Source: Cyclobacterium sp. SYSU L10401
Lineage (GTDB): Bacteria > Bacteroidota > Bacteroidia > Cytophagales > Cyclobacteriaceae
Assembly: GCF_010993705.1 (NCBI RefSeq)
Contig: NZ_WOFO01000004.1
Coordinates: 124,001 to 188,000, forward strand
DNA length: 64,000 nt
Direction of reading: 5' to 3'
A program made the translations under genes and the position numbers. Positions 1 to 64,000 of this stretch are shown in pieces. The first letter of the stretch is position 1; the number at the start of each line of letters is the position of its first letter. The notes under the pieces were generated by a model. It was given only the letters and a program-made list of their open reading frames with translations, ran no database searches and was not told the origin of the DNA.

Positions 1-1290
1 AATCAAGCCGGCAAACTCAGGTCTGTCAATCAGGTTGGTTTGTTCCATTGGATCATTTTCCAAATCATAAAGCAGTTCTACTTCCTTGGCTGCAAACATC
101 CTTTGTGCCGCATCCGGCAACTGTCCCCGATCCCTGATCCGGTTGATTTCTTCATAACTCCCGCCTTTATTAAAGATCAAAGCATTTTGGTAGTAAGGCA
201 ACTGTGGCATAAAATGTCTGATATACAAATACCGGCCGTCATATACGGAACGGGAAACCTCATAACAATCATCAGCCCTGTCCCGGTAACCGAAAACATA
301 TTCCTTTTCCACCGCCTCTTGGCCTAAAAATGGCTTCCCTTCCATCATTTCAGGCACCTTAGCTCCTGCCAGACTAATCACCGTGGGCGCAAAATCCACA
401 AAGCCCACCTTGATATCGGTTTCAGCTCCGCGGATATGACTGACCAAATGCTGGTACTTTTCGGGTACGTGCAGGACAAAAGGGACCTGTAATCCGGCAT
501 TATTCAGCCAGCGTTTGTGCCCTGGCAGCCCATGTCCATGATCTGAAAAAACGAAAATGATGGTTTCTTCCAACAGGCCGTCTTCTTCCAATTGAGACAG
601 TAGCCTTGCCACTCCCCGATCAAAGACAGCGAGTAAATCATACATATGTGCCCAGATCTCTCTCATTTTAGGACTGTCTGGCAAATACGGAGGAAGCCTT
701 ACCCGATCAGGGTCTGTAAACGCTGTCAATGATTCGGTATCTGATTTCCTTAAGGCATTGGTGGGGCCTTCATGGGTGATCATAAAGTTAAAAACACTGA
801 AAAAGGGCTTGCCTTCCGGCCGGTTTCTCCAGTGGGCGGTACTGCTGCTTTCGTCCCATCTTCCCTCATGACTGAAATTATAATCCGTTTTCACATTGTT
901 GCTGGTGTAATAGCCTGACTCCCGCATTACCTCAGGCAAAATTTTCATGGATTCGGGTACAGGGGTCTCGGATCGCAGGTGCTGGGAGCCCAGAGAAATG
1001 GCATACATGCCCGTAATCAACGTAGATCGGGCCGGGGCACAAATGGGTGCATTGGAAAAAGCCTTGTTGAACCTGATACTTCTTTCTGCCAACTGATCAA
1101 TGGCAGGGGTCCTGGCCAGGCTATCCCCATAGCAACCATAAATAGGACTCAGGTCTTCATGAGAAATCCATAGTATATTTGGCCGGTCCTGAGCATTTAC
1201 ATCATGCCCACAATTAAATACCCCAAGAATAAAGACCAGTAATAAAGGGTAGAAAAAACCGCATTTTCCAAAAATTTTATACCTGTTCAT
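1..1290 (-). CDS. Type I sulfatase, 3' end cut by the window edge
   Basis: Formylglycine-dependent sulfatase that would remove sulfate esters from a glycan outside the cytoplasm. The minus strand reads open from an ATG at 1290 to base 1 (430 codons, no stop), so the C-terminus lies outside the window. A hydrophobic leader covers about residues 10-27. The sulfatase start PNILWISHEDLSP follows, then the active-site motif CAPAR with the modifiable Cys near residue 84. A metal-ligand DHG motif (FSDHGHGLPGHK) lies around residue 250. The Cys-type motif means maturation by an FGE or anaerobic maturase encoded elsewhere. The HEDLSPIYGCYG opening differs from the DDLGYGD opening of the two neighbouring sulfatases, so it is probably a different subfamily. 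It lies 67 bp downstream of the hydrolase-like gene on the same strand. The substrate is unknown. Confidence 0.9.
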   Translation of the reverse strand, partial: MNRYKIFGKCGFFYPLLLVFILGVFNCGHDVNAQDRPNILWISHEDLSPIYGCYGDSLARTPAIDQLAERSIRFNKAFSNAPICAPARSTLITGMYAISLGSQHLRSETPVPESMKILPEVMRESGYYTSNNVKTDYNFSHEGRWDESSSTAHWRNRPEGKPFFSVFNFMITHEGPTNALRKSDTESLTAFTDPDRVRLPPYLPDSPKMREIWAHMYDLLAVFDRGVARLLSQLEEDGLLEETIIFVFSDHGHGLPGHKRWLNNAGLQVPFVLHVPEKYQHLVSHIRGAETDIKVGFVDFAPTVISLAGAKVPEMMEGKPFLGQEAVEKEYVFGYRDRADDCYEVSRSVYDGRYLYIRHFMPQLPYYQNALIFNKGGSYEEINRIRDRGQLPDAAQRMFAAKEVELLYDLENDPMEQTNLIDRPEFAGLI

Positions 1291-1357
1291 TTCCTGTATT
1301 TATTATAGTCAATTTGTTATGGTTTTGTCTTTGACTGGATAAACCAACCATACCGTT

Positions 1358-2782
1358 TTACTCTTTCACCAATACGGCAATGGCCCCTGTATCCACCGGA
1401 CTGCGTAACTGTATTGCTTCACCACCTGAAACTTCCGATGCTGAGAGCCATTCCGCACCAGTAACAGAAAGCCACTGAAGGGAAGCATTACCTGTCAAAC
1501 TGCTTAAATCCAACATTACCTCTCCTCCCTGAGGAAAGTAAACCAGGTATTTTTCTCCTTCTTTTGCTGCGCAATACGCTTCATTTTCTTCTTTTTCGGA
1601 CAGTAAATCCATGCGGGGACTCAACTCCCAAAACTTCAGTTTTTCCTCTACTTTTCTCAAAGCCTTTAATGCATCAATAGAGGAAGCACTCAGGCCCAAA
1701 CCTGCTGGAGGCCGGTGAAACCTGCTGGAAGCAAAACCACCAATGATGTTTCTGAAAAAGGTTTCTACCGCGTGCTGCTCATCGATTTCTCTATTGGTCC
1801 AGGGGCTGGTCTCGCTGCCATAAATCTTGGTGCTATTGACCGGCCTGGGATTGGATTGGATGTAGTCAAAAATAAAGCGGGCATTGTCCCAGTTGAGCTG
1901 CCCTGTATTGTGACTGTTTTGGGACATGTCAATGTAGTCATAGCGTTCGGGGTGGTCAAGGGTTCGCCTGTGCATGTCGGATTTGATATCCCAGTCATCC
2001 CACATCTGGGTAAGCATGATTTCTTTGTCACCCGCTTCTTTTTTTATGAAATCCGCCCAGTATATGGCCCACTCGTCTTCTCCTTTGGTCTCATTGTCAA
2101 TGCAATACAGTACATGATCATGGCCCAGGGTATGGTCCAGAAGTTTGCGTACGAAAGATTGTTGATATTTCAAGACTAGCGGGTTATCATCCAAAGCGGG
2201 AACGGTATAAAAGAATGGTTGCTCGTTTGCCCCCGGATGATTGGGATACAGGCTGTCCAGCCGGGCTTCTTCGTAACTATAATTGATGTTATTGGCCGGG
2301 TGAAAGGGGTCCGTGAGCCACTCCTGTCTGGAATGGTCAAAACGATCCCAGATTTCTATTTGGACGATGATGTCCCTTTGTGCCGTCCAATGCAGCAAGC
2401 TATCAAACTGCTGCCAATAAACCTCATGCCATAGATCCAGGTCATACTTTCCTGCCTCATTGGTAGCAAATGCCTTTAAGTCTCCCGGATCCCGGTCGCT
2501 CATGGTATTGCGGATATAATTGCCTCCTATGGCCTGAAGGCTGTCCAAATGGGATTTCAGGTTGGGATGCTGAAACAAATTGTCATTATCCGTTGCCCCC
2601 AATAGCAGTACAGGCTCTCCCTTATATTCCCAATAAGCCGGGTTTTCGGACCAGGGCCGGATGCTACCGGAAGTGTCTCCCTCTTTTTGTTCAGCTGATT
2701 CCTGGTTCCCGCTTGGGTTACTTTGACAGGCAAATACTACCAGTGAAATACCAATAAATCCTACTACCTGTAATTTTTTCAT
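1358..2782 (-). CDS. Secreted TIM-barrel glycoside-hydrolase-like lipoprotein
   Basis: The 474-residue protein has a lipoprotein signal peptide (lipobox VVFAC, Cys19) and an acidic Ser/Glu-rich linker. The mature part opens with NPAYWEYKGEPVLLLGAT, the style of the DUF4038-like/clan-A barrels found in Bacteroidota polysaccharide loci. A conserved-looking strand carries acidic residues (VLYCIDNETKGEDEW, about residues 220-235) that could include a catalytic Glu. The last 80 or so residues look like a beta-sandwich (YLVYFPQGGEVMLDLS), similar to the small C-terminal domain often paired with these barrels. It sits between two sulfatases on the same strand, so it probably acts on a sulfated glycan after or before desulfation. 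I cannot assign a GH family number or a substrate. Confidence 0.7.
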   Translation of the reverse strand: MKKLQVVGFIGISLVVFACQSNPSGNQESAEQKEGDTSGSIRPWSENPAYWEYKGEPVLLLGATDNDNLFQHPNLKSHLDSLQAIGGNYIRNTMSDRDPGDLKAFATNEAGKYDLDLWHEVYWQQFDSLLHWTAQRDIIVQIEIWDRFDHSRQEWLTDPFHPANNINYSYEEARLDSLYPNHPGANEQPFFYTVPALDDNPLVLKYQQSFVRKLLDHTLGHDHVLYCIDNETKGEDEWAIYWADFIKKEAGDKEIMLTQMWDDWDIKSDMHRRTLDHPERYDYIDMSQNSHNTGQLNWDNARFIFDYIQSNPRPVNSTKIYGSETSPWTNREIDEQHAVETFFRNIIGGFASSRFHRPPAGLGLSASSIDALKALRKVEEKLKFWELSPRMDLLSEKEENEAYCAAKEGEKYLVYFPQGGEVMLDLSSLTGNASLQWLSVTGAEWLSASEVSGGEAIQLRSPVDTGAIAVLVKE

Positions 2783-2851
2783 TCTTGTATTGTTTTATTA
2801 TTACTGGAATTCATGTCTAAGAAGAACTGGTATGCGTTCCCCAAGGGCTAT

Positions 2852-4420
2852 TTATTTCAGTTCCAGGGCTTCTGTATCAACAAATTCTTCGCCCCTGATC
2901 GAGATAAAATCTGCCAGCATTGATTTTAGTTTTTCCGGATTTTCTTCTGCCAGGTTTCGCTGCTGCCCCAAATCATTGTTCAAGTCATACAATTGAAAAC
3001 CCTTGTCATTCCCCAGTTCAATATTCACATTTTCGTTGACAGAAGGGCCGTTATAAGGAGGGATAAGTACCCAATTTTCTTTCCGGAATGCGGTACGTGT
3101 AGTGGCTTCCAATACCAGTGATTCCCTGCCCTGATCAGCCTTTCCCAACAAGGTAGCAGAAAAATCCTGCCCGTCTGAACTTTTCTCCCCGCTACCTGTC
3201 AATGAAGCCAGGGAATTCAAAAGATCTATCTGACTAATCATGGCATCAGATTGACCAGGCTCAATGGTACCCTTCCAATAGCTGATGAAAGGTACCCTTG
3301 TTCCTGCTTCGAACAGACTGTATTTGCCTCCCCTCAGAGGTCCCCAGGGCGTATGATCGCCTAATTTCTCGACTGCATCATCGTAATATCCATCATTGAG
3401 CACCGGTCCATTGTCACTGGTAAAAATCACAAGGGTATTTTCCAGCAATCCCTCTTCCTCAAGCGTATTCATAAATTCCCCAACGCACCAATCGGCTTCC
3501 AGGATCACATCTCCTCTGGGTCCCATACCTGATTTTCCTGCAAATCGGGGGTGGGGTGTACGCGGTACATGGGGCTGCTGCATGGCATAAAAGAGGAAAA
3601 ACGGCTGATCCCTTTCTTCCTGCACATAGGCTTTCGCTTTTTCCAGAAAATGGTCCGCCATGTCTTCATCCACCCATTTGGCATTTTCACCACCTTTCAT
3701 AAATCCGATGCGGGGAATTCCATTGACAATGCTGCTATTGTGGCCATGGTGCCATTTCATGGTCAGCATTTCGGGGTTATCTTTTCCGGTAGGTTCACCT
3801 TCAAAATTTTCCTGGTAATTGATCTCTATGGGGTCGTTTGGGTCCAAACCCTGAACCAGGCCATTTTCCAGGTAGACGGTAGGTACCCGGTCCTGTGTGG
3901 CAGCCATGATATAGGAATAGTCAAAACCGACTTCATTTGGCCCCGGGCTTACCCGCTCATTCCAATCCACCTGGCCGTCGCCCAATCCCATATGCCATTT
4001 CCCCACTACTGCGGTGGCATAGCCTTTGTTTTTCAGCATTCCGGGGATGGTTAGTTCATCCGTTCCTATCAATAAGGGAGCGGTTCCGGGCAATATTTTG
4101 GCATCTTTGTTTCTCCAGGGATAGGTACCGGTCATCAAAGCATACCGGCTGGGGGAACAGGTAGCCGAAGAGGCATAACCATTGGTGAACTTCATTCCCC
4201 CATTGGCCAGGAAATCCATATTGGGAGTCTCCAGCGTACCCGCCTCATAGGCACTTACATCCCCATAGCCCAAATCATCCATATAAATGATGACGATATT
4301 GGGCTTTTGGGTACTGACAGCTTCAGTTTTATTTTCAGTCTGGCAGCCAAACGAAGTGAATAGCAGTAAAGCAATAAACAGGGTGAATGCAGGATTAATA
4401 CGAGCCATAGGTAAGTTCAT
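2852..4420 (-). CDS. Type I sulfatase (arylsulfatase-like lipoprotein)
   Basis: Complete 522-residue sulfatase with a lipobox ending in Cys26 (TSFGC), so probably membrane-anchored and facing outward or periplasmic. The family opening PNIVIIYMDDLGYGDVSAY supplies the first metal ligands. The formylglycine motif is CSPSR (Cys88), and FTSDNGPV around residue 335 supplies further metal ligands. The length is normal for the family. The chosen ATG is at 4420; a second Met four residues later is possible. It is 69 bp upstream of the hydrolase-like gene on the same strand, and a SusD remnant lies just upstream of it. Together they form a small sulfated-glycan group. The specific sulfate position and sugar cannot be read from the sequence. 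Confidence 0.92.
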   Translation of the reverse strand: MNLPMARINPAFTLFIALLLFTSFGCQTENKTEAVSTQKPNIVIIYMDDLGYGDVSAYEAGTLETPNMDFLANGGMKFTNGYASSATCSPSRYALMTGTYPWRNKDAKILPGTAPLLIGTDELTIPGMLKNKGYATAVVGKWHMGLGDGQVDWNERVSPGPNEVGFDYSYIMAATQDRVPTVYLENGLVQGLDPNDPIEINYQENFEGEPTGKDNPEMLTMKWHHGHNSSIVNGIPRIGFMKGGENAKWVDEDMADHFLEKAKAYVQEERDQPFFLFYAMQQPHVPRTPHPRFAGKSGMGPRGDVILEADWCVGEFMNTLEEEGLLENTLVIFTSDNGPVLNDGYYDDAVEKLGDHTPWGPLRGGKYSLFEAGTRVPFISYWKGTIEPGQSDAMISQIDLLNSLASLTGSGEKSSDGQDFSATLLGKADQGRESLVLEATTRTAFRKENWVLIPPYNGPSVNENVNIELGNDKGFQLYDLNNDLGQQRNLAEENPEKLKSMLADFISIRGEEFVDTEALELK

Positions 4421-4533
4421 GTTGAAATTCAGTAAAATAAAAAAACAAGATATAAAAATTTTATGAAATCCTTTTCTAACGCATTTGTCTTTTCGCTTTT
4501 GACCAGACTAATTTTGGTCCGGTAAGCAGCAAT

Positions 4534-4563
4534 AAAAAAGGGCACCCTTTGGATGCCCTTTTA
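4534..4563 (-). terminator. Rho-independent-type hairpin
   Basis: Arms AAAAGGGCA (4536-4544) and TGCCCTTTT (4554-4562) pair perfectly around a 9-base loop, with a run of A on one side and T on the other. It lies just past the C-terminal coding remnant of the SusD pseudogene, as expected for that gene's terminator on the minus strand. The symmetry would allow function in both directions. Confidence 0.7.
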
Positions 4564-4586
4564 TGATTGAGTGATGATGTCTTCTT

Positions 4587-5558
4587 TAAATTATCCCAGA
4601 ACAAGGTTCGGTTCAGATTGTCATTGGCCTGTACCTGCTGGTAATTTTCCGTATTGTAGGTTTGCTCTGAACCAGGATAAATCCACCTGCTGGGGGAAGG
4701 CTTTGCTGATTGGATTGGTCTTCCCAAAACACCAAATCCGGCATTTCTATTCGTCTCAATTCAGCCCAGTTTTCGTTGGGCTGCACCACGTTGAAATGAA
4801 GCCATTTTTGTTCAGCGATAAGCCTCATCTTCTCCATATGCCCAGTCGCCGCATCCCAACTGATATCTGCATCGGCCAAATAGGTATCGATGCCAGCTTC
4901 TGTGATCGGCATTGGCTCGGGAGAAATCAAGTTATTACTCATATCTCGCAGTATATCATAATAATGAATGGATTCCCTGACCCCACTTTCATAATGTTCT
5001 TTGGCCTGGGCATCCTGACCTGCTTTCAGATAATATTCGGCAGCCATAAAATGAATCTGGCTGGCGTTGATCAACATACCAGGAAAGTACTGATTACGGC
5101 TCAAGATAGTCCTGTTGTAGATGGCCATGGTATTTGATCCGATCAATTCGGTCTGAAAGGAAGAACTTAAAACTGGATCCAATCCAATATATTCTCCCTC
5201 TGCACCTTCACCCAATTCAAAAAACATAAGTGAGACGAGGATCTTCGTTATCGAGCATGTGCTCCAAAATCACTTTGACTGCCACATTGCCCTCCCGTTC
5301 TTCCAGGCCACCCTGAAAATCATTGGCTCCGATAAGCGTACCCAATGCATGTTTTCGGAAGGTGATGTTGTCATCGTTGGCAGATACGATGGGATAGTTA
5401 GTTGGATTAGACAAAATTTCATTGATTTCGGATGTGGCCCTGGAAGAAAATTCAGAATTTCCGGTATTGGAAATTACCCAACACCAGCCAATCGAAAAAT
5501 CATCATTTTGATCCCAAATGATCAATAAAAACAGTTGATCAACCCAAAAATGGCCCAA
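4587..5558 (-). pseudogene. SusD/RagB-type glycan-binding protein remnant, frameshifted and N-terminally truncated
   Basis: Three overlapping minus-strand frames together encode the middle and end of a SusD-like outer-membrane binding lipoprotein. The first frame (to about 5217) ends DNEDPRLTYVF. The second (from 5227) continues FELGEGAEGEYIGLDP and includes the SusD-like helix segment INASQIHFMAAEYYLKAG. The third carries the typical C-terminus WIYPGSEQTYNTENYQQ through TLFWDN. The first shift falls in a run of six T and the second in a run of C, so homopolymer slippage or sequencing error could explain either. Neither explains the missing first half: the signal peptide and TPR-like N-terminus are absent, with a plus-strand sulfatase starting 39 bp away. 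No SusC partner is adjacent. I read it as the relic of a lost SusCD pair. Confidence 0.8.
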
Positions 5559-5596
5559 TTGAAAAGGTTTAAAGTATCTAAGTAGACTTACTAAAA

Positions 5597-7009
5597 ATGA
5601 GGATGCACATTTTACTGAACATAATGCTTATCTGGTGGCATTTGACGCTAGGACCCCTTAATACCAATATCGGTGAAACCAGCCCTCCCAATATCATCAT
5701 CATACTGGCAGATGACCTGGGTTATGGGGATGTGGGGGGCTTTTACGGCGGAATTGCCCATACTCCCCACCTGAACCAACTGGCCAGGGAAGGCATGTTG
5801 TTTACCGATTTTCACAGTAACGGAGCCATGTGTTCCCCTACCCGGGCAGCTTTATTGACCGGAAGGTACCAGCAACGGCTCGGCATAGAGGATCCCCTTC
5901 CCGGGGATTGGCAACAAAAAGGGCTAGGGGCCATTAAAGGAATTGCCAGCGAGGACCTGTATTCAACACCCACAATAGCCGATTACCTGAAGAAATCTGG
6001 CTATGCCACGGCATTTTTTGGCAAATGGCACCTGGGCAACCACCCGGATGCCAATCCCCGGAATTTTGGTTTTGACACCTTCCGTGGCCTGACTTCGGGT
6101 GATGGGGATTACTTTTCCAAATTGGATCGCTACGGCTTTCCGGACTGGTGGCAAAACGAAAAGCTGTCCTTTCAGGAAGGATATACCACGGATGTCATCA
6201 CTGACAACGGGATTCAATTTATAGCAGAAAACAAAAAGCAACCGTTTTTCCTTTACCTGGCTCACCTGGGCGTCCATTTTCCCTGGCAATCTCCGGAAGA
6301 TGAGCACCTGGAAATACGGAAAGAGGGAACCGACTATACCTCCAGCCTACCGGGAGCAGCCAGTAAGTTGGGACCACATCCACCCGAAGAAGTCCCGGAA
6401 ACGCTGATAAGCATGATCGAATCACTGGACAGGAACCTCGGCAAACTGGTTGCCTGCCTCAAGGCGGAAGGACTGGATAAAAATACCCTGGTATTTTTTA
6501 CCTCGGATAATGGCCAATACCTGAATTACCAGGGCGAAACCTGGCCATCTGTGGGATCCAATGGCCAGCTGCGAGGTGAAAAATCGGATCTCTACGAAGG
6601 AGGACACCGGGTGCCGGCCATTGCCTGGTGGCCCGGAAAAATTCCGGCAGGTAGCCAAAATCACGAAACCCTGGCATCCTTTGATCTTTTACCTACCTTT
6701 CTGGAGTTGACCGGACAGCCCTTTCCTGATTCCGAGGGACCGGATCGCCTGGATGGGCAAAGCTTGCTGCCGGTCCTGACCGAAAGAGGAAAAGTGCCCG
6801 ACAGGACCCTCTTCTGGAGAACCCCGGAAGCCATTGCAGTGAGAAAAGGTCCCTGGAAACTACTGGAAGACCGGGAGAAAGAGTCCCTTGCCCTGTATAA
6901 CCTTGACCATGACCTTTCCGAAAGCCGAGACCGGAAAGCAGATTTTCCGGAAATCTTCCGGGAGCTAAGTCAGCTGAAAGATAGCTGGGAGCAGGAAATG
7001 GACAAATGA
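5597..7009 (+). CDS. Type I sulfatase
   Basis: Complete 470-residue sulfatase and the only plus-strand gene in this part of the window. A short hydrophobic N-terminus (residues 4-20) suggests a signal peptide without a clear lipobox. It shows the family opening PNIIIILADDLGYGDVGGFY, the formylglycine motif CSPTR (Cys79), GKWHLG around residue 141 and FTSDNGQYL around residue 297. Two Met codons in the first three residues allow starts at 5597 or 5603. It is divergent from the SusD pseudogene and about 39 bp from its broken edge, so it may have been brought here by the rearrangement that truncated SusD. It is slightly short for the family but has a full C-terminal subdomain. The substrate is unknown. 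Confidence 0.92.
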   Translation: MRMHILLNIMLIWWHLTLGPLNTNIGETSPPNIIIILADDLGYGDVGGFYGGIAHTPHLNQLAREGMLFTDFHSNGAMCSPTRAALLTGRYQQRLGIEDPLPGDWQQKGLGAIKGIASEDLYSTPTIADYLKKSGYATAFFGKWHLGNHPDANPRNFGFDTFRGLTSGDGDYFSKLDRYGFPDWWQNEKLSFQEGYTTDVITDNGIQFIAENKKQPFFLYLAHLGVHFPWQSPEDEHLEIRKEGTDYTSSLPGAASKLGPHPPEEVPETLISMIESLDRNLGKLVACLKAEGLDKNTLVFFTSDNGQYLNYQGETWPSVGSNGQLRGEKSDLYEGGHRVPAIAWWPGKIPAGSQNHETLASFDLLPTFLELTGQPFPDSEGPDRLDGQSLLPVLTERGKVPDRTLFWRTPEAIAVRKGPWKLLEDREKESLALYNLDHDLSESRDRKADFPEIFRELSQLKDSWEQEMDK

Positions 7010-7045
7010 CAGGTAAAGGTCCTTTCTTTCTTAACGTACACGATT

Positions 7046-7083
7046 AAAACCGTCGAGGTCCCGAAGACCTCAATGGTTATTGA
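7046..7083. repeat. Palindromic repeat, copy 1
   Basis: The core ACCGTCGAGGTC at 7049-7060 is followed by CCGAA and GACCTCAATGGT (7066-7077). The arms are nearly complementary (GAGGTC with GACCTC). The same core returns at 7775-7803 and in a worn form at 7691-7721. Confidence 0.8.
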
Positions 7084-7210
7084 CATTAGCAAATAAGGTT
7101 TATCTTTATTTACCTCCGCTATCCGCTGCTTTACTTCCTTCCCGATAACAGGCACGGACTATAACGATTCTTAATACATCATCTGATTGTAATGAGGAAA
7201 TGTAAGCTTC

Positions 7211-7582
7211 CTAAACATGCTGATCCACCAGAATGGCATTGCCATCAGGATCCATGACCACAAAGCTGCCTGGCCCGGAACTGCTTTCATCGGCTTCGGT
7301 TACCAGGGAAACACCTTCTTCCTTAAGTTTTTTTTGTATGCTTCGGATATCGTCAAATTGCTTTAGCTTTTGGGCATTTTCATCCCAGCCCGGATTGAAG
7401 GTAAGGAGGTCGTTTTCAAACATGCCCTGAAAGAGACCGACCAGCGCATTGCCGTTCTTCATGATCAGGTAATTTTTGTCCAGGTCACCTCCGAATACAG
7501 AAAATCCCAGCTTTTCATAAAAATCCCGGGAGGTTCTGAGGTCTTTTACATTCAAACTGATAGAGAAAGCACCTAAATTCAT
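7211..7582 (-). CDS. VOC (glyoxalase/bleomycin-resistance) family protein
   Basis: A 123-residue protein of the vicinal-oxygen-chelate fold. It opens GAFSISLNVKDLRTSRDFYE, the classic first beta-alpha unit with a possible metal or substrate residue, and closes GSFVVMDPDGNAILVDQH, the last beta strands of the second module. No signal peptide is present, so it should be cytosolic. Its length fits a single chain with two beta-alpha-beta-beta-beta modules. Members of this superfamily include glyoxalase I, dioxygenases and antibiotic-binding proteins, and nothing here picks one. Palindromic repeats flank it on both sides and it has no operon partner. The typical second metal-ligand His is not obvious, so it may bind rather than catalyse. 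Confidence 0.85.
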   Translation of the reverse strand: MNLGAFSISLNVKDLRTSRDFYEKLGFSVFGGDLDKNYLIMKNGNALVGLFQGMFENDLLTFNPGWDENAQKLKQFDDIRSIQKKLKEEGVSLVTEADESSSGPGSFVVMDPDGNAILVDQHV

Positions 7583-7690
7583 GGTATCGGTTTTTACGTT
7601 GAAAGGTTAAAGGAATTTTTACCTGCAAATCAATTTTGTGATTTTACTTTTCAAATGGAATTTCCAGGCTGATTTTTAAAGTGATATTCC

Positions 7691-7721
7691 TTCGAGGTCC
7701 CAATGACTTCAGTTGTTATTG
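7691..7721. repeat. Palindromic repeat, copy 2 (degenerate)
   Basis: TTCGAGGTCCCAATGACTTC followed by AGTTGTTATTGACC aligns with the other two copies, but the inverted arms have several mismatches. This suggests an older, decayed copy. Confidence 0.65.
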
Positions 7722-7771
7722 ACCTTTGGGGTTTCCATAACCATAAGGGCTGACCAGTAGCGTTTACGAAT

Positions 7772-7806
7772 AAAACCGTCGAGGTCTCGAAGACCTCAAC
7801 GGTTAT
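7772..7806. repeat. Palindromic repeat, copy 3
   Basis: The core runs from ACCGTCGAGGTC (7775-7786) through TCGAA to GACCTCAACGGT (7792-7803). Eleven of twelve arm positions pair, the best palindrome of the three copies. AAAACCGTCGAGGTC is shared exactly with copy 1. Confidence 0.82.
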
Positions 7807-7901
7807 CGAACATACTGACCTTTGGGCTTTCTAAAATCCCGATGGTCTTTCCTTATTTGTGAAATAATAACCTATCTTTACTAAAGACCGGGGATGCTAA
7901 T

Positions 7902-8210
7902 TCAATGTTTATCATTCTCAGCTTTACCCAAATCCATTGCTTTGAATAATTGTCCCAAACTGCTGAGCATGTTCTCTACTACCTTTTCGTTTTCCACAGG
8001 AATCTTAAAATAGGTCTCTTCGGTTTGGTGGTTCTTTTCGGTAAAGGTCTTTGCCAAATGGCTAGCCATTTGGGGGTTAGAAAATGCCTGGGCCATTTGT
8101 TTGAGCCAATCGGGGGGGCCACCACCGGCCATTTGCGTTTGTTGCTCAGTTTGAGAATGAAGGGCCTGCGATGAAGTCATTTCAGTTTCAGTATCATCAA
8201 ATAAACCCAT
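7902..8210 (-). CDS. Small hypothetical protein, 102 residues
   Basis: I do not recognise this gene. It encodes a Gln/Met-rich, mostly helical soluble protein. It begins MGLFDDTETEMTSSQ, has a short Gly-Pro break (GGGPPDWLKQMAQAF) and ends in a charged amphipathic segment (VENMLSSLGQLFKAMDLGK). No signal peptide, membrane segment or cysteine is present. It lies 17 bp downstream of the end of the broken SWIM/helicase gene on the same strand, so it may once have shared a transcript with it. The frame is open, starts with ATG and has a protein-like composition, which is why I treat it as real. Confidence 0.6.
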   Translation of the reverse strand: MGLFDDTETEMTSSQALHSQTEQQTQMAGGGPPDWLKQMAQAFSNPQMASHLAKTFTEKNHQTEETYFKIPVENEKVVENMLSSLGQLFKAMDLGKAENDKH

Positions 8211-8227
8211 CTGCCTTCCATTAAAAC

Positions 8228-8907
8228 CTAAATTTTATTCCTCTTCACCCAATCCATTCTACTGCGCTTATCCCGAATGGTGATAATATAGGAAAGGGCA
8301 TCTCCGTAACAACTGAAACCGGGGTCGATATCCCTTGCCCCGGCCATAAACGTATCAAAATTATCGAAAGAACTGTCTTTTAATACGCCGTCTTTATAAA
8401 AAACAATTTCCTAAAGCTTTCCAAATTTTTGGCATTGTGGCTCCCTATCCTTAGCCTGACAGTTCTTTGCTGAGGACTGTATTTTAAATAGACTGAGCTG
8501 TATGGTGGGTTAAAAGTTTCCCTGGTAAATATTTTTTTCAGTTCCCTTTTCTTGTGAATATGAAGCAATACCGATTCGATATGCTTGCAGGTACCCAACC
8601 CATTGGTCTTGAAATCATAGCAGGAACAAAAGTTTTGGTTTTGTCCTTCCTGGATTTGTTTCAGGTTACTCCGGATAGCCACCTTATAAGAGTTTTCGCT
8701 TTGGGGGTTATACACCTCGAAATCTGAAAATACAGGTTCCCCACCCACATTTTCAATGTTGAAGTGCTGCATTTGGGCAAACCGCTTTCTAATGGCAGCT
8801 TACCACTGATCCAGGCTGAGATTATCCGGCTTTCTGTGGTAAGGAACTTCAAGTTTCTTTTTCCGGCTTTTCGAATTGCCCTTTTTGGCTTTGGTGGTGG
8901 TTGCCAT
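8228..8907 (-). pseudogene. SWIM zinc-finger N-terminus of an SNF2-type helicase, broken
   Basis: The minus strand from an ATG at 8907 reads MATTTKAKKGNSKSRKKK, then HRKPDNLSLDQW, and hits a TAA. The same frame resumes at once as AAIRKRFAQMQHFNIENV and carries a SWIM finger (CSCYDFKTNGLGTCKHIE, pattern CxC...CxH). Near 8405 a shift at a T run ends this frame. The next frame continues naturally as KDGVLKDSSFDNFDTFM to RSRMDWVKRNKI and a TAG at 8228. In Bacteroidota this arrangement opens a large SNF2/DEAD helicase; the ATPase core is wholly absent. There are thus three separate lesions: a nonsense codon (CAA or GAA to TAA), a frameshift and loss of the 3' part. I infer the family from the SWIM motif and the N-terminal style. 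Confidence 0.78.
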
Positions 8908-9248
8908 AGTATAGGGAATGTTTTTTCTATCTGGTTGATCCAACCAAATTTAGAGAGAATTGCAGGGAAAACCCATAATCAAATTCCATTTATTTCAGGC
9001 TTAAGGGACCTTTTATAGGGTAAACGAAATTTTGTCAAAGCACTTCGTCAAACAGGCTTGTAGCTTTTCAATTGTCTATCTGGATCATTTAACACAAAAA
9101 ATTGCGGTGCAGAAATGTTACAAATATTTGAGATCTGGTGACTCAGTGCCAGCTACTACCTGGTTAAAATTAATAATTTGAACTCAGTCTAGGTAATATC
9201 TTGAATTACAAGCAGTTTTAAATAATTTTTTTCGCTTTAAAAAGAAGC
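8908..9248. other. Gene-free interval
   Basis: About 340 bp between the broken helicase N-terminus and the terminator of the toxin-antitoxin pair. It is AT-rich with scattered short frames on both strands. I see no gene, clear promoter or repeat in it. It may hold decayed upstream sequence of the helicase gene. Confidence 0.5.
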
Positions 9249-9284
9249 AAAAATGCCATCCAGGTAATGCTGGATGGCATTTTT
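9249..9284 (-). terminator. Strong intrinsic terminator after the toxin gene
   Basis: AAAAATGCCATCCAG (9249-9263) and CTGGATGGCATTTTT (9270-9284) form a perfect 15-bp stem with a 6-base loop and a T run on exit. It starts 18 bp past the stop of the GNAT gene on the minus strand. Confidence 0.85.
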
Positions 9285-9302
9285 AAGGAATTGCTTCTGC
9301 TT

Positions 9303-9797
9303 TTAATCCTTCAAAAGCTCCCGGATAGTTGCCATAGGAAGAAACATTCTGTCTGAGGAATTTAGTTTTATAAAACCAAAAAGCGCATAGAATTTAATTG
9401 CATCATCATCTATTGGATCGACAAAAACTCCGGCAATTCCCAAGACTTCTGATACTTTTGTGATTTCAGTAAATGCTTCAATCAACAAATAAGCTCCAAG
9501 ACCTTTACCCTGGTAATTTAAATCTACGGCTAATCTTCCGATCGCTGCGAAAGGAATATCGGAATATCGGGGCAATTTTTTAGATAAATTATCTGGGATT
9601 TCCTCTTTGGAAATAGAACCTGAGGATAGTGTGTAATATCCAATTACCTTATTTTCTTCTCCTTCCAGGATGTAGCAGACGGCCACATTTTTTTCAATAT
9701 CCTGTTTGGCTATTTTTGCCAAATAATCATTAAGTGACCTCTTGCCACAATCAAACTCATTCTTTTTGTGGGATTTCCCCAGCTTGCAAATTTTCAT
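9303..9797 (-). CDS. GNAT acetyltransferase toxin of a TacT/AtaT-type toxin-antitoxin pair
   Basis: A 164-residue GNAT-fold protein. Known toxins of this type acetylate the amino group of aminoacyl-tRNA and stop translation. Family signs are the N-terminal FDCGKRSLNDYL (residues 15-26), the acetyl-CoA-binding loop RLAVDLNYQGKGLG (88-101) and the C-terminal KFYALFGF with the Tyr137 expected to be catalytic. The length is typical. The start overlaps the end of the DUF1778 gene by 41 bp in another frame, the usual arrangement for these pairs. A strong terminator follows 18 bp after the stop. Toxic function is inferred from family and context; a harmless GNAT enzyme is possible but unlikely beside this partner. 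Confidence 0.9.
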   Translation of the reverse strand: MKICKLGKSHKKNEFDCGKRSLNDYLAKIAKQDIEKNVAVCYILEGEENKVIGYYTLSSGSISKEEIPDNLSKKLPRYSDIPFAAIGRLAVDLNYQGKGLGAYLLIEAFTEITKVSEVLGIAGVFVDPIDDDAIKFYALFGFIKLNSSDRMFLPMATIRELLKD

Positions 9798-10080
9798 CGA
9801 ATTGTTCGCTTTTAAATTTCAAATAATTTAAGCGAGCCTTTTTCAATTGTGCATTGGGACTAGGGGGATTCAGCAATGCATTAAAGAAAATACGTTTATC
9901 CTCTTCACTCTTCAAAATTTGACTTTCTTCAATCAATAAACTTTTGGATTCCTTGTACACACAATGTACAACGAATTCAGTCAGATTCTTGAACCCGCTA
10001 ATCACCGAAGCCCTTTTAAAAAGCTCTTTCTGTTCTGTGCTAACACGAACATCAATTCTGTCATTAACTTGAGTTGCCAT
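9757..10080 (-). CDS. DUF1778-type ribbon-helix-helix antitoxin
   Basis: A 107-residue antitoxin partner of the GNAT toxin. The N-terminus (NDRIDVRVSTEQKELFKRAS) is the beta strand and first helix of a ribbon-helix-helix DNA-binding domain, followed by FKNLTEFVVHCVYKES as the second helix. The C-terminal half, residues 60-107, is charged and presumably wraps the toxin. It precedes and overlaps the toxin by 41 bp, which suggests coupled translation. Such proteins normally repress their own promoter and bind more tightly when complexed with toxin. The chain is somewhat longer at the C-terminus than many DUF1778 proteins (about 90 residues). Confidence 0.88.
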   Translation of the reverse strand: MATQVNDRIDVRVSTEQKELFKRASVISGFKNLTEFVVHCVYKESKSLLIEESQILKSEEDKRIFFNALLNPPSPNAQLKKARLNYLKFKSEQFDENLQAGEIPQKE

Positions 10081-10444
10081 ATCTAATGATTTTAATATTA
10101 TCTGATTTTATCTGAATTCAAAATTTAGTCTTTCAGTATTTTTTGCTGTGATTTTGTTGCCTGGCTTTTCTTTTGATAAATATTATCTTTTCTCTTTGCC
10201 TTTCTAACTTCTTATTTGCGGTTTTAATTTTGATTTTTCCTTAGTTGAATTTTTTTTAGCCTTTTTTCTTTTAATTGCCTTTGACCTTTAGTCCAATTCG
10301 TATTAGCTTTACAAACGTACGCTTTTTCACCGTACAAAAAAATTATTTTCAAAAAAAATAGTTGAGGAATTTCAAAATGAGCTGGAATTGCAAGGGATGG
10401 GTAAATTTAAATTTGAAGAGGGAAGAGTAGGCACTTCCTTCAAA
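10081..10444. other. AT-rich control region upstream of the toxin-antitoxin pair
   Basis: This 364-bp gene-free stretch should contain the promoter of the antitoxin-toxin operon. It is very rich in T runs. A short inverted repeat, GTACG at 10317-10321 and CGTAC at 10331-10335, is present but lies about 240 bp from the start codon, so its role is doubtful. I found no exact Bacteroidota -7 box close to the gene. Confidence 0.45.
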
Positions 10445-12277
10445 TTAAGCACCCTTTTTCACCCCTTCGATCCATCGCTTCACTTCTTCTTCCAGAATTT
10501 CCAGCGGAAGGGCACCTCCCCCAAGGACGATGTCATGGAATCCGGCCAGGTCAAACTGCTCACCCAACTCCTCCTCCGCCATAGCCCGGAGCTCCTGTAT
10601 TTTAAGCATCCCGATTTTATAGCCTGTGGCCTGCCCCGGAATGACCATGTAGCGCCGTACTTCGGCCTTGATGGCCCCCTGAGAAATGGAGGAATTTTCG
10701 GAAAAATACCGGATGGCCTCGTCCTCTGTCCAGCCTTTGGCATGCAGCCCGGTATCTACCACCAGGCGGATGGCCCGCCAGATTTCGTTGACCAACCGGC
10801 CAAAGTCATAATAGGGGTTTTCATAGCCTCCCATTTCCTTGGCCAGAATTTCAGAATAAAGTGCCCAGCCTTCCACATAGGCATTGAAACCCATTTGGGT
10901 CCGGAATTTAGGGATACCGGTCAGCTCCTGGGCAATGGAAACCTGCATGTGGTGGCCTGGATTCCCTTCATGATAGGCCACACCTTCCATGGTAGATTTG
11001 GGCATGGCGCTCATATCGGACAGGTGGGCATAATACGTTCCCTTCCGTGAGCCATCAGGGGTTCCTTTCGAATAATGCTGCGGTGCGCCATCCTGCTCCC
11101 GGAAGGCTTCCACTCGCCTGACCTGCAATTCCGCTTTGGGCAACAGCCCAAAATAATCAGGAAGTTTTTCCGTGATGGCATCCAGAAAGGCTTTCGAATC
11201 GTCCAGGTAGGCCTGCCTTCCCTGATCCGTATTGGGATAGAAAAACTGCTCATCGGTATTGACAAACTCAAAGAATGCTTCCAGGCTCCCCTGAAAACCT
11301 ACTTTTTCTTTGATTTCCAGCATTTCCTCTTTGATCCGGTCCACTTCTTCCAGTCCGATTTGGTGGATTTCATCTGCAGAGAGGTCGGTAGTGGTGGAAA
11401 CCTTCAACATGTGTTGGTAATAGGCCTCCCCTTTGGGATGCCTGCTGACACCGGTAGGTTTTTCTTCCAACCCGGGCAATTGAGATTTTAGCCAGGCGAT
11501 CAACTCCTCATAGGCGGGCTTAAATTGCTCTTTCAGTGCTTTATCGACTGATTCCCGAAAAGCTTCCGCCTGACTTTCATCGATTCTATTGGCCGATTTC
11601 AGACTATCAATTTTGGTATTGGCGTCGTTCCATAGCGGTGATCCCTCCTCGCCTGATTCGAAAGGTTGCCCCTGTATAAGTGCCTCCGCCTGTGGTATCA
11701 CAATCTCATAGGCAAATCGTGGGGGTTGGATACCCGCATCTGCCTGTTTTTTTGCCCGTTCCAACAGTTGCCGGATGGCCCTGCCTGTTTCTCCAATTCT
11801 ACTGATCAGTGCCTCTATGTCTGTCGGTTCGTCTACCTTATGGTAATTGATCAGGGTATTGGGCAGACCGGTATGGACCCCACCCATTTGATGAAAAATA
11901 TAAGGATATTGCCTGAATTCAGCTTCTTCTTTGGCCACCTCATACTGGTATTGCCATAAATCAAAAGAAACCTGCGCTTCCGGATTGAGTTGATCTTTGG
12001 AGAATTTCTCCTGCATTTTGGTCACACTACCCTCCAGCCAGGCCAGTTTTTCATCTGCAGCCTCTTCACTCATGTCATCAATTTGGTCATACAAGTCTTT
12101 TCGACCCTGGGCGGTCAGCTGAAGGGGGCTTTGCTGCAGCCATGCTTCATACTGTACATCCAGCCATTCGTTTAATTCACTGCTAAGGTCTTCTTTTTCC
12201 TCAACTCCAGGGCTGCACTGAAAAAAGAGGGTTACAATGGAAAATAACAGCAGAGAAAGTGGCTTGGACATGTTCAT
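10445..12277 (-). CDS. DUF885 family metallopeptidase-like lipoprotein
   Basis: A 610-residue protein with a lipoprotein signal peptide (TLFFQC, Cys21 counted from the first Met). The body belongs to the DUF885 family, whose fold resembles metallocarboxypeptidases and M3-like peptidases. The key segment is YHEGNPGHHMQVSIAQ (about residues 435-450), a variant zinc-binding HExxxHH-like site, followed by NAYVEGWALYSE with the downstream Glu ligand. The length is usual for the family. Two Met codons two apart (MNMSK) allow starts at 12277 or 12271. It stands alone: repeats and a gene-free gap lie upstream and the toxin-antitoxin region downstream. Family members are widespread in Bacteroidota and poorly characterised, so peptidase activity is an inference. 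Confidence 0.88.
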   Translation of the reverse strand: MNMSKPLSLLLFSIVTLFFQCSPGVEEKEDLSSELNEWLDVQYEAWLQQSPLQLTAQGRKDLYDQIDDMSEEAADEKLAWLEGSVTKMQEKFSKDQLNPEAQVSFDLWQYQYEVAKEEAEFRQYPYIFHQMGGVHTGLPNTLINYHKVDEPTDIEALISRIGETGRAIRQLLERAKKQADAGIQPPRFAYEIVIPQAEALIQGQPFESGEEGSPLWNDANTKIDSLKSANRIDESQAEAFRESVDKALKEQFKPAYEELIAWLKSQLPGLEEKPTGVSRHPKGEAYYQHMLKVSTTTDLSADEIHQIGLEEVDRIKEEMLEIKEKVGFQGSLEAFFEFVNTDEQFFYPNTDQGRQAYLDDSKAFLDAITEKLPDYFGLLPKAELQVRRVEAFREQDGAPQHYSKGTPDGSRKGTYYAHLSDMSAMPKSTMEGVAYHEGNPGHHMQVSIAQELTGIPKFRTQMGFNAYVEGWALYSEILAKEMGGYENPYYDFGRLVNEIWRAIRLVVDTGLHAKGWTEDEAIRYFSENSSISQGAIKAEVRRYMVIPGQATGYKIGMLKIQELRAMAEEELGEQFDLAGFHDIVLGGGALPLEILEEEVKRWIEGVKKGA

Positions 12278-12483
12278 TGGTTAGTGGTATTTAGTAGGTG
12301 GATACGGTTCAAAATTACAGTATTTTTTCAATAAACAATAAGGTTGAAATTCCCACTGGCATCCATGAACGAGGGTCCCCTCCTCCAGGCATCTTTTATG
12401 CCGCTGCCTTCGACTCCGCTCAGGCACCGGAAGAGACCTATCATCACATCATCAAATCATCATATCTACACATCATCAATAAC
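12278..12483. other. Gene-free spacer with a short repeat-like segment
   Basis: Upstream of the DUF885 gene. It contains CTTCGACTCCGCTCAGGCAC near 12408-12427, resembling a short intergenic repeat common in Bacteroidota genomes, but no second copy occurs in this window. Nothing else is recognisable. Confidence 0.4.
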
Positions 12484-12649
12484 CGTCATTGCGAGCGCCA
12501 GCGAAGCAATCTGATTCGAAGCGAAACCGCAAGTCCTCTGTAGAAAGCAAGTAAAAAAACGAATAGCGCAAACGTACACCGACAGACTGCCGCGGGTGCG
12601 ACGAGTGATGCGACCATTTTTTGTCCCAAAACGCACCCTCGCAGTGACG
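12484..12649. repeat. MITE-like element with terminal inverted repeats
   Basis: CGTCATTGCGAG (12484-12495) and CTCGCAGTGACG (12638-12649) are inverted repeats matching at 11 of 12 positions, bounding a 166-bp non-coding segment. Inside are GCGAAGCAATCTG and GCGGGTGCGACGAGTGATGC. The CGTCATTGCGAG...GAAGCAATCT style is typical of dispersed non-autonomous repeats. It ends 6 bp from the stop codon of the last FAD oxidoreductase gene, so it may shape that transcript's 3' end. No target-site duplication could be confirmed. Confidence 0.6.
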
Positions 12650-12654
12650 AGACA

Positions 12655-14667
12655 TCACCTCACCGGCACCCACAGCACCGCATCGGCCACCACATTGCCA
12701 TCAGCATTCTTATTGGACACTTCCACAAAAGGCGAGGTATTGGGTTTGAAACCAAAATCTCCCAGGTGCACCCATTCTCCGGAGGTCTGCCCCTCTACCC
12801 GGACATCTTCTTCCCTGATCACCATTTCATGCTCCTCAAATCCATCTCCAAGCAAAATGTTGGTTTGAGAGCTGGCATCGGCTACGCGGGAAAAATAAAC
12901 GTATACGCCATATTTTCCTGCATCCTTAATGCTTGGGCTAAAACGGGCAGAATTATTGCCGGCACTGCCTGCAAATAAAAAACTGGGACCATAGCCTCCC
13001 CTGCTCATCTTTTCCCAATCTCCGGACAGGCTCACTTGTGCTTCATCGTCATTGTCTACCAATATGTCTGCCGTGCTCCCGTCTGCCAGGGGGTTGGATT
13101 TCAGTTCCTCCTGAAGGGCTGGCACATCTACTTCCTGTACGGCCTGTCCCTCATCAATGGCCATACTGGCGGCCACGGCAGAGGCCTGACCCAATACCAT
13201 AAATACCGGCTCCATACGAATGGAACCAAAGGCAATATGACTGGCTGACATGGCTGCCGGTACAAATAGGTTTTTAGCTTCTTCACTTTTGGGAATAAGG
13301 GAGCGGTAAGCAATGGGATAGGGTCCAAAACCACCGATCTCCACATTACCTTCATTTTTGACCATTTTCTTACCATCCTTTTCGATCACAATCCGCTGAA
13401 TATTGTGGGAGTCCATGGTATAGGCCGCCATACCTATGCCATCCTCCACCACTTCTTCTCCTACACAATTGGCCTGAGTCATCACATATTCACCTATCAT
13501 TCTCCTCACTTCCCGTACATAAAGCTGTGGGGTCCAGTGGTCGTTGTCCAGGTATTCGTCTTTGGGATATCCCCATTCCTGGATCTGCTCTTGTATGGCT
13601 GCCGGCACGCGTGGATCTGTTTTGTAGAAATAAAGCAGCGATTTGGTGTAATGGGTATGGGCATCGATGATTTCCTGTCTGCGCTCATAATCTGCCTCCG
13701 GATATTCGTGGTTCATGCCTATCATATCGGTAGAAAAACCACCCCTGTTGTTAATATCCGTTTTGTTGTTCGGCATGTGGCTCCAGATAAAATAGTTGTT
13801 GAGGCTCTGCCGGTCGGGCTGGGCTTCAAAAAGCCGGACCAGCAGGTCAAACATGGAAGGATCATAGCCCTCAGGCTCGGTAATTTCAACCCTGTTGGCC
13901 GGATCATTGGTCAGACAAATGCGGTAATTGTAAGCCTGAATCTTATCATCCCCTGTGCCATCCGGCTGCAATTCATCCTCACTGATGCCCCACAACAATC
14001 CGCTGGAAGGATCACCCGGTGTTTTGTAAGGATCTATGCCATCCGGAAACTGGTGCCCGGTCATCAGTTGCACCCCATTATAGGTTTCACCATACATGGA
14101 ATTGGCCTCTCTTCCAATGGCATAACTAACCCCTGACAAAGCCATCAGGTCTCCCTCATAGGTAGCATCAATTACCATTTCCCCTGCCACATACCGGCGA
14201 TCAGCGGAAGGATTGCCGGACTTTTCCAACTCAATTTCCAGGATAAATCCATCTTCTTTATTGACACCTATGACACGATAATCATATTGCACTTCTATTC
14301 CCGCCCTGTCCAGGTAATCCTGAAAGGTTTTTTTGGCCACACTGGGTTCAAAAATCCATTGTTCAAATTTGCCATAATGGTCGCCCAGCCTCCTGTAAAA
14401 ATCCCTGGACAAACCGGTCACGGCATATTTATTTCCGATATCCGTATATCCCAATCCGCCGGTGGTCAAGCCGCCTAAATGATGGCTGGGCTCAATCAGC
14501 ACTACCGATTTACCCATGGTTTTCGCCGTGTAAGCGGCCATGATTCCGGCTGAATTCGCTCCATATACCACTACATCATAATTTTCTACCTCAGTCTCTT
14601 TTTCAGTAGAACAGGAAAAGGTCAGCCAAACGAAGACAAAACAAAGAGATACAATTGGATTTTTCAT
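12655..14667 (-). CDS. Exported FAD-dependent oxidoreductase with C-terminal golvesin/xanthan-lyase-like domain
   Basis: A 670-residue lipoprotein (lipobox LTFSC, Cys19). Residues 30-73 carry the FAD-binding Rossmann start VVVYGANSAGIMAAY and the family motif GGLTTGGLG, as in the FAD_oxidored family. Two further blocks are shared with the four intact paralogues: MPNNKTDINNRGGFSTDMIG (about 315-335) and [15 protein letters not shown] (about 500). Unlike the three paralogues next to SusD, it has an extra 120-residue C-terminal beta-rich domain (from about residue 550) resembling the golvesin/xanthan-lyase C-terminal module. The reaction is probably oxidation of a sugar hydroxyl or a related carbon, but no family member guides a precise call. 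It is last in the co-directional locus, 15 bp after a sulfatase gene. The older label xanthan lyase is likely wrong for the catalytic domain. Confidence 0.85.
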   Translation of the reverse strand: MKNPIVSLCFVFVWLTFSCSTEKETEVENYDVVVYGANSAGIMAAYTAKTMGKSVVLIEPSHHLGGLTTGGLGYTDIGNKYAVTGLSRDFYRRLGDHYGKFEQWIFEPSVAKKTFQDYLDRAGIEVQYDYRVIGVNKEDGFILEIELEKSGNPSADRRYVAGEMVIDATYEGDLMALSGVSYAIGREANSMYGETYNGVQLMTGHQFPDGIDPYKTPGDPSSGLLWGISEDELQPDGTGDDKIQAYNYRICLTNDPANRVEITEPEGYDPSMFDLLVRLFEAQPDRQSLNNYFIWSHMPNNKTDINNRGGFSTDMIGMNHEYPEADYERRQEIIDAHTHYTKSLLYFYKTDPRVPAAIQEQIQEWGYPKDEYLDNDHWTPQLYVREVRRMIGEYVMTQANCVGEEVVEDGIGMAAYTMDSHNIQRIVIEKDGKKMVKNEGNVEIGGFGPYPIAYRSLIPKSEEAKNLFVPAAMSASHIAFGSIRMEPVFMVLGQASAVAASMAIDEGQAVQEVDVPALQEELKSNPLADGSTADILVDNDDEAQVSLSGDWEKMSRGGYGPSFLFAGSAGNNSARFSPSIKDAGKYGVYVYFSRVADASSQTNILLGDGFEEHEMVIREEDVRVEGQTSGEWVHLGDFGFKPNTSPFVEVSNKNADGNVVADAVLWVPVR

Positions 14668-14682
14668 GATTTTGGTTTTAGG

Positions 14683-16461
14683 TTAATTCATACTTTTAAA
14701 TAGCAAAAGCCGGACATCCATGACCTGATCACCCGGGATCTCCAGGGCTTCCAATACCATCTCGGACCTTCCTTTATTTAAATTGATCCTTCCCAGGTTC
14801 ATGGGTTTAAAATCTTTCACATAGGATTCCATTCTTTCCACCCGGTCGTTTTCCATACCACGGATGGGAGGGTCATGCGCCTCCAATACCTGTGCTTGCA
14901 CCTGATTATCCCCGACTGATAATTGGATCCTGGAACCCAGATTCTGTTCGCTACAGGTGTAATACAATTCCACCTCAAATTCACCCGCTTCCATGACATC
15001 CACATCCCAGGTGATTTTATCTGTTGTACTGGTCCAGTTGGTGAAAAATGAATCGTTGGGAAACCGGTTGCTGCGCTGTATATTGCCATGAGCTATTCCA
15101 TCCCGGGCGGGCATTTGGGTGATAGAAGCGCCCGGGTATCCCAAGGTAAATGGCCTGTCCTTCCCATCCAACTCCGCAGCCATTTCCTGGTCCCAGCTTA
15201 TTTTCGCCTGAACAAGCTGTTGGGCAAGTTCCGGATATTCACCAGCGATATCCGTAGATTGTCCCGGATCATTTACCATATCATAAAGTTTGGCCTCCTT
15301 GTCCAGGCGGTACTGCTGGGACCGGACACTGGTATTTCCATTCCAATGACTGAAAATCATCCGGTCATCCCAGGACGGATTGTCCTCCAGCATGAGCGGT
15401 AGCAGGCTTTTACCGTCCAGTGGCTTAGGGAATAAAGGTTCTAAACCAGCCAAATCCACCAGGGTCGGCAGGATGTCGATGGCCCCAGCAATCTCTGTAA
15501 TGGTCTTCCCCTGAGGAATCCTTCCGGGCCATTGAATAAAAAAGGGACTGCGAACACCACCCTCATCAGTAGATCCTTTCCTGCCCTTCATGTCTCCATT
15601 CCAGCGAAAACTGTTGGGGCCATTATCGCTGAGGTAAATCACAATGGTATGCTCTTCCAGGTCCAGCTCCTTTAACTTATCCATCACCCTTCCCACATTC
15701 CAATCTATATTTTCACACATGGCAAGGGCTGCCTTGGTGAATGGAAGGTCTTCATTTCGATCTTCCGGCAAGACCTTTTCCAATTCCCTTGTCTCCAATT
15801 TTTCCCACCATTGGTCCGGAACCTGCATGGGTGAATGGGGGGTATTGTAGGGCAGATAGACCAGAAATGGGGATTCCCGGTTATTTTCAATGAATTCGAT
15901 GGCCTTTGTGGTAAAGTCATCCACTACATAGCCTTCTCCCTGTACCATTTTTCCGTTTTCCTCCAGTGGTGGACTGAAATAATCTCCCCAATGACCGGAG
16001 CAAAAACCATAAAAATAGTCAAAACCCCTTGAATTGGGATGATAGGGATGCTGCGTGCCATTGTGCCATTTACCAAAGGCACCCGTAGCATATCCTGCTT
16101 GTTGGAACAACTCAGCAAAAGTGGTTTCGTCCAAATCCAGCCTTTCCTCGCCTGCTGATGTGCCACTAACCCCTCCCCTCAGGTGGTACCTTCCGGTTAG
16201 CAATTCAGCCCGGGTAGGAGAACAAACAGGGGCCACATAAAAGCGGTCAAAATTCAACCCGTTTTGCGCCAGCTGATCGATATTTGGCGTGGATAGGTTG
16301 GTGTTTCCGCTGTGACTCAAATCCCCCCAACCCTGATCATCTGATAAAAAGATGACCACATTGGGAACTGCGGAGCGATCCTGCTGCACAGGCTTTTGAC
16401 AGCCCAGGCAGCACAGAAGGCTCAGGAAAAGAAAGAAAAAAGGCTTTCTCAGAGAAACCAT
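14683..16461 (-). CDS. Type I sulfatase lipoprotein with C-terminal beta domain
   Basis: A 592-residue sulfatase counted from the ATG at 16461. A GTG two codons upstream (16467) is also possible but overlaps the preceding stop. Lipobox CCLGC gives Cys21. Motifs are PNVVIFLSDDQGWGDLSHSG, the formylglycine site CSPTR (Cys80), GKWHNG and YLSDNGPNSFRW. After the sulfatase fold, about the last 130 residues form a separate beta-sandwich-like segment (ITWDVDVMEAGEFEVELYY) that may bind carbohydrate. It lies between two FAD oxidoreductases, 5 bp after one and 15 bp before the other, so they are probably co-transcribed. It is the only sulfatase in the SusCD locus, so the imported substrate probably carries a sulfate ester. 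Confidence 0.92.
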   Translation of the reverse strand: MVSLRKPFFFLFLSLLCCLGCQKPVQQDRSAVPNVVIFLSDDQGWGDLSHSGNTNLSTPNIDQLAQNGLNFDRFYVAPVCSPTRAELLTGRYHLRGGVSGTSAGEERLDLDETTFAELFQQAGYATGAFGKWHNGTQHPYHPNSRGFDYFYGFCSGHWGDYFSPPLEENGKMVQGEGYVVDDFTTKAIEFIENNRESPFLVYLPYNTPHSPMQVPDQWWEKLETRELEKVLPEDRNEDLPFTKAALAMCENIDWNVGRVMDKLKELDLEEHTIVIYLSDNGPNSFRWNGDMKGRKGSTDEGGVRSPFFIQWPGRIPQGKTITEIAGAIDILPTLVDLAGLEPLFPKPLDGKSLLPLMLEDNPSWDDRMIFSHWNGNTSVRSQQYRLDKEAKLYDMVNDPGQSTDIAGEYPELAQQLVQAKISWDQEMAAELDGKDRPFTLGYPGASITQMPARDGIAHGNIQRSNRFPNDSFFTNWTSTTDKITWDVDVMEAGEFEVELYYTCSEQNLGSRIQLSVGDNQVQAQVLEAHDPPIRGMENDRVERMESYVKDFKPMNLGRINLNKGRSEMVLEALEIPGDQVMDVRLLLFKSMN

Positions 16462-16466
16462 AAACA

Positions 16467-18158
16467 CTAGTTAGATGCAATCCTGTCTTCTAAGGTAAGG
16501 ACTTGTCCATCCTCCAGCAATTTTGCCTTCAAATCCTCATAGGAAAGGTCTTGTACGGGGATTCCCTGCTCCATGGCCATCACAGCTGCCGTGGTGGCGG
16601 ATTGACCCAATATCATAAATACCGGCTCCATCCGGATAGACCCGAAAGCAATATGGCTTGCAGAAACAGCCACAGGCACCACCAGGTTTTGAATCTCCTC
16701 CTTCTTTGGCACCAGGGAACCGAAAGCAATTTCATAAGGCTGTGGCAGCGGAACACCTATATCCCCTTCATTGTGCACATGGCCATTCTCATCTACATAC
16801 CGCTGTATATTGTGGGAATCGATGGTGTAAGAACCCATTCCTACCGATTCAGGGGTGGGTTTCTTTTGCAACAATTCATTTTCCGTCATCACGTATTTAC
16901 CGATCATGCGGCGTGCCTCTCTGACATAAATCTGATGCGGCCAGTTGCCATTATCGGTAAACTCATCTTTGGCCAATCCCCATTTCTGAAATTCCTCCTG
17001 GGTTTCCTTCGGCACCCTGGGGTCATTGCCTACAAAATACAGCAGGCCTTTTTGGTAATCCTCGTGCTCTTTGATGATTTCCTTTCTGCGTTCATAGCTG
17101 GCTTCAGGATAATCGTAGTTCATGCCAATATTATCCGAACTGAAGGGACCATGGTTATTGGTATCGGTTTTTCGATTCGGGATCATGTCAAATTTTCCAA
17201 ACCATTCCCTCCAGCCTGCATCAAATATGCGGACCAGGAGCTCATACTGGGTGGAATCGTAATTTTCAGGCCGGGGAAAAGGAACCCGATTATCCGGATG
17301 GTTGGACATGCAGGTACGGAAGCAATACGCCTGAACTTTGTTGTCGCCCTCCCCTTTGATTCCCGGGTCTTCCGCACTTATTCGTGGCAACAGGCCGGAG
17401 GAAGGGTCTCCCTTCGTCCAATAGGGGTCAATGGGTTGGTCCAGTACTTTAAAGTGGTGTTTGTGGTGGTAAACTCCGGTCTGTACACCGTTCCATTCTT
17501 CGTCATAGACACTGTTGGCTTCCCTGCCCACGTGGTAACTTACACCGGCAGCTGCCATCAAATCTCCTTCATAGGTGGCATCGACAAACATTTTGCCTTT
17601 GAACTCTTTTCCGCTGAGGGTACGGATAGCGGTTATTTTTCCATCTTCCACCGTAACACCGCTTTCCCGGTCCAGCCATTCGTCACGCAACACTTCTATG
17701 TCCAATTCCTCTACCCACTCATCGTATACTTCCTCAGCCACGTGGGGTTCAAAAATCCACATGGTACGAAATTCCCCGTCAATAGCCGGAGTTCCCTGGC
17801 CCTGATTGCCAAAATCAGCCTGATCTTCCCATTTCCAGGCATCATCTTCCTGGTATTTGTCATATACTCGCTGGTAAAATTCCCTGGAAAGCCCACCGAT
17901 CACTTCCTTCTTTCCCGTATCGGTCCAACCCAGGCCTCCGGCAGTAAGACCTCCCAGGTGGGTATCCGGGGAAACCATAATCACGGTTTTTCCCATCTTC
18001 TTGGCCTGAATGGCCGCTGTTACTGCTCCGGAAGTACCTCCGTATACGATTACATCTGTGATTTCTTCCTGATCCTCAGCAGGGCTACAGGCCATAAAAG
18101 CCAGCAACATAAAAAAGGCCAGGAAAAGATTTCCTAAATTATCTAACATTTTCATCAT
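16467..18158 (-). CDS. Exported FAD-dependent oxidoreductase
   Basis: A 563-residue lipoprotein from the ATG at 18158 (MMKMLDNLG). The frame is open to 18281, but that would overlap the DUF1080 gene, and the later start gives a clean signal peptide with lipobox LAFMAC (Cys24). The FAD motif VIVYGGTSGAVTAAIQ is followed by GGLTAGGLGWTDTGKKEVIG, diverged from the [16 protein letters not shown] of the three SusD-proximal paralogues. [18 protein letters not shown] and [15 protein letters not shown] are conserved. No extra C-terminal domain is present. It lies 31 bp after the DUF1080 gene and is followed directly by the sulfatase. It probably has a separate substrate or position specificity, because it forms its own branch by eye. 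The reaction is not established. Confidence 0.87.
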   Translation of the reverse strand: MMKMLDNLGNLFLAFFMLLAFMACSPAEDQEEITDVIVYGGTSGAVTAAIQAKKMGKTVIMVSPDTHLGGLTAGGLGWTDTGKKEVIGGLSREFYQRVYDKYQEDDAWKWEDQADFGNQGQGTPAIDGEFRTMWIFEPHVAEEVYDEWVEELDIEVLRDEWLDRESGVTVEDGKITAIRTLSGKEFKGKMFVDATYEGDLMAAAGVSYHVGREANSVYDEEWNGVQTGVYHHKHHFKVLDQPIDPYWTKGDPSSGLLPRISAEDPGIKGEGDNKVQAYCFRTCMSNHPDNRVPFPRPENYDSTQYELLVRIFDAGWREWFGKFDMIPNRKTDTNNHGPFSSDNIGMNYDYPEASYERRKEIIKEHEDYQKGLLYFVGNDPRVPKETQEEFQKWGLAKDEFTDNGNWPHQIYVREARRMIGKYVMTENELLQKKPTPESVGMGSYTIDSHNIQRYVDENGHVHNEGDIGVPLPQPYEIAFGSLVPKKEEIQNLVVPVAVSASHIAFGSIRMEPVFMILGQSATTAAVMAMEQGIPVQDLSYEDLKAKLLEDGQVLTLEDRIASN

Positions 18159-18189
18159 TTTTTGGGATTTAATGGGTACTATTTTGGTA

Positions 18190-18933
18190 TTATAACTTTC
18201 TGATCTTGATATTTTTAAACCATACCGGACCACCATGATCCTGCAGGCCAATTTTACCATACAATTGCATGGCATAGTCAAAGGCTGAAAATTTACTCGC
18301 TGCTACTGCGCTTCTCCATTCCGGTGAGTTGGCATCGAATGCAAGTATTTGCTTGCCATTCAGCCAATGTTCCATTTTACCTGCCCGGGATACAATACGG
18401 GTCCTGTTCCAGTTACCCGGAGCACGGGCTTCCATGGAGGAAGGCGCCAACACATCTGAATTCGCACCGGTTTTTTGATTATCCTGCAATTCCTGCGGAT
18501 AATTTTCATCATCGATAATCTGAAATTCAGGCCCTGTATGATGGATTCTGGGATATTCAGGGGATTCAACTACAAAATAAAAAATCCCACTATTTCCATG
18601 GGTTTCAATTTTCCAGTCCACCTTAAGTTCAAAGTCCGAAAACAGCTCATCCGTTACCAGGTCCCCACTTCCGCCATCCGTGTACAACACGCCATCTTTT
18701 ACCTTCCAGTCTGTGGTTGCTGCTCCCAGGTAGCCATGCCAGCCTTGGGTTGAGACACCATCAAACAATAACTCCCATTCTTCCGCTTTTTCGGCCTCAG
18801 TCAGCCTGTTAGGTACTTCCGGCCCGGCTGTAACAGCTACCTCCGGCATCTCTTTTTCCTTTCTGTCACCTGACCCGCAAGCACTTATGGTAAGGAAGAT
18901 GAGGACAATATAAATAAATTTCTCTAGTTGCAT
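18190..18933 (-). CDS. DUF1080 (3-keto-disaccharide hydrolase-type) lipoprotein
   Basis: A 247-residue lipoprotein (lipobox TISAC, Cys19). The mature part is a concanavalin-like beta sandwich of the DUF1080 family. It shows EEWELLFDGVSTQGWHGYLG, YTDGGSGDLVTDELFSDFEL, the central NSGIFYFV and the closing KIGLQDHGGPVWFKNIKIRKL. Some family members cleave 3-keto-glycosides made by a dehydrogenase, giving the Pfam name 3-keto-disaccharide hydrolase; others simply bind. Here it lies between a Gfo/Idh/MocA oxidoreductase (39 bp upstream) and an FAD oxidoreductase (31 bp downstream). That fits an oxidise-then-cleave pathway. The length is normal. Confidence 0.88.
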   Translation of the reverse strand: MQLEKFIYIVLIFLTISACGSGDRKEKEMPEVAVTAGPEVPNRLTEAEKAEEWELLFDGVSTQGWHGYLGAATTDWKVKDGVLYTDGGSGDLVTDELFSDFELKVDWKIETHGNSGIFYFVVESPEYPRIHHTGPEFQIIDDENYPQELQDNQKTGANSDVLAPSSMEARAPGNWNRTRIVSRAGKMEHWLNGKQILAFDANSPEWRSAVAASKFSAFDYAMQLYGKIGLQDHGGPVWFKNIKIRKL

Positions 18934-18972
18934 AAAGTCAAATGTATGGGTAAATGAATCCTATCCAAAGGG

Positions 18973-20370
18973 TTAAACCTGATGTACAAGCTCCATCTTC
19001 TCCGGATCCCAGCCCATGATTTTTTTCTCAAAATAACTGATATTCCCTGCTTCTGTGGGTCCGGATGCCCGAAGTCCGAATACCGCATCCTCTACTACAG
19101 GTTTTCCCGTCCGGATGGAGTCAAAGAAATTGACAAAGTGTTCGTATCGATCTCCCTTGTAATCGGAAGGAACCTTGAATTCAAACTCGGAGGGGCCTAC
19201 CAGAGAGGCTGTAGCTGGGTATTTTTTTTGGTGATCTGCTCTTATGGCTTCCTGCATGGCTTCGGGAAAACTGTTGAGGGACATCCCGGGGTCTTTGGGA
19301 AAGGGAGTTTTGCGTAAGGTAAGGCCGGTAAAGCCAATGGAAATATCACCCTCCGACCCAACGATCCGAAATAGAAAATTATCGCCTCCTCCACTGACCA
19401 GATTGGTTCTTAAAGCCAGGTTAAAGGCAGGGTGTTCTGAGGATTCGGGGTAATCGAATAAGCCCAAATGCAAGTCCGGTACATCCCGGCCATCTTTCCA
19501 GTATCGCAGGCCCCCTGTGGCCACAACCCGGTTTGGCCCTTTAGATCCGGTTACAAAGTGAAGCATGGAAAGCATGTGTACATACAGGTCACCGGCCACC
19601 CCGGTTCCATAATCGCGGTAATTTCTCCACCGAAAAAACCGGAGTGGATCCCAGGGCCGGTCAGGTGCCTGCCCCAGGTAGGTATCCCAGTCTACTGTCT
19701 GGGGAGAAGCATCCAGCGGAACGGTATATTGCCAGGCCCCTCTGGCACTGTGCCGATCAATTTGAGCCTCCGCAAAGTTGATCTCTCCAATTTCCCCGGC
19801 GGCAATCAGCTCCTTTGCCTTGGCATGTATGATGGAACTTACGTATTGACTCCCCACCTGAAATACCTTACCGGTCTTTTTTTGCATGGCGATGATGGCA
19901 TGACCGTCTTCGGATTTTTGGACCATGGGTTTTTCACAATAGACGTGCTTCCCCTTTTCCATGGCATCCAAACATATTTTTTGGTGCCAATGGTCTGTGG
20001 TGGCATTGATCACGGCGTCCACATCGGATCTTTCCAGGATTTCACGGTAATCTTTGGTGGTAAACAGGTCCTTTCCCCATAGCTCTTTTGCACGGACAAG
20101 CCTCCCATCGTAAAGGTCACAGGCAGCCACCACTTCTACACCTTCCACCATGAGTGCGGTATTCACATCCCCTATACCCATGCCACCGGTTCCGATGACC
20201 GCAATCCTAATGCGGTCATTGGCCGTCCTTTTTTTTCTTCTTCCTTTCTCCAAAATTGAAACGGCCACTTTTGGAGAGGCAGTAGCCAGGGGTACTCCTG
20301 TGGCCACCACGGCAGAGGCACTGAGTTTTTTGATAAATGATCTCCTGGTGTTATCCGTTACATACTTCAT
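18973..20370 (-). CDS. Tat-exported Gfo/Idh/MocA family oxidoreductase
   Basis: A 465-residue NAD(P)-dependent oxidoreductase counted from the ATG at 20370 (MKYVTDNTRRSFIKK). The frame opens ten codons earlier, but this Met places a Tat motif (TRRSFIKK) near the N-terminus, followed by ASAVVATGVPLATAS. The nucleotide-binding start is RIAVIGTGGMGIGDV and the family EKP motif is YCEKPMVQ, which usually carries the catalytic Lys. DWDTYLGQAPDRPWDP is typical of the large exported Bacteroidota/Planctomycetes subgroup. Tat export implies folding with bound cofactor before crossing the membrane, as known for Zymomonas glucose-fructose oxidoreductase. It is 39 bp upstream of the DUF1080 gene. A sugar C3 dehydrogenase is the leading hypothesis. 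Confidence 0.9.
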   Translation of the reverse strand: MKYVTDNTRRSFIKKLSASAVVATGVPLATASPKVAVSILEKGRRKKRTANDRIRIAVIGTGGMGIGDVNTALMVEGVEVVAACDLYDGRLVRAKELWGKDLFTTKDYREILERSDVDAVINATTDHWHQKICLDAMEKGKHVYCEKPMVQKSEDGHAIIAMQKKTGKVFQVGSQYVSSIIHAKAKELIAAGEIGEINFAEAQIDRHSARGAWQYTVPLDASPQTVDWDTYLGQAPDRPWDPLRFFRWRNYRDYGTGVAGDLYVHMLSMLHFVTGSKGPNRVVATGGLRYWKDGRDVPDLHLGLFDYPESSEHPAFNLALRTNLVSGGGDNFLFRIVGSEGDISIGFTGLTLRKTPFPKDPGMSLNSFPEAMQEAIRADHQKKYPATASLVGPSEFEFKVPSDYKGDRYEHFVNFFDSIRTGKPVVEDAVFGLRASGPTEAGNISYFEKKIMGWDPEKMELVHQV

Positions 20371-20381
20371 GTGTTCAACGT

Positions 20382-20835
20382 TTAGGTATTTTCCGGCCAT
20401 TGGGTTTGGATCCCCTGAGACCGGATGAAATTTTGAAATTCAGTTAATAATTTACTGTTGGCCCTTACTTTCCTGGGGGATATTTTTTTATTTTTTGCAA
20501 ACGCAATCAACAAACCAACTGCCTCACCAATACTCCATTCTACTGGTGCCAGGCGGTAACAGCCATTGGTAATATGGGTGGTTCCAATATTTTTACTGGC
20601 AGGAATCAGGTTTTCCATCCGAATGGGTAGCAGGGCTCCCAATGGGATCTGAAAGGGAAGCGGCCATGGCTGCAGCAAAACCTCCCAAGCCTCCTCCGGC
20701 AACGATTATATCTGCTTTCATTTCTCCACCTACATCATCCGATTTTACCGGATTTCCAAAAGTAGAAAACAAGGGGAAAGCGGAAGTAGCTATTCCCCCT
20801 GTTGATACAAGTCCTATAAAATCTCTCCTTTCCAA
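20382..20835 (-). pseudogene. FAD-dependent oxidoreductase with a large internal deletion
   Basis: The N-terminus reads ERRDFIGLVSTGGIATSAF, a Tat-like leader, and then the FAD-binding strand ADIIVAGGGLGGFAAAMAAS, after which the frame loses sense. In another frame, starting within the same bases, a normal C-terminus follows: IPLGALLPIRMENLIPASKN through GCYRLAPVEWSIGEAVG to a stop at 20382. The middle, probably several hundred residues, is missing, with the junction near 20660 and a frame change. No ATG opens the frame: the choices are TTG at 20835 or ATA five codons earlier, which may be a mutated ATG. It sits between the Gfo/Idh/MocA gene and an intact FAD gene. Its motifs differ from the five intact paralogues, so it was a distinct flavoprotein. 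Confidence 0.82.
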
Positions 20836-20901
20836 TATTCCTTGTTTTATCTGCCTCCACCTTCCAATTAGGAATGGCTTCTGATTTGGTTAACCAATGG
20901 G

Positions 20902-22611
20902 TTATTCATGGGCTAAAATCTGATTGTCATTCAGCAGCTTATCTTTCAAATCCCCGTACGGTACTTCTTGCACCGGTATATTTTGGTCAATGGCCAGTGC
21001 GGCGGCCGTAGCAGCAGATTGGCCCAACACCATAAATACCGGTTCCATCCGGATTGACCCAAAGGCCACATGGGTGGAACTTACGCAAACGGGAACAATT
21101 AAATTTTCTTTTTCACCTTTTCTGGGTACAATGGCGCGGTAAGGAATGGGGTAGGGTTCCGGCACATGGGCTTCAAAGTTGCCTTCATTCTGCACGTAGC
21201 CATTGTGGTCCACATAACGCTGAACCATATGGGAATCCATGCCATAGGCCGCCAAACCCACCACGTCGGCTACCGGTGGCTCCAGTCCTTCACAATCCCG
21301 TTGGGTGACCACATAATCGCTGCGCATTCTCCTTGCTTCACGGATATAGAGTTGGGGTGTCCATCCGTTTCGTGCTTCAAACTCATCCTTTGCCATTCCC
21401 CATTTGGATACCACATCCCTTACTTTTTGAGGAATGCGGGGGTGGTAAGCCAGTGTCCACATCAGGCCTTGCTGGTATTCCAGGTGGCGCTGTGCAATGG
21501 CCTCCCGCTCTTCATAACTGGCATCAGCAAAACCGTGATTTTGACCTACAAAGTCAGTAGAAAATCCTTTCTGGTTATTGGTATCGGTCTTTCTGTTGGG
21601 CATAGGGGTATTGATCCAGGGTACCAGGGGATCACCGTAATGATACATTTCTTCCAGCAGTCCGGTAGCTGCCTCGTAATTTCTGAACAACAACTCGTAT
21701 TCCAATTCTTTGTAGTTGTCGGGCTTTTCAAAGGGAATCCGGTTGTCCGGATGATCGGTCAGGGTCATTCGGAAACAATAGGCCTGAAGTTTATCATCAG
21801 CCGAACCATCTATTCCCGGGCCTCCCTCAATGATAAAGGGCAACAATCCACTGGAAGGGTTTCCTTTCTCCACATAGGGATCCACTCCGGGAATGAAATT
21901 ATGGTGAATGGCATTTCGAGAGACATTGTTTTTCAGGGTCCGGTTGTAATAATTGGCCTGAACACCATTAAGGGTTTCTCCAAATTCGCTGTTGGCTTCT
22001 CTACCGACCATGTAACTCACCCCTGCTGCCGCCATCAGGTCTCCTTCATAAGTAGCATCCATAAATATTTTGCCCGAAAAGGTTTCTCCACTTTCCATGG
22101 TGATGGAGCTGATCCGGTTATTTTGACTTTTCACCCCAGTAGAACGATCCAGGCGCTTACCGGTAACCAGGGTGATTTTTTCTGCAGCCATCATTTGCTC
22201 GTAAACCGCTTTGGCAGCGGAGGGCTCAAAGGTCCACATGGCGTCTTCTCCTTCTTTGGACCTCCCCTGATCCGGCCGGGTAAAATAGTCGGACCGTTCC
22301 TGCCAGTTCCAGTTGTCGGGATTGTCGTAGTAGCTTTTGATCCCTTGATAAAACTCCCTGGAAATTCCTCCAATGGCCTGTTTGTTACCAATATCGGTAG
22401 CCCCCAGGCCGCCGGTAGTAAGCCCCCCCACATGAGCAGAAGGCTCGATGAGGACTACAGATTTACCCATACGGGAGCTTTGGATAGCAGCGGCTACTCC
22501 GGCGGAAGTGCCGCCGTAGATAACGATATCAAAAGATTGGTTTTGTCCCTGAACCGGTGGAAGGGACAGGAAAGAAAAAACAAAACATAAGGTCAATAAG
22601 TAATTATTCAT
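20902..22611 (-). CDS. Exported FAD-dependent oxidoreductase
   Basis: A 569-residue protein with a Sec-type signal peptide (LCFVFSFLSLPPVQGQ, cleavage probably after residue 22) and no lipobox. The FAD motif is [16 protein letters not shown]. The block [20 protein letters not shown] is nearly identical to that in the next two upstream genes, which marks a recent tandem family. [20 protein letters not shown] and [15 protein letters not shown] are present. [20 protein letters not shown] occurs in all three and suits the cap region over the flavin. It is separated by 140 bp, including a hairpin, from the next paralogue upstream. An extracytoplasmic oxidation of a carbohydrate is inferred from context. 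No electron acceptor is encoded nearby. Confidence 0.88.
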   Translation of the reverse strand: MNNYLLTLCFVFSFLSLPPVQGQNQSFDIVIYGGTSAGVAAAIQSSRMGKSVVLIEPSAHVGGLTTGGLGATDIGNKQAIGGISREFYQGIKSYYDNPDNWNWQERSDYFTRPDQGRSKEGEDAMWTFEPSAAKAVYEQMMAAEKITLVTGKRLDRSTGVKSQNNRISSITMESGETFSGKIFMDATYEGDLMAAAGVSYMVGREANSEFGETLNGVQANYYNRTLKNNVSRNAIHHNFIPGVDPYVEKGNPSSGLLPFIIEGGPGIDGSADDKLQAYCFRMTLTDHPDNRIPFEKPDNYKELEYELLFRNYEAATGLLEEMYHYGDPLVPWINTPMPNRKTDTNNQKGFSTDFVGQNHGFADASYEEREAIAQRHLEYQQGLMWTLAYHPRIPQKVRDVVSKWGMAKDEFEARNGWTPQLYIREARRMRSDYVVTQRDCEGLEPPVADVVGLAAYGMDSHMVQRYVDHNGYVQNEGNFEAHVPEPYPIPYRAIVPRKGEKENLIVPVCVSSTHVAFGSIRMEPVFMVLGQSAATAAALAIDQNIPVQEVPYGDLKDKLLNDNQILAHE

Positions 22612-22652
22612 GTGTTTATAATTTGATTTTTAATGGTCAGATGGAATCTTTG

Positions 22653-22701
22653 ACGATTAAAATAATCATTGCCCTGTGTGTTTAATGATAATTTTAATCG
22701 T
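22653..22701. promoter_or_regulatory. Long AT-rich hairpin between two FAD oxidoreductase genes
   Basis: CGATTAAAATAATCATT (22654-22670) and AATGATAATTTTAATCG (22684-22700) pair at 16 of 17 positions, and the flanking A and T extend the stem by one. The loop is 13 bases. No T run follows on the minus strand, so a simple terminator is less likely than an mRNA processing or stability element, or a protein-binding operator before the next gene. Confidence 0.55.
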
Positions 22702-22751
22702 GTCGATTTCATGATTTTTTATTTTAAAGAATGGAATTTAAGGAATTTTCA

Positions 22752-24419
22752 CTAATCCAACCGCTGCTTTTGGGCGATCAATGCTGATTTTAATTGTTCA
22801 TAAGGCAGCTCCTGAACGATCAAGTCATGATCTATGGAAAGGGAAGCCGCAATGGCAGCAGACTGGCCCAATACCATAAATACCGGTTCCATGCGGATAG
22901 ATCCAAATCCAATATGGGTAGCGCTCAGGCATACAGGAACAAACAGGTTATTGGCTTCCCCTTTTTTGGGGATGATGGATTGATAGCTGATAGGATAGGG
23001 TCCCTGGACAGATGCCTGCACGTTACCCTCATTTTGTACATATCCATTGTGGTCTACATACCGTTGGATATTGTGGGAATCCATGCCATAAGCTGCCAGA
23101 CCCACAGCATCTTCAGCGATCTCCAGTCCTTCACAATGGTGCTGTGTCATCACATAATCACTGACCATCCTCCTGGCTTCCCGTATATACAGTTGGTTTT
23201 GCCAACCATCTTCCCGTTCAAACTCATCTTTACAGGTACCCCATTGGGATACCACATTCCGGATTTTTTCCGGCATTCTGGGGTGGTATGCCAGGCTCCA
23301 CATCAAGCCCTTTTGATACTGACGATGTGCCTTCACAATTTTTTCCCTTTCTTCGTAAGAAGCTTCCGGATAATCGTGATTCTGACCGGTAAAATCGGTT
23401 GAAAAACCATGGTTGTTATTGGTATCTGTCTTGCGGTTGGGCATGGCAGAATTGATCCAGGGCAGTCTGGTTTCCCCAGCTTCATAGTTCCTGAAAAGCA
23501 ATTCGTAATTGAGTTCGTCATATCCCGGAGGCTTTTCGAAAGGTATCCTGTTATCAGGATGGTCTGTAAGGCACATTCGAAAGCCATAAGCCTGAACTTT
23601 CTTATCCCCTGTACCGTCAATTCCAGGGCTCCCTTCAATGATATAAGGTAATAAACCGCTTTCAGGATTACCTTTTTCCACATATGGATCCACCCCTGGT
23701 ACAAAATTATGGTTGGCAGCATTTTTGGAAAGCTTTCCCTCCAGGGTAATGCTCCAATGATTGGCCTGAACACCATTCACGGTTTCCGCATATTCATCGT
23801 TGCTTTCCCTACCTACGGTATAACTTACGCCAGCGGTGGCCATCAGGTCCCCTTCATAGGTAGCGTCCATAAACATTTTTCCTGAAAAAGTTTTGCCGCT
23901 TTCCATGGTAATGGATTGAATTTTCGGTCCTGATTTGGTCACACCCCGTACGGACCTGTCCAGCCGCTCATTGTACACAATGTCAATATTTTCTGCATCG
24001 ATCATCTGATGATATACTTCCAAAGCTGCAGATGGTTCGAAAGTCCACATGGCATCTTCTCCTTCGGCTGTGCGGGTTTGGCCCCCGTCCTGGTACTCCT
24101 GCCTGGATTGCCATTTCCAATGGACAGGGTTTTCATAGTGCTTTCTGATGTTTTGGTAAAATTCCCTGGCAATACCTCCAATGGCTTGTTTGTTGCCAAT
24201 ATCTGTCTGGCCAAGGCCTCCGGTAGTCAATCCCCCCAAACGGGAAGAAGGTTCGATCAGGACTACCGATTTGTCCAAACGGGATGCCTGAATGGCTGCG
24301 GCAACGCCCGCCGAAGTACCGCCGTAAATGACCAGATCATAGGATTCTGTTTGGGCCATTGTTGGTTGGACATTACCAATCATTAGCAGGAATAATAAAG
24401 ATAAAATCAAATAGTGCAT
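22752..24419 (-). CDS. Exported FAD-dependent oxidoreductase
   Basis: A 555-residue protein with a Sec-type signal peptide ([18 protein letters not shown]). It shows the FAD motif [54 protein letters not shown] and [15 protein letters not shown]. It is closest by eye to the neighbour at 24457-26262 (both have [21 protein letters not shown] segments). It lacks the MYHYG/MYDYG insertion seen in its two neighbours between the RNYEA segment and PWIN, so it is slightly shorter. It starts 37 bp after the upstream paralogue's stop, so these two are co-transcribed. The role is as for the other copies: an extracytoplasmic flavin oxidation of unknown specificity. Confidence 0.88.
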
Positions 24420-24456
24420 GTTAGTTTGGGTTTTTAAATTTGCTACTTATCGGTAA

Positions 24457-26262
24457 TTACTCCAAGCGCTGCCGATAGGTAATTAATTCATTTCTTAACA
24501 TTCCGTAAGGGACATCTTGTACGCTGCTATTGGCATCCATCGCCAGGACAGCGGCCATACCGGCCGACTGGCCCAAAACCATAAATACAGGTTCCATCCG
24601 GATGGAACCAAAAGCAATATGGGTAGCACTCAGGCATACAGGTACCAGGAGATTCTTCCCTTCTTCTTTCTTTGGAACAATGGATCGGTAACTTATCGGA
24701 TAGGGCCCTGCCACACTTCCTTCTACATTTCCTTCGTTTTTCACAAAGCCATTGGCATCTACAAATCGCTGAACATGGTGAGAATCCATACCATAGGCGG
24801 CCAATGCTATCGGATCCGCTGCTACTTCAAGTCCTTCACAATGGCCTTGGGTCATGACATAATCACTCAGCATCCTGCGGGCTTCCCGAATATAGAGTTG
24901 CTCTGGCCAACCATCCTCCCTGCTGTATTCATCCTTGCAGGTTCCCCATTTAGATACTTCCTCCCGGACGATTTCAGGTATTCTGGGATGATAGGCAAGG
25001 GTCCACATCAGGCCCTTTTGGTATTCTCTGTGGGCTTCGACGATTTTCTCCCTTTCTTCATACGTTCCCTCAGGATAGGCGTAATTTTGTCCGATAAAAT
25101 CGGTCGAAAAGCCATGTTTGTTATTGGTATCTGTCTTCCGGTTGGGCATGGCCGAATTGGCCCAGGGAAGGTAAGGCACTCCATAATCATACATGGTCTG
25201 TACATCGTTGGCCGCTTCGTAATTCCGAAAAAGCAGCTCATAGTTTGCCTCATCATAGGTTTCGGGCTTTTCAAAGGGAATCCTGTTTTCAGGATGATCA
25301 GTAAGGGTCATCCGAAAACAATACGCCTGAATTTTTGCGTCCCCACTTCCATCAATCCCCGGTCCCAAAGGCGAAATAAATGGTAGTAAACCGGAATCCG
25401 GATCACCCGGAACAATGTATGGATCCACACCGTCCACAAAATTGTGGTTCCTGCCATTCTTTGCTGGTCTTCCGCGTAAGGTGACTCCATAGGCATTTGC
25501 CTGAACACCATTGAGGCTTTCACCATATTGACTATTCGCTTCTCTGCCTATAGAATAGCTTACACCAGCCGCAGCCATCAGGTCCCCTTCGTAAGTGGCA
25601 TCAATAAATACTTTTCCATAGTATTGCTTTCCGCTTTCCATCGTCAGAGAAGTAATGAATTGGTTATCCATATTTACACCCATTTTTCTTTCCAGTCGCT
25701 CCCCAAATACGATATCAATTCCGTTTTCCTTCCTTATCATTTCCTCAAAAACATGCAAGGCAGCAGACGGCTCAAAGGTCCACATGGTCTCTTCTCCATC
25801 CTCAGAACGGGAATAGGCCACTCCTTTGTAATTTTTCTTTTCCTGCCATATCCAGTTTTCAGGCTGATCGTAGTACAGCTTTATATTTCGGTAAAATTCC
25901 CTGGCTATTCCTCCTATCGCTTGCTTGTTTCCGATATCCGTTTGTCCCAGACCACCTGTGGTGAGCCCTCCCAATCTATTTTCAGGTTCAATCAACACTA
26001 CTTGCTTACCCATTCTGGCTGCCTGAATTGCGGCAGTGATGCCAGCGGAAGTCCCTCCATAAACCACCAAATCATGCCGGCTAACCTGAGAGAAAACCTT
26101 AGGAGAGTAACAAATGCAAAGAATGGTAAAGAGGAATATCGGGAGCAAAAAGGCAAGACTTTTCTTTGCCCCTTTTCCCTGGGCAACATTAATAGCTAAG
26201 GGAAGGGATTCCTGCCCCAAACGTTTGGGGTAGGAATCCCTGAAATCATCAATTTTCAGCAT
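24457..26262 (-). CDS. Exported FAD-dependent oxidoreductase, first gene after SusD
   Basis: The frame is open to 26337, inside susD. The first sensible ATG is at 26262, 12 bp after the SusD stop, giving 601 residues. The N-terminus is odd: about 30 residues precede the hydrophobic signal segment [18 protein letters not shown], and this leader is encoded across a 36-bp palindrome. The true start may instead be a non-ATG codon after the palindrome. The rest is standard: [54 protein letters not shown] and [15 protein letters not shown]. Its place directly after SusCD suggests it handles the imported ligand first. The start is uncertain, the family call is not. Confidence 0.85.
26204..26241. repeat. 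Near-perfect 36-bp palindrome at the SusD/FAD gene junction
   Basis: GGGATTCCTGCCCCAAAC (26205-26222) and GTTTGGGGTAGGAATCCC (26223-26240) pair at 17 of 18 positions with no loop bases beyond the centre. An outer A-T pair extends it. It lies within the first 60 bases of the downstream open frame. As RNA it would form a very stable hairpin near the start, so it could attenuate or separate the SusCD part from the enzyme part of the transcript, or be an inserted palindromic element. Confidence 0.7.
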
Positions 26263-26273
26263 CAGCTCCGGTA

Positions 26274-27953
26274 TCAATAACCCGGATTCTGGGTCAATGC
26301 TGTATTGGTTTCCAACTCTATCCGTGGAATGGGCCACAGGTAATCCCTGCTAGGATTGAAATCGCGGGTCTCTACCACCACCATTTCATCTGCATTGCTG
26401 ATATGGTCATAGCTTGGCGTGCCAATAGGGTCTATCATCGGAGGCTCATCAAGCCAGCCACCTTCTCCGTACCGATTTACCCTGCCCCGGTAAGGTCCCG
26501 GCATCACATCCTCGGCAATTCCCCATCTTCTGATATCAAAATACCGGAATCCTTCTATGCCTAGCTCATGTCTTCTTTCCTTGCGAACCAGGTTTCTCAA
26601 TTCCTCTTGAGTTTTACCACTTTCTATGACCGGCATCTGAACCGATTCCCTTTGTCTCAAGGCATTGATGGCCTCATAAACACTTTCATCCAGCTGGTTT
26701 AATTCCACCTTGGCTTCGGCATAATTCAGCAACACTTCCCCTAATCTGAAAATGGTCAGGTTCTGATCCGTAGAGCCCACATCTGTGGGATAATTGGCCA
26801 GATCCACATGCTTGCGGTACAGGTATCCTGTAAAGGAGGCATAGGCATGCTGTGCCTCTATATTTTCTACCCTTACCGAATCATCCCCTCTGAATTCCCA
26901 GGTCATGGTACTGTCACTGTGGGTTTCAAATATCCAGTTTACCAGGCGGGAGCCGGGTACCACCAGGGTATAATCCAATCGGGGATCCCGGTTTTCAAAA
27001 GGATTTTGCGGATCGTACAGGGGCGATTCATCGATGGGCAATCCATCTATACAATCATAGGTATCCACCATATCCTGCGGCGGTTTTTTATTGGAATGAC
27101 CCAATGCCATCCGTGACCAGAAGTTTCTGGGCATATTGTGTGTTTGCACCCCTCTCAGGTACTGTATCCGGGTAATTACCTCAGGGGAATTGTCCCCGGC
27201 GAAGGTAAACATGCCCTCGTAATCCGGATCTACAGTATAGGCTTCTGAATCCATAAGTTCTTTGGCAGCTGAAGCAGCCTCCTCCCAACGCTCGTTCCAA
27301 AGGGCTACCCGGGACATCATCGCCAGAACTGTTCCCTGCGTAATCCTGCCCTTATCCGAGGCATCCATAGGTAAGTAGTCCTTTATCTCGTTGAGTTCAC
27401 TCATTACAAAATCGATTACTTCCGATTTTGGAGACCTGGGAGTTTGCGATTCCTCCAGCGTAAGCGTATTCGTCACCAAGGGAACATCTCCATATAATTC
27501 TGCCAGGTAGGCATAGAAATACGCCCTGATAAATCTGGCTTCCCCTACCAGCCTGTCATATTTAGACGGATCCATTTCATCGCGCAGGTGGCTACCACGG
27601 GAGGTGATAAAATTGGTACGGTTGATAGCCCGGTAGAAGTGGGACCAGAAGCCATTGGTAAAACCATTGTCTGCATTTTGTTCACCTCTTCCCAAGGCTT
27701 GAAGCGGGCTTCCATTTCGGTCCCAGCCATCATCCGAGGCAAAATCAAAGGATAAAAACCAGGCGATTCCTGCAGGCCAGTACCAGAGGCGGTTATATAC
27801 CCCAGTAACGGCCATTTCCAGTTCCGTTTCATTTTCAAAATAGGTCTCACTGGATGGAGAATCCAGTGGCATCCGCTCCAGAAATTCATCTTCACATGCC
27901 GCTGAGAAGAATAGAACGGGTAGTATTAGTATATATTTAAATAGATTTTTCAT
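26274..27953 (-). CDS. susD: SusD/RagB family outer-membrane glycan-binding lipoprotein
   Basis: A 559-residue lipoprotein from the ATG at 27953. An upstream Met at 27980 would overlap susC, and this start gives the signal peptide [20 protein letters not shown] with Cys20. SusD features are the opening [18 protein letters not shown], helical repeats such as [20 protein letters not shown] (about residues 135-155), [13 protein letters not shown] near residue 430 and the closing [20 protein letters not shown]. It caps the SusC pore on the cell surface and binds an oligosaccharide. It starts 14 bp after susC's stop, so they are translated from one message. The ligand is unknown. The symbol is used in its family sense, not as a starch-system claim. 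Confidence 0.95.
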
Positions 27954-27966
27954 TGGTTCCTGCTGT

Positions 27967-30900
27967 TTAGAAGTTAACATTCAAGCCCATGGTATAGGTA
28001 GTCATCTGCGGGTACCAACCTCCATTACTGACCGGTGCTTCGGGATCATATCCTTCATAAAAATCCGTAATGGTAAACAGGTTTCTACCGCTCAGGTAGA
28101 TACGTGCCCGCTGAATATTCAGTATATCAAGGACATTTTCAGGAAGGGAATAACCCAACTGCACATTCTGTCCTCTCAAATAAGCCGCATTACGCATCCA
28201 AAAGCTGGAGTTCTGTTCGTTGTTGGTTTGGTTCCAGGCCAATCGGGGAAAGGATGCATCCGTATTATCGGGTGTCCAGCGGTCTTTGTGCTGCTCCTGT
28301 ACCGTTCCTCCCAGATAAAAAGGCATGATTCCCTGCCCAAACATGTAACCATCTGCTTTACCAACTCCCTGCAAAAACAAAGAGAAATCAAAGCCCTTGT
28401 AATCAGCGTTCAATCTAAGACCAAAGGTATGTCTGGGAATAGGGCTACCTATTACGGCCAGATCCCGGTCATTGATCATGCCATCTCCATCTACATCCCG
28501 GTATTTGATGTCTCCGGGTGCTACATTCCCAAATTGGTCGGCATGATTGTCCACTTCCTCCTGACTTTGAAACAAACCTTCGGAAATGTATCCGAAAAAG
28601 GAACCGATGGGGTAACCTTCCCTGTTTACGGTCAGGCCGGTATTTTCTATACCCCGCATGTCAACAATTTCATTCCTTACGTCGGAATAGTTGACCATGA
28701 TGCTGTAATTCAGGTCTCCTACCTTGTTGCGGTAATTGACCATCAATTCATAGCCGTTGTTTTTCACCTCCCCAGCATTCTGAAAAGGTGCACTAAGGCC
28801 AATGGTCTGCGGAATATTCAATGCCAGCAAGATGTCTTTTGTTCTTCTCATGTAATAGTCCGCCGCTACATCCAGCTTGCCCCAGAGGTTAAAATCCAAT
28901 CCGATGTCGGTGGTTTCTGTCAGCTCCCATTGGATGGAGGAATTGGCCATGCTATTCAAGGCCGCTCCCGGAGCATTGGCCCCGTCAAACACGTAGTCCT
29001 GTGCTCCTCCTCCCAGGGACATGAAGGCGGCAAAGGGGTATAAACCAATATTTTGGTTACCCAACTGCCCCCAGCTTGCCCTCAACTTCAACTGGTCTAT
29101 GATACTGGAAGTGCCCTGCATGAAACTTTCTTCCGAGATTCTCCATCCGGCAGAAAAGGAAGGGAATACCCCTACCCGGTTGCCTTCAGCAAAACGGGAA
29201 GAAGCGTCTCTACGTACATTTCCTTCCAGTAAATACCTTTCATCATAATTGTAAGTCACCCTGCCGAAAACAGATTGTAAAGCCCAATGGGATGCGGCCC
29301 CTCCCGTTTGTTCATTGGCCCGGTTACCTGCGTTGATCTGCTGGTATTGTGGTAGTGGGAATACTTCCCGGTAAGCAGAGATCCATTTATTGGTCTGGTC
29401 TTCCTGCTGGTAACCGGCTGTAACACCCAGCGTGTGTACCTCATTGAACGTTTTGTCCATGGTAACAATAGCCCGGATGTTGTTGTACCATTCCCGGTCA
29501 TACCTTTCTGTTAGGGAATTTCTCTGGGGCACAAAATGCGTAGGAGTCTCTCCATCCCTGGCATAGGTTTGGGTAATATTGGAGAAGCTTTTGGTATGTG
29601 GGTTCCAGAATTTGGGGGCATACATCAGCTCAGCGGACAGCCAATCGGTAATTTTGTAATCCAGGCGAAAGTTAAGAATGGCATCCAGACTTTCTACTGT
29701 CCGTAGCCCACCATCTTTTGCTCTGGCCAGTGGATGATCCCCATTCCAACCTTCTCCATAGCGACCATTGGAGAGAAGTCCCACTTCATTGGCCGGAATC
29801 CGGCGCATCCAGTGGAATACGTACCCGGTGCCGGAGGAGGGTTCCCGCTGGTAAGCCCTGCGTAAAAATATATCTGTAGACAGGGTCAGCCTATCCGAAA
29901 CATTGACATCAGAGTTGAGCCTGATGTTAAACCGGTTAAAATCTGTATTGGGGATGATCCCGTCCTGGTCCAGGTAACTGATGGATCCAAAAATCTTGGC
30001 TTTTTCACTACCTGCATTGATGCTCACATTGTGGTTTTGCATGAAGGCCGTATTCTTTAGGGTCAGGGCCTGCCAATCGGTGTCCGGATACCGGTCTGAG
30101 GGCATACCCGCCCGGTAATCGGCAAGGAATTGTTCAGAGTATTGGGGGTCATTGCCCACATTGGTAAAAGCTTCATTGGCCAGTTCCATGTGATCCAGGG
30201 CTCCTACGATTTCCGGCATGCGGGTGGGGACCTGGAAACCGGCATACATGTTATAATTCACCCTTACGCCTTCCACACCTCTTTTGGTGGTAATCAGCAC
30301 CACCCCATTGGCTGCACGAGCACCATAGATGGCCGCCGAAGAGGCATCTTTCAATATAGAAATATTTTCTATTTCATTCGGGTCTACATTGTTCAGGTTG
30401 GTTTCTACCCCATCCACCATGATCAGGGGATTGGAGTCACCCAAGGTACCCAAGCCCCTGATTCGGATAGCCCCTCCATCTGATCCGGGCTGTCCACTTC
30501 TCTGGGTGATGGTCACTCCTGGCGCGATTCCCTGCAATGCCATGGAGGTTTGTCCTACCGGCTGATTGACAATGTCTTCCGAAGTTACCGTGCTTACTGC
30601 CCCGGTAAGGTTCACCTTTTTCTGTGTTCCATATCCCACGACCACAATTTCATCCAGTGAGGATAAGTCTTCCTCCATGGTTACAGTGATTTCATTTTGG
30701 TTGCCCAATTCTATTCGCTGGGATTCGTACCCGATAAAAGAAATTACCAAAACAGCATCATCAGGTACTTCCAGGTTAAAATTACCGTCAATATCCGTAG
30801 CTGTACCGATATTGGTTCCTTCCACCAGCACAGTCGCACCGGGAATACCCTCACCATTGGGATCCAGTACCCTCCCACTGACAGGGCGTTCATCTATTAC

Positions 30901-31290
30901 AATTTCTATGGGTGAATCCAGGGCCTGGTTTCCCGGCGCAACATAAATGGAATTGTCCACCTGCTTGAATTTCAGGTTAGCTCCAAGTGCAACATCCAAC
31001 AACAATTCATTGACGGATTGCTTTTTACTTTTAAGTTCCAACAGGGAGTTATTTTCCAGAATATCCTCAGGTAAGACGAAATGATAGTCCGTATTTTCTT
31101 CCACTACCCGGAAGATTTCCTCAAGTCTCCATTCCTCCTTTTTCAGGCGAATATAGGACTCATCAATGGGTTTGATCTGGGCACTGATCTCATGTGCCAT
31201 CAATGTAGTCATCAACAAACATTGAAGAACCAAACCATACAATAGGTTTTTCGATACCATTTTGATTAGGTACAGTAATTTTCTTTTCAT
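27967..31290 (-). CDS. susC: SusC-type TonB-dependent receptor with N-terminal STN signalling domain
   Basis: A 1107-residue outer-membrane transporter. After a signal peptide (to about residue 38, AHEISAQ) comes an STN domain (about 45-120, EWRLEEIFRVVEENTDYHF). A carboxypeptidase-like beta domain (VSGRVLDPNGEGIPGATV, about 138-215) and the TonB-dependent plug (EIVVVGYGTQKKVNLTGAVS onward) follow. The plug contains the SusC motif LMVDGVETNLNNVDP-like segment, and then the 22-strand barrel ends in Phe (TYTMGLNVNF). The STN domain is absent from plain SusC proteins and marks those that signal through a FecR anti-sigma factor. The FecR and ECF sigma genes are immediately upstream on the same strand, a strong functional match. 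Substrate import needs TonB-ExbBD from elsewhere. Confidence 0.96.
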   Translation of the reverse strand: MKRKLLYLIKMVSKNLLYGLVLQCLLMTTLMAHEISAQIKPIDESYIRLKKEEWRLEEIFRVVEENTDYHFVLPEDILENNSLLELKSKKQSVNELLLDVALGANLKFKQVDNSIYVAPGNQALDSPIEIVIDERPVSGRVLDPNGEGIPGATVLVEGTNIGTATDIDGNFNLEVPDDAVLVISFIGYESQRIELGNQNEITVTMEEDLSSLDEIVVVGYGTQKKVNLTGAVSTVTSEDIVNQPVGQTSMALQGIAPGVTITQRSGQPGSDGGAIRIRGLGTLGDSNPLIMVDGVETNLNNVDPNEIENISILKDASSAAIYGARAANGVVLITTKRGVEGVRVNYNMYAGFQVPTRMPEIVGALDHMELANEAFTNVGNDPQYSEQFLADYRAGMPSDRYPDTDWQALTLKNTAFMQNHNVSINAGSEKAKIFGSISYLDQDGIIPNTDFNRFNIRLNSDVNVSDRLTLSTDIFLRRAYQREPSSGTGYVFHWMRRIPANEVGLLSNGRYGEGWNGDHPLARAKDGGLRTVESLDAILNFRLDYKITDWLSAELMYAPKFWNPHTKSFSNITQTYARDGETPTHFVPQRNSLTERYDREWYNNIRAIVTMDKTFNEVHTLGVTAGYQQEDQTNKWISAYREVFPLPQYQQINAGNRANEQTGGAASHWALQSVFGRVTYNYDERYLLEGNVRRDASSRFAEGNRVGVFPSFSAGWRISEESFMQGTSSIIDQLKLRASWGQLGNQNIGLYPFAAFMSLGGGAQDYVFDGANAPGAALNSMANSSIQWELTETTDIGLDFNLWGKLDVAADYYMRRTKDILLALNIPQTIGLSAPFQNAGEVKNNGYELMVNYRNKVGDLNYSIMVNYSDVRNEIVDMRGIENTGLTVNREGYPIGSFFGYISEGLFQSQEEVDNHADQFGNVAPGDIKYRDVDGDGMINDRDLAVIGSPIPRHTFGLRLNADYKGFDFSLFLQGVGKADGYMFGQGIMPFYLGGTVQEQHKDRWTPDNTDASFPRLAWNQTNNEQNSSFWMRNAAYLRGQNVQLGYSLPENVLDILNIQRARIYLSGRNLFTITDFYEGYDPEAPVSNGGWYPQMTTYTMGLNVNF

Positions 31291-31380
31291 AATTTTAAAG
31301 GATTTTGAGTTTTACACTTTAAAGTCAGCAGGGCAAAGCAATTCATTTGGCGATGGAGGTTTTGTCCTGCATTTTTTGTT

Positions 31381-32367
31381 TCATAGGCTGTTCTTATTTA
31401 AGATAACTTCTTTTTGATTGATGCTGAATTCAAAGCCCAGAGAAAAGCCCAGGCCGGTAAGTACGTCGTTCAGGTTTTTGTTGCGGAAAGTGCCAATCAC
31501 CCGGCGGTTCACATTGATCCCGGGGTCAATTTTCATTGCTACCCCATACCATCTTTCCAAATCTTCCAAAATAATTATTAAGGGCTTTCGGTCAAAAACA
31601 AGTATATTTTCTTTCCAGCCGGTGACTGATTCCAGGTCAAATTTCTCCACCCTTAGCTCCGGTGAAGCATCGTTCTTGACCAATCTGGCCAATTGTCCCG
31701 GTTCTAATTCTACTGAAGTTTGGGCTCCATCCACAGCAACCCTGCCCTCCGTAAGGGCTACTGCAACGTCCCCGGATCTGGCATAGGCATTAAACCTGGT
31801 ACCCAAAGCCCTGGTAATCATCCCATCAGCTTCCACCCGGAAAGGCCTCAGGGAGTCTTTGGCTATCTCAAAAAAAGCCTCCCCGGATAAACGGACCTTC
31901 CGTTCTTCTACCCCATATAAAGATGAAAATGAAATTGATGAATTGGCATTCAGGGTGATTTTAGTATCATCGGGAAGGGTAAGTCGCAGTTTTTCACCTT
32001 CCCCGGTACTTCTCTCCATTATTCTTTCTGCAAGTACAGGATCGGGGTCCTTGTAATCCATAGCCTGCATTAAAAAATAAGCACTAGCTATAACCAACAG
32101 CAGGCTGGCTGCAACTTTCCAATACTTAAGCCAGGGTCTTAATGGTCTGATTTTGGAGCCGGGAAAAATTCTGGAGTGAATCTTTTCCAGCAGCAATGGA
32201 TAATCTGTATTATCCATTGAATTGGGTTCCACTTGCTTCCAATGGTCACGAAGGAAACGATCAAATTTTTCCCTGGCATCGTCCTGCTCCAGCCATACCA
32301 TTACCTGCTTGCGTTCTGCAGCACTGGCTGTTCCATTTAAAAATTTGATGAGCAGGTCTTTTTCCAC
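31381..32367 (-). CDS. FecR family anti-sigma factor
   Basis: A 328-residue inner-membrane regulator starting at GTG (32367). The cytoplasmic N-terminus (1-80) binds the sigma factor. One membrane segment, WKVAASLLLVIASAYFLM (about 83-101), follows. The periplasmic FecR domain (about 120-225, EKLRLTLPDDTKITLNANSS) and a C-terminal DUF4974-like domain (about 255-325, KPLIIILEDLERWYGVAMKI) contact the receptor STN domain. It lies 142 bp downstream of the ECF sigma gene and 90 bp upstream of susC, all co-directional. This is the standard Bacteroidota trans-envelope set: ligand-loaded SusC signals via STN to FecR, which releases the sigma factor. Confidence 0.94.
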   Translation of the reverse strand: MEKDLLIKFLNGTASAAERKQVMVWLEQDDAREKFDRFLRDHWKQVEPNSMDNTDYPLLLEKIHSRIFPGSKIRPLRPWLKYWKVAASLLLVIASAYFLMQAMDYKDPDPVLAERIMERSTGEGEKLRLTLPDDTKITLNANSSISFSSLYGVEERKVRLSGEAFFEIAKDSLRPFRVEADGMITRALGTRFNAYARSGDVAVALTEGRVAVDGAQTSVELEPGQLARLVKNDASPELRVEKFDLESVTGWKENILVFDRKPLIIILEDLERWYGVAMKIDPGINVNRRVIGTFRNKNLNDVLTGLGFSLGFEFSINQKEVILNKNSL

Positions 32368-32509
32368 TGGGTTTATGGTATTTTGTAAGTATAAAACACA
32401 AGTAAACCCATTTACTTAATGAATGGTAAAAAATAATTAAATTAAGTTAAAAAATATGTTTAAGTAAATTTCTCAAAATTAAATTTTATATAAAAACCAT
32501 TTAATACTA

Positions 32510-33100
32510 TTATAAAAAATATATACCTGTGAAAATCAGCCATGAAAAAGATGGATGATGCAGTAAGCCCTTTCTGAGAGATTTCGATGCCAGGTACAGG
32601 TGGTGTTCAATGGTTCTTTTGGAAAGGTTCATCTGCAGCGCAATCTGATCACTGTTCATTCCCTTAAATTTGTTCAATTTAAACACCTCCTGCTGCACTT
32701 TGGGCAACCGGCCAATCATCTCCAATGCCAGTTCTTCCAACTCCTGATAGGCCAATGTAGCTTCCGGGTCCTGCGCTACAGGTATTTGTTCAATAGCAGC
32801 GGTTTCCAGACAACATTCCTTTTTCCTGTCCCTGATATGGTTGTACATATAGAATTTTACAGCCTGGAAAAGGTAACTTTTGAAAGATTTTGATTCATCC
32901 AGCTTTTTCCTCCTCTCCCAAATCCTTACAAATATTTCCTGCACCGCTTCTTCTGCCAGATGCTGATCGGTGAAAAAGGTCAATGAAAAGGCCATGAGTT
33001 TTTTGGCATACCTGAGGTATAATTCATCGAATGCCTTGACATCCCCTTGTCTAAGGCTAATGAGTAATGCTTCGTCCGTAAGATTTTCCAGCAATCCCAT
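32510..33100 (-). CDS. ECF sigma factor (FecI-like, Bacteroidota type)
   Basis: A 196-residue sigma-70 family factor. The ATG at 33100 is preferred over a TTG two codons earlier. Region 2 covers about residues 20-90 (FDELYLRYAKKLMAFSL; LAEEAVQEIFVRIWERRKKL). Region 4 is about residues 125-180 (LEMIGRLPKVQQEVFKLNKF; NLSKRTIEHHLYLASKSLRK), the usual helix-turn-helix. It heads the locus, with FecR next and SusC after, and should activate the susC promoter and perhaps its own. The C-terminus ends in a short hydrophobic tail (FSWLIFTGIYFL), common in this Bacteroidota subgroup. No -10/-35 pair could be fixed by eye. Confidence 0.94.
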   Translation of the reverse strand: MGLLENLTDEALLISLRQGDVKAFDELYLRYAKKLMAFSLTFFTDQHLAEEAVQEIFVRIWERRKKLDESKSFKSYLFQAVKFYMYNHIRDRKKECCLETAAIEQIPVAQDPEATLAYQELEELALEMIGRLPKVQQEVFKLNKFKGMNSDQIALQMNLSKRTIEHHLYLASKSLRKGLLHHPSFSWLIFTGIYFL

Positions 33101-33229
33101 GATCAATAGTTATTTGGGTTTGGTTCGGTAGTAATCAGGCGACATAAGTAGGTAAGGTTTGCCTTCACAATATACCTTTTTTTATAATGAATAAAAAAAT
33201 TCCTGTTTGAGAGAATCGCCCGCAAAAGC

Positions 33230-34006
33230 TTACTTTCCTGTTTTATCTGTGATCCAACGGATGGCATAATACTCGCAGCTACCTTTCCCTACATTGCGGA
33301 TGCCATGCGGGTCAAAGGCCGCCAGGTAAATAACCGAACCCGCTCCCAGGCGGTAGGGTGTACCATTGATCAACTCCTCCACTTCCCCCTGCAAGACCAA
33401 AATGATCTCTTCATCAGCATGAACATGGGGATCGTGGCTTTTTTCCCCTTCTTTCAGCGTCGTTATGTGCATTTCCAACTCTCTAAGTGTCTCAGTAGGG
33501 GCCTGCATCACATCCCTCCTACCACCTCTCGCATTCTGACGGAATGTCATTTCATCATAATCAAAAAGCAAGGGATAGGTATCCTTGGGTGCCAGCTCAT
33601 CTGCCACTTTTTCTGCCTCCCATTCAATGATAAAAAAGGAAGCCTTTTCTTTATTTCCAACCGCTATCTTCAGTTGCCTATCGGCAGGAATCCAGCCCAC
33701 ACTTCTTGGGCCGAGCATGGCTTTTTCTCCACTCATATCCAGGGAGAGCAGCCCCTCCCCCACCAGCACCAGGTGCTCTGAGCTGGTATTCAGGTCCATG
33801 GTTTCCGAATCCTGCAGGGTATAATGGACGATGCGGAAGTTGTCCAGGGTCTCAGTAGGCCAATCCATCAGTTTCCGCTCTTCCCCTACTCCCTCAAGGG
33901 TAGCAGGCATCATTTTCCATTCAAATACGGCCGATGGATGAGGCAGCCGCTGTGCCATTCCAGTGTTCAAAGCCAATATACATACATAAAAGAGCCATTT
34001 TTTCAC
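33230..34006 (-). CDS. Exported bicupin protein
   Basis: A 258-residue protein starting at GTG (34006), chosen because VKKWLFYVCILALNTGMAQ is a clean signal peptide. The frame is open further upstream but reads into unlikely sequence. It has two cupin domains. The N-terminal one has weak metal ligands (LVLVGEGLLSLDMSG, about residues 80-95). The C-terminal one keeps a HDPHVHADEE set and a later PHGIRN His, so it probably holds a metal ion. Similar Bacteroidota proteins sit near sugar-acid or keto-sugar genes. It lies 130 bp upstream of the sigma factor gene on the same strand and may share its regulation. The substrate is unknown; isomerase, lyase or binding roles are all open. Confidence 0.8.
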   Translation of the reverse strand: MKKWLFYVCILALNTGMAQRLPHPSAVFEWKMMPATLEGVGEERKLMDWPTETLDNFRIVHYTLQDSETMDLNTSSEHLVLVGEGLLSLDMSGEKAMLGPRSVGWIPADRQLKIAVGNKEKASFFIIEWEAEKVADELAPKDTYPLLFDYDEMTFRQNARGGRRDVMQAPTETLRELEMHITTLKEGEKSHDPHVHADEEIILVLQGEVEELINGTPYRLGAGSVIYLAAFDPHGIRNVGKGSCEYYAIRWITDKTGK

Positions 34007-34191
34007 GGTACAAGTTGGGTTTATTTGGTTAATTGAAAGCTTTGGGAAATGTAAAACTATTTGGGTTTTAAAGCAATTATTTTTTCCACTCAGCCACGTA
34101 ATTCCCAAACCTACAAGACGCAAGGGGACATTCAGATGGCCTTGGCTTCAAAGCATCTCTTATTAAACGCCTTAATTTTCGCAGGATATCG

Positions 34192-34213
34192 AACCTGTCA
34201 GGTCCGACAGGGC
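34192..34213. repeat. Short palindromic intergenic element
   Basis: CCTGTC (34194-34199) and GACAGG (34206-34211) form a 6-bp stem around AGGTCC. CAGGTCCGACAGG-like sequences are a common dispersed element in Bacteroidota, but only one copy is visible here. Confidence 0.4.
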
Positions 34214-34241
34214 TACCTGTTTCAAAACGGGCAATTTGAGA

Positions 34242-35411
34242 TTAATTTGACCTGCGCCTGGCTTTTTCCCAGGTACTTTTTTGGGTACCCCTTAAAAAAC
34301 GGAGCAATCCCGCAATGACAGCATAATTCATCAGGCAAAAATAAAAAGGAATGAAAAGTAATTTGACCTTTATTTTTCTATCTTCCAGAAGATAGCCGAT
34401 AAAAGCAGCAAAATAAAACACTACCTGAGCTATCATCAACAATTGATAAATCCATCCCAGCGGCCACAACAGGATGTTTAGAAAAAAGATCAGGATCAAC
34501 AAAAACGGAGTAATGGTCCACCTCAATACCCTATGGGATAGATATTGAAAAAATAAAACCGGATGGTTGATTGGAGTAATTTTAAAAAACAGCCTTTGCA
34601 TGGACTGCCATCCACCCGCACTGATCCTTATCTTTCTTTTGAGTTCCTCCTTTATGGAATCCGAAGCCGTCTCCATGGCATAGGCTTCGGGTTCATATAC
34701 GATCTTATAACCCTTGGAAGCAATCAATAAGGACTGCATGAAATCATCGAGAATGGTATCTTCCGGCAAAGTCTCATATTGGGAGGATCTAAAGGCTACC
34801 AACTCGCCGGCTGCACCAACAGCCGAGTACAATGCAGAATCCAGCTTCTTCAGGAACGATTCATATTTCCAATACATGCCTTCACCTGCCGCACTGGCTT
34901 CTTCTGTTTCCTCCATCATTACCCGCTTTTCCCCGGAAACACAACCTACATTTTCGAACTGAAAATGCCGGACAATATTCCTGATTGCTGCTTCATTGAG
35001 CAGGGTATTGGCATCAGTAAAAATCACAAAAGGGGTTTTGATGATTTCCATCGCCCTGTTTTCTGCGGCAGTTTTGCCGGCCCGGCGATCCTTATGTAAT
35101 AAGCTTACCTCAGGATAATCGGCCAGCACTTCCCTGAAATTATCGGTTGATCCATCAGTGATAAAAAATATTTCCAGATTTTCTGCTGGATAATCCAATG
35201 AAAGACAATTCTGAACTTTTTCCCTGATGATATCTGCTTCATTATAACAAGGGATCACCAGGCTTACTTGCGGAACAAAAGTTTCATTCACCTTATCTTC
35301 CTCAGGAAAAATCAACATTTTTATTTTTACTAAAAGATAAAGAATCAAGCCATAACCCAAAAAAGTATAGGCAACTATGGCGATGGCCAGCCAAAATATT
35401 ACTTCAGGCAT
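34242..35411 (-). CDS. Membrane-associated family 2 glycosyltransferase
   Basis: A 389-residue inner-membrane glycosyltransferase. One N-terminal membrane segment (residues 4-28) precedes the GT-A domain: VSLVIPCYNEADIIREKV (about 49-66), FITDGSTDN, the metal-binding region IFTDANTLL (about 130) and a downstream ED-type motif (PEDTILDDF, about 213) with the acceptor region SAGGWQSMQRLF. Two or three membrane helices follow (PVLFFQYLSHRVLRWTITPFL-type region and onward). This is the layout of processive or Dpm-like GT2 enzymes. It precedes the exopolysaccharide region and is divergent from the hybrid kinase gene, 237 bp apart. The donor and acceptor are unknown. Confidence 0.9.
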   Translation of the reverse strand: MPEVIFWLAIAIVAYTFLGYGLILYLLVKIKMLIFPEEDKVNETFVPQVSLVIPCYNEADIIREKVQNCLSLDYPAENLEIFFITDGSTDNFREVLADYPEVSLLHKDRRAGKTAAENRAMEIIKTPFVIFTDANTLLNEAAIRNIVRHFQFENVGCVSGEKRVMMEETEEASAAGEGMYWKYESFLKKLDSALYSAVGAAGELVAFRSSQYETLPEDTILDDFMQSLLIASKGYKIVYEPEAYAMETASDSIKEELKRKIRISAGGWQSMQRLFFKITPINHPVLFFQYLSHRVLRWTITPFLLILIFFLNILLWPLGWIYQLLMIAQVVFYFAAFIGYLLEDRKIKVKLLFIPFYFCLMNYAVIAGLLRFLRGTQKSTWEKARRRSN

Positions 35412-35648
35412 AAGATTTATTTAGGTTTACAAATTTGAATTTATAATTAAATTATCGAATTTGTAAACATAAGTGGAATGCTTTAAAAGCAAATTTTAAT
35501 CAATTAAAAATTTTTGTTTTTTTATAAACAATATTCACATTTGATTTATTTCTACTAGTCAAGGTTTTGACCATTCATTTTCAGGGTGTATTAACGGACT
35601 ATTTTCGCAATAGGGTCTAAATGAGCAGGGACAACTCTTTAAAAAGAT

Positions 35649-39743
<4,095 letters not shown>

Positions 39744-39801
39744 ACCATTATAAAACCCTTTGTTACGAAAAAAATCTCAAAAACCATAGCGCCTAAAGGG
39801 G

Positions 39802-40500
39802 CTACAAAAAGTTAACACTGTTTTTTAGCTGCTCCTTATACTTGGCACCTATGGGGATGATTTTACCGTCTACTACGGCCGTATCACTATCAAAATCTGT
39901 TAAATAATGTAGGTTGATGACATAAGACCGATGCACCTGAACAAATTCCGGGTTGCCTGATAACTTGTCTAAAAAATTTGAAATGGTGGATTTAATGGTA
40001 TAGGTCTGAGATTTACATTTCAGACTGATATAATCTCCTTTTCCTTCACAGTAACTTATTTCTGCAAAGAGAATTTTTTTATACAACCGATCATCCTTTA
40101 CAAAGATAAAGTCCTTGGAGTAGGAATTGGGGTCAATTCGTACCTCCGCTTCCTTACACTTGTCTATGCCTTTAAGGAATTGGGCATAAGCAAAAGGCTT
40201 TTGTAAATAAAAACAGGCCTTGGTCTCAAAAGCTGAAATGGCATTTTCATTATTGGCTGAAATAACGATCAAAGCCCCATCATATTGACTGTGCTTTAGA
40301 ATCTCAAAGCCATTCATTTCGGGCATTTCTATGTCCAGAAATATCAAATCAATATTACCTTTATTTTCCACTAGAAAATTTAAACCTTCAATGGAGTCGG
40401 TAAACTTAGCCTTAAGGTCCAAAGTCTTGGTTTTGGATATATAGTGGGCAAGGACCTCAATGCTGGCAGCATCATCGTCTATGATTACGCAACGGATCAT
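39802..40500 (-). CDS. LytTR-family response regulator
   Basis: A 232-residue DNA-binding response regulator. The receiver domain (1-120) has IIDDD at the N-terminus and the acceptor Asp56 in IFLDIEMPEMNG, with YLQKPF supplying the conserved Lys. The C-terminal LytTR domain (about 130-232) includes ISYCEGKGDYISL and FVQVHRSYVINLHYL, the usual recognition region. Members of this type often act with transmembrane LytS-like kinases, but no such kinase is here. The hybrid kinase converges on it with 58 bp between stops, so a functional link is plausible but unproven. The acyltransferase gene lies 49 bp upstream on the same strand and may be co-transcribed. Confidence 0.94.
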   Translation of the reverse strand: MIRCVIIDDDAASIEVLAHYISKTKTLDLKAKFTDSIEGLNFLVENKGNIDLIFLDIEMPEMNGFEILKHSQYDGALIVISANNENAISAFETKACFYLQKPFAYAQFLKGIDKCKEAEVRIDPNSYSKDFIFVKDDRLYKKILFAEISYCEGKGDYISLKCKSQTYTIKSTISNFLDKLSGNPEFVQVHRSYVINLHYLTDFDSDTAVVDGKIIPIGAKYKEQLKNSVNFL

Positions 40501-40549
40501 ATCATTCTCGATTTTAACGGTAGAATTGTTAACACATTAATTGACACAT

Positions 40550-41206
40550 TTAATCTGTAAGAATGGTTGGGTCATGCTCTAGTTTCCGTATTGTTTTTGC
40601 GGGAACCCCTCCTACCAACGTATAAGGGGCTACATCTTTGGTCACTACCGCTCCGGCAGCTACTGTCGCCCCTTTTCCTATCCTTACCCCTTTCAGCACC
40701 ATTGACCTGGTAGCCAGCCATACATCGTCTTCAATAAAGATAGCCCCGGATTTTCCTTTGGCAGACCTGATATCCACTCCATGAAAATCTCCATCCATGA
40801 TGATAACCTGATTGGCAATCTGGCAGTTTTTACCAATGAAAATATGCTCACTTGCCGAAAGGATACAAGCGGTATTCACAAAAGTACCTTCCCCTATTTC
40901 CAGCAAGGCTCCCCTATCTGCAAATAACTGGGTGGTACCCATATGGGACCATAGTTTGCAATAATTGCCAATTTTTATTTTGCCAGCCCCCTCTACGCGT
41001 AAAGCTCCCCTTACCGTTACCCATTTACCTACTTCCTTGCAATTCCTAAGCCTGAATGCGGCATTCAGGAGCCTGAAAAAACCCTGAAACAACTCTTTAG
41101 CAAGTAGGATGTAGAGCTTTATATTTTCTCCCAAACCTATGGCCTCTCTGCCAAAAACAGCTTCACTTTTTTGACTCAATTTTTCGTCAATAGTACGCTT
41201 AATCAT
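40550..41206 (-). CDS. Hexapeptide-repeat acyltransferase (exopolysaccharide O-acetyltransferase type)
   Basis: A 218-residue protein of the left-handed beta-helix acyltransferase family. Imperfect hexapeptide turns run from about residue 70 to 200 (IKIGNYCKLWSHMGTTQLF; EIGEGTFVNTACILSA; GKNCQIANQVIIMDGDFHG; IGKGATVAAGAVVTKDV). The His of DGDFHGVD is the probable catalytic base, as in maltose and galactoside acetyltransferase relatives. The closing VAPYTLVGGVPAKTIRKL is the family's standard end. The N-terminal 60 residues are helical. It is divergent from the exopolysaccharide operon (153 bp gap) and likely acetylates the polymer or a precursor. Confidence 0.9.
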   Translation of the reverse strand: MIKRTIDEKLSQKSEAVFGREAIGLGENIKLYILLAKELFQGFFRLLNAAFRLRNCKEVGKWVTVRGALRVEGAGKIKIGNYCKLWSHMGTTQLFADRGALLEIGEGTFVNTACILSASEHIFIGKNCQIANQVIIMDGDFHGVDIRSAKGKSGAIFIEDDVWLATRSMVLKGVRIGKGATVAAGAVVTKDVAPYTLVGGVPAKTIRKLEHDPTILTD

Positions 41207-41333
41207 CCAACTTTTAAATAATTAATGAATATATGGGGTGAAAATTTAAATTCAAAAAAAAAGGATAAATTAAAATTTTTGTTACTTTTATTTTAAAAAT
41301 AAGGAGAAAACCGTAAATTATTTTATGTAAAGG

Positions 41334-41341
41334 TATTTTTG
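41334..41341 (+). promoter_or_regulatory. Possible Bacteroidota -7 box for the exopolysaccharide operon
   Basis: TATTTTTG matches the TAnnTTTG consensus and lies 18 bp before the ATG at 41360. I did not find a good TTTG element at the expected upstream distance, so this is only a candidate. Confidence 0.3.
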
Positions 41342-41359
41342 TCATTGATATATAAATAA

Positions 41360-42136
41360 ATGAAATTCGTGTTTAAAAAATCATCAATCTATACGTTCTT
41401 ACCTTTCATTATAGCCTCTATGATTTTTTTCACTGGGGGAAAAGTGCAAGCTCAGGATGAATCCAATATTCTGGAGAGCATTGAATTGAATGGTCCCCTG
41501 GAAGATCAGCTTCCTAGTCTGGACAGCATCATCCGTATAGCCCAATCTAATCACCCTACCATCAAACTCAATGAAGCCCTGATCGGATCTGCTGAAGAAA
41601 GGGTAAAACTGGCCAAAAAATCCTGGGCCGATTTATTCCGGGTATATATTGACTACGGTTATGGCAATCAGGCCATTCTGACCACGGGTTCACAGGCGGG
41701 CGACCTATCGAACATCGCAAATGGCTATAGGGCCGGGGCAAACTTAAGCATCCCCTTTTCCGAAATTTTCAACAGAGGGAGCCGAATCAAATTGCAGCAA
41801 AATGAAATGGAGGCAACTTTTTTTAAAACCCGTGAAATGGAATTGGTCATTGCAGAGCAAGTCATAGAAGAATACAATAACTTATTGCTAGCCCACCGGC
41901 TGATGCAAATCAGATACCAGATGCAGGAAAAAGCCCGAACAAATCTGCAACAGATGGAAATGGAATTTAATCTGGGTAACCTGGATGCATCCAGCTACAT
42001 GAGAAATGCGGAGATCCACACCATCGCTCAATCTGAATACGAAAATGCAAGAAGTAATTTTTTTGTAGCCTCTCAAAAACTAGAAGTATTGATCGGACTA
42101 CCTTTAGCTAATATTATACATAAAAATGACAATTAA
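41360..42136 (+). CDS. Half-length TolC-like outer-membrane protein of the exopolysaccharide operon
   Basis: A 258-residue exported protein (signal peptide to about residue 31, GGKVQAQ). It carries a single outer-membrane-efflux-protein repeat: LPSLDSIIRIAQSNHPTIKL (about 49-70), the beta segment FRVYIDYGYG ... AGANLSIPFSEIFNRGS (about 95-138) and a long coiled helix (145-250). It ends with FFVASQKLEVLIGLPLANI, the usual end of one repeat. TolC proteins have two such repeats in about 420-480 residues, so this is about half size. The frame ends with a normal stop and overlaps the next gene by 11 bp, so it is not obviously truncated. It may replace the Wza-type SLBB exporter, which is absent here. 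Confidence 0.82.
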   Translation: MKFVFKKSSIYTFLPFIIASMIFFTGGKVQAQDESNILESIELNGPLEDQLPSLDSIIRIAQSNHPTIKLNEALIGSAEERVKLAKKSWADLFRVYIDYGYGNQAILTTGSQAGDLSNIANGYRAGANLSIPFSEIFNRGSRIKLQQNEMEATFFKTREMELVIAEQVIEEYNNLLLAHRLMQIRYQMQEKARTNLQQMEMEFNLGNLDASSYMRNAEIHTIAQSEYENARSNFFVASQKLEVLIGLPLANIIHKNDN

Positions 42137-44264
42137 ACAATTCATTCTGCTCCTTTGGAAGCATAAATTCTGGATCACAATACCCCCCATCTTGGTAGCA
42201 GTAGGGGTCTTCCTTTTGACCAGTAACATGCCCAGGGAATATGAAAGCAAAACCATCGTATTTACCAATCCTACTACCAATCAGGGAGCCACAGACGGTG
42301 GAGTGGTGCGGATGGATTTTTACACCTCAAACAACCTGTTTGACAACCTTACCCTGCTGGTCAAATCAAGGCAAACGATTGAAGAAGCCGCTCTGAGACT
42401 GCTCGCCCAACACCTGTCCCTCTCCCAGTCAGATAAAGAAATAATTGGTGAAAACTCCCTGAATGAGTTGAAATCACACGTTTCTCAAACACTTTGGAAT
42501 GATTTGGCCGTACCGGGTAACGAAAAAGAAACCTTTGCCAGGATTCAAAGTCATTATTTAAGGTATGAAGATTCTCCTATAGAATACCTTTTGCGTGAAC
42601 ATGACCATTATGCCATCAGTAGAATCATTGAGCGATTGTACGTCAGTCGAAAAGCCTCCAGCGATATGATGGAAATCGCTTACAGAACCAATGATCCCGG
42701 GATTTGCTACCATACCCTTCGGTTAATTACCGATGGCTTCATGAGCAGGTATTCGGGTATGAAGGAAATGGAAAACATCAACTCCATTACTTATTTTCAG
42801 AATCAACTGGTAATTGCCCAGGATAAATTGAGAGCGGCGGAAGAGAACCTCAAATCCTTCATGACCGAAAACCGGATATTGAATTATTATGAGCAAGGCA
42901 AATACCTGGATATTGCCAAATTAGAACATGAACAGGATGAAGAAAGGTCCAAACGGTTGATTTCGGGTACCGAATATAACCTGAATGAAATAGAAGGCAT
43001 GTTCGAAAATTTTGATAAACGCCAGGTAATCATACAGCAAATTGGGCAACTTCAGGATTATATTGTATCCAAAAACATGGAAATGCAAGGCCTGCTCTTG
43101 CAGCAGGAAAAATCATCTCGTATAGCCATGCTGGAAAGTGAAATAAGCAACCTTAAAGCCCAGATTGAGGATGCATCCACCGAATTGTTTAAAAATAGTA
43201 ATTCCCTGAATGGCTTGCAGCGGGAAACCATATTGGAAGAATGGCTGCGGCTGAAAATTTCATTTGAGGAGCAAAAACAAGCGCTGGATGTGATGCAAAA
43301 CAGGAAAGTTTACCTGTCTGATAAAATTGAAGAATTTGCCCCACTTGGAGCGGAATTGAAAAAACTGGAAAGGGAGGTCAGCGTGAATGAGGAGCAATAC
43401 CTCTCCATTTTACACGGATTGAATATGGCATATTTAAAAAAATATGACCTGGAAATGTCTTCTTCTCAAAGACTGATCGACGAGCCATTTTTCCCTAAAA
43501 CCCCCCTGCCTTCCAAAAGGGCATTATTGACATTAGGAGGAGGGATAGCGACAGGTTTCATCATGCTCTCCCTGGTTTTCCTAACCTTTTTTCTGGACAA
43601 CACCATTAAATCTGGCCCTAATGCAGAAAAGGTAACCGGTTTAAAGGTGGCAGGAGCCTGGGTGGATGAAAATCGGATGGAAAGAGCAGTGATCCGGGAA
43701 AAATTGACCCAAAAACAAATCATTCAATGCTATAATCAGCTCAACAAATACCTGCCCAAAGCTGGTAAAAAAATCATCCTGTTTTATAGTTTGAAACCCG
43801 ATGAGGGCAAAACCTTTTTGATCAAAAATCTGGTACAAGAACTAAACCGCCAGAACAAGGATGTAGTCTATTGGGGGATGCAACCAGACACGGACCGAAT
43901 GCCCTGTGCCACCATGCCCTACCCTGATTTGACAAGCATACATGACAATTTTGAAGCTTATTGGGAAAACAAAATATCACAAACCGATAAAGAATTCATC
44001 TTATGGGAAATGCCCAATTTGACAGCATCACCCCTGAACTATTCCCTGATCAATCAGGCAAATGCTTTGGTAATGGTCCTGGACGCTGAACGTAAATGGA
44101 CCCAGGCGGACCTACATTTACTCAATAACCTTAAAGAAATGGTGGAAATCCCTCACCTGATCTGGCTCAATCGAATGAAAAGTGACGAACTGGAAGACAT
44201 CATCGGTGAAATCCCAAAGAAAAGGTCCTTAATTCGTTTGAAAGTAAAAAAACTGCTTTCCTGA
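42126..44264 (+). CDS. Wzz/GNVR chain-length regulator with a degenerate BY-kinase-like domain
   Basis: A 712-residue inner-membrane protein. The N-terminal membrane segment (WITIPPILVAVGVFLLTS, about 16-34) and Wzz region are followed by a long periplasmic coiled-coil (about 225-420). A PFFPKTPLPSKRALLTLGGG motif comes before the second membrane segment (about 470-495). The cytoplasmic part from about 540 resembles a tyrosine autokinase: IILFYSLKPDEGKTFLIKNL is a P-loop of the PxEGKT type. The A' region (QPDTDR) and B region (FILWEMPNL) depart from the usual DxDxR and hhhDxPP. No C-terminal Tyr cluster is present: the tail is Lys/Leu-rich. It would control polymer length and assembly, perhaps without kinase activity. 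Confidence 0.88.
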   Translation: MTIKQFILLLWKHKFWITIPPILVAVGVFLLTSNMPREYESKTIVFTNPTTNQGATDGGVVRMDFYTSNNLFDNLTLLVKSRQTIEEAALRLLAQHLSLSQSDKEIIGENSLNELKSHVSQTLWNDLAVPGNEKETFARIQSHYLRYEDSPIEYLLREHDHYAISRIIERLYVSRKASSDMMEIAYRTNDPGICYHTLRLITDGFMSRYSGMKEMENINSITYFQNQLVIAQDKLRAAEENLKSFMTENRILNYYEQGKYLDIAKLEHEQDEERSKRLISGTEYNLNEIEGMFENFDKRQVIIQQIGQLQDYIVSKNMEMQGLLLQQEKSSRIAMLESEISNLKAQIEDASTELFKNSNSLNGLQRETILEEWLRLKISFEEQKQALDVMQNRKVYLSDKIEEFAPLGAELKKLEREVSVNEEQYLSILHGLNMAYLKKYDLEMSSSQRLIDEPFFPKTPLPSKRALLTLGGGIATGFIMLSLVFLTFFLDNTIKSGPNAEKVTGLKVAGAWVDENRMERAVIREKLTQKQIIQCYNQLNKYLPKAGKKIILFYSLKPDEGKTFLIKNLVQELNRQNKDVVYWGMQPDTDRMPCATMPYPDLTSIHDNFEAYWENKISQTDKEFILWEMPNLTASPLNYSLINQANALVMVLDAERKWTQADLHLLNNLKEMVEIPHLIWLNRMKSDELEDIIGEIPKKRSLIRLKVKKLLS

Positions 44265-44273
44265 AATCAAATT

Positions 44274-45704
44274 ATGGAATATTCCCGTCCTCAAATACTG
44301 TTACCCCTCACAGGACTCATCCTGTCACTATTGATCAGCCTGGGCGTGGCATATACTGGGTTTTTGGGAATTGGAGCCCTGATCATGTTGCCCCTTGCCG
44401 CAGCGCTGTTTTACTTCATGATGAGCCATCCTGATAAAGCCCTGACAATTGCATTGGTGTTTGCCTTTGTTGCCATTGGCGCCAGCCGATATATTCCCAG
44501 TCTCCCTCTGGGCTTATCGGTTGATTTTGCCCTGGTCGCAGTGATGATTAGTGCCTTGTTTCATACAAAGGTTAAAACAGATTTTAATTACTTGAAAAAC
44601 AGTCTTTTTGCTGTCACCCTACTGTGGATGATGTATAACATCGCCGAACTGTTCAATCCCGAAGCCAGAAGTCTTAGTGCCTGGGCATATGCTGTCCGGG
44701 GAACAGCATTGTACATGATGCTGACGGTACCCCTGACCTTGCTATATGCCCATAAGGTAAAAGATCTGAACCGGTTGATAAAAATCATCCTCTTTTTTTC
44801 CATCCTGGCTTCCTTTTGGGGTTTGAGGCAGTATTATATAGGATTGGATGCGGCAGAAAATCGTTGGCTGGATGCGGGCTCCAGATCCACCCATGTACTT
44901 TTTGGCAACCTGAGGGTTTTCAGCTTCTTTTCAGATGCCGGTCAATTTGGAGCTGGAATTGCTCATGCGGCCATGATTGCTTTGGTTTTGGCTTTGGGCC
45001 CTTTTTCGGTAAAAAAGCGCCTGATATTCGCTTTTTGTGCCCTGCTGTTTTTCTACCTGATGATCATGAGCGGAACCAGAGGGGCCTTAATGGTCCCGGT
45101 GGCAGGAACACTGGCCTATCTTTTTGCTTCCAAAAACTTTAAATTAATGGCATTGGGTCTGGCTTGTCTGGCCATGATCTTTCTGTTCCTGAAATTCACC
45201 ACCATTGGCAACGACAATTACCAGGTAAGGAGGCTGAGATCGGCCCTTGACCCCAATGACGCTTCTCTCAATGTGAGGTTGTCCAACCAGGCAAAATTTG
45301 CTGAATACCTGAAATCAAGGCCTTTTGGAGGAGGTATAGGTACTTCTGGTTTCTGGGGCCAAAGATTCAGTCCCGGTACTTTTCTGGCAGAGACACCCAA
45401 TGATAGCTGGTTCATTAAAATATGGGCAGAAATGGGAATCGTAGGCCTGGTTTTGCATGCATCCATCCTGGCCTATATTGGCTTGATGGCCTTGTTTAAA
45501 ATATGGAAAGTCAAGAATCCTTCATTAAGGCAAAAATTACTGGCCTTGTTTGCCGGTTATGTGGGCATTGCAGCAGCGTCCATCGGAAATCCTTTACTTG
45601 GACAGATGCCTACCGGTTTGATCCTGTACATGTCCTGGGCCTATTTTTTCCTGGCTGAAGAGCTGGATCGGGAAAGCACCAACCAACTGAAAAAAAATGA
45701 GTAA
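44274..45704 (+). CDS. Wzy-type polymerase / O-antigen ligase family protein
   Basis: A 476-residue polytopic inner-membrane protein with about ten to twelve hydrophobic segments from residue 8 onward. The Wzy_C/ligase region (about 225-380) includes MSGTRGALMVPVAGTLAYLF (about 262-281) and the loop SRPFGGGIGTSGFWG, then PNDSWFIKIWAEMGIVGL, the usual polymerase/ligase signature with His/Arg in the periplasmic loop. It lies 10 bp after the Wzz-like gene and overlaps the next by 8 bp. In this cluster it most probably polymerises lipid-linked repeat units. Ligase activity cannot be excluded. Confidence 0.88.
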   Translation: MEYSRPQILLPLTGLILSLLISLGVAYTGFLGIGALIMLPLAAALFYFMMSHPDKALTIALVFAFVAIGASRYIPSLPLGLSVDFALVAVMISALFHTKVKTDFNYLKNSLFAVTLLWMMYNIAELFNPEARSLSAWAYAVRGTALYMMLTVPLTLLYAHKVKDLNRLIKIILFFSILASFWGLRQYYIGLDAAENRWLDAGSRSTHVLFGNLRVFSFFSDAGQFGAGIAHAAMIALVLALGPFSVKKRLIFAFCALLFFYLMIMSGTRGALMVPVAGTLAYLFASKNFKLMALGLACLAMIFLFLKFTTIGNDNYQVRRLRSALDPNDASLNVRLSNQAKFAEYLKSRPFGGGIGTSGFWGQRFSPGTFLAETPNDSWFIKIWAEMGIVGLVLHASILAYIGLMALFKIWKVKNPSLRQKLLALFAGYVGIAAASIGNPLLGQMPTGLILYMSWAYFFLAEELDRESTNQLKKNE

Positions 45705-46611
45705 ACCGCTTATTTCTGTCATCACCATTAACTTCAATGGCCTGGTACATACCCTGGACTTTTTGGCTTCCTTTCAAAAAGTAACCTACCCCCATGTAGA
45801 AATCATCGTCGTTGACAATGCTTCAACAGAGAACCCGGATGAGATATTGAAACGATTCCCCGGCACCACCCTGATTAAAAATCCGGTGAATGAGGGATTT
45901 GCCGGGGGAAATAACCGGGGAATGGAAAAGGCAACCGGTGACTATTTCTTTCTGATCAATAATGATACGGAAGTAGCCCCGGACATCCTGGAGGTGTTGC
46001 TCCGACGTATTCAGCGGGAAGAAAATGCCGGATTGGTCTGTCCTAAAATCCTGTACCATGATGCACCTGATACCATACAATATGCCGGATTCACTGCGAT
46101 AAACCCTGTCACCGGGCGTGGAAAAGGTAAAGGCTACCAGGAAAAGGACAAGGGACAATACCAAAAGGCAGAAGTCACCCAACTGGCACATGGTGCGGCC
46201 ATGTTTATACCAAAAGCTGTGGTTAAGCAAATAGGCATGATGGCCGAACTCTATTTTCTTTACTACGAAGAGATGGATTATTGTGAGCGCATTAAAAAGG
46301 CCGGTTATGAAATCTGGTACGAACCAGGAAGCTATATCTTGCACAAAGAATCCATGAGCGTGGGCAAAAACTCCCTGTTGAAAACCTATTATATGAGTCG
46401 CAATCGGTGGTTATTTTTACGCAGAAATGTGAACTGGCCCCTGTTTTTTTTTACAGCTGCCTATTACCTGCTGATTGCGCTTCCAAAAAACCTGTTGGTA
46501 TTTGCCCTGAATGCAGAATGGGCTCATTTCAAGCAATATTTCAAGGGTTTTTCAGATGGGTTGTTCATGAAAAACATACGGGATAACCCTACACTAAAAC
46601 AGCAATCATGA
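45697..46611 (+). CDS. Family 2 glycosyltransferase (rhamnosyltransferase-like)
   Basis: A 304-residue GT-A enzyme. The N-terminus ISVITINFNGLVHTLDFLAS has the nucleotide-binding strand, followed by VDNASTENPDE, GFAGGNNRGME and the metal-binding LINNDTEV (about 88-95). The acceptor region is YYEEMDYCERIKKAGYEIWY (about 188-208). The C-terminal hydrophobic segment (LFFFTAAYYLLIALPKNLLV, about 248-268) should anchor it to the membrane. The arrangement resembles WbbL/rhamnosyltransferases that extend a lipid-linked repeat unit. It overlaps the upstream gene by 8 bp and the next by 4, so it is part of the tightly coupled six-gene operon. The sugar donor is unknown. Confidence 0.92.
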   Translation: MSKPLISVITINFNGLVHTLDFLASFQKVTYPHVEIIVVDNASTENPDEILKRFPGTTLIKNPVNEGFAGGNNRGMEKATGDYFFLINNDTEVAPDILEVLLRRIQREENAGLVCPKILYHDAPDTIQYAGFTAINPVTGRGKGKGYQEKDKGQYQKAEVTQLAHGAAMFIPKAVVKQIGMMAELYFLYYEEMDYCERIKKAGYEIWYEPGSYILHKESMSVGKNSLLKTYYMSRNRWLFLRRNVNWPLFFFTAAYYLLIALPKNLLVFALNAEWAHFKQYFKGFSDGLFMKNIRDNPTLKQQS

Positions 46612-47741
46612 GAATAGGCATAGAAGCACAACGGATTTTTAGAAAAAAAAGGCATGGGATGGACATGGTGGCCGTTGCGCTTATCAGAAACCTGCAACAA
46701 ATGGATACCAAAAACGAGTATTTTATATTCATCAATGAAGCAGAAGATCCCTCTCCCATTACCCCCACTGAAAATTTTACCATCGTACCCCTGTCCCCTT
46801 CTCCCTATCCCATCTGGGAGCAGTACCATTTGGCCAAAGCAGTGAAAGCATACCGCCTGGATCTTTTGCATTGTACCAGCAATACCGCACCATTTTTCTG
46901 CCGCACCAAATTGCTCATTACCCTGCACGACATCATCTATTTGGAGCAGTTAAACTTTAAAGAGGGCTCCTGGTACCAACGCCTTGGGAACCTCTACCGC
47001 CGCTGGAATGTGCCCGGAGTAGTAAAAAAAGCCAGCTACCTTTTTACTGTTTCTCATTACGAGCAAGAAAGAATAGTGAGCCATTTTGGTATGGATAAAA
47101 ACAAGGTAAAGGTGATTTACAATGGGGTGGCCGGGCATTTCAAAAGGGAAAGCCCCGAAAGGATGGAAATCATTCAGGAAAAATACGGCTTGCCCGACAC
47201 CTTTATCCTATTCCTGGGCAATACAGACCCCAAAAAAAACCTGAAAGGGGTATTGCAAAGCCTTGCCCTGCTGGAGGCGAAAAAGGTAGATTTTCCAGAT
47301 TTGGTCATGCCCGACTTTGGCAAAGAGGTATTGGTATCCATGCTGGCAACGATGGGTGCTCCCCAGCTGATCAACAAAATCCACTTGACAGGTTATATTC
47401 CCAATGAAGACCTGCCGGCCATTTATAGCCAGGCATTGCTTTTTCTATACCCTTCCCTCAGGGAAAGTTTTGGTCTTCCAATACTGGAAGCCATGGCCTG
47501 TGGCTGTCCTGTCATTACATCCAATACCTCCTCCATGCCGGAAGTTGCCGGAGAAGCTGCCCTGCTCATCGATCCTTTTGAGCCTGAGACTTTGAGTGAA
47601 GGGATAGAAAAACTTCTTAAAAGCCGGGAACACCGGCAAAAGTTGATAGAAAACGGCTATAAAAGGCCTCCACTATTTGATTACCGAAAAGGAGCAGAAA
47701 AAACATTACTCGCCTATATTCAAACGCTGGAATCCAAATGA
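46608..47741 (+). CDS. GT4 family glycosyltransferase
   Basis: A 377-residue GT-B retaining glycosyltransferase. The N-terminal domain includes RIGIEAQRIFRKKRHGMDM with the acceptor-side Gly loop and LLITLHDIIYLEQL. The C-terminal domain has ILFLGNTDPKKNLKGVLQSL (about 203-222) and the EX7E-type motif SLRESFGLPILEAMACGCPV (about 285-305), which binds the nucleotide-sugar donor. It overlaps the upstream and downstream genes by 4 bp each, suggesting coupled translation. It would add an internal sugar of the repeat unit. Mannosyl- or glucosyl-type activity cannot be separated. Confidence 0.93.
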   Translation: MRIGIEAQRIFRKKRHGMDMVAVALIRNLQQMDTKNEYFIFINEAEDPSPITPTENFTIVPLSPSPYPIWEQYHLAKAVKAYRLDLLHCTSNTAPFFCRTKLLITLHDIIYLEQLNFKEGSWYQRLGNLYRRWNVPGVVKKASYLFTVSHYEQERIVSHFGMDKNKVKVIYNGVAGHFKRESPERMEIIQEKYGLPDTFILFLGNTDPKKNLKGVLQSLALLEAKKVDFPDLVMPDFGKEVLVSMLATMGAPQLINKIHLTGYIPNEDLPAIYSQALLFLYPSLRESFGLPILEAMACGCPVITSNTSSMPEVAGEAALLIDPFEPETLSEGIEKLLKSREHRQKLIENGYKRPPLFDYRKGAEKTLLAYIQTLESK

Positions 47742-49072
47742 GCGATAAAAATTACTGGCTAAGCAGTGGGGTTTACACCATGATGCACCGGGCGGTGGAT
47801 TTTTTCCTGGGCTTTATAGGCTTCATGCTGCTGATCCGCCTCTTCTCACCGGACGAATTTGGAATTTGGGTTTTGCTGATCACGATCATATCCATCATTG
47901 ATATGGCCAGAAACGGCTTTGTACAAAATGGTTTGATCAAATTTTTCGTAGGGAAAAAGGATGCTGTACAGGGTAAGATTCAGACCGCATCCATTTGGTT
48001 GAATACGGCGCTAAGCTTGTTGATATTCATGCTTATCTGGCTGTTTGCTCTACCGCTGGAAAATATATTGAATGCACCGGGCCTATCCAAAATATTAAAA
48101 ATCTATTCCTGGGTGATTCCCCTGTTGATATTTCATACCCATAACCTGATATTGATGCAGGCCAGCTTTAATTTCAAAGCCTACTTTTTTGCCGGTATCA
48201 GTAAAAGCCTGCCTTTTTTTCTGGTAATTCTTATGGCTTACCTGAAATTCCTGGACCTGGACCTGATTGCGCTGGCCTGGTACCAAAACGGCGCCTTTTT
48301 ACTGGCTTCCCTAATGTCCGCCTATCAGGTGAGAAAGTATTTTGCGCTCCGGTGGATAGCCAGTTCCTATTGGCTCATTAAGTTATTCCATTTCGGGAAA
48401 TTCGTTTTTGGCACCAACCTTATTTCCATGCTCACCAACAGCCTGGATAAATTTTTACTTGGCGCCCTCCTTTCGCCGGTTCAGGTGGCCACGGCCAATA
48501 CAGCCGGCAGGGTGATGAACATGGTGGAGATTCCTGTCAACTCCATTGCCTCTATCAGCTACCCCAAAGCGGCCGAAGCCCATGACAAAAAGAGTTCGGA
48601 AGAGGTCGGGAAGTTATATGAAAAAACCCTGGGGATGATGCTGGCCCTGACAGTACCGTTTTGGATATTTTGCCTTGTTTTTGCCCACTACATCATCCTA
48701 ATCATTGCCGGAGAAACCTACTTGAATGCAGTGCCCTTTTTAAGGATCATCGCTTTCCTGGCTCTGATCAAACCCTTCGACAGGCAGTCCGGGGTTTTTC
48801 TGGATGCCATTGGCAAGCCCTTTTTTAATATGATCATGGTCTTCGGGACATTTATATACGGTGCAGGATTAAGCTGGCTTTTTATCCATTGGATGGGGCT
48901 ACTGGGAGCAGCTTACGGTTTGGTGATTGCCGTTTTTATCACGGCCTTAATCAAACATTTTATCTTGTCACGATACATCGACATCCGGATCTGGGCTTGT
49001 TGGGTTCAGGCAGCGAAAAACTATCCCCGGACCCTGAAAGAAATCAGAAGCAGGATCAGAAAACGAAGGTAG
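47738..49072 (+). CDS. Wzx-type oligosaccharide flippase
   Basis: A 444-residue polytopic membrane protein with about 12 hydrophobic segments. It has the Polysacc_synt family start (YTMMHRAVDFFLGFIGFMLL; LFSPDEFGIWVLLITI) and the middle motif NSLDKFLLGALLSPVQVATA (about 230-250). It would flip lipid-linked repeat units across the inner membrane for the Wzy-like protein two genes upstream and beyond. It is the last gene of the operon, overlaps the GT4 gene by 4 bp and ends 6 bp before a convergent gene. The C-terminus is basic (SRIRKRR). Confidence 0.92.
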   Translation: MSDKNYWLSSGVYTMMHRAVDFFLGFIGFMLLIRLFSPDEFGIWVLLITIISIIDMARNGFVQNGLIKFFVGKKDAVQGKIQTASIWLNTALSLLIFMLIWLFALPLENILNAPGLSKILKIYSWVIPLLIFHTHNLILMQASFNFKAYFFAGISKSLPFFLVILMAYLKFLDLDLIALAWYQNGAFLLASLMSAYQVRKYFALRWIASSYWLIKLFHFGKFVFGTNLISMLTNSLDKFLLGALLSPVQVATANTAGRVMNMVEIPVNSIASISYPKAAEAHDKKSSEEVGKLYEKTLGMMLALTVPFWIFCLVFAHYIILIIAGETYLNAVPFLRIIAFLALIKPFDRQSGVFLDAIGKPFFNMIMVFGTFIYGAGLSWLFIHWMGLLGAAYGLVIAVFITALIKHFILSRYIDIRIWACWVQAAKNYPRTLKEIRSRIRKRR

Positions 49073-49077
49073 GCCTT

Positions 49078-50307
49078 TCATTTCCATCGTTGCTTCAAGT
49101 GCTGAAACTCCCCTTTACGCTGCTCCCATAAAGGCTCAATATCCATGACTTCATTGTGGGTAGTGGCCATAAAATCCTTACTGGCTTTCCTGATGTGTAG
49201 CATGCCTGACAATTGCCCCCAGACGAAAAGCGGAATCTTTGGAATCGCTTTTAAAACTTTGTAAGGCGTCTTATTAAAGGTTAGAATGGCCAAAAAACCC
49301 AATGCAAATAAGCTTAAACAGCCCATAATAAGGAAAAAATAAGTCCATTTGACCCACAAAGCCAGGGTAGCCAGAAGGAGGGCTGCTCCTACCAACATCA
49401 CCATGGGAGGCATAGATACCATGATGGCAAAATAAATCCTGTTCCAATCTGCTCTGGTGATTCCCTTCAATAATAGCCTTAAAGACAATGGAAGCTGGGC
49501 AAAGTAACTGTTGAGCCACCTGCCTCTCTGCCTTCCAATCTGCTGGGCTGCTGTGACTTTTTCATCGAATATAATCGCTGCACCGGCATAGGCTATGCGA
49601 TGCCCATGCCCCACCAGTTGCAGTTGCAGGGATTTGTCCTCGGCTACTACTACTCCCTTTTCTTTCAGGACAAGCAATTCGTTGGAGATATTGGCCCTGT
49701 AAATCTCCCTTTCCATGGACATTCCTGAGCCTGCAATGGTGGAAGAAGAGCCCAATAAATAGGGCACATTTCTAACCGCAAAATCATAATAATACTCGCC
49801 CAATGCATCCAACGCAGCATAGGTTCCTGTAATATTCTTTGCAATTCTTTTTCCCTGCACTGCCTTAAATCCCATGGCGTGATACTGGTTAACTACCCTT
49901 AAAAAGTGCGCAGGAACCAGGTTATCCGGATCAAAAACCACCACATGGCGATGATTTTCTTTCATCGAACGCAAGGCCAGATCCAGAGAGGACACCTTGC
50001 TATGTAAAAAATTGTCTGGTTGCAGAATGGTTAACCTTGCATCAGTAACCGGTGCATTCAGGGGCTCCTTCAGCCCATCAGCTACCAGGTAAATGTGAAA
50101 ATGGGGATAATCCTGCTTCAGTAAAGAACGTACCAGCGGCCAGGCAATCTCACTTTCTTTATAGAGGGTGATCACACAGGCAAAATCGGTTGCAAATTCA
50201 GGTTCAGGATTCATCTTATCATTTCTGAAAACTGCCATAATCGCACTGATCAGTGGAAACAAAAGATAAAAACAGCAAATCCAGGTAATTATTTCAAACA
50301 GTACCAA
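49078..50307 (-). CDS. Membrane family 2 glycosyltransferase, hyaluronan/cellulose-synthase-like
   Basis: A 409-residue membrane glycosyltransferase. One N-terminal helix (6-28) is followed by the GT-A domain: CVITLYKESEIAWPLVRSL, VVFDPDNLVP with the metal-binding DxD-like site (about 124-131), the VAEDKSLQLQ segment and the QxxRW motif QRGRW (about 277-281). Three C-terminal helices follow (MVSMPPMVMLVGAALLLATL onward). This set is typical of processive synthases such as hyaluronan, cellulose and N-acetylglucosamine polymer enzymes. It lies opposite to the operon, 6 bp from the flippase gene, so it is separately expressed. It might be a second polymer system or a side-branch enzyme. Confidence 0.9.
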   Translation of the reverse strand: MVLFEIITWICCFYLLFPLISAIMAVFRNDKMNPEPEFATDFACVITLYKESEIAWPLVRSLLKQDYPHFHIYLVADGLKEPLNAPVTDARLTILQPDNFLHSKVSSLDLALRSMKENHRHVVVFDPDNLVPAHFLRVVNQYHAMGFKAVQGKRIAKNITGTYAALDALGEYYYDFAVRNVPYLLGSSSTIAGSGMSMEREIYRANISNELLVLKEKGVVVAEDKSLQLQLVGHGHRIAYAGAAIIFDEKVTAAQQIGRQRGRWLNSYFAQLPLSLRLLLKGITRADWNRIYFAIMVSMPPMVMLVGAALLLATLALWVKWTYFFLIMGCLSLFALGFLAILTFNKTPYKVLKAIPKIPLFVWGQLSGMLHIRKASKDFMATTHNEVMDIEPLWEQRKGEFQHLKQRWK

Positions 50308-50395
50308 GGCATCAAAAATTAATGGTTATTTTTAACCTAAATTTAAGGTTTCCAAAGTGGAATCCTTTTAGAATTTTAAGAAAATAACAGCCTGA

Positions 50396-51634
50396 ATGAA
50401 TAATTTTTCTATTTCCAGTCTGAAGGGCCTGCCTGTAGTCATGACCAGTATGTCACGCTGGGATGGAGATTTTTCTTCCGCTTCCTGGTCGCTGGCCAAG
50501 ACCTTTTCAAGAGAGCAGGTGGTCCTTTATGTGGATTATCCTTTTACAATTTTAGATTTTTTTAGAGAAAGAAAAAAGAAAGCGGTAAAGATCAGGCAAT
50601 CTGCCTTGCTTAGGGGTAAAAACTGCTTAAAACCCTTACCGGAATACAGCCCGTATTTGTTTGCGCTGACCCCTCCCCTGATGCTCCCGATCAATTGGCT
50701 GCCAAAAGGATTGATATATGATTTTCTGGCAGGATGGAATGACCGCAGGCTGGCCAAAAGTATCCAAAAGGGACTTAAAATATTGAATTCAGAAGAATTC
50801 CTATTCTTTAATTCCTTCAACCCACTTTATCTGAGCAAACTGCCAGTAAATTTTAAACCCAGGGCGGTTGTGTATCAATCCAGAGACAATATCCGTGCAC
50901 TGGAGCCCTATTTGAGAAAACATGGGGCTGAAAATGAAATTCAAGCCATACAGGTAGCAGATATAAGTCTGGCCACCTCCCGGCAACTACAGAAAGACCT
51001 GCAGCGGCTCTCTAATAAACAGGTGGCTTATTTTCCCAATGCGGCCGACTTTAATTTGTTCAAATCTGCCTATAATAGCGAATTGCCTAAACCCGCTGAT
51101 TTGAAAAATATTCCTTCACCGATCATTGGATATACCGGCAACATTTGCCATCGCCTGAATTACGACCTGATTGCTGAGATTTGCGTGGCAAACCCGGACA
51201 TCAGCCTGGTCATGGTTGGCCCAAGAAACCATCAGGGAAGCACCAATATTGACCTGGATAAAATCCCCAACCTGTACTTTACGGGGCCAAAAAAAATAGA
51301 GCAGTTGCCCGGCTACCTGGCACATTTTGATGCTTTGATTTTACCTTTTCTATGCAACGAGGTGACCAAAAGTATCTACCCGCTAAAAATCAATGAATAC
51401 CTGGCATCAGGTAAGCCCACCGTGGCTACTCCCTTCTCCGAAGACATACAGTCCTTCTTTCCTCTGATAAGGCTTGAAAATGACCCCACCGCTTTTGCCC
51501 TGGCAGTGAAGCAGGAGATTGCGGGTGACAATCCCGAAAAAGCTGAAAAAAGATATGCTGAGGCCTCTAAAAACACCTGGGAAGGAAGGGTAAGCCAGTT
51601 TTGGGATTTGCTGAATCAGACATTTTCGCTTTGA
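50396..51634 (+). CDS. GT4-like glycosyltransferase (TuaH-like style)
   Basis: A 412-residue GT-B glycosyltransferase with a weaker family signature than its neighbour. SPIIGYTGNICHRLNYDLIA (about 238-257) marks the start of the donor-binding domain. NLYFTGPKKIEQLPGYLAHF and the terminal sugar-binding segment SIYPLKINEYLASGKPTVAT (about 325-345) follow. The N-terminal region has VVMTSMSRWDGDFSSASW, the opening used by TuaH-like teichuronic-acid glycosyltransferases. It is divergent from the GT2 gene (88 bp gap) and its 3' end overlaps the convergent sugar transferase gene by 19 bp. The function in exopolysaccharide assembly is inferred from position. Confidence 0.85.
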   Translation: MNNFSISSLKGLPVVMTSMSRWDGDFSSASWSLAKTFSREQVVLYVDYPFTILDFFRERKKKAVKIRQSALLRGKNCLKPLPEYSPYLFALTPPLMLPINWLPKGLIYDFLAGWNDRRLAKSIQKGLKILNSEEFLFFNSFNPLYLSKLPVNFKPRAVVYQSRDNIRALEPYLRKHGAENEIQAIQVADISLATSRQLQKDLQRLSNKQVAYFPNAADFNLFKSAYNSELPKPADLKNIPSPIIGYTGNICHRLNYDLIAEICVANPDISLVMVGPRNHQGSTNIDLDKIPNLYFTGPKKIEQLPGYLAHFDALILPFLCNEVTKSIYPLKINEYLASGKPTVATPFSEDIQSFFPLIRLENDPTAFALAVKQEIAGDNPEKAEKRYAEASKNTWEGRVSQFWDLLNQTFSL

Positions 51635-52827
51635 AAAAGCGCTGGAATGGTACGCAGCAAAATTTTGATATCGAACCAAACAGAGAAGTTTTTAACGTAA
51701 TCGTTATCCAGGCTAAGCCGCTCCTCTTCGGACATTTCACCTCTCCCCCTTTTTTCTACCTGCCATAGACCTGTAATTCCTGCCGGCCCTAAAAAGCGCA
51801 GGGCATATTTATCTGTGGTGATTTTTTCAGCCTCATACAAGGGCAGTGGCCGGTTCCCTACCAATGACATATCACCCTTCAGTACATTCCATAGCTGTGG
51901 CAACTCGTCAATGCTGGTATTTCGGATAAATTTTCCAATTCTGGTAACTCTGGGATCATCTTTGATCTTGATAAAAGCCGCATCTTTATTGCTGTTCTTC
52001 TTTGCCAGAATGATTTTTTCACAAACCATTTGGTTATCATCATAGAGCGGCTGCAAGCAACCGCCCCCCGCCTGTTCACAAAATTCACAAAGCTCTTTTA
52101 CAGCCAGAGAACCAGGATCAGCTTGGCTCCTATTATTGCCTTCAACTATTGATTCCTCCGGTTGATTATATTGATTCAGGTGCTTCAGCTGTTGGAGCTT
52201 GCCATCTGCATCCGGATCCATGGATCTGAATTTGTAAAATTTAAATATGGTATATCCTGTTCCTACACGATAGGAATAATAAAATACAGGTCCTCTTGAT
52301 TCAAGTTTGATTAAAATGGCTACGATTAAAAATAATGGGGACAAGGCAATCAAAATCAATCCAGAGATCAAAACATCCATCAACCTCTTTATCAAAGGGA
52401 TTTTATAAGGCTTTACCTCGCTTATCTCACTTTCTTTAATGGTTTGTATGGGATGCTTGATTTGAAAGGCCAGTCGGGTGTTAAGTTTTTTCTTGTTGAT
52501 AGGTTTGACAAACAAATCGGAAACTCCTTTGGAAATGGCTTTGAGCACATCTTCCCTGTTGAACTTTTCCACAATAAGAAAGAAGGGTAGCTTTCCAAAA
52601 CCCAAATTTTGCAATGTCTTTTTTAAAGGGAGACCATGAACATCCTGCAAGGAGGCATCGCTTAGCACCAAACAAAATTTTTCGGGAGAAGTGGTAAGTT
52701 GGTTATAAAATATTATCCCATTGGAAAAAGTGACTATTTCAAAGCCCCCTCCCAAAGCCTGACCAACCGAATCAATTAACTGTTGACTTTCGGAAATCAA
52801 CGCAATTTTACGGGTGGTATTACTCAT
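51616..52827 (-). CDS. Receiver-domain/priming sugar transferase fusion with a Cys-rich insertion
   Basis: A 403-residue protein from the ATG at 52827. A start six codons upstream is possible but overlaps the regulator gene more. Residues 4-120 form a response-receiver-like domain with a conserved Asp57 in LSDAS and Lys108 in FVKPI, although the N-terminal acidic pair is missing. The Bac_transf priming enzyme follows: membrane segment (about 155-174), FYKFRSM with the catalytic region, and the closing DELPQLWNVLKGDMSLVGNR and GITGLWQVEKRGR. Between FRSM and DDPRVTRIGK lies an insertion of about 85 residues with four Cys spaced C-x2-C-x6-C-x11-C, a possible metal site. It would transfer the first sugar phosphate to undecaprenyl phosphate. 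Confidence 0.9.
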   Translation of the reverse strand: MSNTTRKIALISESQQLIDSVGQALGGGFEIVTFSNGIIFYNQLTTSPEKFCLVLSDASLQDVHGLPLKKTLQNLGFGKLPFFLIVEKFNREDVLKAISKGVSDLFVKPINKKKLNTRLAFQIKHPIQTIKESEISEVKPYKIPLIKRLMDVLISGLILIALSPLFLIVAILIKLESRGPVFYYSYRVGTGYTIFKFYKFRSMDPDADGKLQQLKHLNQYNQPEESIVEGNNRSQADPGSLAVKELCEFCEQAGGGCLQPLYDDNQMVCEKIILAKKNSNKDAAFIKIKDDPRVTRIGKFIRNTSIDELPQLWNVLKGDMSLVGNRPLPLYEAEKITTDKYALRFLGPAGITGLWQVEKRGRGEMSEEERLSLDNDYVKNFSVWFDIKILLRTIPALFQSENV

Positions 52828-53227
52828 GAACAGATTCCATGGCAAGTTTTCCAGCTCTCCTCAAGATGGAGTTGATCCTTGCTTCAAGTTCTTTGGGATT
52901 GAAAGGTTTTACCATAAAATCATCAGCTCCCAGATTTAAAATATCAATCTTTTTCTCAGATGATTCTGTTGCGGATAGGACGATCAATGGTATCTCTGAA
53001 AAAAATCCGCTAGAACGAATAAATTCAACGAATTCGGTCCCGTTGATATCAGGCATGTTCAAATCACAAATGATGATATCCGGCAGGTTACCTTCATGCA
53101 TGGTAGCAATGGCATCTGCAGGCTTGTTAAAAACGTTTACTTCAAACTTTTCCTTGAAATAATGCTGGATGATCAACAAAACGGAAGGCTCATCATCAAT
53201 GGCAAATAATCTATACCTGCTTTTCAT
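52820..53227 (-). CDS. Single-domain response regulator
   Basis: A 135-residue stand-alone receiver. It has IDDEP at the N-terminus, acceptor Asp55 in IICDLNMPDING, Ser/Thr in LSATES and Lys in FMVKPFNP, so all phosphorylation residues are present. No output domain follows; the C-terminus is a short helix. It overlaps the receiver/sugar transferase fusion gene by 8 bp on the same strand, so the two are translationally coupled. It may control the priming enzyme by protein contact or feed the two receivers from one kinase. No histidine kinase is adjacent; the 1364-residue kinase 13 kb away is one candidate. Confidence 0.92.
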   Translation of the reverse strand: MKSRYRLFAIDDEPSVLLIIQHYFKEKFEVNVFNKPADAIATMHEGNLPDIIICDLNMPDINGTEFVEFIRSSGFFSEIPLIVLSATESSEKKIDILNLGADDFMVKPFNPKELEARINSILRRAGKLAMESVHE

Positions 53228-53440
53228 GGCTACAAGTACTTAAAGGTGATACTTAAATGTAGCTAAAGGTAAATAGGTCTAGGCAAATAAAAAAAGGTTT
53301 TGTTATTTATTTTTAATTTAAAATAAAATATTTTTACAATTTGTATAGTTAAAATATGGATTTTTAATAAAATACAAAATTTAATATTTAAAAAACTAAT
53401 TATTGGGTTTAAAAAAACAAACGGCACTACATGCGTAAAA

Positions 53441-53480
53441 ACCAAAAAGGCATGGTTTCCACCATCGGAAACCATGCCTT
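53441..53480 (-). terminator. Intrinsic terminator of the UDP-glucuronate decarboxylase gene
   Basis: AAGGCATGGTTTCC (53447-53460) and GGAAACCATGCCTT (53467-53480) form a perfect 14-bp stem with loop ACCATC, followed on the minus strand by a T run. It is about 22 bp past the stop codon. Confidence 0.85.
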
Positions 53481-53501
53481 CATGTATCTATGGATTTTGA
53501 A

Positions 53502-54449
53502 TCAATACCCGCCTTCTTTCAATACCTGTTCAAAATAGCTGATCGTTTCTATCAGGCCTTCCTTCAATTGAACTTTAGGTTCCCATCCCAATTCCTTCCT
53601 GGCCAGATCTATCATAGGTTTCCGCTGCATGGGGTCATCCTGTGGGAGAGGAAGAAATTTCAACTTGCTTTTGGATCCGGTAAGTTCCAATACGTTTTCA
53701 GCCAGTTCCAGCATGGTAAATTCCACTGGGTTACCAATATTGACAGGTCCAATAAACCCCTCACGGCTGTTCATCAATAAGTGCATTCCCCGGATCAGAT
53801 CACTCACATAGCCGAAACTGCGGGTCTGTTTCCCGTCTCCAAAAATCGTAATGTCCTCCCCTTTCAATGCCTGCACAATAAAATTGCTTACTACCCGTCC
53901 ATCAGAAGGGTGCATCCTGGGGCCATAGGTATTAAAAATACGCATCACCTTGATGCTCAGCTTTTGCTGCCTGTGATAATCAAAAAACAAGGTCTCCGCA
54001 CACCTCTTGCCTTCGTCATAACAGGCCCTTGGTCCGGTTACGCTCACACTTCCCTTGTAAGATTCTGGTTGAGGATGAATTTCCGGATCGCCATATACCT
54101 CGCTGGTACTTGCTTGCAATATCCTGACTTTCAACCTCTTGGCAAGACCAAGCATGTTAATGGCACCCAATACGCTGGTCTTGGTGGTTTGTACAGGGTC
54201 AAATTGGTAGTGAACGGGACTGGCAGGGCATGCCAGATTGTAAATTTCATCTACTTCTACATATAGCGGAAGGGTAACATCATGCCTTAGGAATTCAAAA
54301 TTTTTATTGTCCAGCAAATGGTGGATATTTCTCCTCCTTCCGGTAAAAAGATTGTCGGCACACAAGACTTCATTCCCCTCACTCAAAAGTTTATCACAAA
54401 GGTGGCTGCCTAAAAATCCAGCTCCGCCGGTTACTAAAATCCTTTTCAT
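53502..54449 (-). CDS. uxs: UDP-glucuronate decarboxylase (UDP-xylose synthase)
   Basis: A 315-residue extended SDR enzyme that converts UDP-glucuronate to UDP-xylose with NAD. It shows the NAD motif [12 protein letters not shown] (residues 6-17) and [20 protein letters not shown], typical of UXS. The catalytic triad is the Ser/Thr in TSEVYGDP and the YxxxK of [11 protein letters not shown] (about 144-154). The conserved [10 protein letters not shown] and [11 protein letters not shown] segments follow. The length fits soluble bacterial UXS. A terminator follows and no partner UDP-glucose dehydrogenase is nearby. It may feed xylose or a xylose-derived sugar into the neighbouring exopolysaccharide. 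Confidence 0.93.
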
Positions 54450-54545
54450 TTTTTTTAAATAATTGATTTAAAAACTAGCTCGTGGGTGTTTAAATTTAAA
54501 AACCAAAAATAACAATATATTTCCCATTGGTATAATATTTTTTTA

Positions 54546-54571
54546 AAGTAATTTGAAATTACTTACTTTTG
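54546..54571 (+). promoter_or_regulatory. Palindromic operator overlapping a candidate -7 box
   Basis: AAGTAATTTGAAATTACTT (54546-54564) is a perfect palindrome around a central G. It overlaps TACTTTTG (54564-54571), which fits the Bacteroidota -7 consensus TAnnTTTG. The ATG of the NIPSNAP gene is 50 bp downstream. A repressor bound here would block that promoter. Confidence 0.5.
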
Positions 54572-54621
54572 ACCAAAATTTTATTTCTAGAATCTGGTAT
54601 CCCATCCAAATTACATTTAAC

Positions 54622-55410
54622 ATGAACCAAAATAAACTTATCATTACCTCTCTGGTATTTCTTTTCACTTTTTCCCTCAGCTTCCTTTCCATTGCTCAGG
54701 ATGGTAAAAGAGACTTGTATGAGCTTAAAATTTACCATATAGCCAATGATGCTCAGGAGAAAATGGTAGACGAATACCTGAAATCTGCCTTTATTCCTGC
54801 CGCTCACCGGGCAGGAGTCAGTGAGGTAGGCGTATTTAAACCACTCCCCTCCGAGGAGGATGCGGGAGAAAAAATATATGTATTTCTTCCTTTTAAAAAT
54901 TCAAAAGCCTATTTCCAGTTCCAAAGCAAGTTGGACAAAGACCAAACTTATCAGAATGCCGGAAGAGATTATATTTATGCTGCCCATGACAATGCCCCGT
55001 TTGCCAGGATAGAGAGCCGGCTGCTACAAGCTTTTACCGGAAACCCCAGAATGAATACGCCAAACCTCACCGCTCCCAAAAGCCAGCGGGTTTACGAATT
55101 GAGAAGTTATGAAGCGGCTACCGAAAGACTCTACCGGCAAAAGGTAAAAATGTTTAACAGTGGTGAAATCGATATTTTTGATAAATTGGATTTTAATCCT
55201 GTCTTTTATGCAGAAACCCTTGCAGGTGGCACCATGCCCAATTTAATGTACCTGACTACATTTGAAAACATGGAAGAACGTGATGCACATTGGGATGCGT
55301 TTAGGGTTGACCCGGATTGGGAAGCCATGAAAGATCTGGAGGAATACCGCAATACGGTCTCCAAAAATGTCACCCGTCTATTACGACCAACTGATTATTC
55401 AGACTTTTAA
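54622..55410 (+). CDS. NIPSNAP family protein, exported
   Basis: A 262-residue protein from the ATG at 54622 (MNQNKLIITS), chosen over an upstream in-frame Met because a clean signal peptide follows (LVFLFTFSLSFLSIAQ). It contains two ferredoxin-like NIPSNAP modules. The first starts RDLYELKIYHIANDAQEKMV (about 30-50) and the second QRVYELRSYEAATERLYRQK (about 155-175). The matching EL-x-Y starts show internal duplication. DAHWDAFRVDPDWEAMKDLE near the end is the usual closing block. These proteins are small-molecule binding or vesicle-linked in other organisms; the bacterial role is unknown. A palindrome and -7 box precede it and a strong terminator follows. Confidence 0.85.
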   Translation: MNQNKLIITSLVFLFTFSLSFLSIAQDGKRDLYELKIYHIANDAQEKMVDEYLKSAFIPAAHRAGVSEVGVFKPLPSEEDAGEKIYVFLPFKNSKAYFQFQSKLDKDQTYQNAGRDYIYAAHDNAPFARIESRLLQAFTGNPRMNTPNLTAPKSQRVYELRSYEAATERLYRQKVKMFNSGEIDIFDKLDFNPVFYAETLAGGTMPNLMYLTTFENMEERDAHWDAFRVDPDWEAMKDLEEYRNTVSKNVTRLLRPTDYSDF

Positions 55411-55517
55411 ACCTGAAATATGCATTAGGAATACTATTGCAGACTGAAATTACTTCAAAATCAGCCTCCATAACGAAACCTAATACATAATCCGGATTAA
55501 ACCAGGTAAAAAAACAT

Positions 55518-55557
55518 AAAAAAGACCAGCCATTTCTGTCATGGCTGGTCTTTTTTT
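55518..55557. terminator. Bidirectional terminator between convergent genes
   Basis: AAAGACCAGCCAT and ATGGCTGGTCTTT form a perfect stem with loop TTCTGTC, flanked by A and T runs (55518-55557). It lies between the convergent NIPSNAP gene and the binding-protein gene and can serve both. Confidence 0.88.
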
Positions 55558-55561
55558 ATGG

Positions 55562-56419
55562 CTATTCCGTTACCACAAATGCTTCAGGGCTTATTTTTTT
55601 ATGAATCAGTTTCAAATCCCCCAATATTTCCATGGTCTTTACCAAATGAGCCTTTGAAACCTCGCTGTTGGTCGTCCAGTTGGTTTGCGAAATCCACTCC
55701 TTTACGTCTGCCAGTTCAAGCTGGTACCGATCACTGATGGGTTTTACATGTGCCTCTTTGTCCTGCATAATGGATAAATTAATGGCATAGACTGCATCCC
55801 TGATTTGCAAGGCCAGTGTTTTATTTTCCTTGAGCATGTTTTCAGAAGCCACCATGACAAAACAAGGCCAGGGAGTGGGGATTTCTCCTATCCTTCTGAA
55901 TAAACCTTTATCTACAAGCGGCTTGGTAGTATACTTCTCCCATAAAAATGCCTTGGGGCTGTTTTTTTTAAAAGCCTTGATGGCACCATCCAGGTTACCC
56001 GTGATTTCAAAATCCATTTCGCCGGCATCCCAACCCTCTTTTTGAGCCAGTAAATAGGTCATTAAATGGGAGCCAGACCCCATTCTACTGACCAAAAAAG
56101 GGACATTTTTCAAATCCGATACCTGGGTCAAATCGGATTTTGCCGGCACATGGATACCCCATTCCAATGGGGAATCGACATGAAAACCGATGATTTTGCC
56201 AGGATTACCTTCAATTTTGTCTTTGACAAAACTTTCCGTGAGCACAATGGCCAGGTCAGTGTTACCCTCCCGTAATGCCCTGTTCATGGCTCCTGATCCC
56301 CTCGATTCATTTTCCCACACCAGCTGTACATCACTGTCCAAAAAAGGTTGTGCTGCCACCAGCTGCTGCCAGGGGAAATTAAAATGCTCTGGTACACCTG
56401 TAATGCTGATTTTTTCCAT
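55562..56419 (-). CDS. Periplasmic-binding-fold protein (SsuA/NMT1-like), no signal peptide
   Basis: A 285-residue protein from the ATG at 56419 (MEKISITGVPEHFNFPW). The fold is that of ABC-transporter substrate-binding proteins for sulfonates, nitrate or thiamine precursors. Residues 40-70 include RGSGAMNRALREGNTDLAIV, a ligand-contact style, and SRMGSGSHLMTYLLAQKEGW (about 110-130) is the typical anion-binding loop. No signal peptide or lipobox is present. The protein would stay in the cytoplasm and cannot serve as a standard periplasmic receptor; no permease or ATPase gene is adjacent. Some such cytosolic homologues may be enzymes or sensors. I cannot name the ligand. Confidence 0.78.
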   Translation of the reverse strand: MEKISITGVPEHFNFPWQQLVAAQPFLDSDVQLVWENESRGSGAMNRALREGNTDLAIVLTESFVKDKIEGNPGKIIGFHVDSPLEWGIHVPAKSDLTQVSDLKNVPFLVSRMGSGSHLMTYLLAQKEGWDAGEMDFEITGNLDGAIKAFKKNSPKAFLWEKYTTKPLVDKGLFRRIGEIPTPWPCFVMVASENMLKENKTLALQIRDAVYAINLSIMQDKEAHVKPISDRYQLELADVKEWISQTNWTTNSEVSKAHLVKTMEILGDLKLIHKKISPEAFVVTE

Positions 56420-56541
56420 AAACAAAGATATAAGGAAATTTTATAGTTTCTAACCGATTATAGGAGGCTACCTATACTTGCTTTCTTCGGTCAAATGGTT
56501 TTTTTCAGCCAATTTATAAGGCAATTGTTCAGCGGTATTCA

Positions 56542-56549
56542 TATCTTTG
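56542..56549 (+). promoter_or_regulatory. Possible -7 box upstream of the aldolase gene
   Basis: TATCTTTG fits the TAnnTTTG consensus 67 bp before the ATG at 56617. An upstream TTTG at the usual spacing was not found, so support is weak. Confidence 0.3.
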
Positions 56550-56616
56550 AATTCTAGTTACCATTTAAACCCTTAAAAGGGAAATCAACAATTAATTCAA
56601 CCGTAAATCATTCAAT

Positions 56617-57678
56617 ATGAAATTCAAACCTGGAGTAAAGTATGGTGAAGAGCTTAAAGACCTGATAGCATACGCCAAGGAAAGCGAATTTGCGATGCCC
56701 GCTGTAAACTGCATCAATAGCAATACCGTCAATGCGGTATTAGAAACGGCTAAGAAGGTGAATTCACCGGTAATGATTCAGTTTTCAAACGGGGGGGCGC
56801 AATTTTTCGCAGGAAAAGGTCTTCCCAACGACAAACAACAGGCTTCCATTGCCGGTGGTGTATCCGGTGCCATGCACGTACAAAAAATGGCAGAAGTATA
56901 TGGAGTTCCGGTCATTTTGCACACCGATCATGCAGCAAAAAAACTGCTGCCCTGGATAGATGGACTGCTAGAAGAAGGCAAAGCCTACTATGAGGCTTTT
57001 AAGAAACCATTGTTCAGTTCCCATATGTTGGACCTGTCCGAAGAACCTTTGGAAGAAAATATTGAGATTTCAGTAAAATATTTCAAGGAATTTGCCAAAT
57101 TAAAGATGGCGATTGAGATTGAACTGGGTGTCACAGGTGGAGAAGAAGACGGGGTGGATAATACCGAAGTAGACAGTTCTAAACTTTACACCCAACCAGA
57201 GGAAGTTGCTTATGCCTATGCAGAACTGAAAAAAGTGAATGACCTGTTTACCGTAGCAGCAGCCTTTGGAAATGTACATGGGGTGTACAAACCAGGAAAT
57301 GTTTCCCTTAAGCCGAAAATCCTGAAGAATTCCCAGGACTTTATCAATGAAAAATTTGGTACCATAGGCAAACCTGTCAATTTCGTTTTCCATGGTGGAT
57401 CCGGTTCCACTGTGGAAGAGATCAGAGAAGCCAATAGCTATGGTTCCATCAAAATGAATATCGATACCGATCTTCAGTGGGCCTTTTGGGAGGGTGTTTT
57501 GAAGTATTATCATGAAAAAGAAGGCTATCTTCAAACCCAACTCGGAAACCCAGAGGGAGCAGATAACCCCAATAAAAAATCTTATGACCCCCGGGTATGG
57601 CTGAGGAAGGGCGAAGAAAATTTCGGAAAAAGACTTGAACTGGCTTTTGACATGCTCAATGCCATCAATAGGAATTAA
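56617..57678 (+). CDS. fbaA: Class II fructose-bisphosphate aldolase
   Basis: A 353-residue zinc-dependent aldolase that cleaves fructose 1,6-bisphosphate to dihydroxyacetone phosphate and glyceraldehyde 3-phosphate in glycolysis, or joins them in gluconeogenesis. It has VPVILHTDHAAKKLLPW with the zinc His and catalytic Asp (about residues 107-123), IEIELGVTGGEEDGVDN (about 165-182), FGNVHGVYKPGNV with another zinc His (about 218-230) and the phosphate-binding VFHGGSGST (about 256-264). The length and the VTGGEEDG block fit class IIA (FbaA). A strong terminator follows. It is a single-gene unit between accessory clusters. Confidence 0.96.
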   Translation: MKFKPGVKYGEELKDLIAYAKESEFAMPAVNCINSNTVNAVLETAKKVNSPVMIQFSNGGAQFFAGKGLPNDKQQASIAGGVSGAMHVQKMAEVYGVPVILHTDHAAKKLLPWIDGLLEEGKAYYEAFKKPLFSSHMLDLSEEPLEENIEISVKYFKEFAKLKMAIEIELGVTGGEEDGVDNTEVDSSKLYTQPEEVAYAYAELKKVNDLFTVAAAFGNVHGVYKPGNVSLKPKILKNSQDFINEKFGTIGKPVNFVFHGGSGSTVEEIREANSYGSIKMNIDTDLQWAFWEGVLKYYHEKEGYLQTQLGNPEGADNPNKKSYDPRVWLRKGEENFGKRLELAFDMLNAINRN

Positions 57679-57697
57679 ATACCAGATTCTCTGACGT

Positions 57698-57731
57698 AAA
57701 AAAAAGCTACCCCAATCGGGTAGCTTTTTTT
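57698..57731 (+). terminator. Intrinsic terminator of the aldolase gene
   Basis: AAAAAAGCTACCC and GGGTAGCTTTTTT form a perfect stem with a 5-base loop and long T run, starting about 20 bp past the aldolase stop. Confidence 0.9.
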
Positions 57732-57809
57732 GGTTTAGGAAAGACTGAGCCAAACGATTGGCCTGATTTTTTTATTCTTTCTCAAATATCAGATCAATGC
57801 CATTTCCAA

Positions 57810-59912
57810 TCAAGGGTTCAGCCATTGCTGTAAATAGGCACTCCTTTCTATGGGATCCGACACTTGTCTGGACATTTTCTGGCTAGCCGGCAGGCTTTCC
57901 GACCACCCTGGCAATGCCATTTCTTCCGCTGATTCACTTTCCAGAACCAGTGGATTTCTATTGGCAAGATTTTTCAGAAGATCTGGTAAATCATAGTAGG
58001 GCAATGCACCTGCCACTGTATATGCTACATTGGCAGGATCATAATTTTCCTGTTCCACCAGGGTTTTGTAGGCAACCATGGGGTCAATCAGGGCTATAGA
58101 AGCAATATCCGGATTGTAATTGGCCGCATGCAGCAATACTGCCGCCATCTGACCTTTGGCAAGGCTTTTAATTTCATCGGCTCCCTGGGACTCCTGCAAT
58201 ACCTTAACCAGCCGATTGACATCCCCCGCATGAAGCCCTACAATACTTCGTCCGATCAGGATACTCCCAAACCAAAGGTTATAAGATTCTCCCTGGAAAT
58301 TTGAATCCCCTGTAAATCCCCCATTACCCATCTCCCCGGTATTCAGCAGGTCTGGTGCCAGGACCATATGACCTGCCTTCACCAGTTCCTCCATGGTACC
58401 TCCTCTTCCCGCATCAGTTTCTTTCCCATCGGGATCCAAATAAACTACGGCTTTGGATGTCGTGATATCGGGTTTCATCAAGAGAAAAGGAACCCAATAA
58501 TCCCCTTCACCTTTCATCAAATGCTTTTCTACGGTATACCCCTCTCTTTGAAATCTACCCGTCATCATGGTTTCCACATCCTCGCCGGGCTCCCGATAGC
58601 CTGAAAGTACTCTTGAATGGTTTACCCGTTCGGCCAGGCTACCGGCAACCTTATCAGGAGCAAATTCCTGGTTGAGTTCATGGATGGTTTTGCCCTTATA
58701 GCTGCTGAGCACCTGCCCGGTCGGGGTGACCTGTAGCTCCTCACGGGTCAGTGTATCTATGTTCTGGTCTTTGAAAGATCCGGGTAAATCCAGGTGTTTT
58801 TGAAAAAAGGCATACATGGCCTCTCTGTTTTTTAGGGTGGAAGCATGCCCATCATCATCCTCCACCATGTCAAACCTATCTGAGTGACCATAGGCATCGT
58901 AGATTCTTTGCACTTGCTGCCTTGTCTCCCGGGCTCCGGCGATGTTGAAAATATCCCGCGTTGTGGTGATCATCAGGTTGGGTTGGGGTGCTCTTACCAG
59001 CAACAGGTCAGGCTGGTCTAGTCCGGCAGCAATACCCCTGTAAAAATTTTGTTCGGCATCCTGAGGACCATGGGTGAGCAGTAAGCGCCTGAAATTGGTA
59101 ATGTAATTTTCCGGAGCAGACGCATAGATGCGGCTGTCAAAAGCAGCAATATAAGCCGACTGGGTTCCTCCTCCGGATCGACCCGTAATACCTATTCTGT
59201 TTTGATCCACTTCACTGCGACTAACCAGATAATCCACTGCCCGGATACCATCCCATATCATGTATTTTGCCTGAGAAGTACCGGCAATAAATGCCTGGGC
59301 ACCAGGATAGGAGTGTTGTTTGGTGGGCCCGCCAATGGTAGGTTCATTGGTCGCCGGGTCAAAGTATTCCAACCGCTCTCCCTGCCCTACCGGATCAAAT
59401 GCGAATACGATAAATCCCTTTTTGACCAGGTTAAGTATCACGTGTTGGTAGGTGGAGCTCCTGTAAGATTCCAGGGCATGTCCCGAACAGTAAATGATGG
59501 CAGGTGCCTTCCCTGGTAAATCATCCGGTAAAAAGAGGCTGCCACTTACAAAAAAGCCGGGTTGGGATTGAAAGACGATATGCTCCATGCGAAAACCTTC
59601 CTTTTGTACCCTCCGCGTTATTTCGGCTTCCAAAGGCGTCTTCTCTGGAAAAGGACCTACTACCTCTTGTAACCTGGACTTGATTTGGACTTGCCAGTCT
59701 TCCCAATCTGCTTGTGTTTGTACCTTTTCCAGGGCCTTTTCCCGGGCTTCCAACAAGGCAAAAGCCTGTCGGGTCTGGTACCTGTATAAAGCATTGGGCC
59801 CATCTGTGAAGCTGACCCATTGGGGTTGGATGACTTTTAAATCTTCCTGTGCCTGGGCAGGTAAAAACCAGAAGACAAGTGCTAATGTGGTCAAAAAAAG
59901 GAATTTAAACAT
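57810..59912 (-). CDS. Exported double alpha/beta hydrolase (acetyl-xylan-esterase-like)
   Basis: A 700-residue protein from the ATG at 59912 (MFKFLFLTTLALVFWFLPAQAQ is a clean signal peptide; the upstream Met at 59933 adds only a short tail). The first hydrolase domain (about 100-385) has the oxyanion region PAIIYCSGH, the nucleophile elbow GITGRSGGGTQSAY (Ser near 250) and EDDGHAS with a likely catalytic His. The second domain (about 480-690) repeats the fold (AVVYLDPDGKETDAGRGG) but has SLAKGQMAAVLLHAA where GxSxG is expected, so its nucleophile is lost. Such tandem esterases deacetylate or de-esterify plant and algal polysaccharides. It lies downstream of the Gfo/Idh/MocA gene with a 146-bp gap, on the same strand. 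Confidence 0.88.
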   Translation of the reverse strand: MFKFLFLTTLALVFWFLPAQAQEDLKVIQPQWVSFTDGPNALYRYQTRQAFALLEAREKALEKVQTQADWEDWQVQIKSRLQEVVGPFPEKTPLEAEITRRVQKEGFRMEHIVFQSQPGFFVSGSLFLPDDLPGKAPAIIYCSGHALESYRSSTYQHVILNLVKKGFIVFAFDPVGQGERLEYFDPATNEPTIGGPTKQHSYPGAQAFIAGTSQAKYMIWDGIRAVDYLVSRSEVDQNRIGITGRSGGGTQSAYIAAFDSRIYASAPENYITNFRRLLLTHGPQDAEQNFYRGIAAGLDQPDLLLVRAPQPNLMITTTRDIFNIAGARETRQQVQRIYDAYGHSDRFDMVEDDDGHASTLKNREAMYAFFQKHLDLPGSFKDQNIDTLTREELQVTPTGQVLSSYKGKTIHELNQEFAPDKVAGSLAERVNHSRVLSGYREPGEDVETMMTGRFQREGYTVEKHLMKGEGDYWVPFLLMKPDITTSKAVVYLDPDGKETDAGRGGTMEELVKAGHMVLAPDLLNTGEMGNGGFTGDSNFQGESYNLWFGSILIGRSIVGLHAGDVNRLVKVLQESQGADEIKSLAKGQMAAVLLHAANYNPDIASIALIDPMVAYKTLVEQENYDPANVAYTVAGALPYYDLPDLLKNLANRNPLVLESESAEEMALPGWSESLPASQKMSRQVSDPIERSAYLQQWLNP

Positions 59913-60058
59913 GGTATGGGGATTTATTGACATAAATATAGAGGTAAAAAATAAGACTTATTTTTCTCTTGAACCACAAAAGTCAAATAAGTCTTATCGT
60001 TATTTTAATCCTGCAGAAAACTGCTTTCAATAGGCTGAATCAGGAAATCTTAGGTAAA

Positions 60059-61429
60059 CTATACCTGATCAGGAACCACATAAGGCGGTCTGCTGGGTCT
60101 GGTCAGCATGGTATCTGCCTCCGTATCATTGGCAAATTTTTCATAATCACCCATAAACTTCAATCCCCTTCCCAGCCGATAGGAAATATTGGCCATCAAT
60201 GGGAGAGCTGAGGAGTAGTACCCTTCCATGATATCACAATTCAGGCTTTCTTTTTTACCATCCCTGACAGCATCCAGGAAGTTGGCATAATGTTCTGCAC
60301 CTCCCGGGGCTGCCAGTACATTGGAACCTGAGTCCTGTGGTGCTGCCTCCTGGGAGCTGGCAAAAGGCTCTTTTTCATCCTGTCTGAAAGCTTTCCAGGT
60401 ACTGCCATTCAATTCCAGGTATCCATCGGTTCCATAAAACATGTTCCCGATTTTGATGTCCAGGCTGGACTCCCCATGGGTATACCTGCCCCGGGTTTCA
60501 AATTCCAACATTTTTCCATCATCATATTTAAAAACAGAAGTTTGGGTGTTGGGCGTTTCCTGAGAACATTCCTGAGGAGAAATACCATAAATATCCCCTG
60601 ATGAGAATACCGAAACAGGATGTTCATTTTTGTTTAATCCCCACCTGGCTACATCAAATTGGTGGGGTCCCTGGTTTCCGGTATCACCATTGCCGGTATC
60701 CCAGTGCCAATGCCAGTTGTAGTGCCCTTTTTTCTCATTATATGCCCTATAGGGTGCAGGTCCTAGCCATAAATCATAATGCAGACCCTCCGGAGGGGTA
60801 CTGTCTCTGGCTATACCAAAAGAATTTCTGGGTTTGTAACAAAGTCCCCTGGCCATGTATACCTCTCCAATGTTTCCATCATGCAAAAACTTCATGGCTT
60901 CCATCACATTTTTAATGGAGCGGTTTTGGAAACCCACCTGTACGATGCGGTCATATTTTCTGGCCGCTTCGATCATTTTTCTCCCTTCGAAGACATTGTG
61001 ACTGGCAGGCTTTTCGACATACACATGTTTCCCTGCCTGACAGGCCCATATGGTGCCCAAAGCGTGCCAATGATTGGGCGTAGCAAAGGATAAGGCATCC
61101 ACTTCCGGATCTTCAAAAACCCTGCGCATGTCATACTCTGTACCAGGTGTATCTCCCACCCTATCGTTGACCAATTTTACCTTCTCTGCCCAGGTATTTT
61201 CATCCACGTCGCATAAGGTCTTGATCACCACGTTGCGGCTCTCCTTCAGTTTGCAAAACTGGTTGATGTGGTTGGTACCTTGTCCTCTGATCCCAATTAT
61301 CGCCAGGTGCATCCTGTCGTTGGCGCCCATGATGTTTCCATAGGATTTGGCACTCATGCTCATGCCCGCTAAAGCCACTCCGGCACTACCCATCAAACTC
61401 TTTTTAATAAATTCTCTTCTTTCGGTCAT
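60059..61429 (-). CDS. Tat-exported Gfo/Idh/MocA family oxidoreductase
   Basis: A 456-residue NAD(P)-dependent oxidoreductase with a Tat signal (MTERREFIKKSLMGSAGVAL). The nucleotide-binding start HLAIIGIRGQGTNHINQF keeps the Rossmann pattern with an Arg in place of one Gly. The catalytic EKP motif is YVEKPASHN (about 124-132) and WHWHWDTGNGDTGNQGPHQF is a distinctive His/Trp-rich catalytic block (about 225-250). LGPAPYRAYNEKKGHYN is typical of the exported subgroup. It is 30 bp downstream of the isomerase-like gene on the same strand. It probably interconverts hydroxyl and keto groups on a sugar outside the cytoplasm. It is not a close copy of the 18973-20370 protein. Confidence 0.92.
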   Translation of the reverse strand: MTERREFIKKSLMGSAGVALAGMSMSAKSYGNIMGANDRMHLAIIGIRGQGTNHINQFCKLKESRNVVIKTLCDVDENTWAEKVKLVNDRVGDTPGTEYDMRRVFEDPEVDALSFATPNHWHALGTIWACQAGKHVYVEKPASHNVFEGRKMIEAARKYDRIVQVGFQNRSIKNVMEAMKFLHDGNIGEVYMARGLCYKPRNSFGIARDSTPPEGLHYDLWLGPAPYRAYNEKKGHYNWHWHWDTGNGDTGNQGPHQFDVARWGLNKNEHPVSVFSSGDIYGISPQECSQETPNTQTSVFKYDDGKMLEFETRGRYTHGESSLDIKIGNMFYGTDGYLELNGSTWKAFRQDEKEPFASSQEAAPQDSGSNVLAAPGGAEHYANFLDAVRDGKKESLNCDIMEGYYSSALPLMANISYRLGRGLKFMGDYEKFANDTEADTMLTRPSRPPYVVPDQV

Positions 61430-61459
61430 TATTCTTTTTGGTTTTTAATTGATCGACTG

Positions 61460-62347
61460 TTATAAATTGGCAATAAACTTTTCAAACATTTGCTTTTGGG
61501 CCATCATGGAGGCCACTTTATCCGCAGGATTGCTGTGGGCCTCCAATAAAATCCACCCCTGGTAGTTGGCTTTGTCCAACAAGCGGAAAAGGTCCTGGTA
61601 AGGATAATCGTTTTCATCAAAAGCCCTTACATGAGTCGTGTCTCCCAACCACTCCTTCACCATATCAAAATTGGCTTCCAGGCCAGGATCCACCAAATCC
61701 GTATCATTGCTGTTCCAGCAAATGCGTACATTGGAAGAAGTTACCTGGTCAAATATGGCTTTCATCACGGGAAGTTGCTGGGTAATCCTGCCATGTACTT
61801 CCACCCGGACCAATTGTCCGTGATCAGCACCAAATTCCCCAACCTCGCTGAAGGATTTAGCGATTTGGGCAATGGTCTTTTCCCTGGAAACCCCTTCAGG
61901 AAGCGTATTGGGCTTAACCTTGATCCCTGTGGCTCCAATATCATGACAAAGCTTTATATAAGCCTTGGTCTGCCTGATATTTTCTACAACCAATGCCGGA
62001 TCAGAACTGTGGTACTCAAAATTGCTACCATAGCCCACACAAGTAACGGGACTGTCTTCAAACCTTTTTCTTACATCATCCCTTTTGGTCTGGCTCAAAT
62101 GGGCCTCCACCCCATGGGCATGCTCGGTCCGCAATTCTACTCCTTTGTATCCCGTTTTTTCACAATTGCTGATCAATTCGGGTAAAGACCAGTCCTTACC
62201 CCAAAGATAGGTGACCAGACCAAAATCCATCTTGGATACCTTTGGCAGGGCAACCGAGGTGGACAAGCTACCCATGGTCCCCAGAAAAAGGCTGGATAGC
62301 ATGCTTTTCTTCAGGAATTCTCTTCTGTCATTTTGGTTTTCATTCAT
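61460..62347 (-). CDS. Tat-exported sugar isomerase/epimerase-like TIM barrel
   Basis: A 295-residue protein with a Tat leader (NDRREFLKKSMLSSLFLG). The mature part is an AP_endonuc_2/xylose-isomerase-like TIM barrel: MDFGLVTYLWGKDWSLPELI, GYKGVELRTEHAHGVE, GATGIKVKPNTLPEG, LVRVEVHGRITQQLPVMKAI, NVRICWNSNDTDLV and GWILLEAHSNPADK. Glu and Asp/His side chains on strand ends (ELRTEHAHG, EVHGR, EAHSN) would hold a divalent metal. Related enzymes epimerise keto sugars at C3 or isomerise aldose and ketose. It is 5 bp from the upstream esterase gene and 30 bp from the downstream oxidoreductase, so they form one operon. The exported location is unusual for isomerases and matches the exported oxidoreductase next to it. 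Confidence 0.9.
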   Translation of the reverse strand: MNENQNDRREFLKKSMLSSLFLGTMGSLSTSVALPKVSKMDFGLVTYLWGKDWSLPELISNCEKTGYKGVELRTEHAHGVEAHLSQTKRDDVRKRFEDSPVTCVGYGSNFEYHSSDPALVVENIRQTKAYIKLCHDIGATGIKVKPNTLPEGVSREKTIAQIAKSFSEVGEFGADHGQLVRVEVHGRITQQLPVMKAIFDQVTSSNVRICWNSNDTDLVDPGLEANFDMVKEWLGDTTHVRAFDENDYPYQDLFRLLDKANYQGWILLEAHSNPADKVASMMAQKQMFEKFIANL

Positions 62348-62352
62348 TACGC

Positions 62353-63555
62353 TTACCAGTTAATGTTAAATATGGAAGTGATCCCATCCTCAGGAAAAGG
62401 CTGTTCTTCATTAAAGGGGTATAAAGCCTCCTGCTCCTCCACTACTACTTTTTCTTCTCTTAGCCTGCCATCTTCATACAAGGCTTTGGAGAGGTCCAAT
62501 CCCAGGTACCTGGCCAGAAAAGGATAGACCGCCTGGCGTTTTTTATCGTCATAACCATGGTTATCCTCTGGGATATGAATGTTTTGTACCCTTTCTTGCC
62601 GGCCTTTGAGCCCATAGATGTATTGCAGGTGAGGGTATTCTACCTGGGGTGTATTTTTGGTCCAGTCCCCACCAACAGATACCAGTAAAAGTGGCTTTGG
62701 GGCTATCACTCCCGCAATTTCTACATTATTCGTTTGGAAATTTTTGGTTTTATGTATGGGCATGCCACTTTCACACACACAACCTCCAAAGAAATGTGCA
62801 GAGACCATGACCACAGGTACGACCACATCAATCCTGTCGTCCACAGCAGCCAAAAGGAATGTTTGGGTAGCACCCCCGGAAGCCCCTGTTACGGCCAAGC
62901 GCTCAGGGTCTGCCCCCATAGACAGGATAAAATCCACTCCCCGGATACTGTTCCACAATTGAAGTTTCAGGACTTCCCCATCTTCCCGGTGATCCCAACC
63001 CTGTTCTTTTTGCTGACCATAGCCTACGGCATCATAAGCCCAGACCATGGCGCCCATTCTGGCCATGGAAGCAAACCGCTTTTGGGCATCAGCCCGGTAA
63101 CGGCCTACATCCCCCTCCTTATCCCAATGGCCATGGGGACTCAGGATACCGGGTGCTTTACCGTCGGATTCGGCTGGCATGTACAGGCTTCCGGTGACAA
63201 ATACTCCGGGTAAACTTTCGAAAGCTACATTTTGAACTTTATACCCATCATACTCCCTGACTTCTCCCATGATGGGGTTCATCGGTCCTTTTTCAGGCAT
63301 TTTGTCCAGGCCTGTTCCTTTTAAGATTTGCTTACGAATGGCTTTGGCCCTTTTATCCCAGGCCTTTTCGCTGGTATACTCAGAGCGCATCATTTGAAGG
63401 AAACTTGCACCTTCTTCTTCTGTCCAGTGCGCCCCCACACAAAGCATATCGGATTCATCTGCCGATTGGGCTTGCAATTCACAACGCGGGCTTAGTAGTA
63501 AAATAAGAGCGAGGCCAAGCCATGCCATCGGTTGGGGATTCATTTTAATTTTCAT
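62353..63555 (-). CDS. Exported alpha/beta hydrolase (acetyl-xylan-esterase-like)
   Basis: A 400-residue protein with a signal peptide (MAWLGLALILLLSPRCELQAQ); a Cys lies close to the end of the hydrophobic stretch, so lipidation is possible. The hydrolase fold has GILSPHGHWDKEGDVGRY, the nucleophile elbow VTGASGGATQTFLL (Ser near 222) and the late catalytic His in EDNHGYDDKKR (about 345). AVGYGQQKEQGWDH and the Cys-bearing FFGGCVCESGMP are features of the acetyl-xylan/7-O-acetyl esterase-like subgroup in marine Bacteroidota. It lies 11 bp after the truncated hydrolase gene and 5 bp before the isomerase-like gene. It probably removes acyl groups from an oligosaccharide. Confidence 0.88.
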   Translation of the reverse strand: MKIKMNPQPMAWLGLALILLLSPRCELQAQSADESDMLCVGAHWTEEEGASFLQMMRSEYTSEKAWDKRAKAIRKQILKGTGLDKMPEKGPMNPIMGEVREYDGYKVQNVAFESLPGVFVTGSLYMPAESDGKAPGILSPHGHWDKEGDVGRYRADAQKRFASMARMGAMVWAYDAVGYGQQKEQGWDHREDGEVLKLQLWNSIRGVDFILSMGADPERLAVTGASGGATQTFLLAAVDDRIDVVVPVVMVSAHFFGGCVCESGMPIHKTKNFQTNNVEIAGVIAPKPLLLVSVGGDWTKNTPQVEYPHLQYIYGLKGRQERVQNIHIPEDNHGYDDKKRQAVYPFLARYLGLDLSKALYEDGRLREEKVVVEEQEALYPFNEEQPFPEDGITSIFNINW

Positions 63556-63566
63556 ATAGAATTATT

Positions 63567-64000
63567 TTAAGCTTTAAGCCATTTATCCCACCAGGAAAAG
63601 GCTTCCTGCTGCATGGGTACATCAAACTTATGCGGACCAGGGTAATAGGATGCCTTGTAATGGTTGCGGTATCCGGCTTTTTCAAAAACGCTGGCCAGGA
63701 TATTATCGGCTTTCTTCATTTCCGGAAGGGTATACAACTGATCATCCTCATCATTCAATACCAGCGTCGGAAGAGGTACCCTGAGTCCCAATATTTCTGG
63801 AAAATCAAGCTCCTCCGGCAACCTTGGAATATAAGTCATCCAGGTATGGGTATAGGATTTGTTTAAAATAAAATCTGTCCATGTACTCATGAAACCAACA
63901 CAGACAGCACATTTGATCCTATGGTCTAATCCAGCCATCATGACCGTCCGGAGTCCTCCGCCCGATAAACCTCCACAACCTACCCTTTCTTCATCCACAT
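63567..64000 (-). CDS. Alpha/beta hydrolase, 5' end cut by the window edge
   Basis: The C-terminal 144 residues of an alpha/beta hydrolase; the frame is open to base 64000, where the sequence ends, so the N-terminus is missing. The nucleophile elbow CGGLSGGGLRTVMMAG is complete, with the acidic member of the triad probably in LNDEDDQLYTL and the His in YYPGPHKFDVP. The family is dienelactone-hydrolase or acetyl-xylan-esterase-like, distinct from the downstream copy by eye. The stop lies 11 bp before the next hydrolase gene, so it is the first visible gene of this operon. Whether a signal peptide exists cannot be told from the window. Confidence 0.88.
   Translation of the reverse strand, partial: VDEERVGCGGLSGGGLRTVMMAGLDHRIKCAVCVGFMSTWTDFILNKSYTHTWMTYIPRLPEELDFPEILGLRVPLPTLVLNDEDDQLYTLPEMKKADNILASVFEKAGYRNHYKASYYPGPHKFDVPMQQEAFSWWDKWLKA

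Follow-up and report, generated by a model that had tools for sequence, protein, structure and literature searches.

Exported flavoproteins at the centre of a Cyclobacterium SusCD locus: a candidate oxidation-based route for sulfated sugars

What does a SusCD-type uptake locus do with its substrate when its enzymes are mainly flavoproteins, rather than glycoside hydrolases (GH) or polysaccharide lyases (PL)? The locus that raises this question spans positions 12655-33106 of the window, the whole 64,000-nucleotide stretch of Cyclobacterium sp. SYSU L10401 DNA that was analysed. Pfam and NCBIfam profile scans place all of its parts where they had been predicted to lie, confirming a one-strand set of sigma factor, FecR, SusC, SusD, flavoproteins, Gfo/Idh/MocA protein, DUF1080 protein and sulfatase, all on the minus strand (Table 1). 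The original prediction, that no GH or PL would be recognisable, also holds; Pfam finds neither among the 17 ORFs scanned between 10445 and 39743.

Table 1. Features of the locus and of the gene directly downstream, by position in the window
Feature	Position	Strand	Profile evidence
ECF-type sigma factor	32510..33106	-	Pfam Sigma70_r2, Sigma70_r4_2
FecR anti-sigma regulator	31381..32367	-	Pfam FecR, FecR_C
SusC/RagA TonB-dependent transporter, N-terminal extension	27967..31290	-	TIGR04056 1004.9 bits; TIGR04057 signature
SusD-like lipoprotein	26274..27980	-	Pfam SusD_RagB (PF07980) 163.2 bits, SusD-like_3
FADa, class I FAD_oxidored, SusD-proximal	24457..26262	-	PF12831 383 bits
FADb, class I FAD_oxidored	22752..24419	-	PF12831 392.4 bits
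FADc, class I FAD_oxidored	20902..22611	-	PF12831 387 bits
Remnant of sixth FAD_oxidored gene	20382..20843	-	PF12831 positions 344-409, 82.9 bits
Gfo/Idh/MocA oxidoreductase	18973..20400	-	Pfam GFO_IDH_MocA (PF01408) 66.7 bits
DUF1080/3-keto-disaccharide hydrolase-domain protein, lipoprotein-like N-terminus	18190..18933	-	PF06439 166.4 bits
FADd, class II FAD_oxidored, lipoprotein-like N-terminus	16467..18158	-	PF12831 374.7 bits
S1 sulfatase, C-terminal extension	14683..16467	-	Pfam Sulfatase (PF00884) 205.5 bits
FADe, class III FAD_oxidored with C-terminal Golvesin_C	12655..14667	-	PF12831 376.5 bits, PF25275 61.9 bits
DUF885 protein, directly downstream of the locus	10445..12277	-	PF05960 596.6 bits

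By the transporter definition this is a SusCD locus, its adjacent SusC and SusD both scoring over curated cut-offs (368.25 bits for TIGR04056, with the SusC/RagA signature TIGR04057 likewise exceeded); in the CAZyme sense, which requires a GH or PL gene to be present, Pfam does not make it a polysaccharide utilisation locus. The transporter had been described as an STN-SusC, of which the SusC part and an N-terminal extension stand, although Pfam does not name an STN domain. Nor is the locus a chance assembly, since a corresponding block is present in all 11 congeners and, over the 11 genes compared, dN/dS between the window and congener G004 lies at 0.025-0.135; judged by these sequences, the three flavoprotein classes are kept under purifying selection. 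What stays constant across the 12 Cyclobacterium genomes (that of the window and the 11 congeners) is SusCD, the sulfatase (split between ORFs in G007) and a flavoprotein set made up of a single class II member, a single class III member and between one and three of class I; an ECF-type sigma gene sits at the matching place in every one. The DUF885 protein is probably outside the pathway and has the same history as the enzyme block, its synonymous difference from G006 (0.19) being like that of the flavoprotein genes.

The flavoproteins themselves are as had been described, five intact and one deleted. All five intact proteins match FAD_oxidored (PF12831, a family named in PMC9045290) over profile positions 1-416 with 374.7-392.4 bits against a gathering cut-off of 27, whilst the sixth survives as a remnant, with a twin-arginine N-terminus in one frame and a C-terminal tail in another, whose DNA is also found in congeners G003 (98%) and G006 (93%). 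For FADa, whose ORF is open to 26337, the likely start is the ATG at 26262; the class II gene begins with an ATG at 18158 or 18155, and not at the upstream TTG. Export of the five intact proteins by the Tat route was considered and rejected, none having a twin arginine within its first 35 residues; by our reading of the sequences, the N-termini resemble Sec or lipoprotein signals. The golvesin domain of class III is assigned to a CBM6-CBM35-CBM36_like_2 group in PMC9166713.

As for what these proteins might oxidise, sequence and profile searches of the PDB gave no match beyond the nucleotide-binding stretch, and NCBIfam gave short nucleotide-binding matches only. An AlphaFold2 model of FADb (pLDDT 89.7, pTM 0.91), searched against the PDB and BFVD, returned the general FAD-binding superfamily and no close solved structure: the best Foldseek matches (6t85, E 4e-8; 1p2h; 5vpn) reflect an FAD-binding fold in common with fumarate reductase, flavocytochrome c and urocanate reductase, but TM-scores are at most 0.34 of the query among the 50 matches listed. 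Residues H449, R453, H502, R509 and E511 (FADb numbering) are invariant. Neither the literature nor the structure searches turned up a PF12831 protein of this type whose substrate is known, or a close solved structure, so the term ‘sugar oxidase’ rests on genomic context.

That context includes two further enzymes. The sulfatase is of the S1 formylglycine type, combining a PF00884 score over the cut-off with the C-x-P-x-R motif (C-S-P-T-R at residues 82-86), and its nearest PDB entries are the carrageenan sulfatases 9fo1 (kappa-carrageenan sulfatase S1_16) and 9hh3 (S1_19), with which it shares the sulfatase domain (217-219 bits) but not an additional C-terminal region of about 160 residues. 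The Gfo/Idh/MocA protein belongs to its superfamily (66.7 bits against a cut-off of 24, with EKP at residue 156), and its twin-arginine motif, RRSFIKK, agrees with the Tat-type export predicted for it. Its nearest PDB entries by sequence are 8tdf/8tdh (‘dehydrogenase’) and DgpA, which we take to be glycoside 3-oxidising enzymes; it scores 134.9 bits against a cut-off of 750 for the BT_2158 glycoside 3-dehydrogenase family (NF058561), and so falls outside that family. A gene for this protein is present in 10 of the 12 Cyclobacterium loci, and a second Gfo/Idh/MocA protein in the genome, 49% identical, has a PF06439 match as its neighbour on contig C3.

Synthesising these findings, we suggest, with about as much confidence as doubt, that the locus serves SusCD-type uptake of a sulfated glycan or glycoside whose sugar units are oxidised by the flavoproteins, such that its envelope chemistry would be mostly oxidation. 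SusCD would import oligomers, the sulfatase would take off sulfate, and the flavoproteins would oxidise hydroxyls of particular sugar units, with one task per class and with class I perhaps duplicated to suit substrate variants; different roles are favoured by there being three classes, and by every one of the 12 loci retaining one class II gene, one class III gene and one or more of class I. The Gfo/Idh/MocA protein might add a C3-type oxidation or reduction using tightly bound NAD(P). Keto or acid products would then be cleaved, be it by elimination, by DUF1080-type enzymes (the one at the locus, or some of the 23 further PF06439 matches that this genome has) or by some as yet unrecognised activity, and the cleaved products would enter the cytoplasm.

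At least 588 relatives of the PF12831 flavoproteins were confirmed, and the 80 retained are spread over Bacteroidota, Planctomycetota, Verrucomicrobiota and a small number of others. Loci outside the genus were set against a small number of control regions (20), which lie at chosen, not random, positions in one congener and nine other genomes. In six of nine such loci class III comes after SusC-SusD, whereas SusD occurs in two of the 20 controls (Fisher p = 0.004); SusC occurs in four of them. A sulfatase accompanies class II at 6/18 loci, seven of these 18 having been reached via their class I neighbour, as against 0/20 controls (p = 0.007), with no significant enrichment of SusC, SusD, Gfo/Idh/MocA (3/18 versus 1/20) or DUF1080. 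Class I genes lie mostly outside SusCD loci; SusC and sulfatase are each found in four of the 22 Bacteroidota loci that have class I without class II, while the remaining 50 loci, most of them from Planctomycetota and Verrucomicrobiota, have SusC in one case and a sulfatase in eight. Clustering of neighbouring ORFs gave few shared families. Neighbours of glycan type, which favour the glycan reading, include the GH and WbsX genes named below and, in L206, a Gfo/Idh/MocA and an enolase-superfamily protein after class III. Loci of the same sort in other bacteria suggest that sulfated sugars may be used by an oxidation-based route that is so far uncharacterised.

Could the flavoproteins be auxiliary, trimming unusual side groups only, whilst GHs encoded elsewhere depolymerise the glycan? 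Dispersed systems are described in PMC11345257, where SusC/D genes lack a same-direction CAZyme neighbour and one lies near an FAD-dependent oxidoreductase, and several relatives do encode GHs beside their FAD genes: a GH20 gene follows a pair of FAD genes in L174 and L175 and has the opposite orientation in L205, L203 has GH16-CBM6-CBM35, and L061 has GH115 with a weak GH39 match. That said, the position of the flavoproteins argues against this, in that one is the first gene after SusD in 8/12 Cyclobacterium loci, the other four having a sulfatase-like gene and then a flavoprotein, and class III lies directly downstream of SusC-SusD in five loci from other families (L201, L202, L203, L205 and L206); in L061 a single gene comes between them. 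We hold an auxiliary role to be somewhat unlikely.

The original prediction gave the closing step to the locus itself: the Gfo/Idh/MocA and FAD proteins would oxidise glycosides, at C3 or elsewhere, and the DUF1080 protein beside them would cleave the ketoglycoside in the periplasm. The PF06439 score is over the gathering cut-off of 26.8 bits, the gene adjoins that for the Gfo/Idh/MocA protein, and two loci elsewhere have comparable orders, FAD class I-DUF1080-Gfo/Idh/MocA-WbsX (L090) and FAD I-FAD II-CstA-DUF1080 (L081); PMC9007349 counts BT2157, a 3-ketotrehalose hydrolase, among DUF1080 proteins, a function in keeping with this scheme. Against it, the gene is intact in this genome alone of the 12 (orthologue E <= 1e-50), has a shared 474-bp internal deletion of its core in G003 and G006, and has left no trace at the locus in the other nine; further afield, the suggested survey of co-occurrence puts DUF1080 near class II flavoproteins no more commonly (1/18 loci) than in controls (1/20). 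As a conserved cleaving enzyme it is thus rejected, and no module of oxidation plus DUF1080 is kept with the flavoproteins across species. The further PF06439 matches in the genome could stand in for it, but the Gfo/Idh/MocA protein too is missing from 2/12 loci, and a DUF1080 domain does not by itself imply that the substrate is a ketoglycoside, a DUF1080-domain endo-xanthanase/lichenase also being named in PMC9007349. In PMC13027841 a PF06439-type module is fused to a PL domain. Of the original prediction, a SusCD locus organised around exported flavoproteins with a sulfatase is upheld; the conserved mechanism is not oxidation followed by cleavage by this DUF1080 protein, a scheme that we now think unlikely.

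Alternatively, the substrate may not be a polysaccharide but a sulfated small molecule or glycoconjugate that is imported, desulfated and oxidised, with a small organic acid taken up via CstA- or SSF-type transporters where these are present. Five of 40 Bacteroidota loci have a CstA-family gene after their FAD genes (L077, L081, L083 and L091 by Pfam, L087 by profile only), four of them with SusCD and three of these also with a sulfatase; the count is 4/18 with class II, against 0/20 controls (p = 0.04), and 1/22 without. An SSF gene follows class I in L099, and no GH was recognised in most SusCD-FAD loci, the neighbours of which were scanned in part. Set against this are the GH20, GH16-CBM, GH115 and WbsX neighbours of other loci, the Golvesin_C domain of class III, a sulfatase closest to carrageenan sulfatases, and a window locus with no CstA match; taken together, we find a non-polysaccharide substrate improbable. 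CstA as a general part of the system was rejected, given its absence from the window locus and its restriction to 5/40 Bacteroidota loci. CstA genes beside class II and class I loci could nevertheless point to a small organic acid, which counts against a glycan. It is quite doubtful, finally, that the PF12831 flavoproteins themselves depolymerise a sulfated glycan by class-specific oxidation and elimination without GH, PL or DUF1080, class III being the core enzyme with its own SusCD in several Bacteroidota families.

How, then, does uptake coupled to flavoprotein oxidation, as we prefer to read the locus, compare with known systems? LacA of Caulobacter is a GMC-type enzyme and not a PF12831 protein. 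The Caulobacter lactose/3-ketoglycoside route (LacABC plus DUF1080), as set out in PMC9007349, would resemble our locus in periplasmic oxidation and DUF1080, but no GMC-type gene occurs among the Pfam-scanned genes here. To the BT2157-BT2160 pathway the likeness lies in a Gfo/Idh/MocA relative of BT_2158 and a DUF1080 protein, although the score is far below the family cut-off, DUF1080 is not conserved and the main enzymes are flavoproteins. That pathway, said to have appeared in Nature in 2024, reportedly comprises Gfo/Idh/MocA glycoside 3-dehydrogenases and DUF1080, flavoproteins being no part of it.

Our search of titles and abstracts of open-licence papers yielded no description of a SusCD-PF12831 locus type. 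Glycan loci are normally picked out through the hydrolases and lyases that they encode; if this is a real type, CAZyme-based surveys would miss such loci, and a large uncharacterised set of flavoproteins would gain a testable function, the oxidation of sulfated sugars, for which the Cyclobacterium loci, where each species compared has a single class II and a single class III gene, offer a small and direct system for finding the substrate. Polysaccharide utilisation loci likewise combine sigma factor, FecR, extended SusC, SusD and sulfatase with exported enzymes in one orientation; the locus described here differs in that Pfam recognises no GH or PL and the enzymes are mainly PF12831 flavoproteins.

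We propose, as the best-supported account, that this is a SusCD locus for a glycan or glycoside, with one desulfating step and several oxidations that would take place in the cell envelope. On the minus strand, from 33106 to 12655, the order is sigma, FecR, SusC, SusD, FADa, FADb, FADc, a flavoprotein remnant, Gfo/Idh/MocA, DUF1080, FADd, sulfatase and FADe; a Pfam scan of 17 ORFs (10445-39743) found no GH or PL family. The original prediction's description of a SusCD locus with flavoproteins and a sulfatase is confirmed. Each of the five intact flavoproteins matches the whole PF12831 profile, FADe carrying an additional Golvesin_C domain, and together they supply 5 of the genome's 11 matches spanning almost the entire profile; PF06439, the DUF1080 domain, has 24 matches genome-wide. 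Export, sulfate removal and flavin-dependent oxidation are predictions from family membership. Downstream of the locus lie a TacA-like antitoxin (PF08681) and a GNAT acetyltransferase, probably a toxin-antitoxin module.

Coordinates of features within and around the locus
Feature	Position	Remarks
TacA-like antitoxin/GNAT pair	9303-10080	downstream of the locus
Block from DUF885 to FADb	10445-24419	
Flavoprotein remnant	20382-20843	twin-arginine N-terminus, unlike the five intact flavoproteins; DNA common to G003 and G006 (congeners)
Cupin-domain protein	33230-34123	signal-like segment; immediately upstream of sigma; cupin gene at the same place in 12/12 Cyclobacterium loci
Compared flank	57810-63555	

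The arrangement is conserved within the genus. When the corresponding region was taken from 11 other Cyclobacterium genomes, all 12 loci (the window included) had sigma, FecR, SusC, SusD, at least one class I flavoprotein (one to three copies), one of class II, a sulfatase and one of class III, with the sulfatase and class III genes of congener G007 each broken into two ORFs. Gfo/Idh/MocA is present in 10 of the 12, being absent from G002 and G007, and a second sulfatase-like gene follows SusD in these two and in G009 and G010. Between the window and G004, dN/dS for 11 genes was 0.025-0.135.

Class I comprises FADb together with FADa and FADc (66% and 68% identical to it), and pairwise identity among FADb, FADd (class II) and FADe (class III) is about 50%; sorting 48 aligned sequences by simple identity gave 39, 8 and 1 for classes I, II and III. 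The AlphaFold2 model of FADb is confident (pLDDT 89.7, pTM 0.91). Its Foldseek neighbours, such as urocanate reductase, flavocytochrome c3 and FrdA, are oxidoreductases that bind FAD, and none of the 50 matches listed has a query TM-score above 0.34. Given these low scores, and since no solved structure matched any of the flavoproteins past the nucleotide-binding stretch at the thresholds applied, homology does not supply their chemistry. Across 395 genomes sampled evenly from the taxonomic class, with up to three candidates scored per genome, relatives of class I (E <= 1e-180) occurred in at least 6 and of class III (E <= 1e-150) in at least 8, the window's own included, and the class II query (E <= 1e-150) matched at least 11, counting the window's own and class I cross-matches; among the matches listed, only the window's genome held all three classes.

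Outside the genus, class III is associated with SusCD. Nine loci were compared, three among the matches listed in one search and six from a second: five (L201, L202, L203, L205, L206) carry SusC-SusD immediately before the class III gene and reading the same way, L061 has the pair one gene away, and L064, L067 and L204 lack this arrangement. By hand count this is 6/9, against SusD anywhere in 2/20 control regions (p = 0.004); SusC occurs in 4/20. L205 (4204-11131), from another family, has three successive PF12831 genes after sigma-FecR-SusC-SusD, the middle product (1001 aa) with a twin-arginine N-terminus. In L206 (8973-14711), SusCD is followed by class III, DUF4886, Gfo/Idh/MocA and an enolase-superfamily protein (36.4 bits, cut-off 29.4), possibly a sugar-acid route; in L203 the next product is a GH16-CBM6-CBM35 protein.

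For class II the association is with sulfatases. A genome scan confirmed at least 588 relatives, of which 80 loci were kept (L092, a Cyclobacterium, was excluded), neighbours being annotated with profiles built from these data and, for selected proteins, Pfam; the 20 controls were hand-chosen positions in nine other genomes and one congener. At the 18 class II loci outside Cyclobacterium, seven of them reached via a class I neighbour, sulfatase (6/18 versus 0/20, p = 0.007), FecR (5/18 versus 0/20, p = 0.02) and CstA (4/18 versus 0/20, p = 0.04) were more frequent than in controls, all p values being raw from eight tests. There was no significant enrichment there of SusC (6/18 versus 4/20), SusD (4/18 versus 2/20), Gfo/Idh/MocA (3/18 versus 1/20) or DUF1080 (1/18 versus 1/20), and no difference for SSF (2/18 versus 1/20).

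Several results count against the glycan reading, among them the non-significant comparisons just given, and the control regions are few. Class I genes stand mostly outside SusCD loci: the 22 Bacteroidota loci with class I and without class II included four with SusC and four with sulfatase, and the remaining 50 loci one and eight. A CstA-family transporter (~484 aa) also follows the flavoprotein genes in five Bacteroidota loci (L077, L081, L083, L087, L091; PF02554 by Pfam in four, a profile match in L087), as might be expected if the product were a small acid; SusCD is present in four of these five.

Turning to the history of the locus, the simplest reading is that the enzyme block was recombined between lineages, likely recently, leaving the half with regulators and transporter in place, because the block is nearest G006 and G003 whereas the compared flank is nearest G004 (81% nucleotide identity) and G011 (80%), almost full length, against 75-76% across its larger part for G003 and G006. 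Proteins of the block from DUF885 to FADb are 94-98% identical to those of G006; against G003 the figure is 95-99% for FADc, Gfo/Idh/MocA, FADd, the sulfatase and FADe. Synonymous difference is 0.13-0.34 for the block and at least 0.61 for SusC, SusD, FecR and sigma against G006. In the G003 region (L041), near-identical enzymes stand behind a different SusC (40% identity) and SusD (27%), which points to a swapped transporter pair.

The original interpretation is partly supported: the SusCD locus stands, the desulfating step and envelope oxidations are predicted, and cleavage by DUF1080 after oxidation is not supported as a conserved step, the gene being intact in one of 12 loci and not enriched at class II loci. 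At E <= 1e-50 the protein occurs in the window's genome only (1/12); G003 and G006 retain both gene ends (92-95% DNA identity) around an identical internal deletion of 474 bases (gene positions 186-659), and no trace was detected in the other nine loci (tblastn E <= 1e-8, blastn E <= 1e-5). DUF1080 is outside the locus core, and since the locus is kept without it, it cannot be the sole bond-breaking enzyme unless another PF06439 protein of the genome substitutes. A linked role is nevertheless favoured by a Gfo/Idh/MocA paralogue (49% identical) adjoining a PF06439 match on contig C3, and by FAD-DUF1080 neighbours found again in loci L090 and L081.

Our literature search, mostly without subscription papers, found no study of this type of SusCD-flavoprotein locus, and it is this recurring arrangement, rather than the DUF1080 scheme, that is of interest. 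In published work, PMC11345257 places an FAD-dependent oxidoreductase near one SusCD pair, PMC9166713 links the golvesin domain to CBM6/35/36-like domains, and characterised DUF1080-domain proteins include, according to PMC9007349, a 3-ketotrehalose hydrolase and an endo-xanthanase/lichenase. The sulfatase's closest solved relatives are carrageenan sulfatases, a likeness that may serve as a lead only.
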